Shown here piece after piece: positions 1-49,837 of a stretch of DNA of 49,837 nucleotides. The notes below the pieces were generated by a model. The model was not told the DNA's origin and did not search any database. It saw only the letters and a list, made by a program, of their open reading frames with translations. The stretch spans positions 3,665-53,501 of the forward strand of contig JAIEFT010000058.1 in assembly GCA_029066805.1 (NCBI GenBank), written 5' to 3'. A program made the position numbers and the translations under genes. Numbering within the stretch: position 1 is the stretch's first letter; each line of letters begins with the position of its first letter. This stretch comes from Clostridiales bacterium (GTDB lineage Bacteria > Bacillota > Clostridia > Christensenellales > Pumilibacteraceae).

Positions 1-695
1 AACGTGATGGTAAACTCGTCCGTTGTGGGCGGGTCTTCCACTTGCTGTTTATCCGCAAACACGGGATAGAGCGTTATGGTAGTGGTTGTGCCGGTAAAAG
101 AATATGTTGTGTAGTTGTCCGTTCTAATAGCGGCGCTGTTTGCGTTTTGAGTGAGCGCCCAGCCCTTAAACTCTTTGCCTTCCGGCTCTGGCGCTGTAGG
201 CATTGTACCGATGAGCTTGCCTCCGACGGTGGTTTTGGTCGCGTTAGCGCCCGTCAAGCCGCTGAACGTGACCGTATACTCTTCCGACGCGGGAGGATTC
301 TCTACCGGCGGGTCTTCCTCTTGCTGTTTATCCGCAAACACGGGATAGAGCGTTATTGTGGTGGTTGTGCCGGTAAAAGGATATGTTTTGTAGTTGTCCG
401 TCCTAATAGCGGCGCTGCTTGCGTTTTGAGTGAGCGCCCAGCCCTTAAACTCTTTGCCTTCCGGTGCGGTCGCCGTAGGCATTGTACCGGTGAGCTTGCC
501 TCCGACTGTGGTTTTGGTCGCGTTAGCGCCCGTCAAGCCGCTGAACGTGACGGTATACTCGGTCGTCTGTGATTCGGACGGCTTTTCGGCGGGTTTGATC
601 GGTATTTCCACGTCGCCGCACGCAACTAAAGCGCCCGCCGATGTCGCAAACACCGCGGCTGCCAAGACTGATAACAAAATCTTGCTTCTCTTCAT
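1..695 (-). CDS. InlB-repeat lipoprotein, 3' end cut by the window edge
   Basis: This is the N-terminal part of a secreted lipoprotein; the stop codon lies left of the window. Translation from the ATG at 695 gives a positively charged start (MKRSKI), a hydrophobic stretch and a lipobox LVAC with the lipidated cysteine near residue 26. A short linker is followed by two tandem copies of a 93-residue unit opening YTVTFSGLTGANATKT and ending TLYPVFADKQQ. This resembles the Listeria/Bacteroides InlB B-repeat, a beta-grasp surface module. The DNA repeat period is 279 bp (compare 61 with 340) and the copies are nearly identical. A consensus promoter and a palindrome lie just upstream. The family points to a cell-surface role in adhesion or binding; the ligand is unknown. 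The upstream sequence GAGGGAAAA serves as ribosome site. Confidence 0.85.
   Translation of the reverse strand, partial: MKRSKILLSVLAAAVFATSAGALVACGDVEIPIKPAEKPSESQTTEYTVTFSGLTGANATKTTVGGKLTGTMPTATAPEGKEFKGWALTQNASSAAIRTDNYKTYPFTGTTTTITLYPVFADKQQEEDPPVENPPASEEYTVTFSGLTGANATKTTVGGKLIGTMPTAPEPEGKEFKGWALTQNANSAAIRTDNYTTYSFTGTTTTITLYPVFADKQQVEDPPTTDEFTIT
42..560 (-). repeat. 279-bp tandem repeat encoding InlB-like modules
   Basis: Two direct copies offset by 279 bp (93 codons) within the lipoprotein gene. Identity is very high over most of the unit, with differences mainly in the linker between modules (VENPPAS versus the start of the next). The second copy continues toward the left edge, so more units may exist outside the window. 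Confidence 0.8.
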
Positions 696-721
696 TTTTC
701 CCTCTATATGAATGATGATAT

Positions 722-738
722 TAGAACACAACGTTCTA
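722..738. promoter_or_regulatory. Candidate operator, TAGAAC-N5-GTTCTA
   Basis: A perfect 6-bp inverted repeat with a 5-bp centre lies directly after the predicted transcription start of the lipoprotein gene, a typical place for a repressor site. It resembles Gram-positive SOS boxes, but those have a 4-bp centre between GAAC and GTTC, so LexA is not assigned. Confidence 0.35.
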
Positions 739-746
739 TTGCGTTT

Positions 747-775
747 AGTATAACACTACATATCGACGTTGTCAA
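747..775 (-). promoter_or_regulatory. Promoter of the InlB-repeat lipoprotein gene
   Basis: On the minus strand TTGACA (770-775) and TATACT (747-752) are separated by exactly 17 bp. The predicted start site is near 740, about 45 nt before the ATG at 695. Confidence 0.75.
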
Positions 776-844
776 TACACTATATGAAAGTTTTCCTCAT
801 AAATTTACAGTGAGTTTTTGATGATTGGCATGTAGAATTGCCGA

Positions 845-876
845 TAAAAATTAAGCCTTCCCGCAAAGGAAGGCTC
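845..876 (-). terminator. Rho-independent terminator after gpsA
   Basis: The arms AGCCTTCC and GGAAGGCT (854-861 and 868-875) form an 8-bp stem with a 6-nt loop. On the minus strand it is followed by TAATTTTTAT. It lies about 30 bp after the gpsA stop codon. Confidence 0.75.
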
Positions 877-904
877 ATTAATTCTTAATTCCAATTCTTA
901 ATTA

Positions 905-1912
905 TCACACAAGGTCGTCTTTCAGCGTTCTGTCGAATAGCTGTTCCATAACCGCGCGCGGCGCGACTTTGTCGAGGATCATTGTGTTGACTGCAGTGGT
1001 TATAGGCATATCCACGCCGTGCTTGTCTGCCAAAAGCGACATAGCTCTCGCGGTATGCACGCCCTCGGCGAGCTTGTCGTACTTTTTGCCCTTGACGTAG
1101 TTTTCGCCCCACATTCTATTGTGGCTGTGCTGTGAAAACAGCGTTGTTTCGTAATCGCCGATGTGGCACAGCCCGTATGCCGAAAGCGGATTTCCGCCGA
1201 GCGCTTTTATCAGTCTTGCGACCTCCCTGCTGCCGCGCGCCATAAGCGCGCCCTTTAGCGTTGTAAGGTTCATGCCGTCAAGCACGCCCGCTACAATACC
1301 CATTACATTCTTTGCCGCCGCGCCTATCTCCGTGCCGATAACGTCGCTGCCGTAGTAAAAGCGTATAAGCGGGCTCTTAAAGTATTCCACAATTCTCTCA
1401 ATCGTCGCGCGTTCGTATCCGTCGATCAACATGCAGTTTGGATTGCCGACGGTAAACTCCTGCACGTGTCCCGGTCCTGCCCAAACCGCTATCTGCCAGC
1501 TTTCCAGTCCGAACTCAAGCGCGACCTCGCTCAATCGCTTGCCTGTGCTGATCTCTATGCCCTTCATGTTTGTTACGAGATACTTGCCTGTCAAGTCGCA
1601 CTGGCTTCTCAAGTCGCCGAGCACGCTTCTGAACGCCTGCGACGGCACGCTTACCAGCAGCACGTTGGCACTTTTGACTGCGCGAGGCAGATCGTCGGTA
1701 AGCTCTATCGACTTAGGCAACGTGACATATTCGTTTTTTCGCGTCATCACAAGCTGCTCGTACGATATTTCGCCCGTCTTGCCGTACACCGTAACTTTGT
1801 GTCCGAGCTGGTTAGCGTACCACGCCAAAAACGAGCCCCATCTGCCGCAGCCGATGACGGTGACTTTTATTTTTTGGCGTGTATAGTCCATAGGGATCGT
1901 GTATTCGGGCAT
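905..1912 (-). CDS. gpsA: Glycerol-3-phosphate dehydrogenase [NAD(P)+]
   Basis: Cytosolic enzyme that reduces dihydroxyacetone phosphate to sn-glycerol 3-phosphate, the backbone for phospholipids. The 335-residue protein has the usual family length. The N-terminal Rossmann fold shows GCGRWGS at residues 21-27. A GPGHVQE segment at 146-152 corresponds to the usual GPSHAEE and is a mild variant. The helix GAAAKNVMGI carries the expected catalytic lysine at about 201, followed by ARGSREVARL. The ATG at 1912 is preceded by GAAGGAG at good spacing, so the 14 residues before the Rossmann strand are probably genuine. It follows guaB with a 97-bp spacer filled by a short inverted repeat and ends at a clear terminator, so it may be the last gene of the guaB transcript. 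Confidence 0.95.
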   Translation of the reverse strand: MPEYTIPMDYTRQKIKVTVIGCGRWGSFLAWYANQLGHKVTVYGKTGEISYEQLVMTRKNEYVTLPKSIELTDDLPRAVKSANVLLVSVPSQAFRSVLGDLRSQCDLTGKYLVTNMKGIEISTGKRLSEVALEFGLESWQIAVWAGPGHVQEFTVGNPNCMLIDGYERATIERIVEYFKSPLIRFYYGSDVIGTEIGAAAKNVMGIVAGVLDGMNLTTLKGALMARGSREVARLIKALGGNPLSAYGLCHIGDYETTLFSQHSHNRMWGENYVKGKKYDKLAEGVHTARAMSLLADKHGVDMPITTAVNTMILDKVAPRAVMEQLFDRTLKDDLV

Positions 1913-1933
1913 AATAAACTCCTTCGGAGATAA

Positions 1934-2009
1934 ATTCAGAATTAAGAATGCAGAATTAAGAATGAATTGTTATCCATAATTCTGCATTCATCATTCTGCA
2001 TTCTGCATT
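1934..2009. repeat. Dispersed inverted repeat between guaB and gpsA
   Basis: The left arm reads GAATTAAGAATGCAGAATTA and the right arm is built from ATTCTGCATTC units, so the region can fold on itself. The same units recur at 878-903, 4941-5060, 9368-9398, 43155-43188, 43307-43338 and 43785-43806. The right arm runs up to the guaB stop codon. Confidence 0.7.
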
Positions 2010-3467
<1,458 letters not shown>

Positions 3468-4889
3468 TTATTTCTCCTTAGATTGATACTGCGCAACATA
3501 TTGCGTGAGTTTTTTGGAATAAACTTCCGATATCTGATACGAAGTGACGCCCGGCATTTTGGGGTCTTCGTACTTTACCATCGTATATTTTTGACACGTT
3601 CCGTACATTTGTCCGACCGCGTCGCTGTTAAGCCCGAGATTGCCCCTATTGTAGTACAAAATCATTTCCATGTACCACAGCTTTTGCGACACCGACGACA
3701 GCACCCGCAACCAATATAACCGATGCAGCTCCCCGTTGTCCTCGTTAGGCACTATGTCTACCGCCAACTGCGCGTACCGCGTGAACTTGCTTAGTTGATT
3801 GAACAATAGCGTAAAGCCATTGGAAGTTTCGGTTGCTTGACTGAGCGGCGTGATAAACAGCGAGAACTCCTCGCCTGTGAGTATTTTGTTCATATATTGA
3901 CTGCGAACAAACGTTTCGCTAAGCACCGGAACATTGGTCAATTCCTTGCCGTTGTCAACAACCGTTACACGCTTGCCCAAGTCGGTCTCTACTCCGAGCT
4001 TAACGAACTCCACGTCCAAGTATGCGCCCAATTGATCGATGTAGTCAATGTAGTCGTCTATCCACTGAACATAGCCCGCTTCCGTACTGTCTATATCTAT
4101 AGACAAACTCTCCGACCGACTGCTCGGCGTAGACATTATGCCCATGCCGAACGTACGGTTGTTGTACGTCATGGCGTTTGTCTTGCCAAGCACCGCGCGA
4201 GCGCGGAAATTGCTTACGCGCATATCGTGCTCGTAGCTGTACACCACAGGCTGAAGCGCGGGCGACGGCATACTCGCTATGTTCTTTGCGTCGTTCTTTA
4301 TGCTGATTTCGGCAAGTCCGTTAAGCGAGAGATACATTCTGGTATACTTTTCCAGCCGCTCGGCATAGTACCGAGCGCGAACCGTATCGTTTGAGCGCAA
4401 GCTTTCCGTCATGAGCTTGTCCGAAAGACGGTTACATACATACAACGCTTCTATAAAGTCGTCGTTGCTAAGCTCGGGCGTCATGGTAAGCACGGGCATG
4501 TCGCCTTTTGCGTCCGTGTAGTCCGCAGTGCGCCCGCCGTCCGACCGGTATGATCTAAGCTCGCGCGAGATATATCGCTCGCCAAAGTCCACCGCACGCT
4601 CGCTAAACCCGATGTTGTTAAAAACGCGCATGGAAGTAAGCGGCAACGCCACTGCAATAATGCACGTCAATATCGCAAGCAGCGACAACGCGATAAATAT
4701 GGTCTTGAATATTGAGGACACAAGCTCGTCTGAGAACGACCCTTCGTCTGTCGGCGTAGGCGGCGGTGCGGTCACTTTTTGCACGGGCGCAGGCACTATT
4801 TTGGGCATAGTAACGCTGTCGGCGTCAACATTGACGCTTTGTGTCTCGTGCTGAGCTCCGTCTTTGAGTTGTTCGTCCGAGTATTTCAT
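3468..4889 (-). CDS. Single-pass membrane protein of unknown function, upstream of guaB
   Basis: A 473-residue protein I do not recognise. A proline-rich, charged N-terminal segment of about 58 residues (including APPPTPTDEG) precedes one hydrophobic helix near residues 60-85 (FIALSLLAILTCIIAVALPL). The remaining roughly 390 residues look soluble and mostly helical, probably outside the cell given the cytosolic-type N-terminus. The large domain has no cysteine-rich or nucleotide-binding motif that I can see. It shares a transcript with guaB, with a 3-bp gap. The -10 box is only 8 nt before the ATG and no ribosome site is present, so the mRNA is probably leaderless. The guaB link is positional only. 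Confidence 0.8.
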   Translation of the reverse strand: MKYSDEQLKDGAQHETQSVNVDADSVTMPKIVPAPVQKVTAPPPTPTDEGSFSDELVSSIFKTIFIALSLLAILTCIIAVALPLTSMRVFNNIGFSERAVDFGERYISRELRSYRSDGGRTADYTDAKGDMPVLTMTPELSNDDFIEALYVCNRLSDKLMTESLRSNDTVRARYYAERLEKYTRMYLSLNGLAEISIKNDAKNIASMPSPALQPVVYSYEHDMRVSNFRARAVLGKTNAMTYNNRTFGMGIMSTPSSRSESLSIDIDSTEAGYVQWIDDYIDYIDQLGAYLDVEFVKLGVETDLGKRVTVVDNGKELTNVPVLSETFVRSQYMNKILTGEEFSLFITPLSQATETSNGFTLLFNQLSKFTRYAQLAVDIVPNEDNGELHRLYWLRVLSSVSQKLWYMEMILYYNRGNLGLNSDAVGQMYGTCQKYTMVKYEDPKMPGVTSYQISEVYSKKLTQYVAQYQSKEK

Positions 4890-4897
4890 TACCGAAC

Positions 4898-4926
4898 ATT
4901 ATATCACAAAAATTTTTTCCGCACAA
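4898..4926 (-). promoter_or_regulatory. Promoter of the membrane protein-guaB transcript
   Basis: Minus strand TTGTGC (4921-4926), 17 bp, TATAAT (4898-4903). The ATG at 4889 lies 8 nt beyond the -10 box, which predicts a 5' leader of only one or two nucleotides. Confidence 0.7.
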
Positions 4927-4940
4927 GCATTTTAATGAAA

Positions 4941-5060
4941 AATTCAGAATTAAGAATGCAGAATTAAGAATTGTATCGATTGTAGTTTACATTTCTGATA
5001 TCGGCAAATCAGTATACAGGAACGTTCCCACCGAACTACGCCATTCTGCATTCTGCATTC
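4941..5060. repeat. Dispersed inverted repeat, spaced arms
   Basis: The left arm (4941-4972) has AATTCAGAATTAAGAATGCA and the right arm (5042-5060) has ATTCTGCATTCTGCATTC. About 70 bp of unrelated sequence separates them. The right arm runs into the stop codon of the adjoining lipoprotein gene. Confidence 0.65.
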
Positions 5061-5703
5061 ACTTCTTTGCCAGCACCTTTGCGGTAACAGGATCGAGCAA
5101 AACGCCCGTATTGCCGCCGTCTTGGGTTATAAACGCTATATGCCAACAAATCCCGTCTGAGGAAAGCGGATTCTTTATAAGTCGCGCGCGAATTTCGTAC
5201 TCACCGCGCGGAGCGATCGCCGACTTTGCCGCGGATATAGCCCTGTCGTAGCTTATCATATCCGACGTGACTTGACTTTTTACATGAAATGTAGCAGCGC
5301 CGCCGCCGCACTTTATTGTTACGGTAAACTCGCTTGCCGCAGTTTCGTGCTCGAACTCTGCCGAAAAGCTCGCCGCAAACGGGTGTACTATCATTGTCCC
5401 GCCGAACGTGCAGCCGTCAGCCTCGGCTGTATACGTTATTACCGCGTCTATGTCGAACTCGTCGGGCACGAGTGTGATCAGCGTATACGGCTTAAGCGTT
5501 CCGTCTCCGCCTACCACACCGTCCGCCGCAAACGGATCTTCGCGCACGCCGCTAACCGCCGTCATGGCATACCCGTCGGCGCGCGCCGTAAAATATCCGC
5601 TGCGCCGCTCGCCCACCGACTGCATCGGGTCAACACCGCATGAACACAGTATTATAGTGACGACCGTCATTATCGCCGCAAACAACATACACAGTTTTTT
5701 CAT
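5059..5703 (-). CDS. Small lipoprotein of unknown function
   Basis: About 214 residues from the ATG at 5703, which I prefer because MKKLCMLF begins a standard signal peptide; an in-frame ATG lies 7 codons upstream. The lipobox is LCSC, followed by GVDPMQS. The mature part is beta-rich with a central region like TLITLVPDEFDIDAVITYTA. The end, GICWHIAFITQDGGNTGVLL followed by DPVTAKVL, resembles a PepSY-type hairpin, but the match is too short to name the family. A possible promoter TTGCGC-N16-TATGGT lies just upstream, after a strong terminator, so it is probably a single-gene transcript. The stop codon coincides with the edge of a dispersed repeat. Confidence 0.75.
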   Translation of the reverse strand: MKKLCMLFAAIMTVVTIILCSCGVDPMQSVGERRSGYFTARADGYAMTAVSGVREDPFAADGVVGGDGTLKPYTLITLVPDEFDIDAVITYTAEADGCTFGGTMIVHPFAASFSAEFEHETAASEFTVTIKCGGGAATFHVKSQVTSDMISYDRAISAAKSAIAPRGEYEIRARLIKNPLSSDGICWHIAFITQDGGNTGVLLDPVTAKVLAKK

Positions 5704-5753
5704 ACCATACAATATGAAAAGCAATGCGCAATTATGAATTTAACCTAAATTAG

Positions 5754-5789
5754 AAAAGAAACAGGTTTGCATGCAAACCTGTTTCTTTT
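5754..5789. terminator. Bidirectional terminator, 36-bp perfect palindrome
   Basis: AAAAGAAACAGGTTTGCA and its exact complement meet without a loop, with A-tracts on one side and T-tracts on the other. It lies 24 bp beyond the stop codon of the BspA-like gene and can end transcription in either direction. Confidence 0.8.
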
Positions 5790-5812
5790 TTACAAAACGT
5801 TATGTTCTTGCT

Positions 5813-8692
5813 TTAATATTTCGTAGTAGGCTTGCCGTCCGCCCCATAATGCCAAGCTCTTCCCGAACTCGGCGCTGTCTCGGAATAGTAAACGACCGCC
5901 GCCGTATGTATCGCGTCATCGCCGATAATAGTCTTTTTTATCGCTCTCCACTGCTCGCTGTCGCCCTCATAGTACAAGGTGGGATTGACTGTAACGGTGC
6001 TGAGCTGACTCCAAAACAAGCTTTGACCTATCTCGACCACGCTTGTGGGAATGACCACAGACCTGAGCGCGCCGCAGGTGGAGAACATCTGGTTACTTAT
6101 AACAGACAAACCGCTCGAAAGCTTGGCATACTTAAGCGCGGAACAGTAGTTGAACACCGCCGCGCCCATATACGTGACCGTATCGGGAATCACTATTTCT
6201 TCCAGCTTTTGGCAAGAGCTGAACGCACCGTGACCTATATATTCGAGTCCGTTATTGAGCGTTATCTCGGTTATAAAATCGCAGAAAGTAAATGCGTACT
6301 CGCCTATATATTTAAGCTCGGTATTTGTCTTGACCGACTTAATTCGTTTGCCGTAAGTGATGATATTTGCGGCAAACGCTCTATCGGATATACCGATAGT
6401 GCCCGCGTCTATTTCCAAATCGAGATACACACTGCTGTCATAATAGAACCCGACCGCCCACTTGTCTACGTACTGTACGCCGTTCTCCGCGGTGCGGATT
6501 ATTCCGTACATTCCGTCGAACGCGTCGCTTTTGACGACCGTCACGCTTTCGGGTATCTTGAACGCGTCGTTCACTATCGTTTTGTTATGACAGAACACGT
6601 TGCTGCCTATTGCCGTCACGCTTCCGTCCGTGGGTATGACCGAGGTCTTGCACCCGAGCGCAAACATTTTGTCCGCTGTCGCGAAAATGCAGTTGCCGAT
6701 AGATGTTAACGCAGTGTTTCCGTTCTCAACCGTAAGCGATGTGACATTGTCGCTACCGAACAGTATCTCGTTACCGATTTCGGTCACGCCCGAGGGAAAC
6801 GTAACGCTTTTTAACTGCGGCTTGCACGAAAGCGCATAAGAAAATATCTTATAGCTGTTGCCCTCGTAGTCGGCGGGCAAAGTGACCGCTTCCGCGTCGC
6901 CCGCATAGTCGAGTAGACACAGCTTCTCGGTATACGGGTATACCGAGTCTTTGAACATACAGAAAGAAAAATCGCCCGCCGAATGAATAATGCTCTCGTC
7001 CGAAGCAGAAGTATGAATAACGGTAAACGTCATCGGCTTTGCGATGTTGAGGAAGTTTGGTTCGTCGGTGAGATTATACATTTCTACAAGCCGCGAGCAG
7101 CCGCTAAACGCTTTTTTGTCCACACTTGTCACGGTGGCGGGAACTGTAAAGCTCAAAAGCGAAATGCAGTTTGCAAACGCGCTCACCTTGATACTCGTGA
7201 TATTGTCGCCGAATTCCACATTGCGTAGCGCAGCGCACCCGCTAAACATGCCGCCCGATATTTCGGTCAAGCCGTCGCCGATAGAAACGGTTTTAAGACT
7301 CGTACAGTTCTTAAACGTTTGCGACGTTTTCGTTACGCTGTCGGGGATTTCGACCTCGCTAAGCGACACACAGCCGCTGAACATTTCCCAACCCAGCTCC
7401 TCGACCTCGTCGCCTATCGTCAGGTTTACGAGCGACTTGCAATCGCTAAACGCTTTACTGCCGATTTTTTTGGCATGAATTACTACAGTTTCAAGCCCGC
7501 TGTTTTGGAAAACATACGAACAGATTTGCGTACACGTCGCGGGAATTGTTATGCTTTTTAGCGACGTGCAACCGGCGAACAAATAATCCCCAAGCATTTC
7601 CACGCCCGACGGTATCTCAAACTCTTTGAGCGCCGCGCAGTCCCTAAACGTATGCGCGCCGAACTCGGTAACGTTAGCGCCAAGCTTGACTTCCTTAAGC
7701 AAAGTACAGCCTTGAAAAGTCCTTCCTTGTAACTCCGTCACGCCAGCGGGAAGCTCGACCTCGGTAAGAGACGAACAGTCACGAAACGCACCCACACCGA
7801 GATTAGTAAGCGTATCGGGAATATCGATTCCCTCAAGCGCAGTACAACCGTCAAAAGTATAATCTTCTATTTCTTTTAATCCTTTCGGAAGAGTCACAGT
7901 CTTGAGCTTTGCGCAACCCGAAAATGCTCTCTCGCCTATAGTTGAAACGCTATCGTCGATAACGACGGATTCGAGATTGACGCAGTCCTTAAACGCATTG
8001 TCATCAATATACGATACGACGGACGGCACGGCAAGCGAAGTTACCGCTTCCTTGTCTTTGACGCCGGTTACAGTTATTCTGCCATATTGTTCCCTATACG
8101 TATAAGGCGCGAGCGCGATCTTTACCGCGTCCGAAAGCCCCCACCTTGCCGTGAGCGTAATATCGCGAGTGACCGTATAATCGGCAAGATCGATTTCGCC
8201 GTATATCGACCACCACGCTTCGAGAGCATGATTCGCGTCGGGTGCAGTCACGTCCGGCACGGTTGTCAGCTTGGAGTTACGCGCCACATTTATCTTATAT
8301 GTCTCGGTGTTACCTTCGAACTTGCCGCCGTTTGCTTCAAAAGTGACCTCGCACGATTGCAACCACACGGCACGGAGCGTAGTATCTTGCGCAACCACGT
8401 CGGTATCGAACTTCCACATTTCGTCATCCTCGTTGCCGGTAACGTTCCAACCGATAAATATGTATCCGTCGCACACAGGCTCTTGATTAGGCGCTTCCAC
8501 TGTGGAATTTTTGGCAACGCTCGTTTCAAAAAACCGATTGCCCAAAATAGTTCCGCGCCCGGCATCGAAGCTGACCGTGTACGTTTCGCCCTCGTTTGTG
8601 CCGTCCGTAGTATTCGCACAAGCCGACAGCCCAAACGCACAAGTAAGCGCGCATACCGACGATAAACACGTCAGTAAAACTTTCTTATTCAT
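5813..8692 (-). CDS. BspA-type leucine-rich-repeat lipoprotein with InlB-like N-terminal modules
   Basis: A 959-residue surface lipoprotein. The signal peptide (MNKKVLLTCLS) ends at a lipobox LSAC near residue 25. Two InlB-like modules follow at about 37-190; their ends read TLRAVW and TLTARW. From about residue 205 the protein is a long run of LRR_5 (BspA/TpLRR) repeats of about 23 residues with the pattern IPxxVTxIGxxAFxxCxxL, for example AFKDCVNLESVVIDDSVSTI. There are more than twenty repeats, with a less regular stretch near 570-620. Such proteins mediate adhesion or recognition in gut and oral bacteria. The start has an ideal GGAGGTGA ribosome site. A hairpin with a T-tract lies immediately upstream, leaving no obvious space for a separate promoter. 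Confidence 0.92.
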   Translation of the reverse strand: MNKKVLLTCLSSVCALTCAFGLSACANTTDGTNEGETYTVSFDAGRGTILGNRFFETSVAKNSTVEAPNQEPVCDGYIFIGWNVTGNEDDEMWKFDTDVVAQDTTLRAVWLQSCEVTFEANGGKFEGNTETYKINVARNSKLTTVPDVTAPDANHALEAWWSIYGEIDLADYTVTRDITLTARWGLSDAVKIALAPYTYREQYGRITVTGVKDKEAVTSLAVPSVVSYIDDNAFKDCVNLESVVIDDSVSTIGERAFSGCAKLKTVTLPKGLKEIEDYTFDGCTALEGIDIPDTLTNLGVGAFRDCSSLTEVELPAGVTELQGRTFQGCTLLKEVKLGANVTEFGAHTFRDCAALKEFEIPSGVEMLGDYLFAGCTSLKSITIPATCTQICSYVFQNSGLETVVIHAKKIGSKAFSDCKSLVNLTIGDEVEELGWEMFSGCVSLSEVEIPDSVTKTSQTFKNCTSLKTVSIGDGLTEISGGMFSGCAALRNVEFGDNITSIKVSAFANCISLLSFTVPATVTSVDKKAFSGCSRLVEMYNLTDEPNFLNIAKPMTFTVIHTSASDESIIHSAGDFSFCMFKDSVYPYTEKLCLLDYAGDAEAVTLPADYEGNSYKIFSYALSCKPQLKSVTFPSGVTEIGNEILFGSDNVTSLTVENGNTALTSIGNCIFATADKMFALGCKTSVIPTDGSVTAIGSNVFCHNKTIVNDAFKIPESVTVVKSDAFDGMYGIIRTAENGVQYVDKWAVGFYYDSSVYLDLEIDAGTIGISDRAFAANIITYGKRIKSVKTNTELKYIGEYAFTFCDFITEITLNNGLEYIGHGAFSSCQKLEEIVIPDTVTYMGAAVFNYCSALKYAKLSSGLSVISNQMFSTCGALRSVVIPTSVVEIGQSLFWSQLSTVTVNPTLYYEGDSEQWRAIKKTIIGDDAIHTAAVVYYSETAPSSGRAWHYGADGKPTTKY

Positions 8693-8710
8693 AAAATCAC
8701 CTCCGAAAAT

Positions 8711-8733
8711 AAAAAAGGCGTATTGCCTTTTTT
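8711..8733 (-). terminator. Terminator of the V-ATPase operon
   Basis: AAAAAAGGC and GCCTTTTTT form a 9-bp stem around a 5-nt loop (8720-8724). It lies 13 bp after the ntpD stop codon and only about 20 bp before the BspA-like gene, so it could also act as an attenuator for that gene. Confidence 0.7.
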
Positions 8734-8745
8734 AACGGTTAAAAA

Positions 8746-9354
8746 TCAATTATTCTTTACTTTCATCAATCGCACTATCGAGGCGCGCTCGTTCTCGTCA
8801 AGCTTCATGAGTATATACTTAATAGTCTCTTGCAGCTGCGGTATCATTACGTATTCGAGCGCGTTGACTCTTCGTCTGTTCTTTTCTATCTCGTCGGCGA
8901 GCATATTGCACGTCTTTTCTACTTCGGCAAGGTGCAACAGTTTATCGGTGAGCGCCGTCAGCTTGAGCACTGCGTCGTCCAGTTCCGCGGGCGCGGAACA
9001 CAGCGCATACGGCAGATTCACTTCGCCGACGCGCTTGGTTTCCATAAACGGCACGTCTACGCCCATGATGTTTTTTGTACCTATGGTTATTGACGCAGTG
9101 AGCGACGGCAACGCTATAGCCTGCACTACGTCGAGCGGCGATCCGGCAGAAAGCGCAAAACTTTTTAACGCTTCGCCTATCTCGCCCTCTATCTCCTCTC
9201 TAAGACGTTTATTCTCTTTTATGAGCGTCAAAAACTGACGGACCATTTCGTCCGACTTGTCTTTTAACAGCTTGTGTCCGCGCTCGGCGGTCTTAAGCCT
9301 ATCCTTAAGCCTGCGCAGTTCCATGCGCGTGGGATTTACGTTTAATCGTGCCAT
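8746..9354 (-). CDS. ntpD: V-type ATP synthase subunit D
   Basis: Subunit D forms the upper half of the central rotor shaft, turning inside the A3B3 head. The 202-residue length fits the family. The typical start (VNPTRMELRRLKDRLKTAER) is followed by a long helix, and the C-terminal antiparallel helix includes RRRVNALEYVMIPQLQETI. It is the last gene of the operon, separated from ntpB by 234 bp that hold a structured-RNA candidate and dispersed repeats, unlike the tight packing elsewhere. No good ribosome site precedes the ATG, so its translation may depend on the upstream RNA structure or be weak. Confidence 0.95.
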   Translation of the reverse strand: MARLNVNPTRMELRRLKDRLKTAERGHKLLKDKSDEMVRQFLTLIKENKRLREEIEGEIGEALKSFALSAGSPLDVVQAIALPSLTASITIGTKNIMGVDVPFMETKRVGEVNLPYALCSAPAELDDAVLKLTALTDKLLHLAEVEKTCNMLADEIEKNRRRVNALEYVMIPQLQETIKYILMKLDENERASIVRLMKVKNN

Positions 9355-9367
9355 AGATATTCCAATA

Positions 9368-9443
9368 CAGAATTAAGAATGCAGAATGCAGAATTTAAAA
9401 TAAGGTTGAGATTTCTCGGTGGGCAAAAAATGCTCGGAACGAC
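9368..9443. repeat. Dispersed repeat fragments upstream of ntpD
   Basis: A GAATTAAGAATGCAGAATGC unit is followed at 9402 by AAGGTTGAGATTTCTC, a single arm of the palindromic repeat seen complete at 43189-43285 and 43682-43781. The partner arm is missing here. Confidence 0.55.
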
Positions 9444-9460
9444 AAAAAAATTATAGAGTA

Positions 9461-9588
9461 TTTTGAGCGTAGAGAGCCGCGTCAGACGGGCAACAGGCGG
9501 TAAGCCGCGAAGGGAGTGTAGACCCACCTACATGACCGAGCGGCGAACCGCACGTAGCTCGTATCACGCGAGCTATATGCGCTCAAAA
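9461..9588 (-). ncRNA. Structured RNA candidate, copy 1, between ntpB and ntpD
   Basis: The element starts directly after the ntpB stop codon. Its outer stem pairs TTTTGAGCG with CGCTCAAAA (9461-9469 and 9580-9588). Inside on the minus strand are a hairpin TAGCTCG-CGTGATA-CGAGCTA, a stem GCGGT/ACCGC (9547-9551 with 9497-9501), a stem GCCGC/GCGGC (9540-9544 with 9504-9508) and a small GTAG/CTAC hairpin. A 29-nt block at 9512-9540 and a 14-nt block at 9483-9496 are identical to copy 2 at 12774-12895, while the stems differ in compensating ways. It most likely acts within the ntp mRNA. I cannot assign it to a named family. Confidence 0.7.
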
Positions 9589-10965
9589 TTACATTTTATC
9601 GTAGAATTCTTCTAAGTTCTCGTCTCTGATACGCTTTAGCTCGCTCCTAGGCAGTATCTTGAGCAGTCGCCAGCCGATATCGAGCGTTTCCTCTATCGTG
9701 CGGTTAACCGTGAAGCTTTGGTTGATATACTGTTTTTCGAACTCCTCGGCAAACCTTGCGTACAGCCTATCCACGTCGGACAGCGCCGCTTCGCCCAGTA
9801 TCGAGCTTAGCTCCTTTGCGTCCTTGCCGCGTGCGTACGCCGAGAACAATTGGTTCATAGTATCGGCGTGGTCTTTTCTGGTCTTGCCCTTGCCTATACC
9901 CTTGTCTTTAAGTCGGGACAGCGACGGCAGTACGTCTATAGGCGGGTTCAAACCCTTTTTGTACAGCTCACGCGACAGTATTATCTGCCCTTCCGTGATG
10001 TACCCCGTAAGGTCGGGAATGGGGTGCGTTTTGTCGTCCTCGGGCATGGTGAGTATGGGAATGAGCGTTATAGAGCCCTTCTTGCCGCGTATACGCCCCG
10101 CACGCTCGTAGATGGTGGCAAGGTCGGTGTATAAATATCCGGGATAGCCGCGCCGTCCGGGCACTTCACGCCGCGCTGCCGATATCTCGCGCAATGCCTC
10201 CGCATAGTTTGTGATGTCGGTCATTATTACAAGCACGTGCATGTCGCACTCAAACGCCAGATATTCCGCCGCAGTCATCGCCATGCGCGGTGTGTTTATG
10301 CGCTCGACCGCAGGGTCGTTGGCAAGATTGAGAAACATGACTGTTCGATCTATCGCGCCGGTCCTGCGGAAATCCGCAGTGAAGAACTCGCTCTCCTCGT
10401 ACGTTATGCCCATTGCCGCGAATACGACGGCGAACTTGTCATCGGTGTTTTTGACCTGCGCCTGCCTCGCTATCTGCGCGGCGAGGTCCGCGTGCGGCAA
10501 GCCCGACGCAGAAAACACAGGCAGCTTTTGTCCCCTGACAAGCGTGTTAAGTCCGTCAATCGCGCTGACGCCCGTCTGGATGAACTCGTTGGGATAGTCG
10601 CGCGCAACGGGGTTGATGGGACTGCCGTTTACGTCAATGCTCTTTTCCGGCAGAATTTCCGCGCCGCCGTCAATGGGGTTGCCCATTCCGTCGAACACAC
10701 GCCCGAGCATATCGTGCGAAACTTTTAGCTCTATCGCCTTGCCTGTAAACGCCGCCTTTGCCGACGCGATCTTCAAGCCTCTACTCGGCGCGAAAAGCTG
10801 GACAAGCGCTTTATCGCCGTCCACTTCGAGCACACGACCAAAACGCTGCTCGCCGTCCTCGCTTTGCGATATTCTGACTAATTCGTTGTACTTGACGCCC
10901 TCGACTTGTTCTACAAGCATGAGCGGTCCGACAACTTCTTTTATGGTACGGTATTCTTTACGCAT
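9589..10965 (-). CDS. ntpB: V-type ATP synthase subunit B (non-catalytic)
   Basis: Subunit B alternates with subunit A in the A3B3 head and lacks a working P-loop of its own. The 458-residue length is normal. Typical sequence includes [15 protein letters not shown] at the start, [18 protein letters not shown] in place of a Walker A motif, [10 protein letters not shown]-like text written here as [11 protein letters not shown], and the [10 protein letters not shown] segment. The ATG overlaps the ntpA stop by one base (TAATG), favouring coupled translation and similar output of A and B. A structured-RNA candidate begins at the very next base after its stop codon. Confidence 0.97.
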
Positions 10966-12716
10966 TACTCACTCTCCCGCAACTCGGAAAATTGCTTATT
11001 CATCTCGTCGTGAAGCTCGTCAAGGCTTGCGATATCTTCTTCCTTTACGTATTTAGCTCTGCCTATGCGCTCGCGGCACTGAATGTTTAACACATCGTTA
11101 ATATCCACACCACGGTCGAGCGCACGCTTTGCCGCATAGTAGAAGTCTACAATAAGCTTGAGCATTTTGAACTGTTTTTTAGGCGAAGTGTAAGTGTCTA
11201 CCTCGTGGAAAGAGTTTTGGTGCAGATAGTCCTCGCGCACCGACTTTGCCGCTTCCATGGTCAGCCTGTCTGCGGGCGAAAGCGCGTCCATACCGACAAG
11301 GCGAACTATCTCGTCCAGCCTTGCTTCCTCTTGAAGAAGTCTGCTTATTTCCAGCTTGTACGTGCAGAACTGCTCGTCTACATTACGCCTGAACCAATCC
11401 GCTAACCTATCGCTGTACAGCGAGTAGCTGACAAGCCAGTCGATTGCCGGAAAGTGCCTTTTGTACGCAAGCGCGCTCGATAAGCCCCAGTACACCTTGA
11501 CAATGCGCAGCGTTGCCTGGCTGACGGGCTCGGACATGTCGCCACCCGGAGGCGATACCGCGCCGATTGCGGTAACAGAGCCCGTGCGTTCGGTCGAGCC
11601 TAATAATTTTACCTGACCCGCACGCTCGTAGAACTCCGCAAGGCGTGACGAAAGGTATGCGGGGTAACCTTCCTCGCCCGGCATTTCCTGTAACCGTCCG
11701 CTCATTTCGCGCAGAGCCTCCGCCCAACGCGAAGTGGAATCTGCCATAATAGCTACCGAATAGCCCATATCGCGATAATACTCGGCAATAGTTATGCCGG
11801 TGTATATGCTAGCTTCTCGTGCCGCGACAGGCATATCCGAAGTATTGGCAATAAGCACCGTGCGCTTCATAAGCGGCTGACCTGTCTTGGGGTCGATAAG
11901 CTCGGGGAACTCGTTAAGAACGTCGGTCATCTCGTTGCCGCGTTCGCCGCAACCGACATACACTATTATATCCGCGTCGCTCCACTTGGCAAGCGCGTGC
12001 TGCAATACTGTCTTACCCGAACCGAACGGACCGGGAACAGCCGCCACGCCGCCGCGCGCTATGGGGAACAGCGTGTCTACTACGCGCTGACCCGTTACAA
12101 GCGGTTGTTCGGGCGGTAGCTTTTCCGCATACGGTCTACCCTTTCGCACGGGCCACCGCTGAAGCATAGTCACGTTGTGCTTGACTTTGCCGTCCGAAAC
12201 TACGGCTACTGTCTGGTCGATCGTATAATCGCCCGCCGAAATTTTTTCTATCTTACCACTTACGCCGTAAGGAATCATAACGCGGTGCGTGATGACCTCG
12301 TTTTCCTGCACCGTGCCTATCACGTCGCCCGACGTGACCTCGTCGCCCTTTTTGACGACAGGCGTAAACGTCCATTTTTTGTTATGGTCGAGCGCCGAAG
12401 CGCTTACGCCGCGGTCTATTCTGTCGCCCGAAAGCGAGTACAGCTTTTCCAGCGGGCGCTGAATACCGTCGTATATACTGCCGATAAGACCCGGTCCGAG
12501 CTCGACGGACAGCGGCTGCTCGGTAGACACTACGGGCTCGCCCGTGCCGAGCATGCTCGTTTCCTCGTATACCTGCACCGACGCTTTGTCGCCGCGCAGC
12601 TCTATAACCTCGCCGATAAGACCCTTGTCGGAAACCTTGACGACGTCGTACATTTTGACGTCCTGCATTCCGTCCGCAACGATCAGCGGCCCGCTAATTT
12701 TGATGATTTTACCCAT
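10965..12716 (-). CDS. ntpA: V-type ATP synthase subunit A (catalytic)
   Basis: Subunit A carries the ATP hydrolysis/synthesis site. The 583-residue length matches bacterial and archaeal A subunits. The Walker A motif is GPFGSGKT near residue 235, preceded by the family's non-homologous insert (roughly 115-190). Walker-B-side and arginine-region sequences such as [39 protein letters not shown] and [18 protein letters not shown] are fully conserved. AGGAG lies before the ATG. It follows a 190-bp spacer containing RNA copy 2 and is joined to ntpB by a one-base overlap. Confidence 0.98.
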
Positions 12717-12773
12717 TTATCACTCCTTGTTTGCGAGTGTATATTTCGATTTAAGTTGAAGTAACTATTGTTT

Positions 12774-12895
12774 GAAAGCACAGTCGCGCCGCAGACGGGC
12801 AACAGTTGGTGAGGAGGCGATGGGAGTGTAGACCCACCTACATGACCGAGCCGCCGAGCCAAACGTAGCCCGTATCCGGTGATGAATGTGCTTTC
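12774..12895 (-). ncRNA. Structured RNA candidate, copy 2, between ntpF and ntpA
   Basis: The element starts 11 nt after the ntpF stop. Its outer stem pairs GAAAGCACA with TGTGCTTTC (12774-12782 and 12887-12895), different in sequence from copy 1 but equally perfect. At the site where copy 1 has GCGG/CCGC, this copy has TTGG/CCAA (12806-12809 and 12859-12862). Copy 1's GCCGC/GCGGC corresponds to GGCG/CGCC here (12816-12819 and 12852-12855). The loop and joining blocks (12822-12850 and 12792-12805) are identical to copy 1. An ACGGGC/GCCCGT pairing between conserved blocks is also possible, perhaps as an alternative fold. Confidence 0.7.
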
Positions 12896-12906
12896 GGTGG
12901 TGAACT

Positions 12907-13233
12907 TTAATTGGAGAGTATATCCACGCCGACGGCCTTTTCCACGTCCTTTCTTACTCCCGCAAGCCCGAAGCCGTTTGAACCTGTCGAACCGGGAATA
13001 CAAAGCACCACCGGGTACGTTTGCTGTTTTAGCTTTTGCATGAGCTGCTCCATTTTGGCTGCGTAATTTTCCGTGATGAGTATTACTGCGTACTCATCCG
13101 ACTTGACTAAATCGCGCAAGGTTTCCTCCGCTTTATTTTCGTCGTCCACCTTGTACACCGCCGCGCCGATCGCCAAAAACGCAGTTGCGCTTTCACTGTC
13201 GCCTATTACAGCTATCTTTCCTATCTTTTCCAA
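12907..13233 (-). CDS. ntpF: V-type ATP synthase subunit F
   Basis: Subunit F is a small Rossmann-like protein that binds subunit D in the central stalk. At 108 residues it has the normal size. The N-terminal strand KIAVIGDSESATAFLAIG is diagnostic, followed by VILITENYAAKM and YPVVLCIPGSTGSNG near the C-terminus. It sits in the expected C-F-A order. Its stop codon is 11 nt before the outer stem of RNA copy 2. The distance to ntpC is 36 bp. Confidence 0.95.
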   Translation of the reverse strand: MEKIGKIAVIGDSESATAFLAIGAAVYKVDDENKAEETLRDLVKSDEYAVILITENYAAKMEQLMQKLKQQTYPVVLCIPGSTGSNGFGLAGVRKDVEKAVGVDILSN

Positions 13234-13269
13234 AATCCTGTACCCCTCTCCCTACTCACTCTGCATGGA

Positions 13270-14187
13270 TTACTTGTAGATTTCGGGAATGCGCTTGTAG
13301 AACAAGTCGCGCGAATTTGTTTTGACGCACACAAGCGCGGTCTTGACCGTCTTAAGCTCGATAAGCGTTTCCGTGTAGTAGTTTAAAAAGGGAGTGAACG
13401 ACGAATATGCCGCAACGTCTCTGTGCGTGAGATAGTACAAAAAGTCGTCCGCTTCCATCTCCGATTTCCATAAATCGGAAAAATCGTTTTCCGCTATGCG
13501 CTCGGCGTATTCAGCGTACGGCGTGCGCTCAAAGTTAGAAGCAAAAGGTTCTTCCGTAAGCGACGCGACTAACGTATCTACGTTTATCCTACCGCCCGAT
13601 ATGAACTGCTCGCCGGATAATTTCAGCTTATTCATGCGCGCGGCGGACAGAATGTTCTTCATATCGATTTCGGCACGCGCGTACTTTTTTACTATCGCGA
13701 GCGGACACGACAGGATATAGCTGTACATCGCCCTTGTAAGCGCCAGGTCTATTGCCTGCGGGCGGCTTTCGTTTTGCTCGTCCAGCTCGGTCAAAGCCTG
13801 CGCCATAAATCTATCGACGTCCTCATAGTCGCCGTCCGTTATTCTGTTTACGTCTATGTCTGCGGCATAGTATCCGTCGCTCGGCACAGCAGTAAATCTT
13901 GACTTATACGCAAGCTTAACGTTGTTGTACTTGAACCGCGCAGTCAGCGCGTCGGCAAGCTTACTGCTAGCGGTTTCCTCCGCGACAAACTCGATCAGCC
14001 TGTTGGTTTCGCCCACGATAAAGCCGTCCACGCTTGCTCCTTCCGAGTAGACGTAGCCGTAATCGCCGAGGACCTTGAATGCGTCCGCCACCGTCTTACT
14101 CTCGATGATTCGACGAAGCCGCTCCCCGTTGAGCCTGCCGGAATTGATTACCGCAGACATATTGGCAAAAACCCTAGTCGTGTTCAT
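13270..14187 (-). CDS. ntpC: V-type ATP synthase subunit C
   Basis: Subunit C is the helical funnel that links the membrane ring to the central stalk. The 305-residue protein is mostly alpha-helical, with the family start FANMSAVINSGRLNGERLRR and repeated segments such as RAMYSYILSCPLAIVKKYAR and ARMNKLKLSGEQFISGG. The end, PFLNYYTETLIELKTVKTAL, followed by VKTNSRDLF, matches the conserved C-terminal helix. It lies one base after ntpE, which indicates coupled expression. Confidence 0.93.
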   Translation of the reverse strand: MNTTRVFANMSAVINSGRLNGERLRRIIESKTVADAFKVLGDYGYVYSEGASVDGFIVGETNRLIEFVAEETASSKLADALTARFKYNNVKLAYKSRFTAVPSDGYYAADIDVNRITDGDYEDVDRFMAQALTELDEQNESRPQAIDLALTRAMYSYILSCPLAIVKKYARAEIDMKNILSAARMNKLKLSGEQFISGGRINVDTLVASLTEEPFASNFERTPYAEYAERIAENDFSDLWKSEMEADDFLYYLTHRDVAAYSSFTPFLNYYTETLIELKTVKTALVCVKTNSRDLFYKRIPEIYK

Positions 14188-14188
14188 G

Positions 14189-14770
14189 TTACAGTCCCAG
14201 TCGCGCTACCGTTTCGGCAATAGTGCGCTCCTTGAGCTCGTCCACTATGGCGTCTACAGTCAGATCGCGGTCGTACTTTACGTTGCGCAAAATCACGCCG
14301 CCCTCAAAGTCGCCGACCTCATTAGAGAGCGTTAGCTTTTTCTTTGCTGCCGTCGCAACTTTTTTTACCCACGCCGCAGTCACGCGCTTACTGTCGCGCT
14401 TTGCCGCTATAATCTCGTCGCCGTCCTCGGCGTACTGTTCGATTACCGATTGCAGTATTTTGAGGTATTCGGCGTCGGGCGCGGATAGTATCTTTAGCTT
14501 AACGCCGTAGTATACCGCCGACACGCACGCCTGCTTGGCGCGAAGCATAGCTTTACTCGCTTCCAGCTCGCCCAGCTTGACCTGACCGGCGTACAGCTGC
14601 TGCGCGGCGACTTCGGCTTTTGCTAAGCTCGCCTTTTGCGCGGCGTCAAGCTCTGCCCTAAGCTCGTCAAGCTCTGCTTGGGCTTCCGCTTGCGCTTCCG
14701 CCACGACCGACGACGCGGCAGTCCTTGCCGACGATAAGATATCGTCTATGATTTTCTGCTTGCCTTGCAT
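14189..14770 (-). CDS. ntpE: V-type ATP synthase subunit E
   Basis: Subunit E forms the peripheral stalk together with the H/G subunit. The 193-residue protein has a long alanine- and glutamate-rich coiled coil at residues 10-90 (SVVAEAQAEAQAELDELRAE) and a C-terminal globular domain ending in a strand-helix pattern, GGVILRNVKYDRDLTVDAIV. It is packed between ntpK and ntpC with gaps of one base on both sides, so it is certainly part of the same transcript. Confidence 0.93.
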   Translation of the reverse strand: MQGKQKIIDDILSSARTAASSVVAEAQAEAQAELDELRAELDAAQKASLAKAEVAAQQLYAGQVKLGELEASKAMLRAKQACVSAVYYGVKLKILSAPDAEYLKILQSVIEQYAEDGDEIIAAKRDSKRVTAAWVKKVATAAKKKLTLSNEVGDFEGGVILRNVKYDRDLTVDAIVDELKERTIAETVARLGL

Positions 14771-14771
14771 A

Positions 14772-15242
14772 TTAGATGTTCAAAAGCATTACGCCGAGAA
14801 TTGACACGATAAACGCAAATATAGCGAAGATCTCGACAAGAACAAGCATGGGGATCGCGTGACCGATCTGGTTCTCTTGCTTGCCGACAAGGTTGATGCA
14901 GCCGATTGCAACATTGCCCTGCATGATAGCCGACACCAAGCCGACAATCGCAATAGGCATGCAGTATGCAAACATCATCCAGCCCTGCGCGTCGGTAAGA
15001 GCAACCATATCGCCGAACGCGTTGAGCTTGATGAGCATCATGAACGCAACGACAAAGCCGTACAGACCTTGCGTGGACGGCATGACCTGCAAAATCATTG
15101 TCGTGCCGAACTTGTCGGGTTGCTTACTCAGCAATGCCGAGGACGCCTGTCCCGCTCTACCTACGCCGATAGCCGAGCCGATGCCCGATACGATAACGGC
15201 GAGCGCCGCACCGATAATAGCGTAAACATTACCCATATTCAT
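14772..15242 (-). CDS. ntpK: V-type ATP synthase subunit K (rotor ring), sodium-type signature
   Basis: The membrane rotor proteolipid: 156 residues, four helices arranged as two duplicated hairpins. The first hairpin contains MPSTQGLYG, with Thr57 and Gln58. The second has Gln108 in IMQGNVAIG and the ion-binding glutamate Glu137 in VLVEIFAIFAF. Established work on Enterococcus hirae NtpK assigns sodium binding to Thr64, Gln65, Gln110 and Glu139. The same residue types occur here at matching spacing, so sodium rather than proton coupling is likely by inference. The first hairpin has no acidic residue, so there is one ion site per four-helix subunit. Confidence 0.96.
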   Translation of the reverse strand: MNMGNVYAIIGAALAVIVSGIGSAIGVGRAGQASSALLSKQPDKFGTTMILQVMPSTQGLYGFVVAFMMLIKLNAFGDMVALTDAQGWMMFAYCMPIAIVGLVSAIMQGNVAIGCINLVGKQENQIGHAIPMLVLVEIFAIFAFIVSILGVMLLNI

Positions 15243-15298
15243 TTTTCTTTCTCCTTCTTGAGAATATTTATGGTAAACCTAAAAAGGCAAAACCCAAG

Positions 15299-17326
15299 CT
15301 AATTGTACCTGATGTACTTTGTTTTTGCGCCCATGGGAGCAAACAGTCTGCCGCCGCCGTCATAGAACTTGCCGTAGAACTCCAAGAACTGGAGTCTGGC
15401 GTCGTGCACATATGCGCTGAGCACGCCGAGCGCAAGGTTGAACACGTGCAGCACTGCAAGTACGATCGCGCCTATCACATACCCAACCACCGGAATGCCC
15501 ATTATGATTCCGCCAAGGCTGTTGAACGCCAAGCCTATCGCACAGCTTGCAAGGCACAGACCGAACAAGCGGCAGTACGACAGTAAGTCCGACACAAGAT
15601 TGACAAGCCCGTACAAGCCTTTGAATCCGCCTACGATCTTGCCGAAAACGTTTTTGCTGTTACGTCCGCCGAAAATAAGAATGAGCGCTACGCCTGTAAG
15701 CGCAAGCACGATCGCGGCGGTATTAAGCGCAGCGGGCGGAGCAAAGTTGACTTCTATGCCGAGCATGGGAGCGAGACTCGGCAGCATGCCGACTACAAGC
15801 AAGACAAGCGCGACAAATAACAGCAATATTGAGCCGCAGTCGAATATAGCCGAGAACGGCTTGCCTTCCTTACACAGCGCGACAAACTTGATTATAAAGC
15901 CGGTCATTATTTGCACTACGCCCATGCCTATGCTAAGTACAAGCAATAACAGCGGTTTGTCGAGAGGGTTCAGCAATAACGCAACCTGCGTTTCGCCGAA
16001 GTCGATCGAAAAATAACCGCCGAACAGAACGCCCCAAATGATACCGGATATACCGCCCATGCCGACAAGCAGAGCGAGCCGTTTAATACCCACGTCAAAC
16101 TTTTTGGACGTCCCCACAACAAAGCCGGCTATGGCAAGAATAAGCCCGTAGCCCGCGTCGCCTATCATTATGCCGAAGAACAGAAAATAGAATATCGCCA
16201 TTATCGGGTTGGGGTCTATCTCCCTATACCGCGGCGAGCTGTACATATCGGTGATCTGCTCGTAAGCCTTGACCGCGCGGTTGTTTTCGACCAATGTCGG
16301 CGGCTCGTCCTTGGCTTCGGGCGCGAGAAGCTGAATGAACACGTCGGGCGTAGCGGCTTTGACCTCGTCCACCGTTGTTACGGCTATGCGCTCGGGTAGC
16401 CACCCTTCCAGAATGAACATGCTGTCCGACTTTAAAAATTGCTGTTCTGCTTCCGACCGCTCGATATCGAGCTCGATAACGTCGTAAAGAATTTTAAGTT
16501 CCGTTACGTACTTTTCGTAGCCGAGCGCAGCTTTGGTAAGCTCGAAAATCTGACGTTTTATGTCCTCGCTCTCACCATTGAGCGACTCGATCTTTTGCTC
16601 CGCCGTGCAGTCGTCGTCAAACACGCATTTGGTATAGCCCATAGCGGCGAGCCGTTTGTCTATTTCGCCCGCGTTTGCTTTGCGTGCGATCGTGAGAAGA
16701 CTGACATTGCCGTTTACGTCGCGTACCTCATACGCGCACGGCAATTCGTCCAACGCAATGTCAGGCTTTGTGCTCGTGCGGTTATAGTACATTGATAATA
16801 CAATATCGCCGTCCCTATGCAGCTCGGACAGCTTAATGGGCATGGCGGCGTACGGCTTGTACTGCTCGACTTTGGAGTTTAACTCCGCCGCTCGCGACAA
16901 GCAATCCACCAGCTTGAACGACAGCTGTTTTAGGTCGTCGCAAACTTGCATAAGCTCGTACTCGCGCGCCGCCGCGTCCGAAAAATCGGCTTTGGTGATC
17001 AGCTTGCGCGCACTCCCATACTTTTCGCCGGACAGCGTATATTCTATAGGCGCAGCCTTGCCCTTATTAACGTCGCGCTTGTTCGCCTCGAGCGTTGCTG
17101 CCATAGCGGCATGCCGCGCCTTTAGGAAATCAAGCGCGAAAGAAATCTCGCTCTGCTTTAATTTAAGCTCGCGATAACGCCCCGTTTCGCCCGAAGACAG
17201 CTCAAAAGGGACGGCGTCGGTGGCGCGCGCCTCAAACAGTCCCCGCGATACAAGGACGTCCATTATTTTGTTTTGATCGCGCCTAAGCCCTACAAGGCGG
17301 AGGTGCGACATCTTGGCTATTGCCAT
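15299..17326 (-). CDS. ntpI: V-type ATP synthase subunit I
   Basis: The static membrane subunit that forms the ion half-channels with the K ring. The protein has 675 residues. The N-terminal half (about 1-360) is a soluble helical domain beginning MSHLRLVGLRRDQNKIMDVL. The C-terminal half has about seven to eight membrane helices. It includes NPIMAIFYFLFFGIMIGDAG and, near the end, LSYCRLFGLCLASCAIGLAF, which holds the conserved arginine needed for ion exchange. The stop of the small H subunit abuts its start. The C-terminus ends ARLQFLEFYGKFYDGGGRLF, typical of the family. Confidence 0.95.
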   Translation of the reverse strand: MAIAKMSHLRLVGLRRDQNKIMDVLVSRGLFEARATDAVPFELSSGETGRYRELKLKQSEISFALDFLKARHAAMAATLEANKRDVNKGKAAPIEYTLSGEKYGSARKLITKADFSDAAAREYELMQVCDDLKQLSFKLVDCLSRAAELNSKVEQYKPYAAMPIKLSELHRDGDIVLSMYYNRTSTKPDIALDELPCAYEVRDVNGNVSLLTIARKANAGEIDKRLAAMGYTKCVFDDDCTAEQKIESLNGESEDIKRQIFELTKAALGYEKYVTELKILYDVIELDIERSEAEQQFLKSDSMFILEGWLPERIAVTTVDEVKAATPDVFIQLLAPEAKDEPPTLVENNRAVKAYEQITDMYSSPRYREIDPNPIMAIFYFLFFGIMIGDAGYGLILAIAGFVVGTSKKFDVGIKRLALLVGMGGISGIIWGVLFGGYFSIDFGETQVALLLNPLDKPLLLLVLSIGMGVVQIMTGFIIKFVALCKEGKPFSAIFDCGSILLLFVALVLLVVGMLPSLAPMLGIEVNFAPPAALNTAAIVLALTGVALILIFGGRNSKNVFGKIVGGFKGLYGLVNLVSDLLSYCRLFGLCLASCAIGLAFNSLGGIIMGIPVVGYVIGAIVLAVLHVFNLALGVLSAYVHDARLQFLEFYGKFYDGGGRLFAPMGAKTKYIRYN

Positions 17327-17695
17327 TTACGCCTTGCCTCCAAGCATTCCGTACAGCCGTTTTATCTGTTCGGTTATCGCTTTGTCTTTTTCCTTAACGA
17401 GTTTCTCGCCGCGAGCATTGGCTTCCGCGACGCGCTTTTCTCTTTCCTCGGCAGCGCGTTTAATCGCGTCCGCAGTCTTTTGCTCCTTAGCTTCCGCAAT
17501 CGTGCGAGAGCTAACCTCGCGCATATTGCGCGCGCGCGTCGCGCTGTCAAGCTGAATTGCCTTCGCGTTTTCCTCCGCCTTAGCTATTATGTGCTTGGCT
17601 TCCTGCTCGGCGGACAGAATATCCGCTATTACGCCCGATAACTGCGCGTCCAGTTCCTCGCGGTTTGCATATGTCATTTCTTCGGGCTTTGCCAT
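17327..17695 (-). CDS. V-type ATPase small peripheral-stalk subunit (H/G type)
   Basis: A 122-residue, highly charged, nearly all-helical protein (AEQEAKHIIAKAEENAKAI, EEREKRVAEANARGEKL), as expected for the coiled-coil partner of subunit E in the peripheral stalk (AhaH/NtpF-type). The family is weakly conserved, so the call rests on size, composition and its place directly before ntpI. Its ATG overlaps the rpiB stop, which ties the V-ATPase operon to rpiB. Confidence 0.85.
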   Translation of the reverse strand: MAKPEEMTYANREELDAQLSGVIADILSAEQEAKHIIAKAEENAKAIQLDSATRARNMREVSSRTIAEAKEQKTADAIKRAAEEREKRVAEANARGEKLVKEKDKAITEQIKRLYGMLGGKA

Positions 17696-18135
17696 TACTT
17701 TTCCTCGATTGCCATTATTTTTGCCACTCTGTTTTCGTGCCGTCCGCCTGCAAACTCGGTCGAAAGGAATACGTCTACCATGTCGAGTGCGGTCTTAATA
17801 TCGGTGTTGCCCGCACCGAGCGCAAGGCAGTTGGCGTTGTTATGCTCGCGGCACAGCCTTGCCATATCGGTGTTAAAGCACAGTCCGCACCTTACGCCCT
17901 TGACCTTGTTTGCGACAATGCTCATGCCAACGCCGGTCTTGCATATTACAATACCGCGGTCGGCTTTGCCGTTTGCCACAGCCTCGGCAACAGCAAATCC
18001 GAAGTCGGGATAGTCGCACGACGCTTCGGAATCAGTCCCTACGTTGTGCACTTCTATGCCTTGTGCCGTCAGCTTGTCTACTATGGCGTTTTTAAGCTCG
18101 ATACCGCCGTGGTCGTTGCCGATATATACTGTCAT
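17695..18135 (-). CDS. rpiB: Ribose-5-phosphate isomerase B
   Basis: Interconverts ribose 5-phosphate and ribulose 5-phosphate in the pentose phosphate pathway. The protein has 146 residues from the ATG at 18135; a GTG three codons upstream is possible, but GAGGTG is well placed for the ATG. Family motifs are IGNDHGGIELK at the N-terminus, GTDSEASCDYPDF, the anion loop CKTGVGMSIVANKVKGVRCG with the catalytic-type cysteine, and a HNNANCLALG segment. A good promoter precedes it. Because the next gene overlaps by one base, rpiB is the leader gene of the V-ATPase transcript. In Bacillus the Sua5, YwlE and RpiB homologues are neighbours too, as here. Confidence 0.95.
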   Translation of the reverse strand: MTVYIGNDHGGIELKNAIVDKLTAQGIEVHNVGTDSEASCDYPDFGFAVAEAVANGKADRGIVICKTGVGMSIVANKVKGVRCGLCFNTDMARLCREHNNANCLALGAGNTDIKTALDMVDVFLSTEFAGGRHENRVAKIMAIEEK

Positions 18136-18157
18136 ATTTAACACCTCTACAGTGATT

Positions 18158-18186
18158 AGTATACCATTTTAATCTTTATTTGTCAC
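18158..18186 (-). promoter_or_regulatory. Promoter of the rpiB-V-ATPase operon
   Basis: Minus strand GTGACA (18181-18186), 17 bp, TATACT (18158-18163). The predicted start is about 15-20 nt before the rpiB ATG, leaving room for the GAGGTG ribosome site. Confidence 0.7.
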
Positions 18187-18254
18187 GCAAATCCATGCTT
18201 CTTTTTCAAAAGAAGTATGCAAGAAAACTTTGCTTCAATCGCTTATGTACTATT

Positions 18255-18722
18255 TTAGCTTAGTTTTTCCTTTAGTTTTTGGTCGCCGAGCTCGAGAATT
18301 TTGTCGAAGCCGCGGCGTATTTGCTCGGCACACACAAGGTATGCTTGCGTGTTGTAGCCGTACGGGTCGGGAATGCGACTGCCTATCAAATCGACATACG
18401 ATACGGCATTGTCGCTGTCGCAACGCATGGCGTGCTCGTCGGTCATACCCACGATCACGTCGCCGTCAAGCGACATCTGCACGGTGAACACTCTCGCCTT
18501 GCGCTCGGGGTTGTGCTTTACGCCTAGGATGGTAAGCGCCTCGTCCGCTTGCGGAGTAATCTTGTCGCCCTTTGCCGCCTCGAGCCCCGCGCTCGATACC
18601 GTAAAATCGCCCGTACGCTTCTTTTCGCGCAGGTAATCCTTGAACAAAAACTCCGCCATAGGCGACCTGCACGTATTGCCCGTACAAACAAATATTATGC
18701 TGACCTTTTCCTTTTCTTTCAT
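18255..18722 (-). CDS. Low-molecular-weight phosphatase, YwlE-like protein-arginine phosphatase
   Basis: A 155-residue LMW phosphatase. The phosphate loop CTGNTCRSPMAE is near residues 13-24 and the general-acid aspartate is in IPDPYG. The threonine in CTGNTCRS is the residue known from Bacillus YwlE to favour phosphoarginine over phosphotyrosine, so reversal of McsB-type arginine phosphorylation is likely by inference. Its ATG overlaps the Sua5 stop by four bases (ATGA), as in the Bacillus ywlC-ywlE neighbourhood. An imperfect hairpin (CTTCTTTT/AAAAGAAG) near 18192-18212 lies beyond its stop codon. Confidence 0.9.
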   Translation of the reverse strand: MKEKEKVSIIFVCTGNTCRSPMAEFLFKDYLREKKRTGDFTVSSAGLEAAKGDKITPQADEALTILGVKHNPERKARVFTVQMSLDGDVIVGMTDEHAMRCDSDNAVSYVDLIGSRIPDPYGYNTQAYLVCAEQIRRGFDKILELGDQKLKEKLS

Positions 18723-19732
18723 ATAATTAGTCCACCGCTTAATTTGATTAGCCGCGCTATAAGCGCCTCGCCCAAACCGTCGGGATTTACTCCTTCGGCG
18801 ATTACCGCATCGTAGTGCTCGCCGTCGGCTTTTCGGAGCAATGCAAACAGGTTGTGCGCGTACTCGGCATAGTCCTTGCCTACGGTAAAAACATTGCGCT
18901 CACCGTAGCCTTTTCGGTTGCCGTCCAAGCAGATGATCACCGCCGTTTTGCCTTGGCTCACAATACTGTCGTAGCGGGTACAGATGTTGCCCGTCATGCC
19001 GTCGAAGTACGCCGAAAACAGCACTTCGGCGTTGGGCATGTACCCGCTTAGCCGAGCATCCTCGCGAACGAGCTTTACATCCTCGCCTATAGCCTTTTTG
19101 ATCTGCTCTATAGTAACGCCGCCCGCACGGAGCACTGTGGGCGGATCGTTGCGCGCGTCGATAATGGTTGATTCTATGCCTATCTTAGACGCGCCGCCGT
19201 CCAATATGTACTGTATCTTGCCGTCCAGATCGTCCTTGACGTGCGCTGCTAGCGTAGGACTTGCCTTGTCCGCAGTGTTTGCACTGGGCACAACTACCGG
19301 TGCGCCCGCAAGCTCGATCAGCTTGATTGCGACGGGGTTGTCGGGTATGCGGACAGCGACCGAGCTTGAGCCCGCCGTGACTTCGTCGGGTATTACGTCC
19401 GCACGATTCAACACGAGCGTGAGCGCGCCGGGCATGAATTTATCGATCAGTATTTGTGCTTTTGGCGGTATGGACCTTACCACCTTTTTTATATCCGACT
19501 TTTTGGCGACGGCTACGATCAGCGCCTTGTCCGTAGGGCGTTTTTTCACGTCGTAAATCTTTTTAACCGCTTGCGCGTCGGTCGCAATCGCGCCGAGCGC
19601 GTACACCGTTTCGGTGGGAAACGCCACAAGCTCCCCCGCTTTCAGCCGAGAAGCGCAGCGCATAATGTTCATGTCGGTTGGCTTTAAGATTTCAGTTTCC
19701 ACAATGTCGTCCTTTGCATGCTGCGCGAACAT
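18719..19732 (-). CDS. Threonylcarbamoyl-AMP synthase, Sua5 type
   Basis: Makes threonylcarbamoyl-AMP from threonine, bicarbonate and ATP for the t6A modification of tRNAs that read ANN codons. The protein has 337 residues: a YrdC domain at about 20-215 plus the extra C-terminal Sua5 domain. YrdC motifs include FPTETVYALG, the KKRPTDKAL basic site, and VPSANTADKASPT. The C-terminal domain keeps a strand-rich region ending DAVIAEGVNPDGLGEALIAR. The start is uncertain: the ATG at 19732 has only a weak ribosome site, and an internal MNIM start is possible. A weak promoter, TTGTAA-N17-TAAAAT, ends at 19760. It heads a two-gene unit with the phosphatase. Confidence 0.93.
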   Translation of the reverse strand: MFAQHAKDDIVETEILKPTDMNIMRCASRLKAGELVAFPTETVYALGAIATDAQAVKKIYDVKKRPTDKALIVAVAKKSDIKKVVRSIPPKAQILIDKFMPGALTLVLNRADVIPDEVTAGSSSVAVRIPDNPVAIKLIELAGAPVVVPSANTADKASPTLAAHVKDDLDGKIQYILDGGASKIGIESTIIDARNDPPTVLRAGGVTIEQIKKAIGEDVKLVREDARLSGYMPNAEVLFSAYFDGMTGNICTRYDSIVSQGKTAVIICLDGNRKGYGERNVFTVGKDYAEYAHNLFALLRKADGEHYDAVIAEGVNPDGLGEALIARLIKLSGGLII

Positions 19733-19772
19733 GCGCCCACACAGAAATATTCATGTGTAATTTTAGCACATT

Positions 19773-20549
19773 ATGTCAAGAATTACAAGCATGAAAAGCA
19801 AGTTTGCAAAATTAATAGACGGAACATTGGGCGCGGCGCTGATATTTTTTGCCGCAGTCGCCGTGCTCAGATACTTTATACCGGCAACCGATTTGACAGT
19901 ATTTTGCGCGCTGTCGATAACTACGGGCGTATGTCTTTTGGCAAAGCTGCGCGGCAACAAAAACGGAGAAAAAGTCCGCATATCCAAAGCCGCCGACGAC
20001 ATGTTTTTCGAGTTCATGTTTTTACCTAAAAACGCACCCGCTAAGCTGTTGGCGACAGGGTTAAAATTAAAAGAACTAAACGCCGTACTGCACGGCGACG
20101 GCGTGTATGTGGGCAAAACTGCCGCATACTGCGTATTCGGCGAAGCTACCGAGAGCGACGCCGCGCGGCTGATAGCCAAAGCCAAGCACTACGGCGCAAG
20201 CACGCTGATACTGCTGTGTAAAGCGCCGCCGCCCGTACCGCAGGTGGACGGCATGGAAGTTAAACTCGTTTGCGGCGACGACGCATACAAGCTGTTCGCG
20301 TCACTTAACGCGCTGCCGCAAAAGAAGTATGCGGAAAACAACACCGCGCGCCGCTCGGCGTTTAAAAACGCTTTCTCCTCCGATAAGATAATAAGGTACG
20401 CACTGCTCGCCGTCGCGTTCTTCTTTACGGCAAAATTCAGCCGATCTATAGTCACATTTGCGTGCGCCGTGCTGTGCGCCGCACTCGCAGTAATCGGCAT
20501 ATCGATCGCCATAGTCCGCAAAGCGAAAAAGCGCAAAGCAACCGAATAA
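19773..20549 (+). CDS. Four-helix membrane protein of unknown function
   Basis: The only plus-strand gene I accept. It has 258 residues; the ATG at 19773 or, more naturally, MKSKF at 19791. Two hydrophobic helices at about 20-58 (LGAALIFFAAVAVLRYFI and VFCALSITTGVCLLA) are followed by a soluble domain of about 130 residues. Two more helices lie near the C-terminus (YALLAVAFFFTAKF and AVLCAALAVIGISIAIV), ending in a basic tail KAKKRKATE. The soluble part (GDGVYVGKTAAYCVFGEATE, then AKHYGASTLILLC) has an alternating strand-helix look that recalls nuclease-like domains anchored in membranes, but I see no catalytic motif. It is divergent from Sua5. Confidence 0.7.
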   Translation: MSRITSMKSKFAKLIDGTLGAALIFFAAVAVLRYFIPATDLTVFCALSITTGVCLLAKLRGNKNGEKVRISKAADDMFFEFMFLPKNAPAKLLATGLKLKELNAVLHGDGVYVGKTAAYCVFGEATESDAARLIAKAKHYGASTLILLCKAPPPVPQVDGMEVKLVCGDDAYKLFASLNALPQKKYAENNTARRSAFKNAFSSDKIIRYALLAVAFFFTAKFSRSIVTFACAVLCAALAVIGISIAIVRKAKKRKATE

Positions 20550-20554
20550 ATTAG

Positions 20555-20636
20555 GTGCAATACCCCGGGGCTGTCCCCGAACAACCCGGACCTATTTTTT
20601 CGCTCGCCCCGCGCACCAATGGGCGCGGTATTACAC
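20555..20636. other. 82-nt structured intergenic element
   Basis: Terminal arms GTGCAATACC (20555-20564) and GGTATTACAC (20627-20636) are complementary except at one position. Between them are a hairpin CGGGG-CTGT-CCCCG, a T6 run, and a second hairpin GCGC-ACCAATGG-GCGC. The layout resembles a small cloverleaf. It could be the transcript end of the plus-strand gene, a miniature inverted-repeat element, or an RNA; I cannot choose between these. Confidence 0.45.
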
Positions 20637-20675
20637 ATAATTTTTACCGTCGCAAATTTGCCCCTAAAATAAGCA

Positions 20676-20709
20676 TAAAAAACGCGCCCTGCATTTAGGC
20701 GCGGCTTTT
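20676..20709. terminator. Bidirectional terminator after the eleven-gene operon
   Basis: CGCGCC (20683-20688) and GGCGCG (20698-20703) form a GC-only stem with a 9-nt loop. On the minus strand it is followed by a run of T beyond 20682, ending the DUF262 gene transcript; on the plus strand TTTT follows at 20706. Confidence 0.8.
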
Positions 20710-20714
20710 AATAA

Positions 20715-22574
20715 TTATTCACCGAAGATGAATTTTAAAATTCGGTCGGCGGCTTTTGTTGTTGCCGCATTTATATCGTCTTTCTTCCAATACGGCTTTA
20801 CGGTGTCGCGGTATTTTGCGACCAGTGCGCACGCAATCGGATATTTGCTATCTATGTAACCGGTTTTATTATCAAGCGTTGTAGACACTTTTGTTCTAAA
20901 CCATTCGTTACCAATAGATCGGTTGATCTTTTCCTCGAGCAGTATTTTATTGCCCAGCTTGTTTACAACGCTGCCGAACTCATCATCGTCGGCAATGTCG
21001 GCGTCTCGTCTGATCTCTTGACGATTGCTTCCGCTGTGCGGCATGATATGCTCTATGTCGCACTTTGTGTCGAGCGAGAACGCGACGCCTTTTTCGCGCG
21101 CAAACAGCAATTCGTTTAGGTAGACTAATACGTTTTCGTCATAATCGTTCAACGCATCTTTTACTTTGGCTTGTTCTTTCCAGTTGCCGCTTATGTGTGC
21201 GTCGAAGTCTGTTTTGATGTCATCTGAGGATACGGTTGCGTCGATCAGTTTTATTTGCTCGGCAAATAAGAACATTTTAAACTGCTTACTTGAATACCCT
21301 ACGTCGCCTAGCTCGAGTAAAGCAAACAGCCGTAAAAAGCAATCGAGAACGGGTTTTAAGCTTTCCTCCGTAATATTTTCCTCGTCCAGCCTAAAAAAGT
21401 AGCTCGCCAAAAACAGCTTCATATTCTCGTTGAACCGTAACAGAACCCTCAGCTGCGGATAGCTCGATACTTTCAGCCAAATACGAGCGAGCTTGAGCAT
21501 ATCGGCGCACATTGTCAAAGGGTCATTGATCAACGCTTTGTTCTTGCTGTCCGTAAAATATCTCCTCAACCCCGGCATTGTAACGTTGACTGCGCCCGTA
21601 TCGCTGACTGTTTCCCTGTTTCGCGCACGAAGATAATACATATACTGCATCAGAATGGAGTTGATATCCGCAATGCCAATCGTTTCCAACTCGTTTATAA
21701 CATCGTTCAGCTTGTCCCATTGCGCTTTGAATTCTGCATTTTTGCCGCTGCTTTCCGCCGCCGCGTACAGTTTTGCGGAAATAATATCCGAATCGTAAAG
21801 CGGTAAGCCGTCCGAATTCAAAGAGTTGAACATTGTAATAGCTTGCTCGACTTGCCAGCTCTTTATTTCGATCACTTCACAGTTGTTAATAATGGTTTTT
21901 GTGATTATGTTTAACTGAGAGTCCGACAGTTCGCCTATCTTGCCGTAGAAAAACTTGAAATTCTTGAAGAAGTTGGTAAAGCGGTTGTCCTTCCTTTTGT
22001 ATTTGATTTGTTCGACCGTAGCTTCCGCCGTGGCATAGTCGGCAGCTTTAAGAATCGTTTGCAGTTCATTTCTGTACTGCTCGGTTATCGAGTGATTTTC
22101 GATAATCGCTGCCATTTGATAGATTACCGAATCCTTTGTCACATCGGGCTTGTCCGCAATGTCGTCCGCTTCCGCCTTGTACAAAATGCCCATGATGTTT
22201 CTTCTTCCATCTTGAAGCCCACGGTAAAGCCTATCCGAATCTTCATCCCACGACGTTTTTGCAATAGCATTGTTTATTCTTATCAACAACGCCTTTAACA
22301 GCAACAAAAAGGATGTGGTGCGCTGTTGCCCGTCAATTAGCACGTATTTTGTGTCTTCATCTTGGCAGTTGACGATTATCGTGCCAAAAAAGTAGCTGTC
22401 CTTGCTCTTGTTTTTGTTTTCGGCATAATCAATTATATCCTGCCAAAGCTTATCGCAGTTTTCGATTTTCCAGGAATATGCGCGTTGATATTCCGGTATA
22501 ATGAACACCATATCTTCTTCCAGCTTTAAATACTCGCCGATTTTCTTAAGCTTGGGCTCTATGTTTTTTGCCAT
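20715..22574 (-). CDS. DUF262-DUF1524 (GmrSD-family) nuclease
   Basis: A 619-residue fusion of the two domains that make up GmrS and GmrD. The N-terminal DUF262 domain, a ParB-like nucleotide-dependent fold, shows IPEYQRAYSW near residues 26-35 and the signature DGQQRT near 80. The C-terminal DUF1524 domain is an HNH-type nuclease with CDIEHIMPHSGS near 503-514 and the supporting NKLGNKILLEEKINRSIGN segment. Relatives are type IV restriction enzymes that cut modified phage DNA, and related proteins serve in phosphorothioate-linked defence. It is 39 bp after the Vps4-like gene with its own AAGGAGG site and ends at a strong terminator, so it closes the operon. A TATACT box lies in the gap, but I see no matching -35. 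Confidence 0.93.
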   Translation of the reverse strand: MAKNIEPKLKKIGEYLKLEEDMVFIIPEYQRAYSWKIENCDKLWQDIIDYAENKNKSKDSYFFGTIIVNCQDEDTKYVLIDGQQRTTSFLLLLKALLIRINNAIAKTSWDEDSDRLYRGLQDGRRNIMGILYKAEADDIADKPDVTKDSVIYQMAAIIENHSITEQYRNELQTILKAADYATAEATVEQIKYKRKDNRFTNFFKNFKFFYGKIGELSDSQLNIITKTIINNCEVIEIKSWQVEQAITMFNSLNSDGLPLYDSDIISAKLYAAAESSGKNAEFKAQWDKLNDVINELETIGIADINSILMQYMYYLRARNRETVSDTGAVNVTMPGLRRYFTDSKNKALINDPLTMCADMLKLARIWLKVSSYPQLRVLLRFNENMKLFLASYFFRLDEENITEESLKPVLDCFLRLFALLELGDVGYSSKQFKMFLFAEQIKLIDATVSSDDIKTDFDAHISGNWKEQAKVKDALNDYDENVLVYLNELLFAREKGVAFSLDTKCDIEHIMPHSGSNRQEIRRDADIADDDEFGSVVNKLGNKILLEEKINRSIGNEWFRTKVSTTLDNKTGYIDSKYPIACALVAKYRDTVKPYWKKDDINAATTKAADRILKFIFGE

Positions 22575-22613
22575 AATAATAGCCTCCTTTGTTTTTGTAG
22601 TATAACTTTGTTT

Positions 22614-23771
22614 TTACTGAAAATTTTCGTATTGCTTGAGTAATTCGACGGATATGCTCGGGCGCAGTTTTTTGAACGCCTTTTCAAACATGTCTCTGCG
22701 GAGCGGTATAGGCTTTGGCAAGCCCTTACTTTGCATTTCCTCTAGCGCGAGGCGGCACGCCTCTTCTATTATTCCGCACAAATCCGCCGCCGAATAGTAC
22801 CAAGTCGTAACCTTTGCATTTGTGCCGGGCACAGTCGATTTGGTGTACGCTTCGCTCATTTCCACAAGGTCCTCGGTTGTCACGCCGTCCAGTGCTATGC
22901 CGCTGAGCTTGCCCTCGATTATAGCGCGTTTTGCCGTGATGTCGGGCGGGGGCACGTGCACGCGATGCGAGAACCGCTTGAACCTGAGATACGCGGGGTC
23001 TATTACGTCGGGACGGTTTGTAGCCGCTATCATTATGCGCTTTGATCCGTTTACGCCAAAACCGTTTATTCGCTGCAACAGCTCGGTCGTGACCGCCGCT
23101 TTATAGTCCTTGGTGTCCGGACCGCGCTTGCTGAATATAGATTCGCACTCGTCCACAAAAAGTATCGCGCCGTCCGCGCAAGCGTCCATTTCGTCAAACA
23201 GCTGGCGCACCGCTTGCTCGGATTCGCCGACGTACGACTTGAAGATATCCGCAGGCGTAATTATAAACAGCGGGAGCTGAAGCTTGTTGGCAATCGCTTC
23301 CGCGAACATGGTTTTGCCCGTGCCGGGTGCGCCGTACATGAGCATGCCCAAGCCGCCCTCGATTTTGTAATACTTGACAATATCCTGATGCGACGCGATG
23401 TATACAAAGCTTTCCACAAGCTTTTTTACGTCATCCAAGCCTTTTACGTCGTCGAACGTTGTTTTGGGTATTGTGTGGCTTACCGTCGAGCCGTACTCGG
23501 TAGCCTTTTTACCGAACTTTACAGATAACTCTTTATACTTATCCGCCTCTTGCGCGTTGGTGTGACGTTCGCCGATTTTTTGCGCCAACTGCGACGCGCG
23601 CAAGTACTGCGTGGCCAGCTTTTGCTTGTCCTCGCTTCTCAGGTCGCGTTTGTCCTTGACCCCGCCGATAATCGTGCGGATCAGGCTTGTTGCCTCGTTA
23701 AAGTTCTTTTCAAGCTCCTCGATCGACATTCCCTCGTCGCCAGAAGACTTTTTACCGAATCCCGATGCCAT
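22614..23771 (-). CDS. Vps4-like AAA ATPase with MIT-like N-terminal domain
   Basis: A 385-residue classical AAA protein of the meiotic (Vps4/katanin/spastin) type. Residues 15-95 are a charged helical region the size of an MIT domain (SIEELEKNFNEATSLIRTII; YLRASQLAQKIGERH). The AAA module starts at FDDVKGLDDVKKLVE. Walker A is GAPGTGKT at 147-154, pore loop 1 FKSYVGESE keeps an aromatic residue at Tyr180, and Walker B is ILFVDECES at 203-211. AATNRPDVIDPAYLRFKRF holds sensor 1 and the SRH arginine. The C-terminal FEKAFKKLRPSISVELLKQY resembles the last helix of Vps4-type proteins. It lies 10 bp after the Snf7-like gene and has an AGGAGGGG ribosome site. The family remodels ESCRT-III filaments or unfolds proteins; its substrate here is inferred to be the neighbouring coiled-coil protein. 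Confidence 0.93.
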   Translation of the reverse strand: MASGFGKKSSGDEGMSIEELEKNFNEATSLIRTIIGGVKDKRDLRSEDKQKLATQYLRASQLAQKIGERHTNAQEADKYKELSVKFGKKATEYGSTVSHTIPKTTFDDVKGLDDVKKLVESFVYIASHQDIVKYYKIEGGLGMLMYGAPGTGKTMFAEAIANKLQLPLFIITPADIFKSYVGESEQAVRQLFDEMDACADGAILFVDECESIFSKRGPDTKDYKAAVTTELLQRINGFGVNGSKRIMIAATNRPDVIDPAYLRFKRFSHRVHVPPPDITAKRAIIEGKLSGIALDGVTTEDLVEMSEAYTKSTVPGTNAKVTTWYYSAADLCGIIEEACRLALEEMQSKGLPKPIPLRRDMFEKAFKKLRPSISVELLKQYENFQ

Positions 23772-23781
23772 TTATCCCCTC

Positions 23782-24528
23782 CTAAAGAATATCGTCGAAC
23801 GAATCAGTAGAAGGCGCGCCATTAGCGCCGCCAGTCGGAGCGCTTGCGCCGTCGCCTGCGCCGCCGCCCGCGACTTCGCTTACGCGCTTATCTATAAGCT
23901 GTTGCGCCTTGCTCGGTTGCGGCGCGACGCCGCCGCTGCTTTTGAGCCGCTTCGCTTGAATCTTGCGCTGCTTTTCCGCCTGCTTGGCGAGCTTGGCTTG
24001 CATACGCTCCGTAGATTTTCGGAATGAATCCTGCATTCCGTACGCCATTTTGTGCGTTGACTCGAGCATATTGACGATTTCTATCATGCGCCCTTCGTTG
24101 TTGCGCATTGCAAGCTTAATCTTTTTCTTTTTCTTTCTGCGCTCTCTCCAGCCGTGGTTGATCTTGGTGGTATCGTCAAGCGCCTCGTATGTGGTTTCGA
24201 GAATGGAGTCCATACACGTCATAGCTTCGGTTATGCACTGCATAGCCTTTGACACGTCGTTGAGCGTGTTTATCATGTCCTCCATTTGAATGGTGACGTC
24301 CAGAAACATCGTGAGCATTTGCGTGAGGTAGTCCTCTCTGCCGCGCTCCAGAGTAAGCTGAACGGCACGGTCCTCAAGCTCCTGTCTGCGCGCGGAAAAC
24401 TTTTGCCGCTTTTCCCGAATCTCCCGCTCGCGTCTGTCTGCGTCCGTTTTTTCGTCCAGCGCGCGCGTGCGCTCGTCAATGCTCGCGCGGCGACGCTCTC
24501 TTTCGGACATTCCTTCGCTCATTGCCAT
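23782..24528 (-). CDS. Coiled-coil protein, candidate Snf7/ESCRT-III-like partner of the AAA ATPase
   Basis: A 248-residue, highly charged protein with a basic helical N-terminal half (SERERRRASIDERTRAL), a hydrophobic helical core at about 68-125 (LTMFLDVTIQMEDMINTL; MDSILETTYEALDD), a basic patch RERRKKKKKIKLAMRN, and another long helix. A flexible Gly/Ala-rich linker (about 205-240) ends in an acidic hydrophobic tip, STDSFDDIL. Size, basic-to-acidic polarity, an unstructured linker and a terminal short motif are how ESCRT-III proteins present an MIT-interacting motif to Vps4. That is an analogy from architecture and from the adjacent MIT-like/AAA gene, not a sequence match I can prove. The alternative is an unrelated adaptor. 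A good AAGGAG precedes the ATG. Confidence 0.6.
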   Translation of the reverse strand: MAMSEGMSERERRRASIDERTRALDEKTDADRREREIREKRQKFSARRQELEDRAVQLTLERGREDYLTQMLTMFLDVTIQMEDMINTLNDVSKAMQCITEAMTCMDSILETTYEALDDTTKINHGWRERRKKKKKIKLAMRNNEGRMIEIVNMLESTHKMAYGMQDSFRKSTERMQAKLAKQAEKQRKIQAKRLKSSGGVAPQPSKAQQLIDKRVSEVAGGGAGDGASAPTGGANGAPSTDSFDDIL

Positions 24529-24592
24529 ATTTGAATTCTCCTTGTTTGATTGTTATTTTTTACGGATAACTCCGCGGTTTACGTTTTGTTCG

Positions 24593-27500
24593 CTAAATAG
24601 TTACATGCTTGATTATAGCGTTTTTAAGCGCCGCTCTTTCGACCTCGGCGTTGTCCAGCCAGTCGTGAGCGTACACCTTGTGGAAAGCCCAACCTCGATT
24701 TGTCAGCGACGTTACGTACCTAACGTTGTAGTCGTAAAAGTCGTACTTTTTCATGACGGGATACTCGCACCAAATGCCGAACTCCGCCTTGTCGAGCGAC
24801 TTACCCAGTATGGCTATCGGTATACGCACAGAACCGTCGGTAACGCCGTAGCCTATTACAATGCGCTCACGCGCTATGCCTAAGGACTCTATATAGTCTG
24901 CGACCATGCGAATAAAGCTTCCGCCCTTTTCGGGATTGTTGGACTTGAACTGACTTCTGCCCGCCTCGGAATAACGCCTTGCCACAGCCAAATAATCCTG
25001 AATAAACGCGACGCGCGGATTGCCGGTCATCTGCTCCGGAGTTATGCTGTGAATGACCGTTATCCTGCACTTTGCGCGCGTGACCGCCACGTTGAAAATA
25101 TTTTTGCCCGTCGCGTCGCGGTTTAGGTCGCCGAACGCAAGCTTGACTTTGCCGTTTCTGTCCTTACCGTAAGTGACCGAAAGAATAAGGTGGTCGGTCT
25201 CCTGACCCTGCACGCTCTCTATCGTACGGAAAAATACAAGCTTGTCAGGCACGTCGTCGAAGTGCGCATAAGCGTCGTCTATCTTTCGCCGAAGCTCGCG
25301 GTCGTCGGCTACAAGTCGCTTGATACACCGCATCTGCGCCTCGCCGAACGCGACAACGCCGACCGACATAGAAAGCTTTTTGGTCTTTTCGTTATAGTAG
25401 CTGTCGAAATGCGCTTTTAACTGCTCCACCGCCGTTTGCGCCTCGACGGGGTTAACGCCGTCCTCGCAGTATCCGTTTTCGGTAAGAATATCCGTAAAGC
25501 CTAAGTCGGGCGTCATAGGCACTGTCGCGGGGAACGTGCGCATATACGGATAGAATTGGCGCTGGGAAAACTCGATAAGCGTTTCCGTTTTGCTGCGATA
25601 GTGGCAGACAAGCTCCGCCGCGTCGAATGCGAGATTGCCGAGCGCTAAGCTCAACGCCGATATATCCGTATCGAGCGTAAGCTCGCTGTCGGTATCGCTT
25701 ATGCGCTTGCGGTTTTTAGCCTTAAAGTGCGTCAGCGGCGGCATTTGGAACTCGTCGCCCACAAGCACGCACTGCTTGCTCCTGAACAGCACGGGCAGCA
25801 TTTCCACCGGCTCTATCTGGCTCGCCTCGTCCACTATTACTACGTCGAAATTTTCGTAGGCTTCTCCACGGAAGAGCACGCTTGCCGTGGACGGCGACAT
25901 GATAAAGCATTTTTTCAGCTTGAGTATAGCGTAGGCGTGCTGACGGAACAGCATGCGCAGCGACATGTTTATACCCTTGTCTATCGCAAGAAAGTCAAAG
26001 TCGTCATCGTCGGGATTTATCCGCGCCATGCACAGATTCTCAATGGTTGCCGCATTGCATTCGCGCAGCTCGTTTTCCGCGTCCTCAAAGCTCTTAAGCT
26101 CGAGCTCGGCGTTTTTGCACAGCCCGTTGCGCTTTGACCCGAGCGTTTTGAGCTTGTGCTCGATCGCGAGCGAGTAGAACGAATGCAAGAACAAATCGAC
26201 AAACCGCTCGGGACTTACTTTAACCTTGCCGTCCTCTATCGGCTCGAAAAAGTTGACAAGTGGCAGAGCGTTCTTGCCGAAAACAATATTGTCGTAGCTT
26301 TCCGCTGCGTTTAGCACAGACCTATCGCGCGACTGCGCAACAAACACCTTTGTATCGCCGACTGTTGTTAGCCACGGCAGCCTTGTGTACCTATTGGCAA
26401 AGTGCGCCTCGCCGAATGCCTTAAGCTTGCGCACAACGTCGGACGTGAGCGAGGCAACGCCTTCCCCCACCGCTTGCATTTGCTCGACAAACGCAAGCAC
26501 TCCGTCCGCATTGCCTGCAAAATGCGGCGAATAGAATATTCTGAGCAGCGCGGCGAGCGACCGAGCCTGCGCGGCAATATTTCCTGTCAAATCGACACCC
26601 GCTCTTTCGCAGAACGCCTTGACAGTGCCGACCAGCTCGTTCTTTACAACAATCAGGTTGACCGCGTCAATCAGGTTTTGCACAGTAAAATCGCCTTGCG
26701 CTTTGATTCGGTTGCGACATTTGCCTATTATATCGTCGGCAACCGCGCACGCCTTGACAAGCTCCGTCATCTCCTGTCCGAGTCTTTTACTGACGTCGCC
26801 GACAAGCAATATGCAGTCGAACTCATCCTCGGATAATCTATCCTTGCCCGACACGCGCGCAAGCACCGAACACAGCTCGGCTATGCGCTTGTCGCATTCG
26901 GCTATGCGCTTGAACTTGTCTGCGGCTATTGCGAGCTCGGCAAGCGTAATGTCGCTTCGCGAGCAAAGCGCCCTAAGCTTTTTCTCCGCCGATCGAGCTT
27001 TTAGATCGAAAATGCCGATCGACCGCCTTTGCCCGTCCTTGTACGGGATAAGCGCGTCCGCCGCCCTTATAACCGCCGCATCGCCTATCTCCGCTTTATC
27101 CAAAACGAATACGACGTCGGGCTGTAAGTCGTTTCGCTCGGCGTGCAGATCTATAATTTCCAAAACGGTTTTCATAAACGAAACCGCCATTTTTTCTGTC
27201 CGCTCATTGCCGCTCGCGCCCAAAAACACACTTTTATTTTGCGCGATCTTTCTCACTTCCGAAGCCGTAAGGGCAGCCACGGCTTCACAGTTATTTATAT
27301 CCACAAAGCACGGGTCGTCGCCCGCTTCCGAAAGGTCGAAAATCTCGCCGCCTGTGTCGCGTGCCGCGCTGTACTTGTCCAACAGCACTTCTATTCTTTC
27401 GCCGTCCGATTCGGTGAGCGCGAGGAGCAACTTTTTTATATCGACCGAGCCGAGCGATATGGGGCGCGCCGCGTCGCACAAATCGCCGTATGTTATGCGA

Positions 27501-29131
27501 TCCCAATCGAGCGAAGGAAGCGCATCTACAGCGCCTGCGATTTTACCGTTTATGTTTGCCATGTCGGCCGATATATCGCCAAGCTCGGCAAACGCTTTTT
27601 CGGTATCGACCTTTGAGTTAACTCCAAACCACGGGCAGGCGTGAATATCGCCGCCCGCCGTCATTGTCTTGTAATGCTCGGCTGCCTGCTTTACGCACAG
27701 CACCAGCTTGTTGTAGTCGTCGCGGGATAAGCCGACTACGTCATCGCAATCAGCAAACGGAATTTCGTCAAGCTCGTCATCCTTGAAGTACGCGTCGAGC
27801 GCGTCATAATACGAACGAAAGGCAACGTCCTCGCCGAACATTTCCGCACAGTAATCGGCAAGCTTTACAACCGCACGCCCACGCGCGCTGTCGGCACGCC
27901 GATACTTTATATCGTTGGTCTTGTCGTACACGTATTCGCGCTTGGTCTTGATCAGCCGTTTAAACTCGGCGCGAATCTCGGCCGGATTGACCGCCGCCGC
28001 CTGCCTTTCGGTCTCGTAATCCAAAAGCATGATAAATTTGCGCAAGCTTTCGGGCATTTTGGCATACACCTCGGCAAGCGCGGAAATCTTTTTTGAAGCC
28101 ACTATTACGCGTTTTCCGCGCGACAGTAGCGTCGCCAGCATGTTGGCTATGGTCAGCGTTTTTCCCGTGCCGGGCGGACCTTTTATTATAAGCGACTGCC
28201 CCGCCGCTATTCTTGATATAATGTCCTCCTGCACGCTGTCTGTAGGCAGAACAGGTCGAATATCCACGCCGTCCGCGTCGACAGGCGGGAGCTCTCCGCC
28301 ATCGCCGAACACACGCCGAACAAGCGGGTGCGCGTAGATTTTCGGCTTGTTGCGCCTCACGTCGTAGTACATGCAAATGTCGCTGTGGCTGTACTGCGCT
28401 ATTGTTATTACGTCCTTATCGAATGCGAGCGTCACGTCGCTGCCGTCGGGGCGCAATGCGTTTACGTAACTACCGACAAGCGCCATGTATTCCGTGCCGT
28501 CGCGCAGCTTGTCAAGGTCTATAACGTCATCGAAGTCCGCTCCTATTCCGTTGGGATGCGGGAAGTTGACGACAATGTCTTCCGACAGCTCGTTACGCAT
28601 TCTGTTTATCAAACAGGGATTGAAAAACGCGTCGTCGTCCACAAACTCGATTTCCACAGGGCTTGTGTTAGTGCCGCGCACAAACCTGATCGGAAAAATC
28701 AATAACGGCGAATTAATCGTTTTTATCTCGTCGCCCGCCGCGACGTCCCAAGTGAGATTGCCCACGCCCAAAAATAAAGGGTTATTGCCCTTTAGATCCA
28801 GCGCGTTATACACGTCGGAAATAAACTTGTCGAGCGCGACGGGGTCTTTATCGCCCGACAAATCCGACCACTCCCATTTTTCCACAAGCGGATTGTCTAC
28901 AGTTGACTTGACAAGCGCACTTCCGTTTAGCACCGTTTTGTTGGACGGCTTGCCACGGCGCGACTTGATCACCTGTAGCATTGTGCGGGAATTTTCGCCG
29001 TGCGGCGCGTACAGCCTGTACGCCTTTCCGTTGGAAATTCCGCCCACGACGTCGCCCACGTCAAGCAGACGGTTGCCGCGCACGTCGTCGAGGTGCAAAA
29101 GCTCTTTAATAAAAGAATCCAAATAATCCAT
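24593..29131 (-). CDS. Giant SF1 (UPF1-like) helicase with nuclease-like C-terminal domain
   Basis: A 1512-residue protein. The N-terminal region (1-300) resembles the DUF4011-type domain of bacterial UPF1-like proteins (LGVGNLTWDV, then SPLLIFPIRF). Helicase motif I is GPPGTGKT at 318-325. A long insert of about 700 residues separates it from motif II VIVDEASQIEP near 1097 and VGDEFQMPP. Later motifs are ESVQGQETDHLILSV and NVAVTRAKCRITVI. Residues from about 1410 resemble the Vsr/DUF559-like PD-(D/E)XK domain often fused to these helicases, ending RGWAFHKVYAHDWLDNAEVE. Where active relatives have RxDxAV and IECDG, this protein reads VRIPIAI and GIWCEY, so the nuclease site looks lost. Role in the operon: DNA or RNA unwinding or sensing, inferred. 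Confidence 0.92.
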   Translation of the reverse strand: MDYLDSFIKELLHLDDVRGNRLLDVGDVVGGISNGKAYRLYAPHGENSRTMLQVIKSRRGKPSNKTVLNGSALVKSTVDNPLVEKWEWSDLSGDKDPVALDKFISDVYNALDLKGNNPLFLGVGNLTWDVAAGDEIKTINSPLLIFPIRFVRGTNTSPVEIEFVDDDAFFNPCLINRMRNELSEDIVVNFPHPNGIGADFDDVIDLDKLRDGTEYMALVGSYVNALRPDGSDVTLAFDKDVITIAQYSHSDICMYYDVRRNKPKIYAHPLVRRVFGDGGELPPVDADGVDIRPVLPTDSVQEDIISRIAAGQSLIIKGPPGTGKTLTIANMLATLLSRGKRVIVASKKISALAEVYAKMPESLRKFIMLLDYETERQAAAVNPAEIRAEFKRLIKTKREYVYDKTNDIKYRRADSARGRAVVKLADYCAEMFGEDVAFRSYYDALDAYFKDDELDEIPFADCDDVVGLSRDDYNKLVLCVKQAAEHYKTMTAGGDIHACPWFGVNSKVDTEKAFAELGDISADMANINGKIAGAVDALPSLDWDRITYGDLCDAARPISLGSVDIKKLLLALTESDGERIEVLLDKYSAARDTGGEIFDLSEAGDDPCFVDINNCEAVAALTASEVRKIAQNKSVFLGASGNERTEKMAVSFMKTVLEIIDLHAERNDLQPDVVFVLDKAEIGDAAVIRAADALIPYKDGQRRSIGIFDLKARSAEKKLRALCSRSDITLAELAIAADKFKRIAECDKRIAELCSVLARVSGKDRLSEDEFDCILLVGDVSKRLGQEMTELVKACAVADDIIGKCRNRIKAQGDFTVQNLIDAVNLIVVKNELVGTVKAFCERAGVDLTGNIAAQARSLAALLRIFYSPHFAGNADGVLAFVEQMQAVGEGVASLTSDVVRKLKAFGEAHFANRYTRLPWLTTVGDTKVFVAQSRDRSVLNAAESYDNIVFGKNALPLVNFFEPIEDGKVKVSPERFVDLFLHSFYSLAIEHKLKTLGSKRNGLCKNAELELKSFEDAENELRECNAATIENLCMARINPDDDDFDFLAIDKGINMSLRMLFRQHAYAILKLKKCFIMSPSTASVLFRGEAYENFDVVIVDEASQIEPVEMLPVLFRSKQCVLVGDEFQMPPLTHFKAKNRKRISDTDSELTLDTDISALSLALGNLAFDAAELVCHYRSKTETLIEFSQRQFYPYMRTFPATVPMTPDLGFTDILTENGYCEDGVNPVEAQTAVEQLKAHFDSYYNEKTKKLSMSVGVVAFGEAQMRCIKRLVADDRELRRKIDDAYAHFDDVPDKLVFFRTIESVQGQETDHLILSVTYGKDRNGKVKLAFGDLNRDATGKNIFNVAVTRAKCRITVIHSITPEQMTGNPRVAFIQDYLAVARRYSEAGRSQFKSNNPEKGGSFIRMVADYIESLGIARERIVIGYGVTDGSVRIPIAILGKSLDKAEFGIWCEYPVMKKYDFYDYNVRYVTSLTNRGWAFHKVYAHDWLDNAEVERAALKNAIIKHVTI

Positions 29132-29171
29132 TGCTTTTTCCTTTTAGGTGCGTTAACTCACCCGAATGGCG

Positions 29172-31076
29172 TCAGGTGAAGTCCACCGTGCCCCAATAGT
29201 AGTCCAAGCCGTCCCGACAATCCTTTTCAAACGCGCGCGCGTCCGCTTCGTACATATGTACTTTGTATATATGTACTTTGTATATGTCGGATTTGGTATT
29301 GCTGTTGAATTTGCAATCCCGAGTTTCCTTCCACAGCTTAACTCTACCCTGCGTTATGCCCATATTGTCGTAGTACCATTGCGTCCAATTGCCGTGTGAA
29401 AGCTTGGACTGAAGCGCGTGAAAGCTTTCGTGTACTATAGCGTCCCGCATCCAAGACAAGCCGGTACAGCAGTCGTATTTGTACTGAATGAGCTTTCCGC
29501 CGTCGCAGCACAAGCCCCCCACCGTATCGTTGTCCAATTTGTCAAGCACTTCCACCTCGGGAACGATCGGCACGCGCAAAACGCGAAAAACCAGTTTTGT
29601 GGCAAGCGTGACGCGGCTGAGCATTTCGTCGCGCGACAGCTTGTCCCAATTGACAAGATCGCCCGTGCCCGTCGTGCAGTACCGAGCGATCATGCCGCAC
29701 TTTCCGAAAATCGTAGCGTCGCTCTCCACAATACGGCGGATGTTTTCCGCATCCAAATCACCTATGTCGTCGTAATCGAACTCGCCCACGTCTTCGGCAA
29801 CGCTGCGCCCGACGGAAAAGTCGCCCCAACCGTCGTCTATGAACAGCATGGACGCCCTGAGCTTGGAAAGATACCGCTTTGCCTCCGCAGCCTTACCTGC
29901 GGATATCTTTTTTCCGTGCGTAGCCCAACTGCTTTGATATTCGGGACGAACTATCTCGTTAAGCCCCATAAAGCCCAAAAACGGCATTTCCTTAAGCTTT
30001 TCGCGGCACTCCGTTTCGGACTGCGCGAGCTTGACGGCTTTTAGCTCTTCGACCACGTCGGCAAACGACGGCATTGTTATGTACGCGCAGCTTATGTCGA
30101 GCGCGCGCAGATCCTCGTCCTCGGCAGCTACCGACATAGCCGTGTCGTACAGTCTGCCGCCGTCAACGTCTATTACAAAAACAGGCGTGCCGTTTTTTCC
30201 TGCGCGCATAGCATGCCGCAAAAGCGACTTAAGCTTGTCCTCGCCAAGCATTTCCGCATGCGTGATCACGGCGGCGCACTTTTTGTAGTCTATATACGCG
30301 AACACGCGGGAAATGCCGTCCTCGGAAGCGGCAAACTCGTTAGCGTCAAACTCGACAAGCTCGCCTTTAGGCGCTGCGTGCGCCGCGTACAGCCGCGCCT
30401 CGTCGGCAAACGGCGTGTTTAGTATGACCGCATTAGCCTTGCCGCCCTCCTCGTAGTCCGGCACGGGAAAATAATCGTAATCGGCGTAGTCGATCTTTTT
30501 GCAGTTTATCGACCGCTCGAGCGCACGCGCATAAGCCGCGTAAAGCTCCGACTTCCAATCGGCAAAATGTTCGCTAAGCCGCGCACTTACGTCTATAAAC
30601 GCTACGTCGTCGCCGAACGGCGACGTTAACGGCAAACACTCAACCTGCGCTATCAGCGTATCCACGCGTGACAGCAATCCGCATTCCGTAAGCAATTTAT
30701 CGCTTTTGCCGAGCGCGGAAAGCTCGTCCTTGGCGGATAAAAAGCTTTTGACAAGCTTTAATAGATTTTGCGTATCGCTCATTACCTGCACGCTTTTTTT
30801 ATAACCGCGCTCGACGGCAATCGGCATGTTTTCGGCAACGCACGCATCCAGCTTTTCTATTACGCTGTCGCGAAACCGCACAAAGTACGCAAGCGCGTAA
30901 ATCTTGCATAGCACGCGTATGCGCAGCGCCTCCCCTATATCCTTGTTTTGAGCACTCAAAACGCGATCGGAAAGAACATCTTCCAATTCGTTAAGCGCGG
31001 CTTGAAGCTCCATAGCGTCAAGCGAATAGTAATAGGCCGTGTTGACGTTGTTTATTCTGTCCTTAAGCGATACCAT
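29172..31076 (-). CDS. Putative HExxH metallopeptidase with degenerate ATPase-like middle region
   Basis: A 634-residue protein. Near the C-terminus IVHESFHALQS (His549-Glu550-His553) is a zincin active-site motif, and the downstream MYEADARAF supplies a glutamate at about 610 that could be the third zinc ligand (gluzincin style). The middle (about 200-370) has strand-helix segments, NAVILNTPFADEARLYAAHA, KCAAVITHAEML, then TPVFVIDVDGG. These are laid out like an AAA core, but the place of the P-loop has no GKT, so any ATPase fold is degenerate. An in-frame 15-bp duplication (IYKVH twice) lies between the two zinc-ligand regions. The gene is 5 bp after the coiled-coil gene. A peptidase gives this operon a possible effector or switch; this is an inference. 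Confidence 0.7.
   Translation of the reverse strand: MVSLKDRINNVNTAYYYSLDAMELQAALNELEDVLSDRVLSAQNKDIGEALRIRVLCKIYALAYFVRFRDSVIEKLDACVAENMPIAVERGYKKSVQVMSDTQNLLKLVKSFLSAKDELSALGKSDKLLTECGLLSRVDTLIAQVECLPLTSPFGDDVAFIDVSARLSEHFADWKSELYAAYARALERSINCKKIDYADYDYFPVPDYEEGGKANAVILNTPFADEARLYAAHAAPKGELVEFDANEFAASEDGISRVFAYIDYKKCAAVITHAEMLGEDKLKSLLRHAMRAGKNGTPVFVIDVDGGRLYDTAMSVAAEDEDLRALDISCAYITMPSFADVVEELKAVKLAQSETECREKLKEMPFLGFMGLNEIVRPEYQSSWATHGKKISAGKAAEAKRYLSKLRASMLFIDDGWGDFSVGRSVAEDVGEFDYDDIGDLDAENIRRIVESDATIFGKCGMIARYCTTGTGDLVNWDKLSRDEMLSRVTLATKLVFRVLRVPIVPEVEVLDKLDNDTVGGLCCDGGKLIQYKYDCCTGLSWMRDAIVHESFHALQSKLSHGNWTQWYYDNMGITQGRVKLWKETRDCKFNSNTKSDIYKVHIYKVHMYEADARAFEKDCRDGLDYYWGTVDFT
29254..29283. 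repeat. 15-bp in-frame tandem duplication
   Basis: ATATGTACTTTGTAT occurs twice head to tail, encoding IYKVH twice within the metallopeptidase-like protein. The copies are identical, which suggests recent replication slippage. Confidence 0.85.
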
Positions 31077-31081
31077 TTCGA

Positions 31082-32623
31082 TTACAAATCTTCACCCGAT
31101 AGAGCGACTGTTTTCCGCTTGACAGGCTGCTCCGAATCCCCGTCCGCCTGCGGCTGCTGTTGACCTTGCTTACGCTTTTGCACGATAGCCAAAATATCTT
31201 CGTCAAGCTCGTCATCGGTATTTTCGCGCTTGGTACGCTGGCGTTCGATAATCTCTTCGCGCGTGCCTATGCGCTGTCCCGTCATGGATTGACGGCTGAG
31301 CTTGTCCTCTACAAGCAGCTTTTTGCGCCCCATAATATTGTCTATTCTCGTCTCGAACGCCATTGCTACTCTGTGTATGCTCTTGAGCGCATCCTCGCTG
31401 TTATCGTTAAGCGAGCCGTCCAGCATGTCTACAAGCGCGTAAAAATCCACGCCGTGAATAGCGTCCACAAGGAAAACCAAATCCTTTTTGTACATATTAA
31501 GCTTGGTCGTTATTGCCAATAGCTCTTGATATATGGTTTCGCGAATTTCAAGCTCGATTTCCAAATCATAGTACGGACTGTCCTTTTCGTGCTGCTCCTC
31601 CAGAACGCCCTTGCGGTAAAGCGGATCGTCCATTCTCGCTTTGATCTCTTTCACCTTGCGGCTGGCGGCGTTTTGGTCTATTTCGCCGTTTTCAAACTGA
31701 CTGAGCACGGCTTGCTTTTCGGCTTCCAGCGCGTCAAGCTCGGCATTGCAGTCGGCAAGCTTTTTGCGCCTATCCTCGCGGTAGGCTTCGATCTCCTTGC
31801 GCGAAGAATCGATCTCCTGCTTTTCGTTATCCATTCTGCGCAAGAAAGTATCCACAATCTCGAGCGCGCCCTTGCTTTCGATAATGCTGGTTAGATCGTC
31901 GTCGTCCACAAACTTGTGCTCTTCCTTGGCGCGGTTTTTCTTGCCGACAACTACGACAAGCTTGCTCCACTCTTTAACCTTGTCGAGCGCTGCCCTAAGG
32001 TTTTGCACGGCGGGCTGAGTGAGCATGTTTTTGGCACACGCAACGCGCCACTTGTTCATTGACGATATTGCGGCGTCCGCGCATTCCTGCGCCTCCACAC
32101 TGCTGACGTCCGATACGTTTTTAAGCTCGAGCAGCAATTGATTGATAAGCTCGCGGCTTTCTTCCAAAAGCTTGCGCTGCGCGTCATCCGTGTTTTTAAG
32201 ATAGCCCCTATCGTTAAGCTCGAGCATGGTGGATATTGCCTCTAAGCACGAAGCCGCGCATGCGGAAATCGGCTGAGTAACGTTTATGCCGCCCTTGCGC
32301 GAGGCGAACTCCTTTTTGAGTATTGCGTCGGCTTTTTCCGAGAACTTGCCCAGCTTGCCTATCTGCTCGTCGCCCACTTCGGTAAGCTTGACCACAATGT
32401 CGGACAGACCGTCCATCGCGTTTTTGCACGAACTGTCAAAGCCGTTGTTTATTCCGTGAGTGCACAAATCCCACATTGCGCCGACAATGCGGTCGCAAAG
32501 CACCTGCGGTCCGCTGAACATGGAATGGCTTGTCAAATACGTGTCGGTGAACTTTTTGTTAAGCGACACGCCGTTTTTGCGCGCGATGTCCTGAATGGAC
32601 TTGACTTTTTCGATAGTGGTCAT
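31082..32623 (-). CDS. Coiled-coil protein of unknown function
   Basis: A 513-residue cytosolic-type protein, helical throughout. I do not recognise a family. Residues 1-230 are a helical bundle-like region (DRIVGAMWDLCTHGINNGFD; LLEESRELINQLLLELKNVS). A strong coiled coil spans about 265-350 (RRMDNEKQEIDSSRKEIEAY; LDALEAEKQAVLSQFENGEI). The C-terminal 70 residues are low-complexity and charged (TDDELDEDILAIVQKRKQGQ), finishing VALSGEDL. The layout of helical core, linker and short terminal motif echoes the smaller Snf7-like protein of the same operon, so it could be a second filament or adaptor component. AGGAG precedes the ATG and the next gene starts 5 bp after it. Confidence 0.75.
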   Translation of the reverse strand: MTTIEKVKSIQDIARKNGVSLNKKFTDTYLTSHSMFSGPQVLCDRIVGAMWDLCTHGINNGFDSSCKNAMDGLSDIVVKLTEVGDEQIGKLGKFSEKADAILKKEFASRKGGINVTQPISACAASCLEAISTMLELNDRGYLKNTDDAQRKLLEESRELINQLLLELKNVSDVSSVEAQECADAAISSMNKWRVACAKNMLTQPAVQNLRAALDKVKEWSKLVVVVGKKNRAKEEHKFVDDDDLTSIIESKGALEIVDTFLRRMDNEKQEIDSSRKEIEAYREDRRKKLADCNAELDALEAEKQAVLSQFENGEIDQNAASRKVKEIKARMDDPLYRKGVLEEQHEKDSPYYDLEIELEIRETIYQELLAITTKLNMYKKDLVFLVDAIHGVDFYALVDMLDGSLNDNSEDALKSIHRVAMAFETRIDNIMGRKKLLVEDKLSRQSMTGQRIGTREEIIERQRTKRENTDDELDEDILAIVQKRKQGQQQPQADGDSEQPVKRKTVALSGEDL

Positions 32624-32644
32624 AATATATTCTCCTAAAACATT

Positions 32645-33745
32645 CTACTGTTTGTTTGCGACAGCATTAATCAAGTCGTCTGTGGCGTGCCCGAACGGCT
32701 CAAGCCTCGACTTGTACATGAGCACATCGTCCTCGCTGAATATATAGTCGGTTTGCGTGACGCTGCGGCTCATAGCGTCGATAATGCGCTTGACCCCGCT
32801 GTACTCGCCCAGTCCCGTGCTTTTGCGCAGCGCCTTACCTATCTTGACGCACTTGCGCTCGGAAATATCATGCTGACCGTATGCGTTGAAGAAGTACAGG
32901 TAGTACGCGTTATCCGCGTCGATGTCCTTGCTGTCGTCCGCCGTCTTGACCGTGCGGAAGTCGCCGCTGTCCGCATCGAACAGAACGATCAGCAGCTTTT
33001 TTGCTATATCGACAATCTTGCTAGAGTTTCTCTTGGCCGAGGAACTCACTTCGCGCAGATCGCCGTACTCGCCTCTTTCAAGCCGAATAACGCCGAACAG
33101 CGGCGAACGCTCCTTGGAAAAGCACGACTGCAAAATATTCATCACGTGCGCAATGCGGTTTTCCTCGATGAGCGAATCAGTGCCGTCGTCGTCGGGCACA
33201 GTAAGCCCCTTTGCGATAATCTTGGCTTTTTCGTCGACATAGTTGAGATTGCCCACGCGCCTATAGCTTTCGGGCAATTTTTTGAGTAGCTCCAAATAAT
33301 GCTTGGCTGCCGCCGAACGCAGTTTTTTGCAGCTTTCGGCATAGTCGCGGTCGGGCAATCGTTCGTCCATTTCCGGCACGCTGTTCCACACAAGCTTGTA
33401 GTACTCGTACGCTATGCGGAAGCTTTCGGACGCGTCCGCCGAAATATATCCGTGCTCGTAATAGAACCCCAAGCGTATAAGCGCTTTGGGATTGCCCATG
33501 CGCGCCGCCGCACGGCAGTAGTCTATTGCCGTGCCGATCTCGCGCTCGTACTTAGCCGAGGAATTTTGGCATTTGAGCGCGCGAAGATAGCACAGCTCGG
33601 ACAGCTTGAACGTATCGTCGTTTTCCTTGTTCACCTTGACGGCAATAGACTTGATGCTCAGGACCGCCTTGCACAACGGGCACGCCCAATCGCCGTTATA
33701 CAGCTCCAAGGGTTTTATATTTTTGCTGCACTTTTGACAAATCAT
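32645..33745 (-). CDS. Zinc-ribbon protein with Sel1/TPR-like helical repeats
   Basis: 366 residues from the ATG at 33745. I chose it over an upstream in-frame ATG because the longer version would overlap the preceding gene by 74 bp, whereas 33745 lies 16 bp after that gene's stop with AGAGGGA before it. Residues 3-29 hold a zinc ribbon, CQKC then CPLC with 20 residues between the pairs. From about 45 to 200 helical pairs resemble Sel1 repeats (AIDYCRAAARMGNPKALIRL, then GFYYEHGYIS). The C-terminal half is a mixed domain with no motif I know (KLLIVLFDADSGDFRTV). Sel1 proteins act as scaffolds in signalling complexes; a scaffold role here is inferred. Confidence 0.8.
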   Translation of the reverse strand: MICQKCSKNIKPLELYNGDWACPLCKAVLSIKSIAVKVNKENDDTFKLSELCYLRALKCQNSSAKYEREIGTAIDYCRAAARMGNPKALIRLGFYYEHGYISADASESFRIAYEYYKLVWNSVPEMDERLPDRDYAESCKKLRSAAAKHYLELLKKLPESYRRVGNLNYVDEKAKIIAKGLTVPDDDGTDSLIEENRIAHVMNILQSCFSKERSPLFGVIRLERGEYGDLREVSSSAKRNSSKIVDIAKKLLIVLFDADSGDFRTVKTADDSKDIDADNAYYLYFFNAYGQHDISERKCVKIGKALRKSTGLGEYSGVKRIIDAMSRSVTQTDYIFSEDDVLMYKSRLEPFGHATDDLINAVANKQ

Positions 33746-33761
33746 GTTTTTCTGTCCCTCT

Positions 33762-36464
33762 CTACTCCTGCTCTGTTCCCGATTGTTCGGGCGTGGTAGG
33801 CTTGGGTTCGGTAACGGTGAGCATGCCCCTGACAACCCTCACATCGTAGTTGGACGCGTCCGCCCCCGTAACCGTCGCGCCGATCGCGTATGTACCTACG
33901 GCAATATTTCCGTCGTCATCGGTCGCGGCGTCAGCCGTGTACAATATTTTTACGTCGTCGGAGGACTCTATGCCGTTATTGCGGCTTGTGTAGTCGGGCT
34001 TTTGTCCATACTCGACGGAGATAGAGTCAACCGTTATTGTAACCTGCTTTTTCGCAATAGTGAACGGCTTTTCGGTATTTGTAAGCGTGTAGTTTTTATC
34101 CGAAGTAGTCGCTATAGCCACGCCGCCGCCCACGTTTTTTTCCACACCCGATACGGTTAACGGGATATTCTTGCCGTCGACGCCCCTAGCCGTCGCCGTG
34201 GGCGCTTGCGTCCGCCCGTTGTAAGTGAGCGAGGTATTGCCCCAGGTTACTTCCACTTGCATCGGCGTTATTTTGAATTTGATGCTATTGGAGCTCGCCT
34301 CGTCTATAGTATAGTTGCTATCGGCAATTTCCGCGATTGCAGTATAGTTTTCGCCGGCGTCTGTTTGCCGTCCGATATAACGTATTTCAAGCGCGCCGCC
34401 CCGTAAGCCATACGCGTGCGCCGTCGGCGAATGAGAGTTCCCGTCATACGGGAATTCGGTTTTATCGTCCCAAGTGAGCGGAACGGGACAAGGCAAAACG
34501 GTAAACGTGTGTGTTTCGCCCTCCGCTATATAGTACTTATAGCTGTTGCCGCCCGAAAGCCGTGCCGTGTACGTGTTGGTAGCCGCGTTGGTCTGACCGA
34601 ACTGCGAATTCGACAGAGTGATATTATCGTCATCTAACGCGTTAAAGAGCTCGGCAGTAATGCGTTTTACCGTCCCGTCGTAAACATTATCCTCGGCGTC
34701 CGTCCATTTTACGGTGATCGGGCGGCGAAGCACGTTTATATTGATCTCGGCGGCGTTTGCAGAACTGCAAGAGGTTATTTGCGGCGCGCTGATTTTGGCT
34801 ATTGCGCCGTATCTATTGTCACCGATATATTCAGCGCGTTGCCGTAATGTTTCCGAAACGCCGATACGCGTATTTTCGCCGTACCATTCGTATTCTATTT
34901 TGATGCCGTCTAACGGATGAGTCACCGAAGCGGCAAGCTCGAAGTCATCGCCGTAAATAACGTCGGTATCGCCGGTTGCGGTCGATATTGTTATTTGCGG
35001 CTGAGCAAGCTCCCAGTACGGCGCGATCGTTATTGTGCTGTGCGGCTCGCTCAACACGTCGGCAAGCGATGTAAACTGTTTATAATCACGCGGATTATTC
35101 TGATAGCAGCGCATGGTGCGCACAAAACCCTCGCCGCGGTCGAACTGCGCCAATAACTCGTCGGCTTTTTCTGCGACGGTCAGTTTGTAATCGCGCACAG
35201 TCCCGTCCACAGTGCTATATTCAAAGTGCTCCGCAGTGTCGTACATTGTATCGTTGCCTTCGCCCGGATACACCATGGTGACCCTTTGGAATCGCACCTG
35301 CACTTTGTCGCGGCTTGCGTCTATTGCAGCGCCGTCTATTGCAGCGCCGTCGGCTTTCAGCTCGGACATCATATATCCGCCGCCTTGATAACCGACGTTA
35401 TTGTAACAGTAGAACAAATCGTCGTCCGAGTTAACGTCCGACCTATCCACGTAATCCAGACCTTCGATATCGGACAGTCTGAACGTTTCGCCCTTTTTGC
35501 CGTACCAAGTGGGAATGATAGCCATTTCCGAATGCATGTACGCATCGCGGTCGTAATCGAACGTAACGTACACCTCGTCTTTGTCCAGATTTATGGGGTG
35601 AACGTTATTTCCAAGCTCGTGTCGGGACGGATAATAGTCGCCGATATTTGCTCCGTACAGCTTAAGCTTGATCGTATCCACGTCCTTTTTGTCCACATAT
35701 ATCTGTATGTCGCTGTTAACGCCGTGACCGCTCCTCATATCGTTGCAAAGCTCGACGCCGCTGTCGCAGTTGAGCGTTACGCTCTTTATATCGGCATAGG
35801 AGAACACATTGGCGGACACTTTGGTCACCTTTCTTCCGTTGAACTCATACGGAATGACCACGCGGTCGCCATTGCCCCAAACAATTCCGGTAACCGCGCA
35901 CTCATCATCGCCGATATACTCGTAAATGAGCGGAAACGTGTCGTTGCCTTGACCGAAATAGCCGTCGCAGAATATGGTTATGCCGTAGTACGTTACGCAA
36001 CCTAACAGCGCGACCGCCGAAAAAGCTACAGCCAAAGCGAACTGAACGGTGCGCCCGCCGCGTATTACCCTCGCAGCGTACAAATACGCTACGACCGCCG
36101 CGACAATGCCGACGGCATGAAGTATCGACCACGCCGCCACGACCGTGTTGGCAAATATAGTCGGGCTTTGCGACGTGCATATCCAAATAACGACGAAAGT
36201 CGCCGTCAGAACCATATATACTATAAACAACAATTGCGCGTACTTGAACCGCTGATTGGATAGCGCTACGCCCAACAAATACAGCAAGTCCACAGCCGTC
36301 ATTATAAACGGGATGAACCAATACGCGCTTGCCGCGCCGAATATCCACAAAACCACACAAGCGGACAAATCGGCTATCGACATGAGCGCCAAGCCTATCA
36401 TCAACCAAATTTTATTTTTGCCGGAAAGCATTTCCGTGACGGGTGACTGTGAGTTGTTTTTCAT
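33762..36464 (-). CDS. Multi-pass membrane protein with extracellular MBG-like repeats
   Basis: 900 residues from the ATG at 36464, chosen over an ATG 20 codons upstream because GGAGGG is spaced for it and the upstream start would overlap the previous gene. About five membrane helices fill residues 15-175 (IWLMIGLALMSIADLSACVV; LLFIVYMVLTATFVVIWI). The rest is likely outside the cell: a region resembling part of a BspA-like repeat (VIPYEFNGRKVTKVSANVFS) and a 200-residue unknown segment. At least four MBG/YDG-type beta modules follow at about 560-885, with phrases like VTWGNTSLTYNGRTQAP and VTGADASNYDV. The C-terminus is a Pro/Thr-rich tail (KPTTPEQSG). It links the otherwise cytosolic operon to the envelope. 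Confidence 0.85.
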   Translation of the reverse strand: MKNNSQSPVTEMLSGKNKIWLMIGLALMSIADLSACVVLWIFGAASAYWFIPFIMTAVDLLYLLGVALSNQRFKYAQLLFIVYMVLTATFVVIWICTSQSPTIFANTVVAAWSILHAVGIVAAVVAYLYAARVIRGGRTVQFALAVAFSAVALLGCVTYYGITIFCDGYFGQGNDTFPLIYEYIGDDECAVTGIVWGNGDRVVIPYEFNGRKVTKVSANVFSYADIKSVTLNCDSGVELCNDMRSGHGVNSDIQIYVDKKDVDTIKLKLYGANIGDYYPSRHELGNNVHPINLDKDEVYVTFDYDRDAYMHSEMAIIPTWYGKKGETFRLSDIEGLDYVDRSDVNSDDDLFYCYNNVGYQGGGYMMSELKADGAAIDGAAIDASRDKVQVRFQRVTMVYPGEGNDTMYDTAEHFEYSTVDGTVRDYKLTVAEKADELLAQFDRGEGFVRTMRCYQNNPRDYKQFTSLADVLSEPHSTITIAPYWELAQPQITISTATGDTDVIYGDDFELAASVTHPLDGIKIEYEWYGENTRIGVSETLRQRAEYIGDNRYGAIAKISAPQITSCSSANAAEININVLRRPITVKWTDAEDNVYDGTVKRITAELFNALDDDNITLSNSQFGQTNAATNTYTARLSGGNSYKYYIAEGETHTFTVLPCPVPLTWDDKTEFPYDGNSHSPTAHAYGLRGGALEIRYIGRQTDAGENYTAIAEIADSNYTIDEASSNSIKFKITPMQVEVTWGNTSLTYNGRTQAPTATARGVDGKNIPLTVSGVEKNVGGGVAIATTSDKNYTLTNTEKPFTIAKKQVTITVDSISVEYGQKPDYTSRNNGIESSDDVKILYTADAATDDDGNIAVGTYAIGATVTGADASNYDVRVVRGMLTVTEPKPTTPEQSGTEQE
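35319..35348. repeat. 15-bp in-frame tandem duplication
   Basis: GTCTATTGCAGCGCC occurs twice in a row inside the membrane-protein gene, encoding the repeat GAAID-GAAID. It is the second such 15-bp duplication in this operon. Confidence 0.85.
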
Positions 36465-36483
36465 TACCGTTTTTACACCCTCC

Positions 36484-38133
36484 TCACTTAACCTTTTTGG
36501 GCGGTTCGATATAACCGTAATCACGCGCGTCCAGTTTGTTAAACACGTATCTTTCGTTGCCCAGCTCGAAGATGATTATGTTGCTGTCTTCCTTACAACA
36601 CTTTTTGTCGGTCAAATGCTTCAATCGGACGCGCAGTCCAAGCATTTTACTATACTTACGGTAAAGCTTTTTGCCCTCGGCGGTAAAGCTCACGTCGCCG
36701 CACAGCTTGCAGTATCCGTTCTTGCCCGTGTGCTCGCCGTAAGTTCTGCCGCAGCACCTGCACTTTTTGACCTTATCCTCCGTAAGCACAAACGCTTGCT
36801 CGTCCAGGTTGAGTGTGGAGGTGAGCCGTCCCCCGTCGTAGTCGCCCGAAAATACGTTGTGATACACGACTTCGGGATACGGACAGCCCTTGCACTTGCG
36901 CACGATCTTGCCGTCGGCATCCGTGTACTCCACGGCTTGCTTTGCACAAACAAGTCTTGTGCAATCGCTGTTGCGCGAGTTTTCGGGGCACGCTATCTTG
37001 AACAAGTGCCGCGATATCAACGCCGATGTCTTGATCTGATTTATAGCTTCGTCGTCCAAACCGAGGTTGCGCATGGAAAAGTCTAGGTAGTAATCGCCGT
37101 CAAACTCGCTTTCGTCAAACAGCACCGTGTTGTTATCCACCAATAGCACGCCGTCACGGCTGCAATTGGTGCAATATAGACTTATGCTGTTGTTTAGTCC
37201 TACGATCATTTTAAGCGCGTTGCGCCCGCTCACATTTACCGCATACGCAAAATTCTGCCACTCCACATGCGAAATGCCCAGCACCGTAACGTGCGTGCAT
37301 TCCAGCTCCTTTTCGTCGCTGGTGGCAAGGAGCTTAAGCATTTTTTCTATCTTGACCTGATAGTCGGGGCTGAACATTATATAATCGGCGCAGTTTTCCG
37401 CCTCGAACAGCTCGCCCGCACGGTTAAGCACGTCGCTGATAAGCTGACCGTCTACCAGCTCGCCCGCGCCGGACTTTTGCTCGCCGCTATCCTCAGGAGG
37501 CACTGTCGCGTTGATATAGTCATCTACACCGCGCGCCTCCGCTCGACTGATAGGAATATACTTGCCGTCGCGGCTTACTCGAAAGTACACCTTGCCGAGC
37601 ACAGGCTCGGACTGCGCGCCGCCGTTTATTTCAAGCCGCATAGATACGGCGTAAAAATTTTCGGGCTCTACCGTATACTTTTCCGATATAGTAAACGGCG
37701 CGTCGATTACGAGCTTTAAAAAGTCGTTTTCAAACTTTTTGACGGCGGCCGCCATGGAGCTGTTAACAGACGCAAGCCGTGCGTTTGCGCTCTGACGAAA
37801 CTCTATCATAGAGTAGTACTTGTGATAGTCCGAGCTGACGTCCGCAATAAGCTGCTCCCAGTCCGCACTGCTGCTGTCAAAGCTCGCTCCGCGCAGTCCC
37901 GAAAACCAACTCGCGCCGCCCTTGTCAAACCTTAGCTCGTTTCCCGCGTCGTCGCTCGACCCGTTAACGCCGTGCTCATCCTCGCAGTACTTAAACACAT
38001 TGGCGGCAGTGACGATTTCGGTATCGGTGACGCGTTTTATGCTTACCTTTTCGGACAAAAAACCGTTCCTGTAAAGGCTGCAAATGCTTTTGAATTCTTT
38101 TTCGTATTCGTATCCGACTTTGATTATTGCCAT
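36484..38133 (-). CDS. Cysteine-rich (zinc-binding) protein of unknown function
   Basis: 549 residues. The N-terminal two-thirds show no familiar motif; predicted strands and helices include GKVYFRVSRDGKYIPISRAE. The C-terminal third carries paired cysteines in several groups: CTNC near 337; a longer cluster starting CPENSRNSDC and continuing VCAKQ, CKGC near 425; then CRCC with CKLC further on, the last separated by TYGEHTGKNGY. These should hold two or more zinc ions. The same style of dense, irregular cysteine clusters occurs in the C-terminal part of the neighbouring SNF2-type helicase, so the two may share a partner or form one complex. The ATG is 3 bp after the helicase stop, with AAGGAG inside the helicase gene's end. 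Confidence 0.75.
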   Translation of the reverse strand: MAIIKVGYEYEKEFKSICSLYRNGFLSEKVSIKRVTDTEIVTAANVFKYCEDEHGVNGSSDDAGNELRFDKGGASWFSGLRGASFDSSSADWEQLIADVSSDYHKYYSMIEFRQSANARLASVNSSMAAAVKKFENDFLKLVIDAPFTISEKYTVEPENFYAVSMRLEINGGAQSEPVLGKVYFRVSRDGKYIPISRAEARGVDDYINATVPPEDSGEQKSGAGELVDGQLISDVLNRAGELFEAENCADYIMFSPDYQVKIEKMLKLLATSDEKELECTHVTVLGISHVEWQNFAYAVNVSGRNALKMIVGLNNSISLYCTNCSRDGVLLVDNNTVLFDESEFDGDYYLDFSMRNLGLDDEAINQIKTSALISRHLFKIACPENSRNSDCTRLVCAKQAVEYTDADGKIVRKCKGCPYPEVVYHNVFSGDYDGGRLTSTLNLDEQAFVLTEDKVKKCRCCGRTYGEHTGKNGYCKLCGDVSFTAEGKKLYRKYSKMLGLRVRLKHLTDKKCCKEDSNIIIFELGNERYVFNKLDARDYGYIEPPKKVK

Positions 38134-38136
38134 GCT

Positions 38137-41037
38137 CTACTCCTTTGCCGCGTCCGAATCGCGCTCGAGTATTTGCCGAACGTCGGAAACGATTTCGGCT
38201 TGCTCGCCGAGGTTTTTGCAAAACCCTTCGCCGCCGTCGTGATCGAACTTCCAAAGCTCGGATATGAACGTTGCAAACGTGCGCGCCACAACGGGACGAA
38301 GCACGCCGTGATGATGGTGCGACGAACACCCGGGCATGGGACAGTCGGACTCCCACTTATCGTTGAACTCCAGCACGTACGGATTGGGACTGCAACCCGC
38401 GTATTCGCACGTGGAGCAGCGACCGCCCTCGCCCGGCTCGCCCGCAATCTGCTCCTTGGCGCGCCCTGCTATTTTGCACTTGTCCCAGCAATCCTCGTTG
38501 TCGCACATAGCGCAAATACGCATTAGCTCGACGTCCGAGATGTTTCCGATTGAATTGTAACGCTTTAGCGCGGGGCACTTGCCGTACAAATGCCCGCCTT
38601 TGTTAAACCGACGGCAGTGCGATATCGCGCAAATCTTGCGGCAGTAAATAGACCTGTCGCCCTTTTCGCCCGAATTGCACATTCTGCCGCGTTCGCCGTT
38701 TTCCACGTTGGAAAAACACATATACCCGTCCGATACCGAACGCGTCAGCACCGTGCCGCAAGAATCGCATTTAAAGTCATACACCGTTATTTCGGACATT
38801 TCAGTACCCTTGCCGTCCGCCCCGATGCACTGGGCTTCCGCATGACACCTGAGCGCGTCGGGATTTTTGGCGCGCTTGTCGTCGTACGCCTCTTTGGACA
38901 TAAGCACGACCCTGCTGCACGCGTTGCACCGCAAAGCTACCATCTGATCGGAGTTGCTGCCAGCAAGTATAGTCGCGTCGCCGCTATTGCCCGAAAGCAA
39001 GCCTATCTCCGTGAAGTACGCGAGCGCGAAGCCCTCCAATTTACTCATATCAGCAAGCGAATATACCTCGACATTGTTCTTTTGTCCGAGGCGAAAAATA
39101 CGTCCTATGCGCTGATCCATAGCGAGCGGATCGTACGTCACTTGATAGTTGATTATTACGCTCGATTCCTGTAAGTTTGCGCCCTCCGTAAACTTGGCGT
39201 CCTTTACAAACAGTATCGCGTCCTTGCGGCTGTCCGAGTTGAACTCGCGCTCTATCTTGTGCACGTCGGACGTCTCGTCGCCTATGATTATTCTGTCCCT
39301 AAGCTCGGGATCTTGCATGAACGCGTCGCATACCCTGTCGTACACGCGTTCGCCCTTGCCGAGGTTGTAATCAAAAAACACCAGTATGCGCTTATCCTTG
39401 TGCTGTTTGAGTATGCGCACAGCCGTATCGTACTTATAGTCCTTTACGTCCTCGGATATCTTGACGGGAATGTAATACGTTGTTTTTGCAACGGAGTCTT
39501 GCGTGTTGCGCAGGCGATCCGTATAGTACCGCATATATCCGAGCTTGGTGTGAATGGTCTTGTTTTGCGGGTCGCCCGCCGCAAGCTTGTTGAGCATGTT
39601 GTTTACAATATGTCCGTAGGCTTGCGAAAACTGCAAATTTCCGCGAAAATGCTCCGCGTAGCTTGTAAGCGGCATTTCTTCCGAGCCTGTATCTACCATG
39701 GGCGAGCTTGCGGTTGCGTCGGCAAAGCTAACAGTGATTTTTTTGTTGCCGGTCACGCCCGTAATGCTTATTTCTTCGGGAACGCTCGACATGGGATAGA
39801 AAAAGTAGTTGTGCACAGTTTTCTTTTTGGCGAGACGGTTGGGCTGGCGTATCATTATCGAACGCAAAACGCCGTTATGGTATGCGTCGGATACGCGCTT
39901 GAGCACGTCGTCCTTGATCGCTTTGTTGCCGTCCGAGCCGAGAAAGTCGTCTATGTACCGAGCGCGGTCGTATTGCGACTTGCCGTCAAACTCTTGAGCC
40001 TGACCGGTTTCGTCCAGGTACTCGATCAACTCGTCGTAGTACTTTTGCATGACTACCGAATACTTTACTCTGCGAATAAAATCTGTAATATTGGTCGCGC
40101 CGTAGCATACCGTGTCCTTGTAGTACTGCTTTTCCTCCACATACTGCGCCGTGCGTTCGCCATCGTCCTTCTCGTCAAAGTCAGACGGGTTGCCGCCCTT
40201 ACACCGCACAAAATACCACAGACGGAACATGTTTTCAAGATTGCCCGAGTGCGGCGTTGCCGTAAGCAGCAGACAATACGTCGCGCCTGCGCGTTTTTTG
40301 GTCTGCATCATTTCGGAGAGCATGCGCATTGCGCCTGCGTACTTTCCTGCGTCCTCGCTGAAGTGGTGCGCCTCGTCCACTACTACCACGTCTACCAAAA
40401 AATCGGGGCTGTACCGCCACTGCGCGAATATATCCACGTCGACGATTATGGGGCGCTTGGGACGAATAAACTTGCCCTGCTTGGTCACGCCCACGTCGCT
40501 CAAAACGTCCTGCAACGTCGGGTAGTCCTCACCCTCGTTTTTGGCAACCTTGTACAGCGAGTCCTTGCCCATACCGAACTTGTTTTCGAGCACGTCGACC
40601 CAGCTCGCAAAAACCTGATCGGGTGTGATTATAATCAGCGATTTCATCTTGCCGCGAACGGCAAGCTCGCTTAAGATCACGCCCGCTTCAAACGTTTTAC
40701 CGCTGCCGACGACGTCGGCAAGCAAACCGAACCCTCTAAGGTCGCGTAAAAACTTTTCCGCCGCAGTCTGTTGGTGCGAAAGAATAACGCTGCCGCCCTC
40801 GCCGTGGATGTCCTTGTCGGCGGTTATGCCGTACTCGGACTTGCCTTTCCCGGGACGTTTGTAGTGTGAACAGTCAATCAAAAGCTCGTGAAAATCGTCG
40901 TGGCTGTCCAATGCTTCCACGCTTGCCTGCGCTTCCGCGACCTGACGGGTAAACTTCTTTTTATACTGAAGATTACTGCGCTGGATATCTGCCGAGAATG
41001 CAGTATCGTTAAAAATGAGCTTGTAGTTATCTTCCAT
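38137..41037 (-). CDS. SNF2-type SF2 helicase/translocase with C-terminal cysteine-rich region
   Basis: A 966-residue SF2 ATPase of the SNF2/RapA/DrmD-like class. Motif I is LADVVGSGKT at about 106-115, preceded by the Q-like SVILSHQQTAAEKFL. Motif II is VVVDEAHHF near 218, motif III LLTATPHSG. The second RecA domain holds RILVFFDYNLGKGERVYDRV, VKDAKFTEGANLQESSVIIN and motif VI DQRIGRIFRLGQ near 642. The C-terminal 280 residues contain about 25 cysteines and many histidines (CNAC, CDSC, CAMCDNEDC, CSTCEYAGC, CSSHHHHG), suggesting several zinc sites. Such ATPases move along double-stranded DNA in defence systems such as DISARM, or on nucleoprotein. Eighteen bases separate it from the Hsp70-like gene. 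Confidence 0.93.
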   Translation of the reverse strand: MEDNYKLIFNDTAFSADIQRSNLQYKKKFTRQVAEAQASVEALDSHDDFHELLIDCSHYKRPGKGKSEYGITADKDIHGEGGSVILSHQQTAAEKFLRDLRGFGLLADVVGSGKTFEAGVILSELAVRGKMKSLIIITPDQVFASWVDVLENKFGMGKDSLYKVAKNEGEDYPTLQDVLSDVGVTKQGKFIRPKRPIIVDVDIFAQWRYSPDFLVDVVVVDEAHHFSEDAGKYAGAMRMLSEMMQTKKRAGATYCLLLTATPHSGNLENMFRLWYFVRCKGGNPSDFDEKDDGERTAQYVEEKQYYKDTVCYGATNITDFIRRVKYSVVMQKYYDELIEYLDETGQAQEFDGKSQYDRARYIDDFLGSDGNKAIKDDVLKRVSDAYHNGVLRSIMIRQPNRLAKKKTVHNYFFYPMSSVPEEISITGVTGNKKITVSFADATASSPMVDTGSEEMPLTSYAEHFRGNLQFSQAYGHIVNNMLNKLAAGDPQNKTIHTKLGYMRYYTDRLRNTQDSVAKTTYYIPVKISEDVKDYKYDTAVRILKQHKDKRILVFFDYNLGKGERVYDRVCDAFMQDPELRDRIIIGDETSDVHKIEREFNSDSRKDAILFVKDAKFTEGANLQESSVIINYQVTYDPLAMDQRIGRIFRLGQKNNVEVYSLADMSKLEGFALAYFTEIGLLSGNSGDATILAGSNSDQMVALRCNACSRVVLMSKEAYDDKRAKNPDALRCHAEAQCIGADGKGTEMSEITVYDFKCDSCGTVLTRSVSDGYMCFSNVENGERGRMCNSGEKGDRSIYCRKICAISHCRRFNKGGHLYGKCPALKRYNSIGNISDVELMRICAMCDNEDCWDKCKIAGRAKEQIAGEPGEGGRCSTCEYAGCSPNPYVLEFNDKWESDCPMPGCSSHHHHGVLRPVVARTFATFISELWKFDHDGGEGFCKNLGEQAEIVSDVRQILERDSDAAKE

Positions 41038-41055
41038 TCTCTCTTTAATCCCTCC

Positions 41056-43047
41056 TTAGCTGAATTGCGTCTCGATATTGAACCTGAACTCAATATCCTT
41101 TTTGAACACGTAATCTTTGCCGCCGCGCCCGTCCAGATACACTATTTGGGTCTCGCCTACATTGCGTTTCCTGTCGTTTCGCGCATATGCCTTGGCGTAC
41201 CCGTCGCCGTCGATTTCCACACCGAACTTGAGAAATACCTCGTTAATTATACGTATCGGTCTGCCCTTGTAGTAATATCTTGCGCGCGCGCCGCCGTCGC
41301 CGAGATTGTTTATATCTCCGTTGAGCACGCGCAGCCCGATTTCCCTTTGGAGCTTGTTCATCATCGTCTTGTTTTCGGTATTGACTATCAATAAGTTTTC
41401 GCCGCCCGAATTGCAATACGATATTATCGGCGCTTTGCGCGAGTGCGCCATGTCGAGCGCAGAGTAGAACGTGCTCATAATATGCATTGCCGCCGATACT
41501 TCCGAATCGTCGCCTGTGGTTATGCCGCCCTTGTCGTTGTCCTTGGGCGTGTAATACGTTGCGCCGCCCTTCGGTATGCGCGTGCCCTTGTCTACAAGCA
41601 CGCGGAAATACGGAATCACGTTGCCGCTGCCGACAACGCGGAAAAGCCGTACGCCGTAAGTGAGCGCCAGCACTATGTCGATAGACATGTCGCACATGGA
41701 CGCAACAGCGCCGCCGAGAGCGGGCGCGTACAGCGCGTCCTCGTGGCTCATAATATTGTAGCCGTCGTTCTTGACGCCGACGTACTCCTCATCGCCTTTT
41801 TCAAACGTAAATACTTTAACGCCGAGCGGCTCGATACACTGACGTATGTACTTTATCAATCCGTATGTCTCAACAGGTCCGCCCGTGATGAAAATCTTTT
41901 TTACGTCCGAGTTGATGGGGCGAACAAGCTCGTCGGTTATGTAATCTACTATCTTGCGCGCGACGCCGGTATTGCCGTCTATGCCTATGCACTTTTCAAA
42001 CTGCTCGCGCGTTATGGAACGCTGTATCAACAGATCGCGCGACGCGGAAATAGGCACGCCGTAGCGGAACGCGCGGCTCTCGTATATGGGCATGCCCAAA
42101 ACTATCTTTGCCGACTTTATATCCTTTACAAACAAATACTGCTTGGCGACAAGCGCGGTCTCGGCAAGATGTCCGTCCTCGCCGCAGGACGGTCTGCCCA
42201 TGGTTTCACGCCCGGACATCTGTCCCTCTATATACGCGGCGACCGCGTCGTCAATATCCTTACCGCCGATCGACGCAGGCTCGCTGTGCCCGTCCACACC
42301 GTCGATCGATATACCGCCGCCAGAAAACGTGACCTTAACAAGCGAAGTGCGCTCCTCGCCGATATTGAATATTATCGATTTGTCGTCGGTTTCCATGCGC
42401 CCCGAATATTTGGCGTACGCGCAAAGCGCTTTTGCCATGCTCATAACCGTTTGCGGAACTACGCCGAACGCGCGTGTTACCAGTCGTTTCAGCTCCGCAA
42501 CATAATCGCCGTCCGAAAACGCGGGATATACAATGCACGGCACGACATCGGGCACGCTTCCCGCCTTTTTGAGCAGCTTAGTCAGCCTGCCGACGACCAT
42601 ATCGTGAACGTACTCGAAAAACATCTCGCACACCTCGGCTGGCGTCTCTGAGGCATTAAACGCGCGGTCAAGCCGCACAGCCGCGTCAAGATCGTCGGTC
42701 AAACGAAAGCGTTGAGGAAAATAGAACTTGGGGAATCTGGTTTTATTAAAGTAATACTCACGATTGCTTTTTTGCGTTGCAGGCGACTCCGCAGGCTGCA
42801 ACAGCCTAAGCAAATCGCAAATTTTTACAACGGTAATAAAAGGCTTGTCGCCGACTAAATCAACTTCGTTGCCGAACAGCCACTTTTTTTCGTCAACATC
42901 GTAATACGCCACGGACGGCACGCCTGTCATCGTAAGCGGATCTCCCACTATCTTTCCCGTGTGATCCTGCCCGTCGTTATACGCATACGCTATTTTTATT
43001 GTGTCACTGCCAAGGTCGAGTGCTACATGTACCGATTGATTTGCCAT
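41056..43047 (-). CDS. Hsp70-like ATPase, first gene of the eleven-gene operon
   Basis: A 663-residue actin-fold ATPase. Phosphate-1 motif VALDLGSDTIKIAYAY is at residues 8-23. The phosphate-2 region reads SIIFNIGEERTSLVKV, where true DnaK has a DxGGGTxD core, so this motif is altered. IGGKDIDDAVAAYI is close to the DnaK segment GGxDFD, and the adenosine motif is KKIFITGGPVETYGLI. After about residue 470 a short beta-rich part (LTYGVRLFRVVGSGNVIPYF, then IPKGGATYYTPKDNDKGGI) looks like a reduced substrate-binding domain. It is therefore a divergent Hsp70-family protein, not the housekeeping DnaK. It could act as a nucleotide-controlled sensor or assembly chaperone for the operon's complex (inference). 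It follows a perfect consensus promoter with an AGAGGAAG ribosome site. Confidence 0.9.
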   Translation of the reverse strand: MANQSVHVALDLGSDTIKIAYAYNDGQDHTGKIVGDPLTMTGVPSVAYYDVDEKKWLFGNEVDLVGDKPFITVVKICDLLRLLQPAESPATQKSNREYYFNKTRFPKFYFPQRFRLTDDLDAAVRLDRAFNASETPAEVCEMFFEYVHDMVVGRLTKLLKKAGSVPDVVPCIVYPAFSDGDYVAELKRLVTRAFGVVPQTVMSMAKALCAYAKYSGRMETDDKSIIFNIGEERTSLVKVTFSGGGISIDGVDGHSEPASIGGKDIDDAVAAYIEGQMSGRETMGRPSCGEDGHLAETALVAKQYLFVKDIKSAKIVLGMPIYESRAFRYGVPISASRDLLIQRSITREQFEKCIGIDGNTGVARKIVDYITDELVRPINSDVKKIFITGGPVETYGLIKYIRQCIEPLGVKVFTFEKGDEEYVGVKNDGYNIMSHEDALYAPALGGAVASMCDMSIDIVLALTYGVRLFRVVGSGNVIPYFRVLVDKGTRIPKGGATYYTPKDNDKGGITTGDDSEVSAAMHIMSTFYSALDMAHSRKAPIISYCNSGGENLLIVNTENKTMMNKLQREIGLRVLNGDINNLGDGGARARYYYKGRPIRIINEVFLKFGVEIDGDGYAKAYARNDRKRNVGETQIVYLDGRGGKDYVFKKDIEFRFNIETQFS

Positions 43048-43074
43048 TACGCTTTTTATACTTCCTCTACATAA

Positions 43075-43103
43075 ATTATATCACCGTATTACAGCTATGT
43101 CAA
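43075..43103 (-). promoter_or_regulatory. Perfect consensus promoter of the eleven-gene operon
   Basis: Minus strand TTGACA (43098-43103), exactly 17 bp, TATAAT (43075-43080): both hexamers and the spacing equal the housekeeping sigma consensus. The ATG of the Hsp70-like gene is 27 nt after the -10 box. Confidence 0.9.
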
Positions 43104-43154
43104 TTTGAAAAAGATTAGATTTAGATTAAAAAAGCTCACCGCAAATTTTAATAA

Positions 43155-43338
43155 TTCAGAATGCAGAATTAAGAATTAAGAATTAAAAAAGGCTGAGATT
43201 CTTCGCCTTCGGCTCGGAATGACAAAAGCAATAAATCTTTTTTATCATTCCGAACAAGTGAAGCGTCGTGAAGAATCTCAACCTTAATGCGGCGAAACCG
43301 CCAATCATTCTGCTTTCTGCATTCTTAATTCTGAATTT
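43155..43338. repeat. Composite palindromic repeat upstream of the eleven-gene operon
   Basis: The outer arms are the dispersed ATTCAGAATGCAGAATTAAG-type repeat (43155-43188) and its inverse (43307-43338). Nested inside (43189-43285) is a 97-bp palindrome with arms AAGGCTGAGATTCTTC and GAAGAATCTCAACCTT. An inner pair GGAATGA/TCATTCC follows. It overlaps the last codons of the small membrane protein gene and may act as its terminator. Confidence 0.7.
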
Positions 43339-43633
43339 GTTCCCCTTCCTCGTTCTTTTCGGCTTGGTCTGCCTTTGCTTCCGCTATCAAAGCCTCGTTT
43401 TCCTTGCGGATTTTTTCCATTTCTATCTCATTGTTCATTTCGGTTATGGAATAGCCGCGCCCGCTCATTTTTATCAGCACAAAAAGCGCCAGTACTACCG
43501 CCGCACTACCCACCGCAACGTACGAAAATATGTTGCTCAATACTCCCATAAGCGACACTGTGAGCGACGCTATAAACGCCGCCATAAATATAAGCGCGAT
43601 AATCGCTATGACCCTTACCGTCTTGTCTTTCAT
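43325..43633 (-). CDS. Small two-helix membrane protein
   Basis: 102 residues from the ATG at 43633 (MKDKTVRV); an in-frame ATG five codons earlier overlaps the -10 box and has no ribosome site. Two membrane helices (IIALIFMAAFIASLTVSLMG and VAVGSAAVVLALFVLI) are followed by a charged helical tail (MEKIRKENEALIAEAKADQA) that probably lies in the cytosol. The last residues QIQN and the stop codon are encoded by the dispersed repeat, so the original C-terminus may have been replaced. I know no function. The gene is transcribed separately, with its promoter only 6 nt before the ATG. Confidence 0.7.
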   Translation of the reverse strand: MKDKTVRVIAIIALIFMAAFIASLTVSLMGVLSNIFSYVAVGSAAVVLALFVLIKMSGRGYSITEMNNEIEMEKIRKENEALIAEAKADQAEKNEEGEQIQN

Positions 43634-43639
43634 GATTGT

Positions 43640-43668
43640 ATTATACATTACTCAACGGCAAAACGCAA
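43640..43668 (-). promoter_or_regulatory. Promoter of the small membrane protein, leaderless type
   Basis: Minus strand TTGCGT (43663-43668), 17 bp, TATAAT (43640-43645). The ATG at 43633 begins 6 nt after the -10 box, so transcription should start at or next to it. Confidence 0.6.
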
Positions 43669-43681
43669 GCAAAAAATAAAA

Positions 43682-43806
43682 AAGGTTGAGATTCATCGCT
43701 TCGCTCGGAATAACCTGCGGCTGCTACGTAGGACAAAAGAATATTTTTGTCATCTCGAACACAGTGAGGGATCTCAACCTTATTATAATTCTTAATTCTG
43801 AATTCT
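43682..43806. repeat. Palindromic repeat downstream of pgk
   Basis: The arms AAGGTTGAGAT and ATCTCAACCTT (43682-43692 and 43771-43781) are perfect complements enclosing about 78 bp. A single TTCTTAATTCTGAATTC unit then runs up to the pgk stop codon. It is the second full copy of the palindrome at 43189-43285. Confidence 0.7.
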
Positions 43807-45110
43807 TACTTATCGTTAAGGCACGCTATTCCGGGCAACACCTTACCTTCGAGCAATTCGAGCGAAGCGCCGCCGCCCGTGCTGATGTGACTCATCTTGT
43901 CCGCAAAGCCGAGCTGTTCTACCGCCGCCGCGCTGTCGCCGCCGCCGATAATGGTCGTGCACTTGCCGTATACGTCGGCGAGAGCTTGAGCGACTGCGAT
44001 TGTGCCTTTTGCAAGCGTCGGGTTTTCAAACACGCCCATAGGTCCGTTCCAAACGACTGCTTTGGCGTTTGCAACCTTGCTTGCGTACAGCGCGCGCGTC
44101 TTTTCGCCGATATCCATGCCCATTTTGTCCGCGGGGATCTCGTTGCTGGGTACGGTCTTGACTTCGATAGCTTCGTCGATCGGCTCGGGGAAATGCGTGG
44201 TGGTAACGGTATCGATGGGAAGCACAAGCTCTTTGCCGAGCTTAGCCGCTTTTTCCATCATGTCCTTGCAGTAGCCGATCTTCTCCTCGTCTAGAAGCGA
44301 CGTGCCCACCTCGTAGCCCTTGGCTTTAAGGAAGGTATATGCCATGCCGCCGCCGATAATGAGCGTGTCGCACTTTTCCAAAAGATTGGAAATGACGTTG
44401 AGCTTGTCAGCGACCTTAGCGCCGCCGAGTATAGCCACAAACGGGTGCGGCGGGTTATCGATAGTCGCGCCCATGACAGATAGTTCTTTTTCGATCAGCT
44501 TGCCGCACACCGCGGTCTTGATAATGCCGTACTCTACGATCGCCGCAGTGGAAGCGTGCGAGCGGTGCGCCGTGCCGAACGCGTCGTTCACGTACACTTC
44601 GGCGTCGTAAGCAAGCGCTTTACAGAACGCCTCGTCCTTGCCCTCTTCTTCCCAGTGGAAACGAAGGTTTTCAAGGAGCACCGCCTCGCCGGGCTTTAAC
44701 GCTTTGCGCTTAGCTTGAGCGTCAGGTCCGACTACGTCGGTAGCAAACGCCACCTTGCCGCCAAGCAGCTCGTTGAGCTTTTTGGCAACAGGCGCGAGCG
44801 TGAGCTTTTTGGGCTCGTCCTTTTTGGCTTTTTCGATTATAGCCTCGGCTGTGGTTTCGCCTGCCTCAACCTTCTTTTTGTCTTTCTTGTTGAGCTTGAC
44901 CTCGGCGGAAAATATCGAGTGCGGCTTGCCCATGTGCGAGCAAAGCGTCACCAATGCGCCTTGATCCAACAGATACTGAATAGTGGGCAGTGCGCCCATA
45001 ATGCGCGTATCGTCAGTGATAACGCCGTCTTTCATGGGCACGTTAAAGTCGCAACGCACAAGCACGCGCTTATTCTTTACGTCAACGTCCCGAACAGTCT
45101 TTTTATTCAT
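43806..45110 (-). CDS. pgk: Phosphoglycerate kinase
   Basis: Glycolytic enzyme that transfers phosphate from 1,3-bisphosphoglycerate to ADP. The protein has 434 residues, somewhat longer than the usual 390-420. Motifs are [19 protein letters not shown] at the N-terminus, [36 protein letters not shown], and [12 protein letters not shown] with the nucleotide loop [15 protein letters not shown]. The final stretch is [16 protein letters not shown]. The extra length is a lysine-rich insert after [26 protein letters not shown], absent from typical bacterial enzymes. AAGGAG precedes the ATG. Its neighbour upstream is a TIM-barrel gene 55 bp away, possibly on the same transcript. Confidence 0.97.
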
Positions 45111-45165
45111 GGTTATGTTTTCTCCTTATTGGAATTATTGACAATGTAATTTTACGCTATGCCGA

Positions 45166-45957
45166 TTAACCGGCTATTTCGCGGTACTGCGCAAGTAGAT
45201 ATTCAAACGCGTCGCGAATCTGCAAAAAGTCGGTGTACGAATCGCTCCCCGCCGCCAAAAGCACCGGCGCGGTTATTTTGCGCCTGTCAAGGTCGGAGAA
45301 CAGCTTATCAAACCTATACTTGCCGCGCCCGGGCAAACACCAGTCCGCTTTGTTAAAGTCCTGTACGCTTATTAGGCTGACGCGCTGCGCGGGACACGAA
45401 TCCAAAAACTCGCGCAAATCATACCCCGCGATTTCGGCGTGGTAAAGACTGAATGACGAATACAGCCGCGGACAGCGTTCGAGTATTTTTTTGAAAAAGT
45501 CGGGCGTTGCCGCGTACGACCACCGCATATTCTTAAGCGACAGATTAACGCCGTAGGTTGCGGCGATATCGCATAACTGATTAATCCGCTGCGCAAGCCG
45601 CGCGTAGTCAAAGTCCTTGGTCGCGGTAAGATTGATCGGACCGCGGAACGTGTAGAACTTTGCACCGAACGCGAAACACGCATAGCACACCTTGCGGAAA
45701 ATAAGCTCCGCGTCTGCACGCACGCGAAGATTGGGCGAAAAAAGCTGCGGCTCGAACTGCGTGGACAGCGGCGATACAGCCGCCACATCCACCCCCAGAC
45801 GAAGCTGAGCAATCTTGTCCACGTACGCCTTTTCATAATCGGAAAAGGTGTTCAAGCACACCTCGGCGGTGTCTATGCGCATCTTGCGCAATATGTCGAA
45901 CATGTTCTCCGCCGTAACGGTGTTGAAAAATGTTGATGTGGATAAACCAATCTTCAT
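45166..45957 (-). CDS. TIM-barrel protein of the sugar-phosphate isomerase/epimerase family
   Basis: 263 residues from MKIGLSTS at 45957, where the first barrel strand begins; an upstream in-frame ATG would overlap the promoter. The pattern IGLSTSTFF, DTAEVCLNTFSDYE, AKFYTFRGP, VNLSLKNMRWSYA, and RVSLISVQDFNKADWCLPGR, then GKYRF fits the xylose-isomerase-like (AP endonuclease 2) superfamily. Here a run of metal-ligand-type residues (Glu, Asp, His) sits at strand ends. The GRG-Y segment late in the barrel is common in sugar isomerases. The substrate is not predictable. No ribosome site lies before the ATG, and the -10 box is 8 nt away. Confidence 0.8.
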   Translation of the reverse strand: MKIGLSTSTFFNTVTAENMFDILRKMRIDTAEVCLNTFSDYEKAYVDKIAQLRLGVDVAAVSPLSTQFEPQLFSPNLRVRADAELIFRKVCYACFAFGAKFYTFRGPINLTATKDFDYARLAQRINQLCDIAATYGVNLSLKNMRWSYAATPDFFKKILERCPRLYSSFSLYHAEIAGYDLREFLDSCPAQRVSLISVQDFNKADWCLPGRGKYRFDKLFSDLDRRKITAPVLLAAGSDSYTDFLQIRDAFEYLLAQYREIAG

Positions 45958-45965
45958 ACTGTAAA

Positions 45966-45994
45966 AGTATACCACATATCGCACAAAAAGGCAA
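45966..45994 (-). promoter_or_regulatory. Promoter of the TIM-barrel gene, leaderless type
   Basis: Minus strand TTGCCT (45989-45994), 17 bp, TATACT (45966-45971). The ATG at 45957 is 8 nt beyond the -10 box. The stretch to the next gene (45995-46232) holds nothing I can support. Confidence 0.65.
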
Positions 45995-46232
45995 GCGTTT
46001 GATATAATGCAGAATTATTTAGATTTCATTAATCCTCGGTTTATTTTATAAATGCGACGTGCCTTCAAACGCCCAAATTTGCATTGAGAGCGGCGTTTTG
46101 TTCGCAACATATCTTTTTCATGTCCGCCGCTAACGTCCGCATACGCGCTCATTACGAACAAAATACATGGCAAAACAACATCGCGGCATGCAAGTTTACG
46201 GCATTATTGCAGATATTGCAAGCATACAAAAA

Positions 46233-46568
46233 TTACTTACTTTTAAGATTGTTAAGCGCTTCGGCGTTGTTGGATATTACCATGCCTACTGTTTGGCATT
46301 TTTCCATTTCCGAGCAAGCGCCGCAGGTTTCGTGCTTTTTGCCGAGCGCGCATTGCCTTATAGGGCATAGACTGTCGCAATACGGTGTTTTTACTCCGTC
46401 CAAGCGGCAACCCTCGCAGTTAATCATTTCGGGCGTGATTTCGACTCCGTTCATTTGCGACCAAATCTTTGCAGTCTTTTCGCGCAAAACGTTATCGTTG
46501 TTAAGCGTTGCAATACGCGCGTCGCACGCTTCGCAGTCCAGTCCGCAGTATGCTATAAGTTTTTTCAT
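46233..46568 (-). CDS. DUF3795 cysteine-rich protein
   Basis: 111 residues from the ATG at 46568, placed by AAGGAG nine nt upstream; a longer in-frame version lacks that site. The family signature YCGLDCEACDARIAT opens the protein. INCEGCRLDG, YCDSLCPIRQCALGK and ETCGACSEMEKC give twelve cysteines in zinc- or cluster-binding spacing. DUF3795 proteins are small and of unknown biochemical function, common in Clostridia and methanogens. It is the last gene of a three-gene cassette, 24 bp after the TfoX-C gene. Confidence 0.9.
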   Translation of the reverse strand: MKKLIAYCGLDCEACDARIATLNNDNVLREKTAKIWSQMNGVEITPEMINCEGCRLDGVKTPYCDSLCPIRQCALGKKHETCGACSEMEKCQTVGMVISNNAEALNNLKSK

Positions 46569-46592
46569 ATGTAATAACTCCTTTATAGTCAC

Positions 46593-46847
46593 TTATTTTA
46601 ACGAGTCGCTGAACGCTTTCAGGCTCGCTTTTGTCTTTTCTGATAGGTTGTTAAACTCCACGTTTTGGATAGCACCCTCTAATGTGTACAAATGCACCAA
46701 ACACACATTGGGGTAATTTTTCTTAAGCCGACAATACGCTTCCTTTGCACCCAGCTCGATCAACTCCTCCGCGGTGGTTATATCCACGCTTTTGAGTTTA
46801 CTCGCCATTTCCTTGCCGATATTTTGCATAGATGTCAGTTCGGTCAT
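46593..46847 (-). CDS. TfoX C-terminal-domain protein
   Basis: An 84-residue stand-alone TfoX_C domain. The pattern MQNIGKEMASKLKSVDITTA, then EELIELGAKEAYCRLKK, and HLYTLEGAIQ is the helix-hairpin-helix-like arrangement of that family. In larger proteins it follows a TfoX N-domain linked to competence regulation; alone, its role is unknown, although nucleic-acid binding is plausible. AAAGGAG precedes the ATG, and the gene begins 3 bp after the DUF6194 gene, so the two are certainly co-transcribed. Confidence 0.9.
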   Translation of the reverse strand: MTELTSMQNIGKEMASKLKSVDITTAEELIELGAKEAYCRLKKNYPNVCLVHLYTLEGAIQNVEFNNLSEKTKASLKAFSDSLK

Positions 46848-46850
46848 GAT

Positions 46851-47297
46851 TTATCTCCTTTTAGCGTATTTTTCTTTTGCATAGTTGTATGCTTCTACAA
46901 TGAGCGGTTTCAACTTTTCAAAAGTTTGTTGGGACGGATTGAGTGCACATATCCAGCTCATCCACGCATATATTGGATGCGGAAGTATTTTATTCGTCCG
47001 AGCAAAATCAAACGGCATATCCACAACACCGCCTTTTGCCGGGCGCTTGGGGATTGAGCCAAACATATTTACAAACGTGTTTTTGCGCACACCAATATTT
47101 ACACGGAAAATACTATCTCTGTCTAAATCGGAGCTTTTATCATTATCACCATCCTTTTCCTTTACCGTCAAAACGTAAATACCGCGTTTAAGCGCGTTGT
47201 TCGGGTTATAGAATATTCCGCTCTCACCCCAACTGTTAACCAAAACCGTGTCTGGCAAGCTATCAAGACAGTATTTGATTATATCCTGTGCATCCAT
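46851..47297 (-). CDS. DUF6194 family protein
   Basis: 148 residues from MDAQDIIKYC at 47297. The much longer reading frame upstream is rejected because AGGAG is spaced correctly for 47297 and a promoter lies inside the would-be extension. Conserved phrases are SWGESGIFYNPNN, YVLTVKEKDGDNDKSSDLDR, FRVNIGV, FGSIPKRPAKG and the C-terminal HPIYAWMSWICALNPSQQTF. The family is common in Bacillota and Actinomycetota and has no assigned reaction. First gene of a small cassette with TfoX-C and DUF3795. Confidence 0.9.
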   Translation of the reverse strand: MDAQDIIKYCLDSLPDTVLVNSWGESGIFYNPNNALKRGIYVLTVKEKDGDNDKSSDLDRDSIFRVNIGVRKNTFVNMFGSIPKRPAKGGVVDMPFDFARTNKILPHPIYAWMSWICALNPSQQTFEKLKPLIVEAYNYAKEKYAKRR

Positions 47298-47316
47298 GTC
47301 CAAATCTCCTAATAAG

Positions 47317-47345
47317 ATTTTAACATAGTCGCATGTTTTTTTCAA
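47317..47345 (-). promoter_or_regulatory. Promoter of the DUF6194-TfoX-C-DUF3795 cassette
   Basis: Minus strand TTGAAA (47340-47345), 17 bp, TAAAAT (47317-47322). The DUF6194 ATG follows 19 nt later with AGGAG between. Confidence 0.65.
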
Positions 47346-47381
47346 GTAATACCTGCAAAAAGCGAATAAATTAGTAATATA

Positions 47382-47414
47382 AAAAAGACGCTTGGAGAAT
47401 CTAAGCGTCTTTTT
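47382..47414. terminator. Bidirectional terminator after the MACPF gene
   Basis: AAAAAGACGCTT (47382-47393) and AAGCGTCTTTTT (47403-47414) form a 12-bp stem with a 9-nt loop. It lies 13 bp beyond the MACPF gene's stop codon. Confidence 0.9.
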
Positions 47415-47427
47415 ACTTACTGCAATT

Positions 47428-49389
47428 TTAATGTTCTTGTTCGGGTAACCCCCCTTTGAATACACCGCCGCGGAACTCACCTACGCCCGTAGGACAAATG
47501 CTATTATATGCACCGTTATATCCACTTACCTTTAGCTCTCCTTCATTGCCACAACGCAAATATGAACTCTCATAGCTTTTAACATCTTGCCCTATCATTC
47601 CTCCGGCATAGCAATATCCGCCGATGTAATGGTAACCATGCAAATTACCGAAATTAGTACAATCGCGAAACTTGACAGAAGCGCCCTCTCCAACCATTCC
47701 GCCCACCGTAGCCGCATACCTACGGCTGACAAGCGGGATATGATTTTCGCAGTTACTGATTTTTGCGCTATATGCATATCCCGCTATACCACCGACGTGC
47801 GCGTTGCCGTTTGTGTCGGTGTCATACGCAAACGACCCCGACAATACCTTGACATTCTCTACAGTGCCGTATAGAGTCCCCGCAACGACGCCGAAGTATA
47901 CGCGTGTATTCTCATTATTAACTTCCGGTCCGTGTACATTTACATTAACATTTTCGAAATTAAGATTCTTTACCACGCCTTTTGAACCTACATAACCAAA
48001 CAAGCCAAAGTAAATTCGACTGTCTCTTTCGCCAATAACCGACGTGCGTTTCATTCCCGCTAATGTATGCCCGTCGCCGTCAAGCGTTCCGTTAAAAGCT
48101 TTTTCACGGTAGTGTCCGCCCAGAGCCACCCAATCGGCATAAGAGCTTAAATCTATATCGTTTTTCAGCTTGAAATATGAATCCATATTAAGATCTATGT
48201 TTGCCAAATGCTCGGCAGTAGATATAATAAACGGAGCGTCTTGCGTTCCGTCGCCGCCGTCGTAGTCAGCCGTATTTGAGAATCTGAATGTATCAATGAT
48301 TCGATTGTATGAGTCTTTGTAATACTTAATAAAAGCCGCTTGCATATCGTCTGACATAGACTGATATTCTTCGGGCAGCATTTCCCACAGCGGAATAAGT
48401 CCGTCATCGGAATAGCTTATTAGAACAGCGTTGGCTGAATCCTCATTAAACGAATCCCACCACGTTTTGTAGTTATCTTTAAAGTCATCAATGGAATTAG
48501 CGCCGAATGCGTTACCGCCATAAGCAACAGCAGAAAATGATATTTCCGTATCAGTAGCCTCATCGCCGAGTATCGATTTAACTGTATCAGTTGCTTTAGC
48601 CGATAAATCAACACCGTCCGCACCGAACTTCAATCCGCGCGAAAGCTCCGTTACTTTATCTTCATTTATAGTCACCTTGTTAGTGACCGTGCTGAAATAT
48701 GTATTTAACCTTCCGCCGAAAACCGCCGAACCGATCAAATGAGTTCCATACGTGCTGAAAAACTTGAAAAACTCGGTATCGGTTTGATTTTCATACAAGT
48801 ACGCAATACTACTTACATACTCTCTTGATAAATAATCGGCATACTGCCCTCGCATAGCATAATTAACAAGTGATAAGCTATATCGCTCTATATAGTGGTC
48901 AAGCACGCTATAGTACTTATCGGAATATTTCTTATACTCAAAGCTTGCGCTCGAAGTAAGTCCAAATTCAATGCCTGCTGTTATACCGGAAGCTTTACCG
49001 CCAATGTCCATTTTCAAATCATGCGTGAGCGTTGATTTAGTGATCAAATCAGAAATTGAATTTGTCGAATATGTCTTTACACTATTGTATTGAACCATGT
49101 TTTTGTCAAAAGACGCTTTACTGAGCTTAGATCGATCCAAAACCGACACGCCCTTTTTGTAGTCGTTGTAGTTTTTTGCGGAAACGGCATCCACGGTATA
49201 TCCAACGCCCGTCTGCAAATATGTTTCACTATTAGTGGATGTTTTATCGTCATTTCCGCCAGTTATACTGTCAATAATGTCGTTTAATCTATTGTCGGAA
49301 CTGTCGTCCGAATTTGCTCGACAGCCGCACAGCACAATTGTAAGCATGCAGCACAGTAATACAAATACAAGAGTCTTAAATCTCGTCAT
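47428..49389 (-). CDS. MACPF/perforin-domain lipoprotein with GLUG-like C-terminal repeats
   Basis: 653 residues. A signal peptide (MTRFKTLVFVLLCC) ends at a lipobox LCGC, lipidated cysteine 23. An acidic Ser/Asn linker follows to about residue 58. Residues 60-370 fit the MACPF fold. The signature YGTHLIGSAVFGG near 214-226 matches the family pattern YGTH-x(7)-GG, with Leu where Phe or Tyr is usual. The flanking region around SLSLVNYAMRGQYADYLSRE would include the membrane-inserting helices. Residues 385-645 are a beta-helix-like series with GLUG-type phrases (YFGLFGYVGSKGVVKNLNFE; AHVGGIAGYAYSAKISNCEN; GYCYAGGMIG), likely a surface-binding part. MACPF proteins form pores; some bacterial ones kill competitors. 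Target and self-protection are unknown. GAGG precedes the ATG. Confidence 0.9.
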   Translation of the reverse strand: MTRFKTLVFVLLCCMLTIVLCGCRANSDDSSDNRLNDIIDSITGGNDDKTSTNSETYLQTGVGYTVDAVSAKNYNDYKKGVSVLDRSKLSKASFDKNMVQYNSVKTYSTNSISDLITKSTLTHDLKMDIGGKASGITAGIEFGLTSSASFEYKKYSDKYYSVLDHYIERYSLSLVNYAMRGQYADYLSREYVSSIAYLYENQTDTEFFKFFSTYGTHLIGSAVFGGRLNTYFSTVTNKVTINEDKVTELSRGLKFGADGVDLSAKATDTVKSILGDEATDTEISFSAVAYGGNAFGANSIDDFKDNYKTWWDSFNEDSANAVLISYSDDGLIPLWEMLPEEYQSMSDDMQAAFIKYYKDSYNRIIDTFRFSNTADYDGGDGTQDAPFIISTAEHLANIDLNMDSYFKLKNDIDLSSYADWVALGGHYREKAFNGTLDGDGHTLAGMKRTSVIGERDSRIYFGLFGYVGSKGVVKNLNFENVNVNVHGPEVNNENTRVYFGVVAGTLYGTVENVKVLSGSFAYDTDTNGNAHVGGIAGYAYSAKISNCENHIPLVSRRYAATVGGMVGEGASVKFRDCTNFGNLHGYHYIGGYCYAGGMIGQDVKSYESSYLRCGNEGELKVSGYNGAYNSICPTGVGEFRGGVFKGGLPEQEH

Positions 49390-49439
49390 TATTTCGCCTC
49401 ACAATTGATCATGATATTTGCCATTAGAAATGCAATATA

Positions 49440-49483
49440 ATTATACAGTATATTATACATATATTGCTAAATCAGACGGTCAA
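49440..49483 (-). promoter_or_regulatory. AT-rich promoter region of the MACPF gene
   Basis: Two TATAAT boxes (49440-49445 and 49452-49457) and an upstream TTGACC (49478-49483) lie 50-95 nt before the ATG. The 20-bp spacing of TTGACC to the nearer box is longer than ideal, so the exact promoter is uncertain. Confidence 0.35.
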
Positions 49484-49630
49484 ATAATTTAGCTATTTTA
49501 TTCGTAAAAGATACCCTTAAAAAGAATTATGTCGCTTTAATTTTTTCCAACATGTATGAAAAGCGAATAAAAATCAGTTTCTTCGGCGAGCAGGCAATGC
49601 GCTCGCGCTTGCGCTGAGTGACCAAAAGCA

Positions 49631-49676
49631 AATAAAAAGAGACATTCGTTATGAATGTTCTTTTAATGAAATGCGG
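49631..49676 (-). other. Second terminator-like module with a copied 5S-flank sequence
   Basis: On the minus strand CCGCATTTCATTAAA is followed by a 6-bp hairpin (ACATTC-ATAAC-GAATGT) and CTCTTTTTATTT. The same 15-nt sequence CCGCATTTCATTAAA begins at the 3' end of the 5S gene at 49761-49775, offset by 99 bp and also followed by its terminator hairpin. This suggests a partial tandem duplication of the rRNA operon end. The rest of the 49484-49730 gap shows no gene that I can support. Confidence 0.4.
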
Positions 49677-49726
49677 AAGAACTCCCCATTGTTCGGACAA
49701 TTCTTTGTTATTCTATTTTACTTTTG

Positions 49727-49763
49727 CACAAAAAAATAGACGACCGATTAAGGTCGTCTATTT
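49727..49763 (-). terminator. Terminator of the rRNA operon
   Basis: AAATAGACGACC (49734-49745) and GGTCGTCTATTT (49752-49763) make a 12-bp stem with a 6-nt loop, followed on the minus strand by TTTT. It directly follows the 5S rRNA 3' end. Confidence 0.85.
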
Positions 49764-49770
49764 AATGAAA

Positions 49771-49837
49771 TGCGGCAGCTACCTACTCTCCCGGTCCGTC
49801 ACCAGACAGGTACTATCGGCTCCATAGGGCTTAACTT
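49771..49837 (-). rRNA. rrf: 5S ribosomal RNA, 3' part only
   Basis: The minus strand reads AAGTTAAGCCCTATGGAGCC, then GATAGTACCTG, then GGGAGAGTAGGTAGCTGCCGCA. These are the conserved GAAGUUAAGC, CGAUGGUACU and GGGAGAGUAGG regions of bacterial 5S rRNA. About 67 of roughly 117 nt are present; the 5' part, and by the usual order the 23S and 16S genes, lie to the right of the window. The exact 3' end is placed where helix I should close (CTGCCGCA) and is uncertain by a few bases. Confidence 0.9.

Follow-up and report, generated by a model that had tools for sequence, protein, structure and literature searches.

Which activity could bring together an Hsp70-like ATPase, two helicases, a Vps4-like motor, a predicted surface protein and a GmrSD nuclease in one bacterial operon? 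The question is raised by a 49,837-nucleotide stretch of a Clostridiales genome (here the window, meaning the whole stretch analysed), for which the original prediction had proposed a single defence or conflict system acting at the cell envelope.

Operon architecture

The proposed eleven-gene operon with 3-64 bp spacing is real: positions 20715-43047 of the reverse strand hold eleven consecutive ORFs, genes A to K (Table 1), separated in that order by 18, 3, 19, 16, 21, 5, 40, 64, 10 and 39 bp. These gaps use corrected starts, as comparison with relatives sets D at ATG 36464 and E at ATG 33745, and the uncorrected longer ORFs (33762-36524 for D, 32645-33835 for E) would overlap their neighbours. 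The promoter predicted to be a perfect consensus is one, with hexamers and spacing identical ahead of gene A at 8/8 same-site loci, the window included; the predicted terminator was also found, as a terminator-like hairpin. Scans exceed shuffled sequence only modestly, both for promoters (10 sites against 5.4, and 7 against 4.0) and for terminators (12 against 10.2, and 10 against 6.5), so more weight rests on the promoter being conserved.

Table 1. Genes and signals of the operon; all lie on the reverse strand (-), in window coordinates.
Feature	Position	Strand	Size	Description	Basis
Promoter	43075..43103	-		TTGACA-N17-TATAAT, TG before -10	Consensus score 12/12
Gene A	41056..43047	-	663 aa	Hsp70-like ATPase	hhalign vs DnaK-type alignment
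Gene B	38137..41037	-	966 aa	SNF2-type translocase, cysteine-rich C-terminal part	SNF2-rel_dom, Helicase_C
Gene C	36484..38133	-	549 aa	Cysteine-rich (zinc-ribbon-like)	Cysteines invariant in 9 rows
Gene D	33762..36464	-	900 aa	Predicted membrane protein with about five TM helices, an extended MBG/Ig-like region and a distal tip open to exchange	MBG_2, hydropathy
Gene E	32645..33745	-	366 aa	N-terminal CxxC...CxxC and Sel1-like repeats	Cysteines, Sel1 chain match
Gene F	31082..32623	-	513 aa	Coiled-coil protein, C-terminal tail mostly acidic	27-sequence alignment, coiled-coil type matches
Gene G (optional)	29172..31076	-	634 aa	Putative metallopeptidase, HExxHxxQ...ExDAxAF	Motifs invariant in 8 rows
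Gene H (optional)	24593..29131	-	1512 aa	DUF4011-type SF1 helicase, degenerate MTES_1575/Vsr-like C-terminus	Pfam, PADLOC
Gene I	23782..24528	-	248 aa	Long helices (three), a flexible linker and an acidic C-terminal tip that is conserved	Alignment, AF2 model
Gene J	22614..23771	-	385 aa	Vps4/CDC48-type AAA ATPase: N-terminal three-helix bundle, AAA, Vps4_C	Pfam
Gene K (accessory, this window only in searches made)	20715..22574	-	619 aa	GmrSD type IV restriction-type	GmrSD_N, GmrSD_C
Terminator-like hairpin	20683..20703	-		7-bp stem (6 G-C), then TTTTTT	

Conservation and distribution

A scan of genome contigs gave 80 loci; L040-L054 were kept as relatives by their neighbouring genes, and L055-L119 were set aside as generic SNF2 helicases on partial-query matches (E 1e-19 or weaker), not on neighbours. 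Seven L loci duplicating G genomes, together with G280 and G378 on contigs of 3.7 and 3.3 kb, were removed before loci were counted, and 40 relatives remain. The window and 26 of these 40 make up the 27 loci used as denominator. Among the 14 relatives excluded, the contig ends inside the operon in 12 (G182, G362, G221, G290, G199, L040, L041, L043, L044, L048, L049 and L052); in G005 the operon is split over two contigs, with pieces of all ten genes found, and in G344 I-J precede A-D, an RNA-ligase-like ORF lies between A and B, and the contig ends past D. Within J falls the contig end of both G019 and L051.

Eight genes, A, B, C, D, E, F, I and J, occur together and in this order in 24 of the 27 loci, one of them in a Bacilli MAG (L051), and we define them as the core. 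G and H form an optional cassette, jointly absent from the operon in 10/24 complete loci. The three incomplete loci have an unassigned ORF at I (G030) or at F and I (G270), or carry A-E only (G062); as the last does without F-J, I-J are not always required. The A-E genes of G062 adjoin hrcA, dnaK and dnaJ genes. Because all ten genes A-J recur in order among relatives, the operon is not a chance assembly; K does not recur. The original prediction, which had looked for at least seven of the eleven genes together, is thus borne out as to a single inherited unit, with the core found at differing genomic sites. Pairwise gene distances within the core correlate over the 24 loci (r 0.83-0.99, beyond the best of 999 permutations), a correlation that plain vertical descent would also produce. 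All genes are under purifying selection in five pairs: dN/dS is 0.117-0.35 for D, the fastest-evolving gene of the operon, and 0.006-0.155 for every other gene.

Counting the genome that contains the window, 31/395 in the order carry the system, and 10/20 in the genus do. Two further matches in the order, G176 and G259, were weak fragments and were set aside. The operon is flanked by PGK and V-ATPase/Sua5 genes, and at this site 8/19 genomes of the genus have it, the site being empty in other species; among the other 11, two congeners (G014 and G018) carry a divergent operon at other places, with gene A 36-38% identical. This accessory, patchy distribution with operon-free sites is of the kind that marks anti-phage systems, although presence and absence at one genus site can also be explained by an old gain followed by losses. 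The same pattern might suggest that the operon is not a chromosomal system but travels as cargo of a mobile element (provirus, plasmid or conjugative element); the PGK and V-ATPase/Sua5 flanks speak against this and no relative of gene A was found in plasmids, phages or viral contigs, so that such an origin is extremely improbable. Nearness to further defence genes, which the original prediction had named as a supporting sign, is not evident. Of 200 flanking ORFs, 159 were scanned in PADLOC and gave scattered matches, with no family appearing more than three times among the matches listed, and 67 flanking ORFs searched in Pfam are mostly metabolic and housekeeping (best 25 of 81 families). The locus is an unnamed accessory system found in uncultured gut Clostridia and in two or more MAGs of Bacilli type; its core is A-F, I and J, G-H are optional, and a GmrSD gene was added in this lineage.

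Gene A and the question of protein quality control

Profile comparison supports the predicted Hsp70-like nature of A. Against an alignment of ten DnaK-type proteins, hhalign gives 96.7% (E 3.1e-10) over 240 columns, a stretch that includes the second phosphate and adenosine motifs and leaves out the N-terminal phosphate motif. HSC70/DnaK appear in the PDB sequence search at E 0.06-0.5, and Pfam, its HSP70 family included, gives no match at E 0.01. In 16 system-free genomes, DnaK-type ORFs are the sole match of the gene A profile (E 1e-3 or better); the N-termini of 10/12 matches in the class scan and of 6/7 in the phylum scan mark them as DnaK-type, and these were left out of the membership.

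An Hsp70-like protein encoded with an unfoldase-like J could belong to a stress operon acting on damaged membrane or nucleoprotein complexes. The Hsp70 and CDC48/p97-like parts and the chaperone-gene neighbourhood in G062 fit such a role; however, the system is patchy within the genus, its promoter is a sigma-70 consensus, the 250 bp before A contain no exact CIRCE element, and the surface tip of D is exchangeable, which together make a quality-control operon quite improbable. In Pfam, none of the operon proteins matched a DnaJ or GrpE family.

Helicases, zinc proteins and nucleases

Both predicted helicases hold up. In Pfam, B carries SNF2-rel_dom and Helicase_C above cut-off and keeps GSGKT, DEAH, RIGR and many cysteines invariant across 9 aligned rows. 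H has AAA_11, AAA_12 and DUF4011 above cut-off, MTES_1575 below it (23.9 vs 38.2 bits), and a PADLOC match to PDC-S37 (E 1.2e-108). In the Vsr-like family the Asp of an RID motif is catalytic; at the corresponding position of H, where we take RID to be the expected family motif, 14/14 rows read RIP or KIP. The nuclease-like domain thus appears degenerate, judging from the alignment, and it is doubtful that H is a helicase-nuclease.

The accompanying proteins mostly escape assignment. A, C, F and G reached no family in Pfam, NCBIfam or PADLOC, and no PDB match was obtained for C at E 1; in the libraries scanned for each, the core families A, C, E, F and I have no match above cut-off. E has C3, C6, C22 and C25 invariant in 21 rows and a Sel1 chain match at E 0.00043, and G, predicted to be an HExxH protein, does have this motif invariant in 8/8 aligned rows.

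The GmrSD domains predicted in K are present, GmrSD_N (DUF262) at 111.5 bits and GmrSD_C (HNH) at 43.2 bits, both above cut-off. K was considered as a member of the conserved system and rejected, being found in 1/20 genus genomes, in AT-richer DNA (GC 0.45), with no match above 50 bits in the loci of 13 relatives; it is a GmrSD gene recruited as the last gene of the operon in this lineage. With K a local addition and the H domain degenerate, the conserved set has no recognised nuclease; K had been one of the main pointers to defence.

Is the I-J pair an ESCRT system?

J is a Vps4-like AAA ATPase, as predicted, by both sequence and model: AAA and Vps4_C exceed their cut-offs, giving it the classic AAA core and Vps4_C helix of the Vps4 family. 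It matches archaeal Vps4/CdvC, and p97 scores equally; three helices are predicted at its N-terminus (17-35, 46-69 and 73-92), with no MIT match in the PDB profile search. The Snf7-like identity claimed for I is unsupported by sequence: among the matches listed (best 25 of 48 families, from 24 I proteins) there is no Snf7/PspA family, and no ESCRT-III or PspA sequence match either. D246 of I is conserved in 24/24 rows. Its AF2 model (mean pLDDT 71.6, pTM 0.46) finds fold matches at the level of generic helical bundles, with scores below what the search tool calls meaningful for such bundles, and BAR/eisosome proteins and p85 coiled coils match equally.

In a true bacterial ESCRT system, I would be ESCRT-III and J its Vps4, and the pair would seal or bud membrane, for instance where phages inject or in making decoy vesicles. 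The family and fold results for I and the equal match of p97 to J argue against this, as do bacterial Vps4-like ATPases with snf7 displaced by an unrelated gene, which PMC11237479 reports. That I and J are such a system is therefore distinctly unlikely.

A surface stalk and the likely role of the system

D has MBG_2 above cut-off in Pfam and five hydropathy segments in 35/40 homologues, and is predicted to span the membrane and carry a long Ig-like stalk. In G012 it is a mosaic, its body 98% identical to that of G004 and its tip 87% identical to that of G008 and 53% to that of G004, which at the level of sequence shows the tip exchanged between species.

We propose, at a probability of about 0.45, that the operon encodes a new conflict system associated with the membrane, in which a stalk at the surface serves recognition and the motor is of Vps4 type. 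The variable stalk outside the cell would be coupled to energy-driven motors within it. Because its distal tip was swapped between species, D may recognise a changing target, for instance a phage or a competing cell. J would remodel assemblies of the helical protein I, perhaps also of F, whose tips resemble those of I in some loci, and its N-terminal bundle may grip their acidic C-terminal tips. A, B, C and E could make up a cytoplasmic complex of Hsp70-like, SNF2 and zinc proteins. Through this complex, recognition would be linked to nucleic acid or nucleoprotein at the membrane, either by movement along it or by its remodelling; H might add unwinding and G proteolysis. Conflict with phages or competitors at the envelope would be the likeliest role.

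Of the defence or conflict system originally predicted at the envelope, the single unit, the membrane-pointing parts and the likeness of both helicases to antiphage proteins (DrmD, BrxH, PDC-S37, ProA and Hhe are the nearest models) remain; the GmrSD and the nuclease content do not, and proximity of defence genes is not evident. Against defence stand a core with no recognised nuclease or toxin, the lack of a clear defence-island setting and the absence of A from the phages and plasmids searched. A more specific version, a membrane immune machine in which the swappable-tip stalk detects attackers and ESCRT-like I-J, with the Hsp70-like and SNF2 proteins, reshape or seal the membrane and clear incoming DNA, is unlikely.

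Somewhat unlikely, too, is a non-immune envelope or cell-contact machine, with D a gut adhesin or stalk that I-J assemble or recycle together with A, C and E, and with regulatory SNF2 and SF1 proteins. D has MBG/Ig-like repeats and varies as adhesins do, the flanks are not clearly defence-rich, and in the searches made the system occurs in one order plus two Bacilli-type loci. Nevertheless, B and H resemble defence helicases, congeners carry divergent copies, and adhesins, to our knowledge, usually lack SNF2 translocases and Zn-type partners.

It is unusual for eight genes to keep their order in Clostridia and also in a Bacilli MAG, more so with five unmatched core families. The system joins a Vps4-type motor, an Hsp70-like ATPase, an SNF2 translocase and a surface protein whose tips are interchangeable. 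Should it prove defensive, it opens envelope-level immunity powered by a motor like Vps4; otherwise it remains a surface system of gut bacteria that lacks an explanation. Natural variants (A-E only, or without G-H) and the tip chimera found in nature allow the roles to be tested directly.

Comparison with known systems

Among the matches listed from open-licence papers, there is no paper on this gene set and no defence system built around a Vps4-type motor. Several known systems share parts of it. K has both domains of a GmrSD type IV restriction enzyme but stands outside the conserved system. B matches DISARM DrmD and BREX BrxH over both helicase halves, yet far under the NCBI cut-off (111 vs 610 bits), and the DISARM partners DrmB and DrmC are absent from the PADLOC scan of 9/11 operon proteins (D and E left out). 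H shares DUF4011, an SF1 helicase and an MTES_1575-like C-terminus with ProA, Hhe, PDC-S37 and Mokosh helicases, whereas it scores below cut-off (ProA 374.6 vs 1500 bits), its nuclease-like motif is degenerate and within the ten-gene operon it is optional.

CoCoNuT type IV restriction likewise places an Hsp70-like domain, coiled coils and zinc ribbons in one conflict operon; in contrast, a membrane stalk and a Vps4-like motor do not figure in the passages of its description consulted (PMC11090510), and the operon here has no McrB-type match above cut-off among the scanned proteins. Neither McrB nor McrC reaches cut-off in Pfam (11 proteins) or NCBIfam (9 proteins), the McrB match of H being 11.9 vs 637 bits.

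The archaeal Cdv or ESCRT-III-Vps4 machinery resembles the I-J pair in that J has the classic AAA core and Vps4_C, aligns end to end with the CdvC model, and is encoded beside a helical partner whose C-terminal tip is conserved. However, J lies far under the CdvC cut-off (141.9 vs 650 bits), I is not demonstrably ESCRT-III, and here the pair is coupled to Hsp70-like, SNF2 and surface-stalk genes.

Organization and conservation of the operon

The operon comprises eleven closely spaced genes (gaps of 3-64 bp): A (Hsp70-like), B (SNF2 translocase), C (cysteine-rich), D (membrane stalk), E (Zn/Sel1-like), F (coiled coil), G (HExxH putative metallopeptidase), H (SF1 helicase), I (three-helix protein), J (Vps4/CDC48-type AAA) and K (GmrSD). 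A sigma-70 promoter (12/12 match) ends 27 bp upstream of A, and a 7-bp hairpin followed by six T lies 3' of K, bearing out the original observation of an eleven-gene operon. The promoter hexamers and 17-bp spacer are identical in all eight loci at this genomic site, window counted. Beyond the operon, a 258-aa ORF overlaps listed ORFs of 140 and 149 aa on the other strand; because it has matches in 13/13 genus flanks searched, it is probably the real gene and they probably are not. Of 200 flanking ORFs, picked by a simple ORF rule, 159 were scanned.

Features of the operon, its flanks and related loci
Feature	Location	Strand	Remark
Operon, A to K	window 43047 to 20715	-	
ATG of D	window 36464	-	downstream of longest-ORF start
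ATG of E	window 33745	-	downstream of longest-ORF start
258-aa ORF	window 19773-20549	+	
MACPF (perforin-like) gene, 653 aa	window 47428-49389	-	outside operon; adjoins DUF6194 gene
PI-PLC-type phospholipase gene	L150:1980-3152 (G346)		begins 11 bp 3' of J
A-E-only form	L035:10933-17886 (G062)		adjoins hrcA, probable grpE, dnaK and dnaJ, same strand
RNA ligase-family ORF	L172:8918-9538 (G344)		between A and B
CvpA/Colicin V production-type protein	L051:3106-3825; L172:11489-12316		immediately upstream of A; two distant loci
Two G genes	L034:3528-7355 (G065)		tandem duplicates
Two I genes	L152:14308-15698 (G277)		tandem duplicates

Loci of relatives, which include MAGs, were mapped by tblastn and HMM, and many end at contig ends inside the operon. 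The order A, B, C is kept in 40/40 of them, with direct adjacency except in genome G344, and D comes after C in 39, the exception being a contig edge in G199. Among 27 loci with enough contig (window counted), 24 have A-F, I and J, all in this order. Unassigned ORFs stand in place of I, or of F and I, in G030 and G270, and G062 has A-E only, with no J-type match above 148.5 bits anywhere in its genome. The G-H cassette is optional: 13 of the 24 full-core loci carry it, 10 have neither gene in the operon, and in one (L051, Bacilli) an SF1 helicase upstream of A replaces it. K was found in 1/20 genus genomes; it lies in AT-richer DNA (GC 0.45-0.47 vs 0.50-0.54 in the remaining operon), and plasmids carry relatives of it that are up to 37% identical. 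The phospholipase gene of G346 is possibly another such accessory last gene.

Distribution and genomic sites

Gene A occurs in 14/101 close-kin genomes and, in a sample of 395 genomes representing the order, in 31 genomes (two with weak fragments) and 13/142 genera, with the window's own genome in both genome counts. Outside the order's members, the class (391 genomes) and phylum (398) samples gave only DnaK-type matches. Further loci came from a scan of named genomes, in MAGs with the labels Clostridia, Christensenellaceae, Eubacteriales and Ca. Protoclostridium, in a Bacilli-labelled MAG (L051) and in an Acholeplasmatales-labelled one (L052, whose contig stops after A-D).

The flanking genes PGK and Sua5 were found in 19/20 genus genomes. 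The operon occupies the site between them in eight of the 19 (two split over contigs), seven have a gap of 1.26-1.74 kb instead, and in two a gap of 5.0-5.9 kb contains other genes. G014 and G018 have a 2.1 kb gap there and a divergent operon elsewhere, with gene A 36-38% identical. Judged from identities, this divergent type seems to have been acquired separately, since PGK of G018 is 80% identical to that of the window.

Selection, tip exchange and proposed working

In five pairs, with dS up to 1.2 in the most distant ones, dN/dS is 0.006-0.155 for every gene except D (0.117-0.35). Across 24 loci, the eight core proteins (A-F, I, J) have correlated pairwise distances (r 0.83-0.99, each beyond the best of 999 permutations), a correlation to which common vertical descent contributes. 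Between G004 and G012, D is 90-100% identical per 50-column block, falling to 40-52% over the final ~150 columns. Sequence comparison shows that D tips are exchanged between species while the body remains with its own lineage, because the G012 tip (C-terminal 160 aa; L021/L022) resembles that of G008 (L023; 87%) and the G012 body (first 880 aa) that of G004 (L019/L020; 98%, vs 57% to G008).

By sequence or model, then, D is a membrane protein whose tip is exchangeable; the SNF2 and AAA motors both have intact motifs, and the tail of I is conserved. The N-terminal bundle of J may recognise this tail, filaments would be remodelled at the membrane, A, B, C and E might provide coupling, and the system would act in conflict. 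We give such a conflict role at the envelope a probability of about 0.45. A surface machine without an immune role is rather unlikely. More doubtful again is a genuine homology to ESCRT; that reading and the envelope-conflict one can overlap.

Comparison with published systems

A Vps4-like motor in bacteria is already known as such, since the PSP study (PMC11237479) reports that Vps4-like ATPases were transferred to bacteria and that an unrelated TPR/6TM gene displaced snf7; the terms Hsp70 and SNF2 are absent from that paper. The CoCoNuT paper (PMC11090510) and PMC7159879 describe conflict operons that contain Hsp70, but their cores differ, being a McrB GTPase in the former and a GTPase and tubulin in the latter. 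Among the matches listed, judged mostly from titles and abstract openings, no published account of this gene set was found. By the family libraries and literature searched here, the gene set is categorically new.
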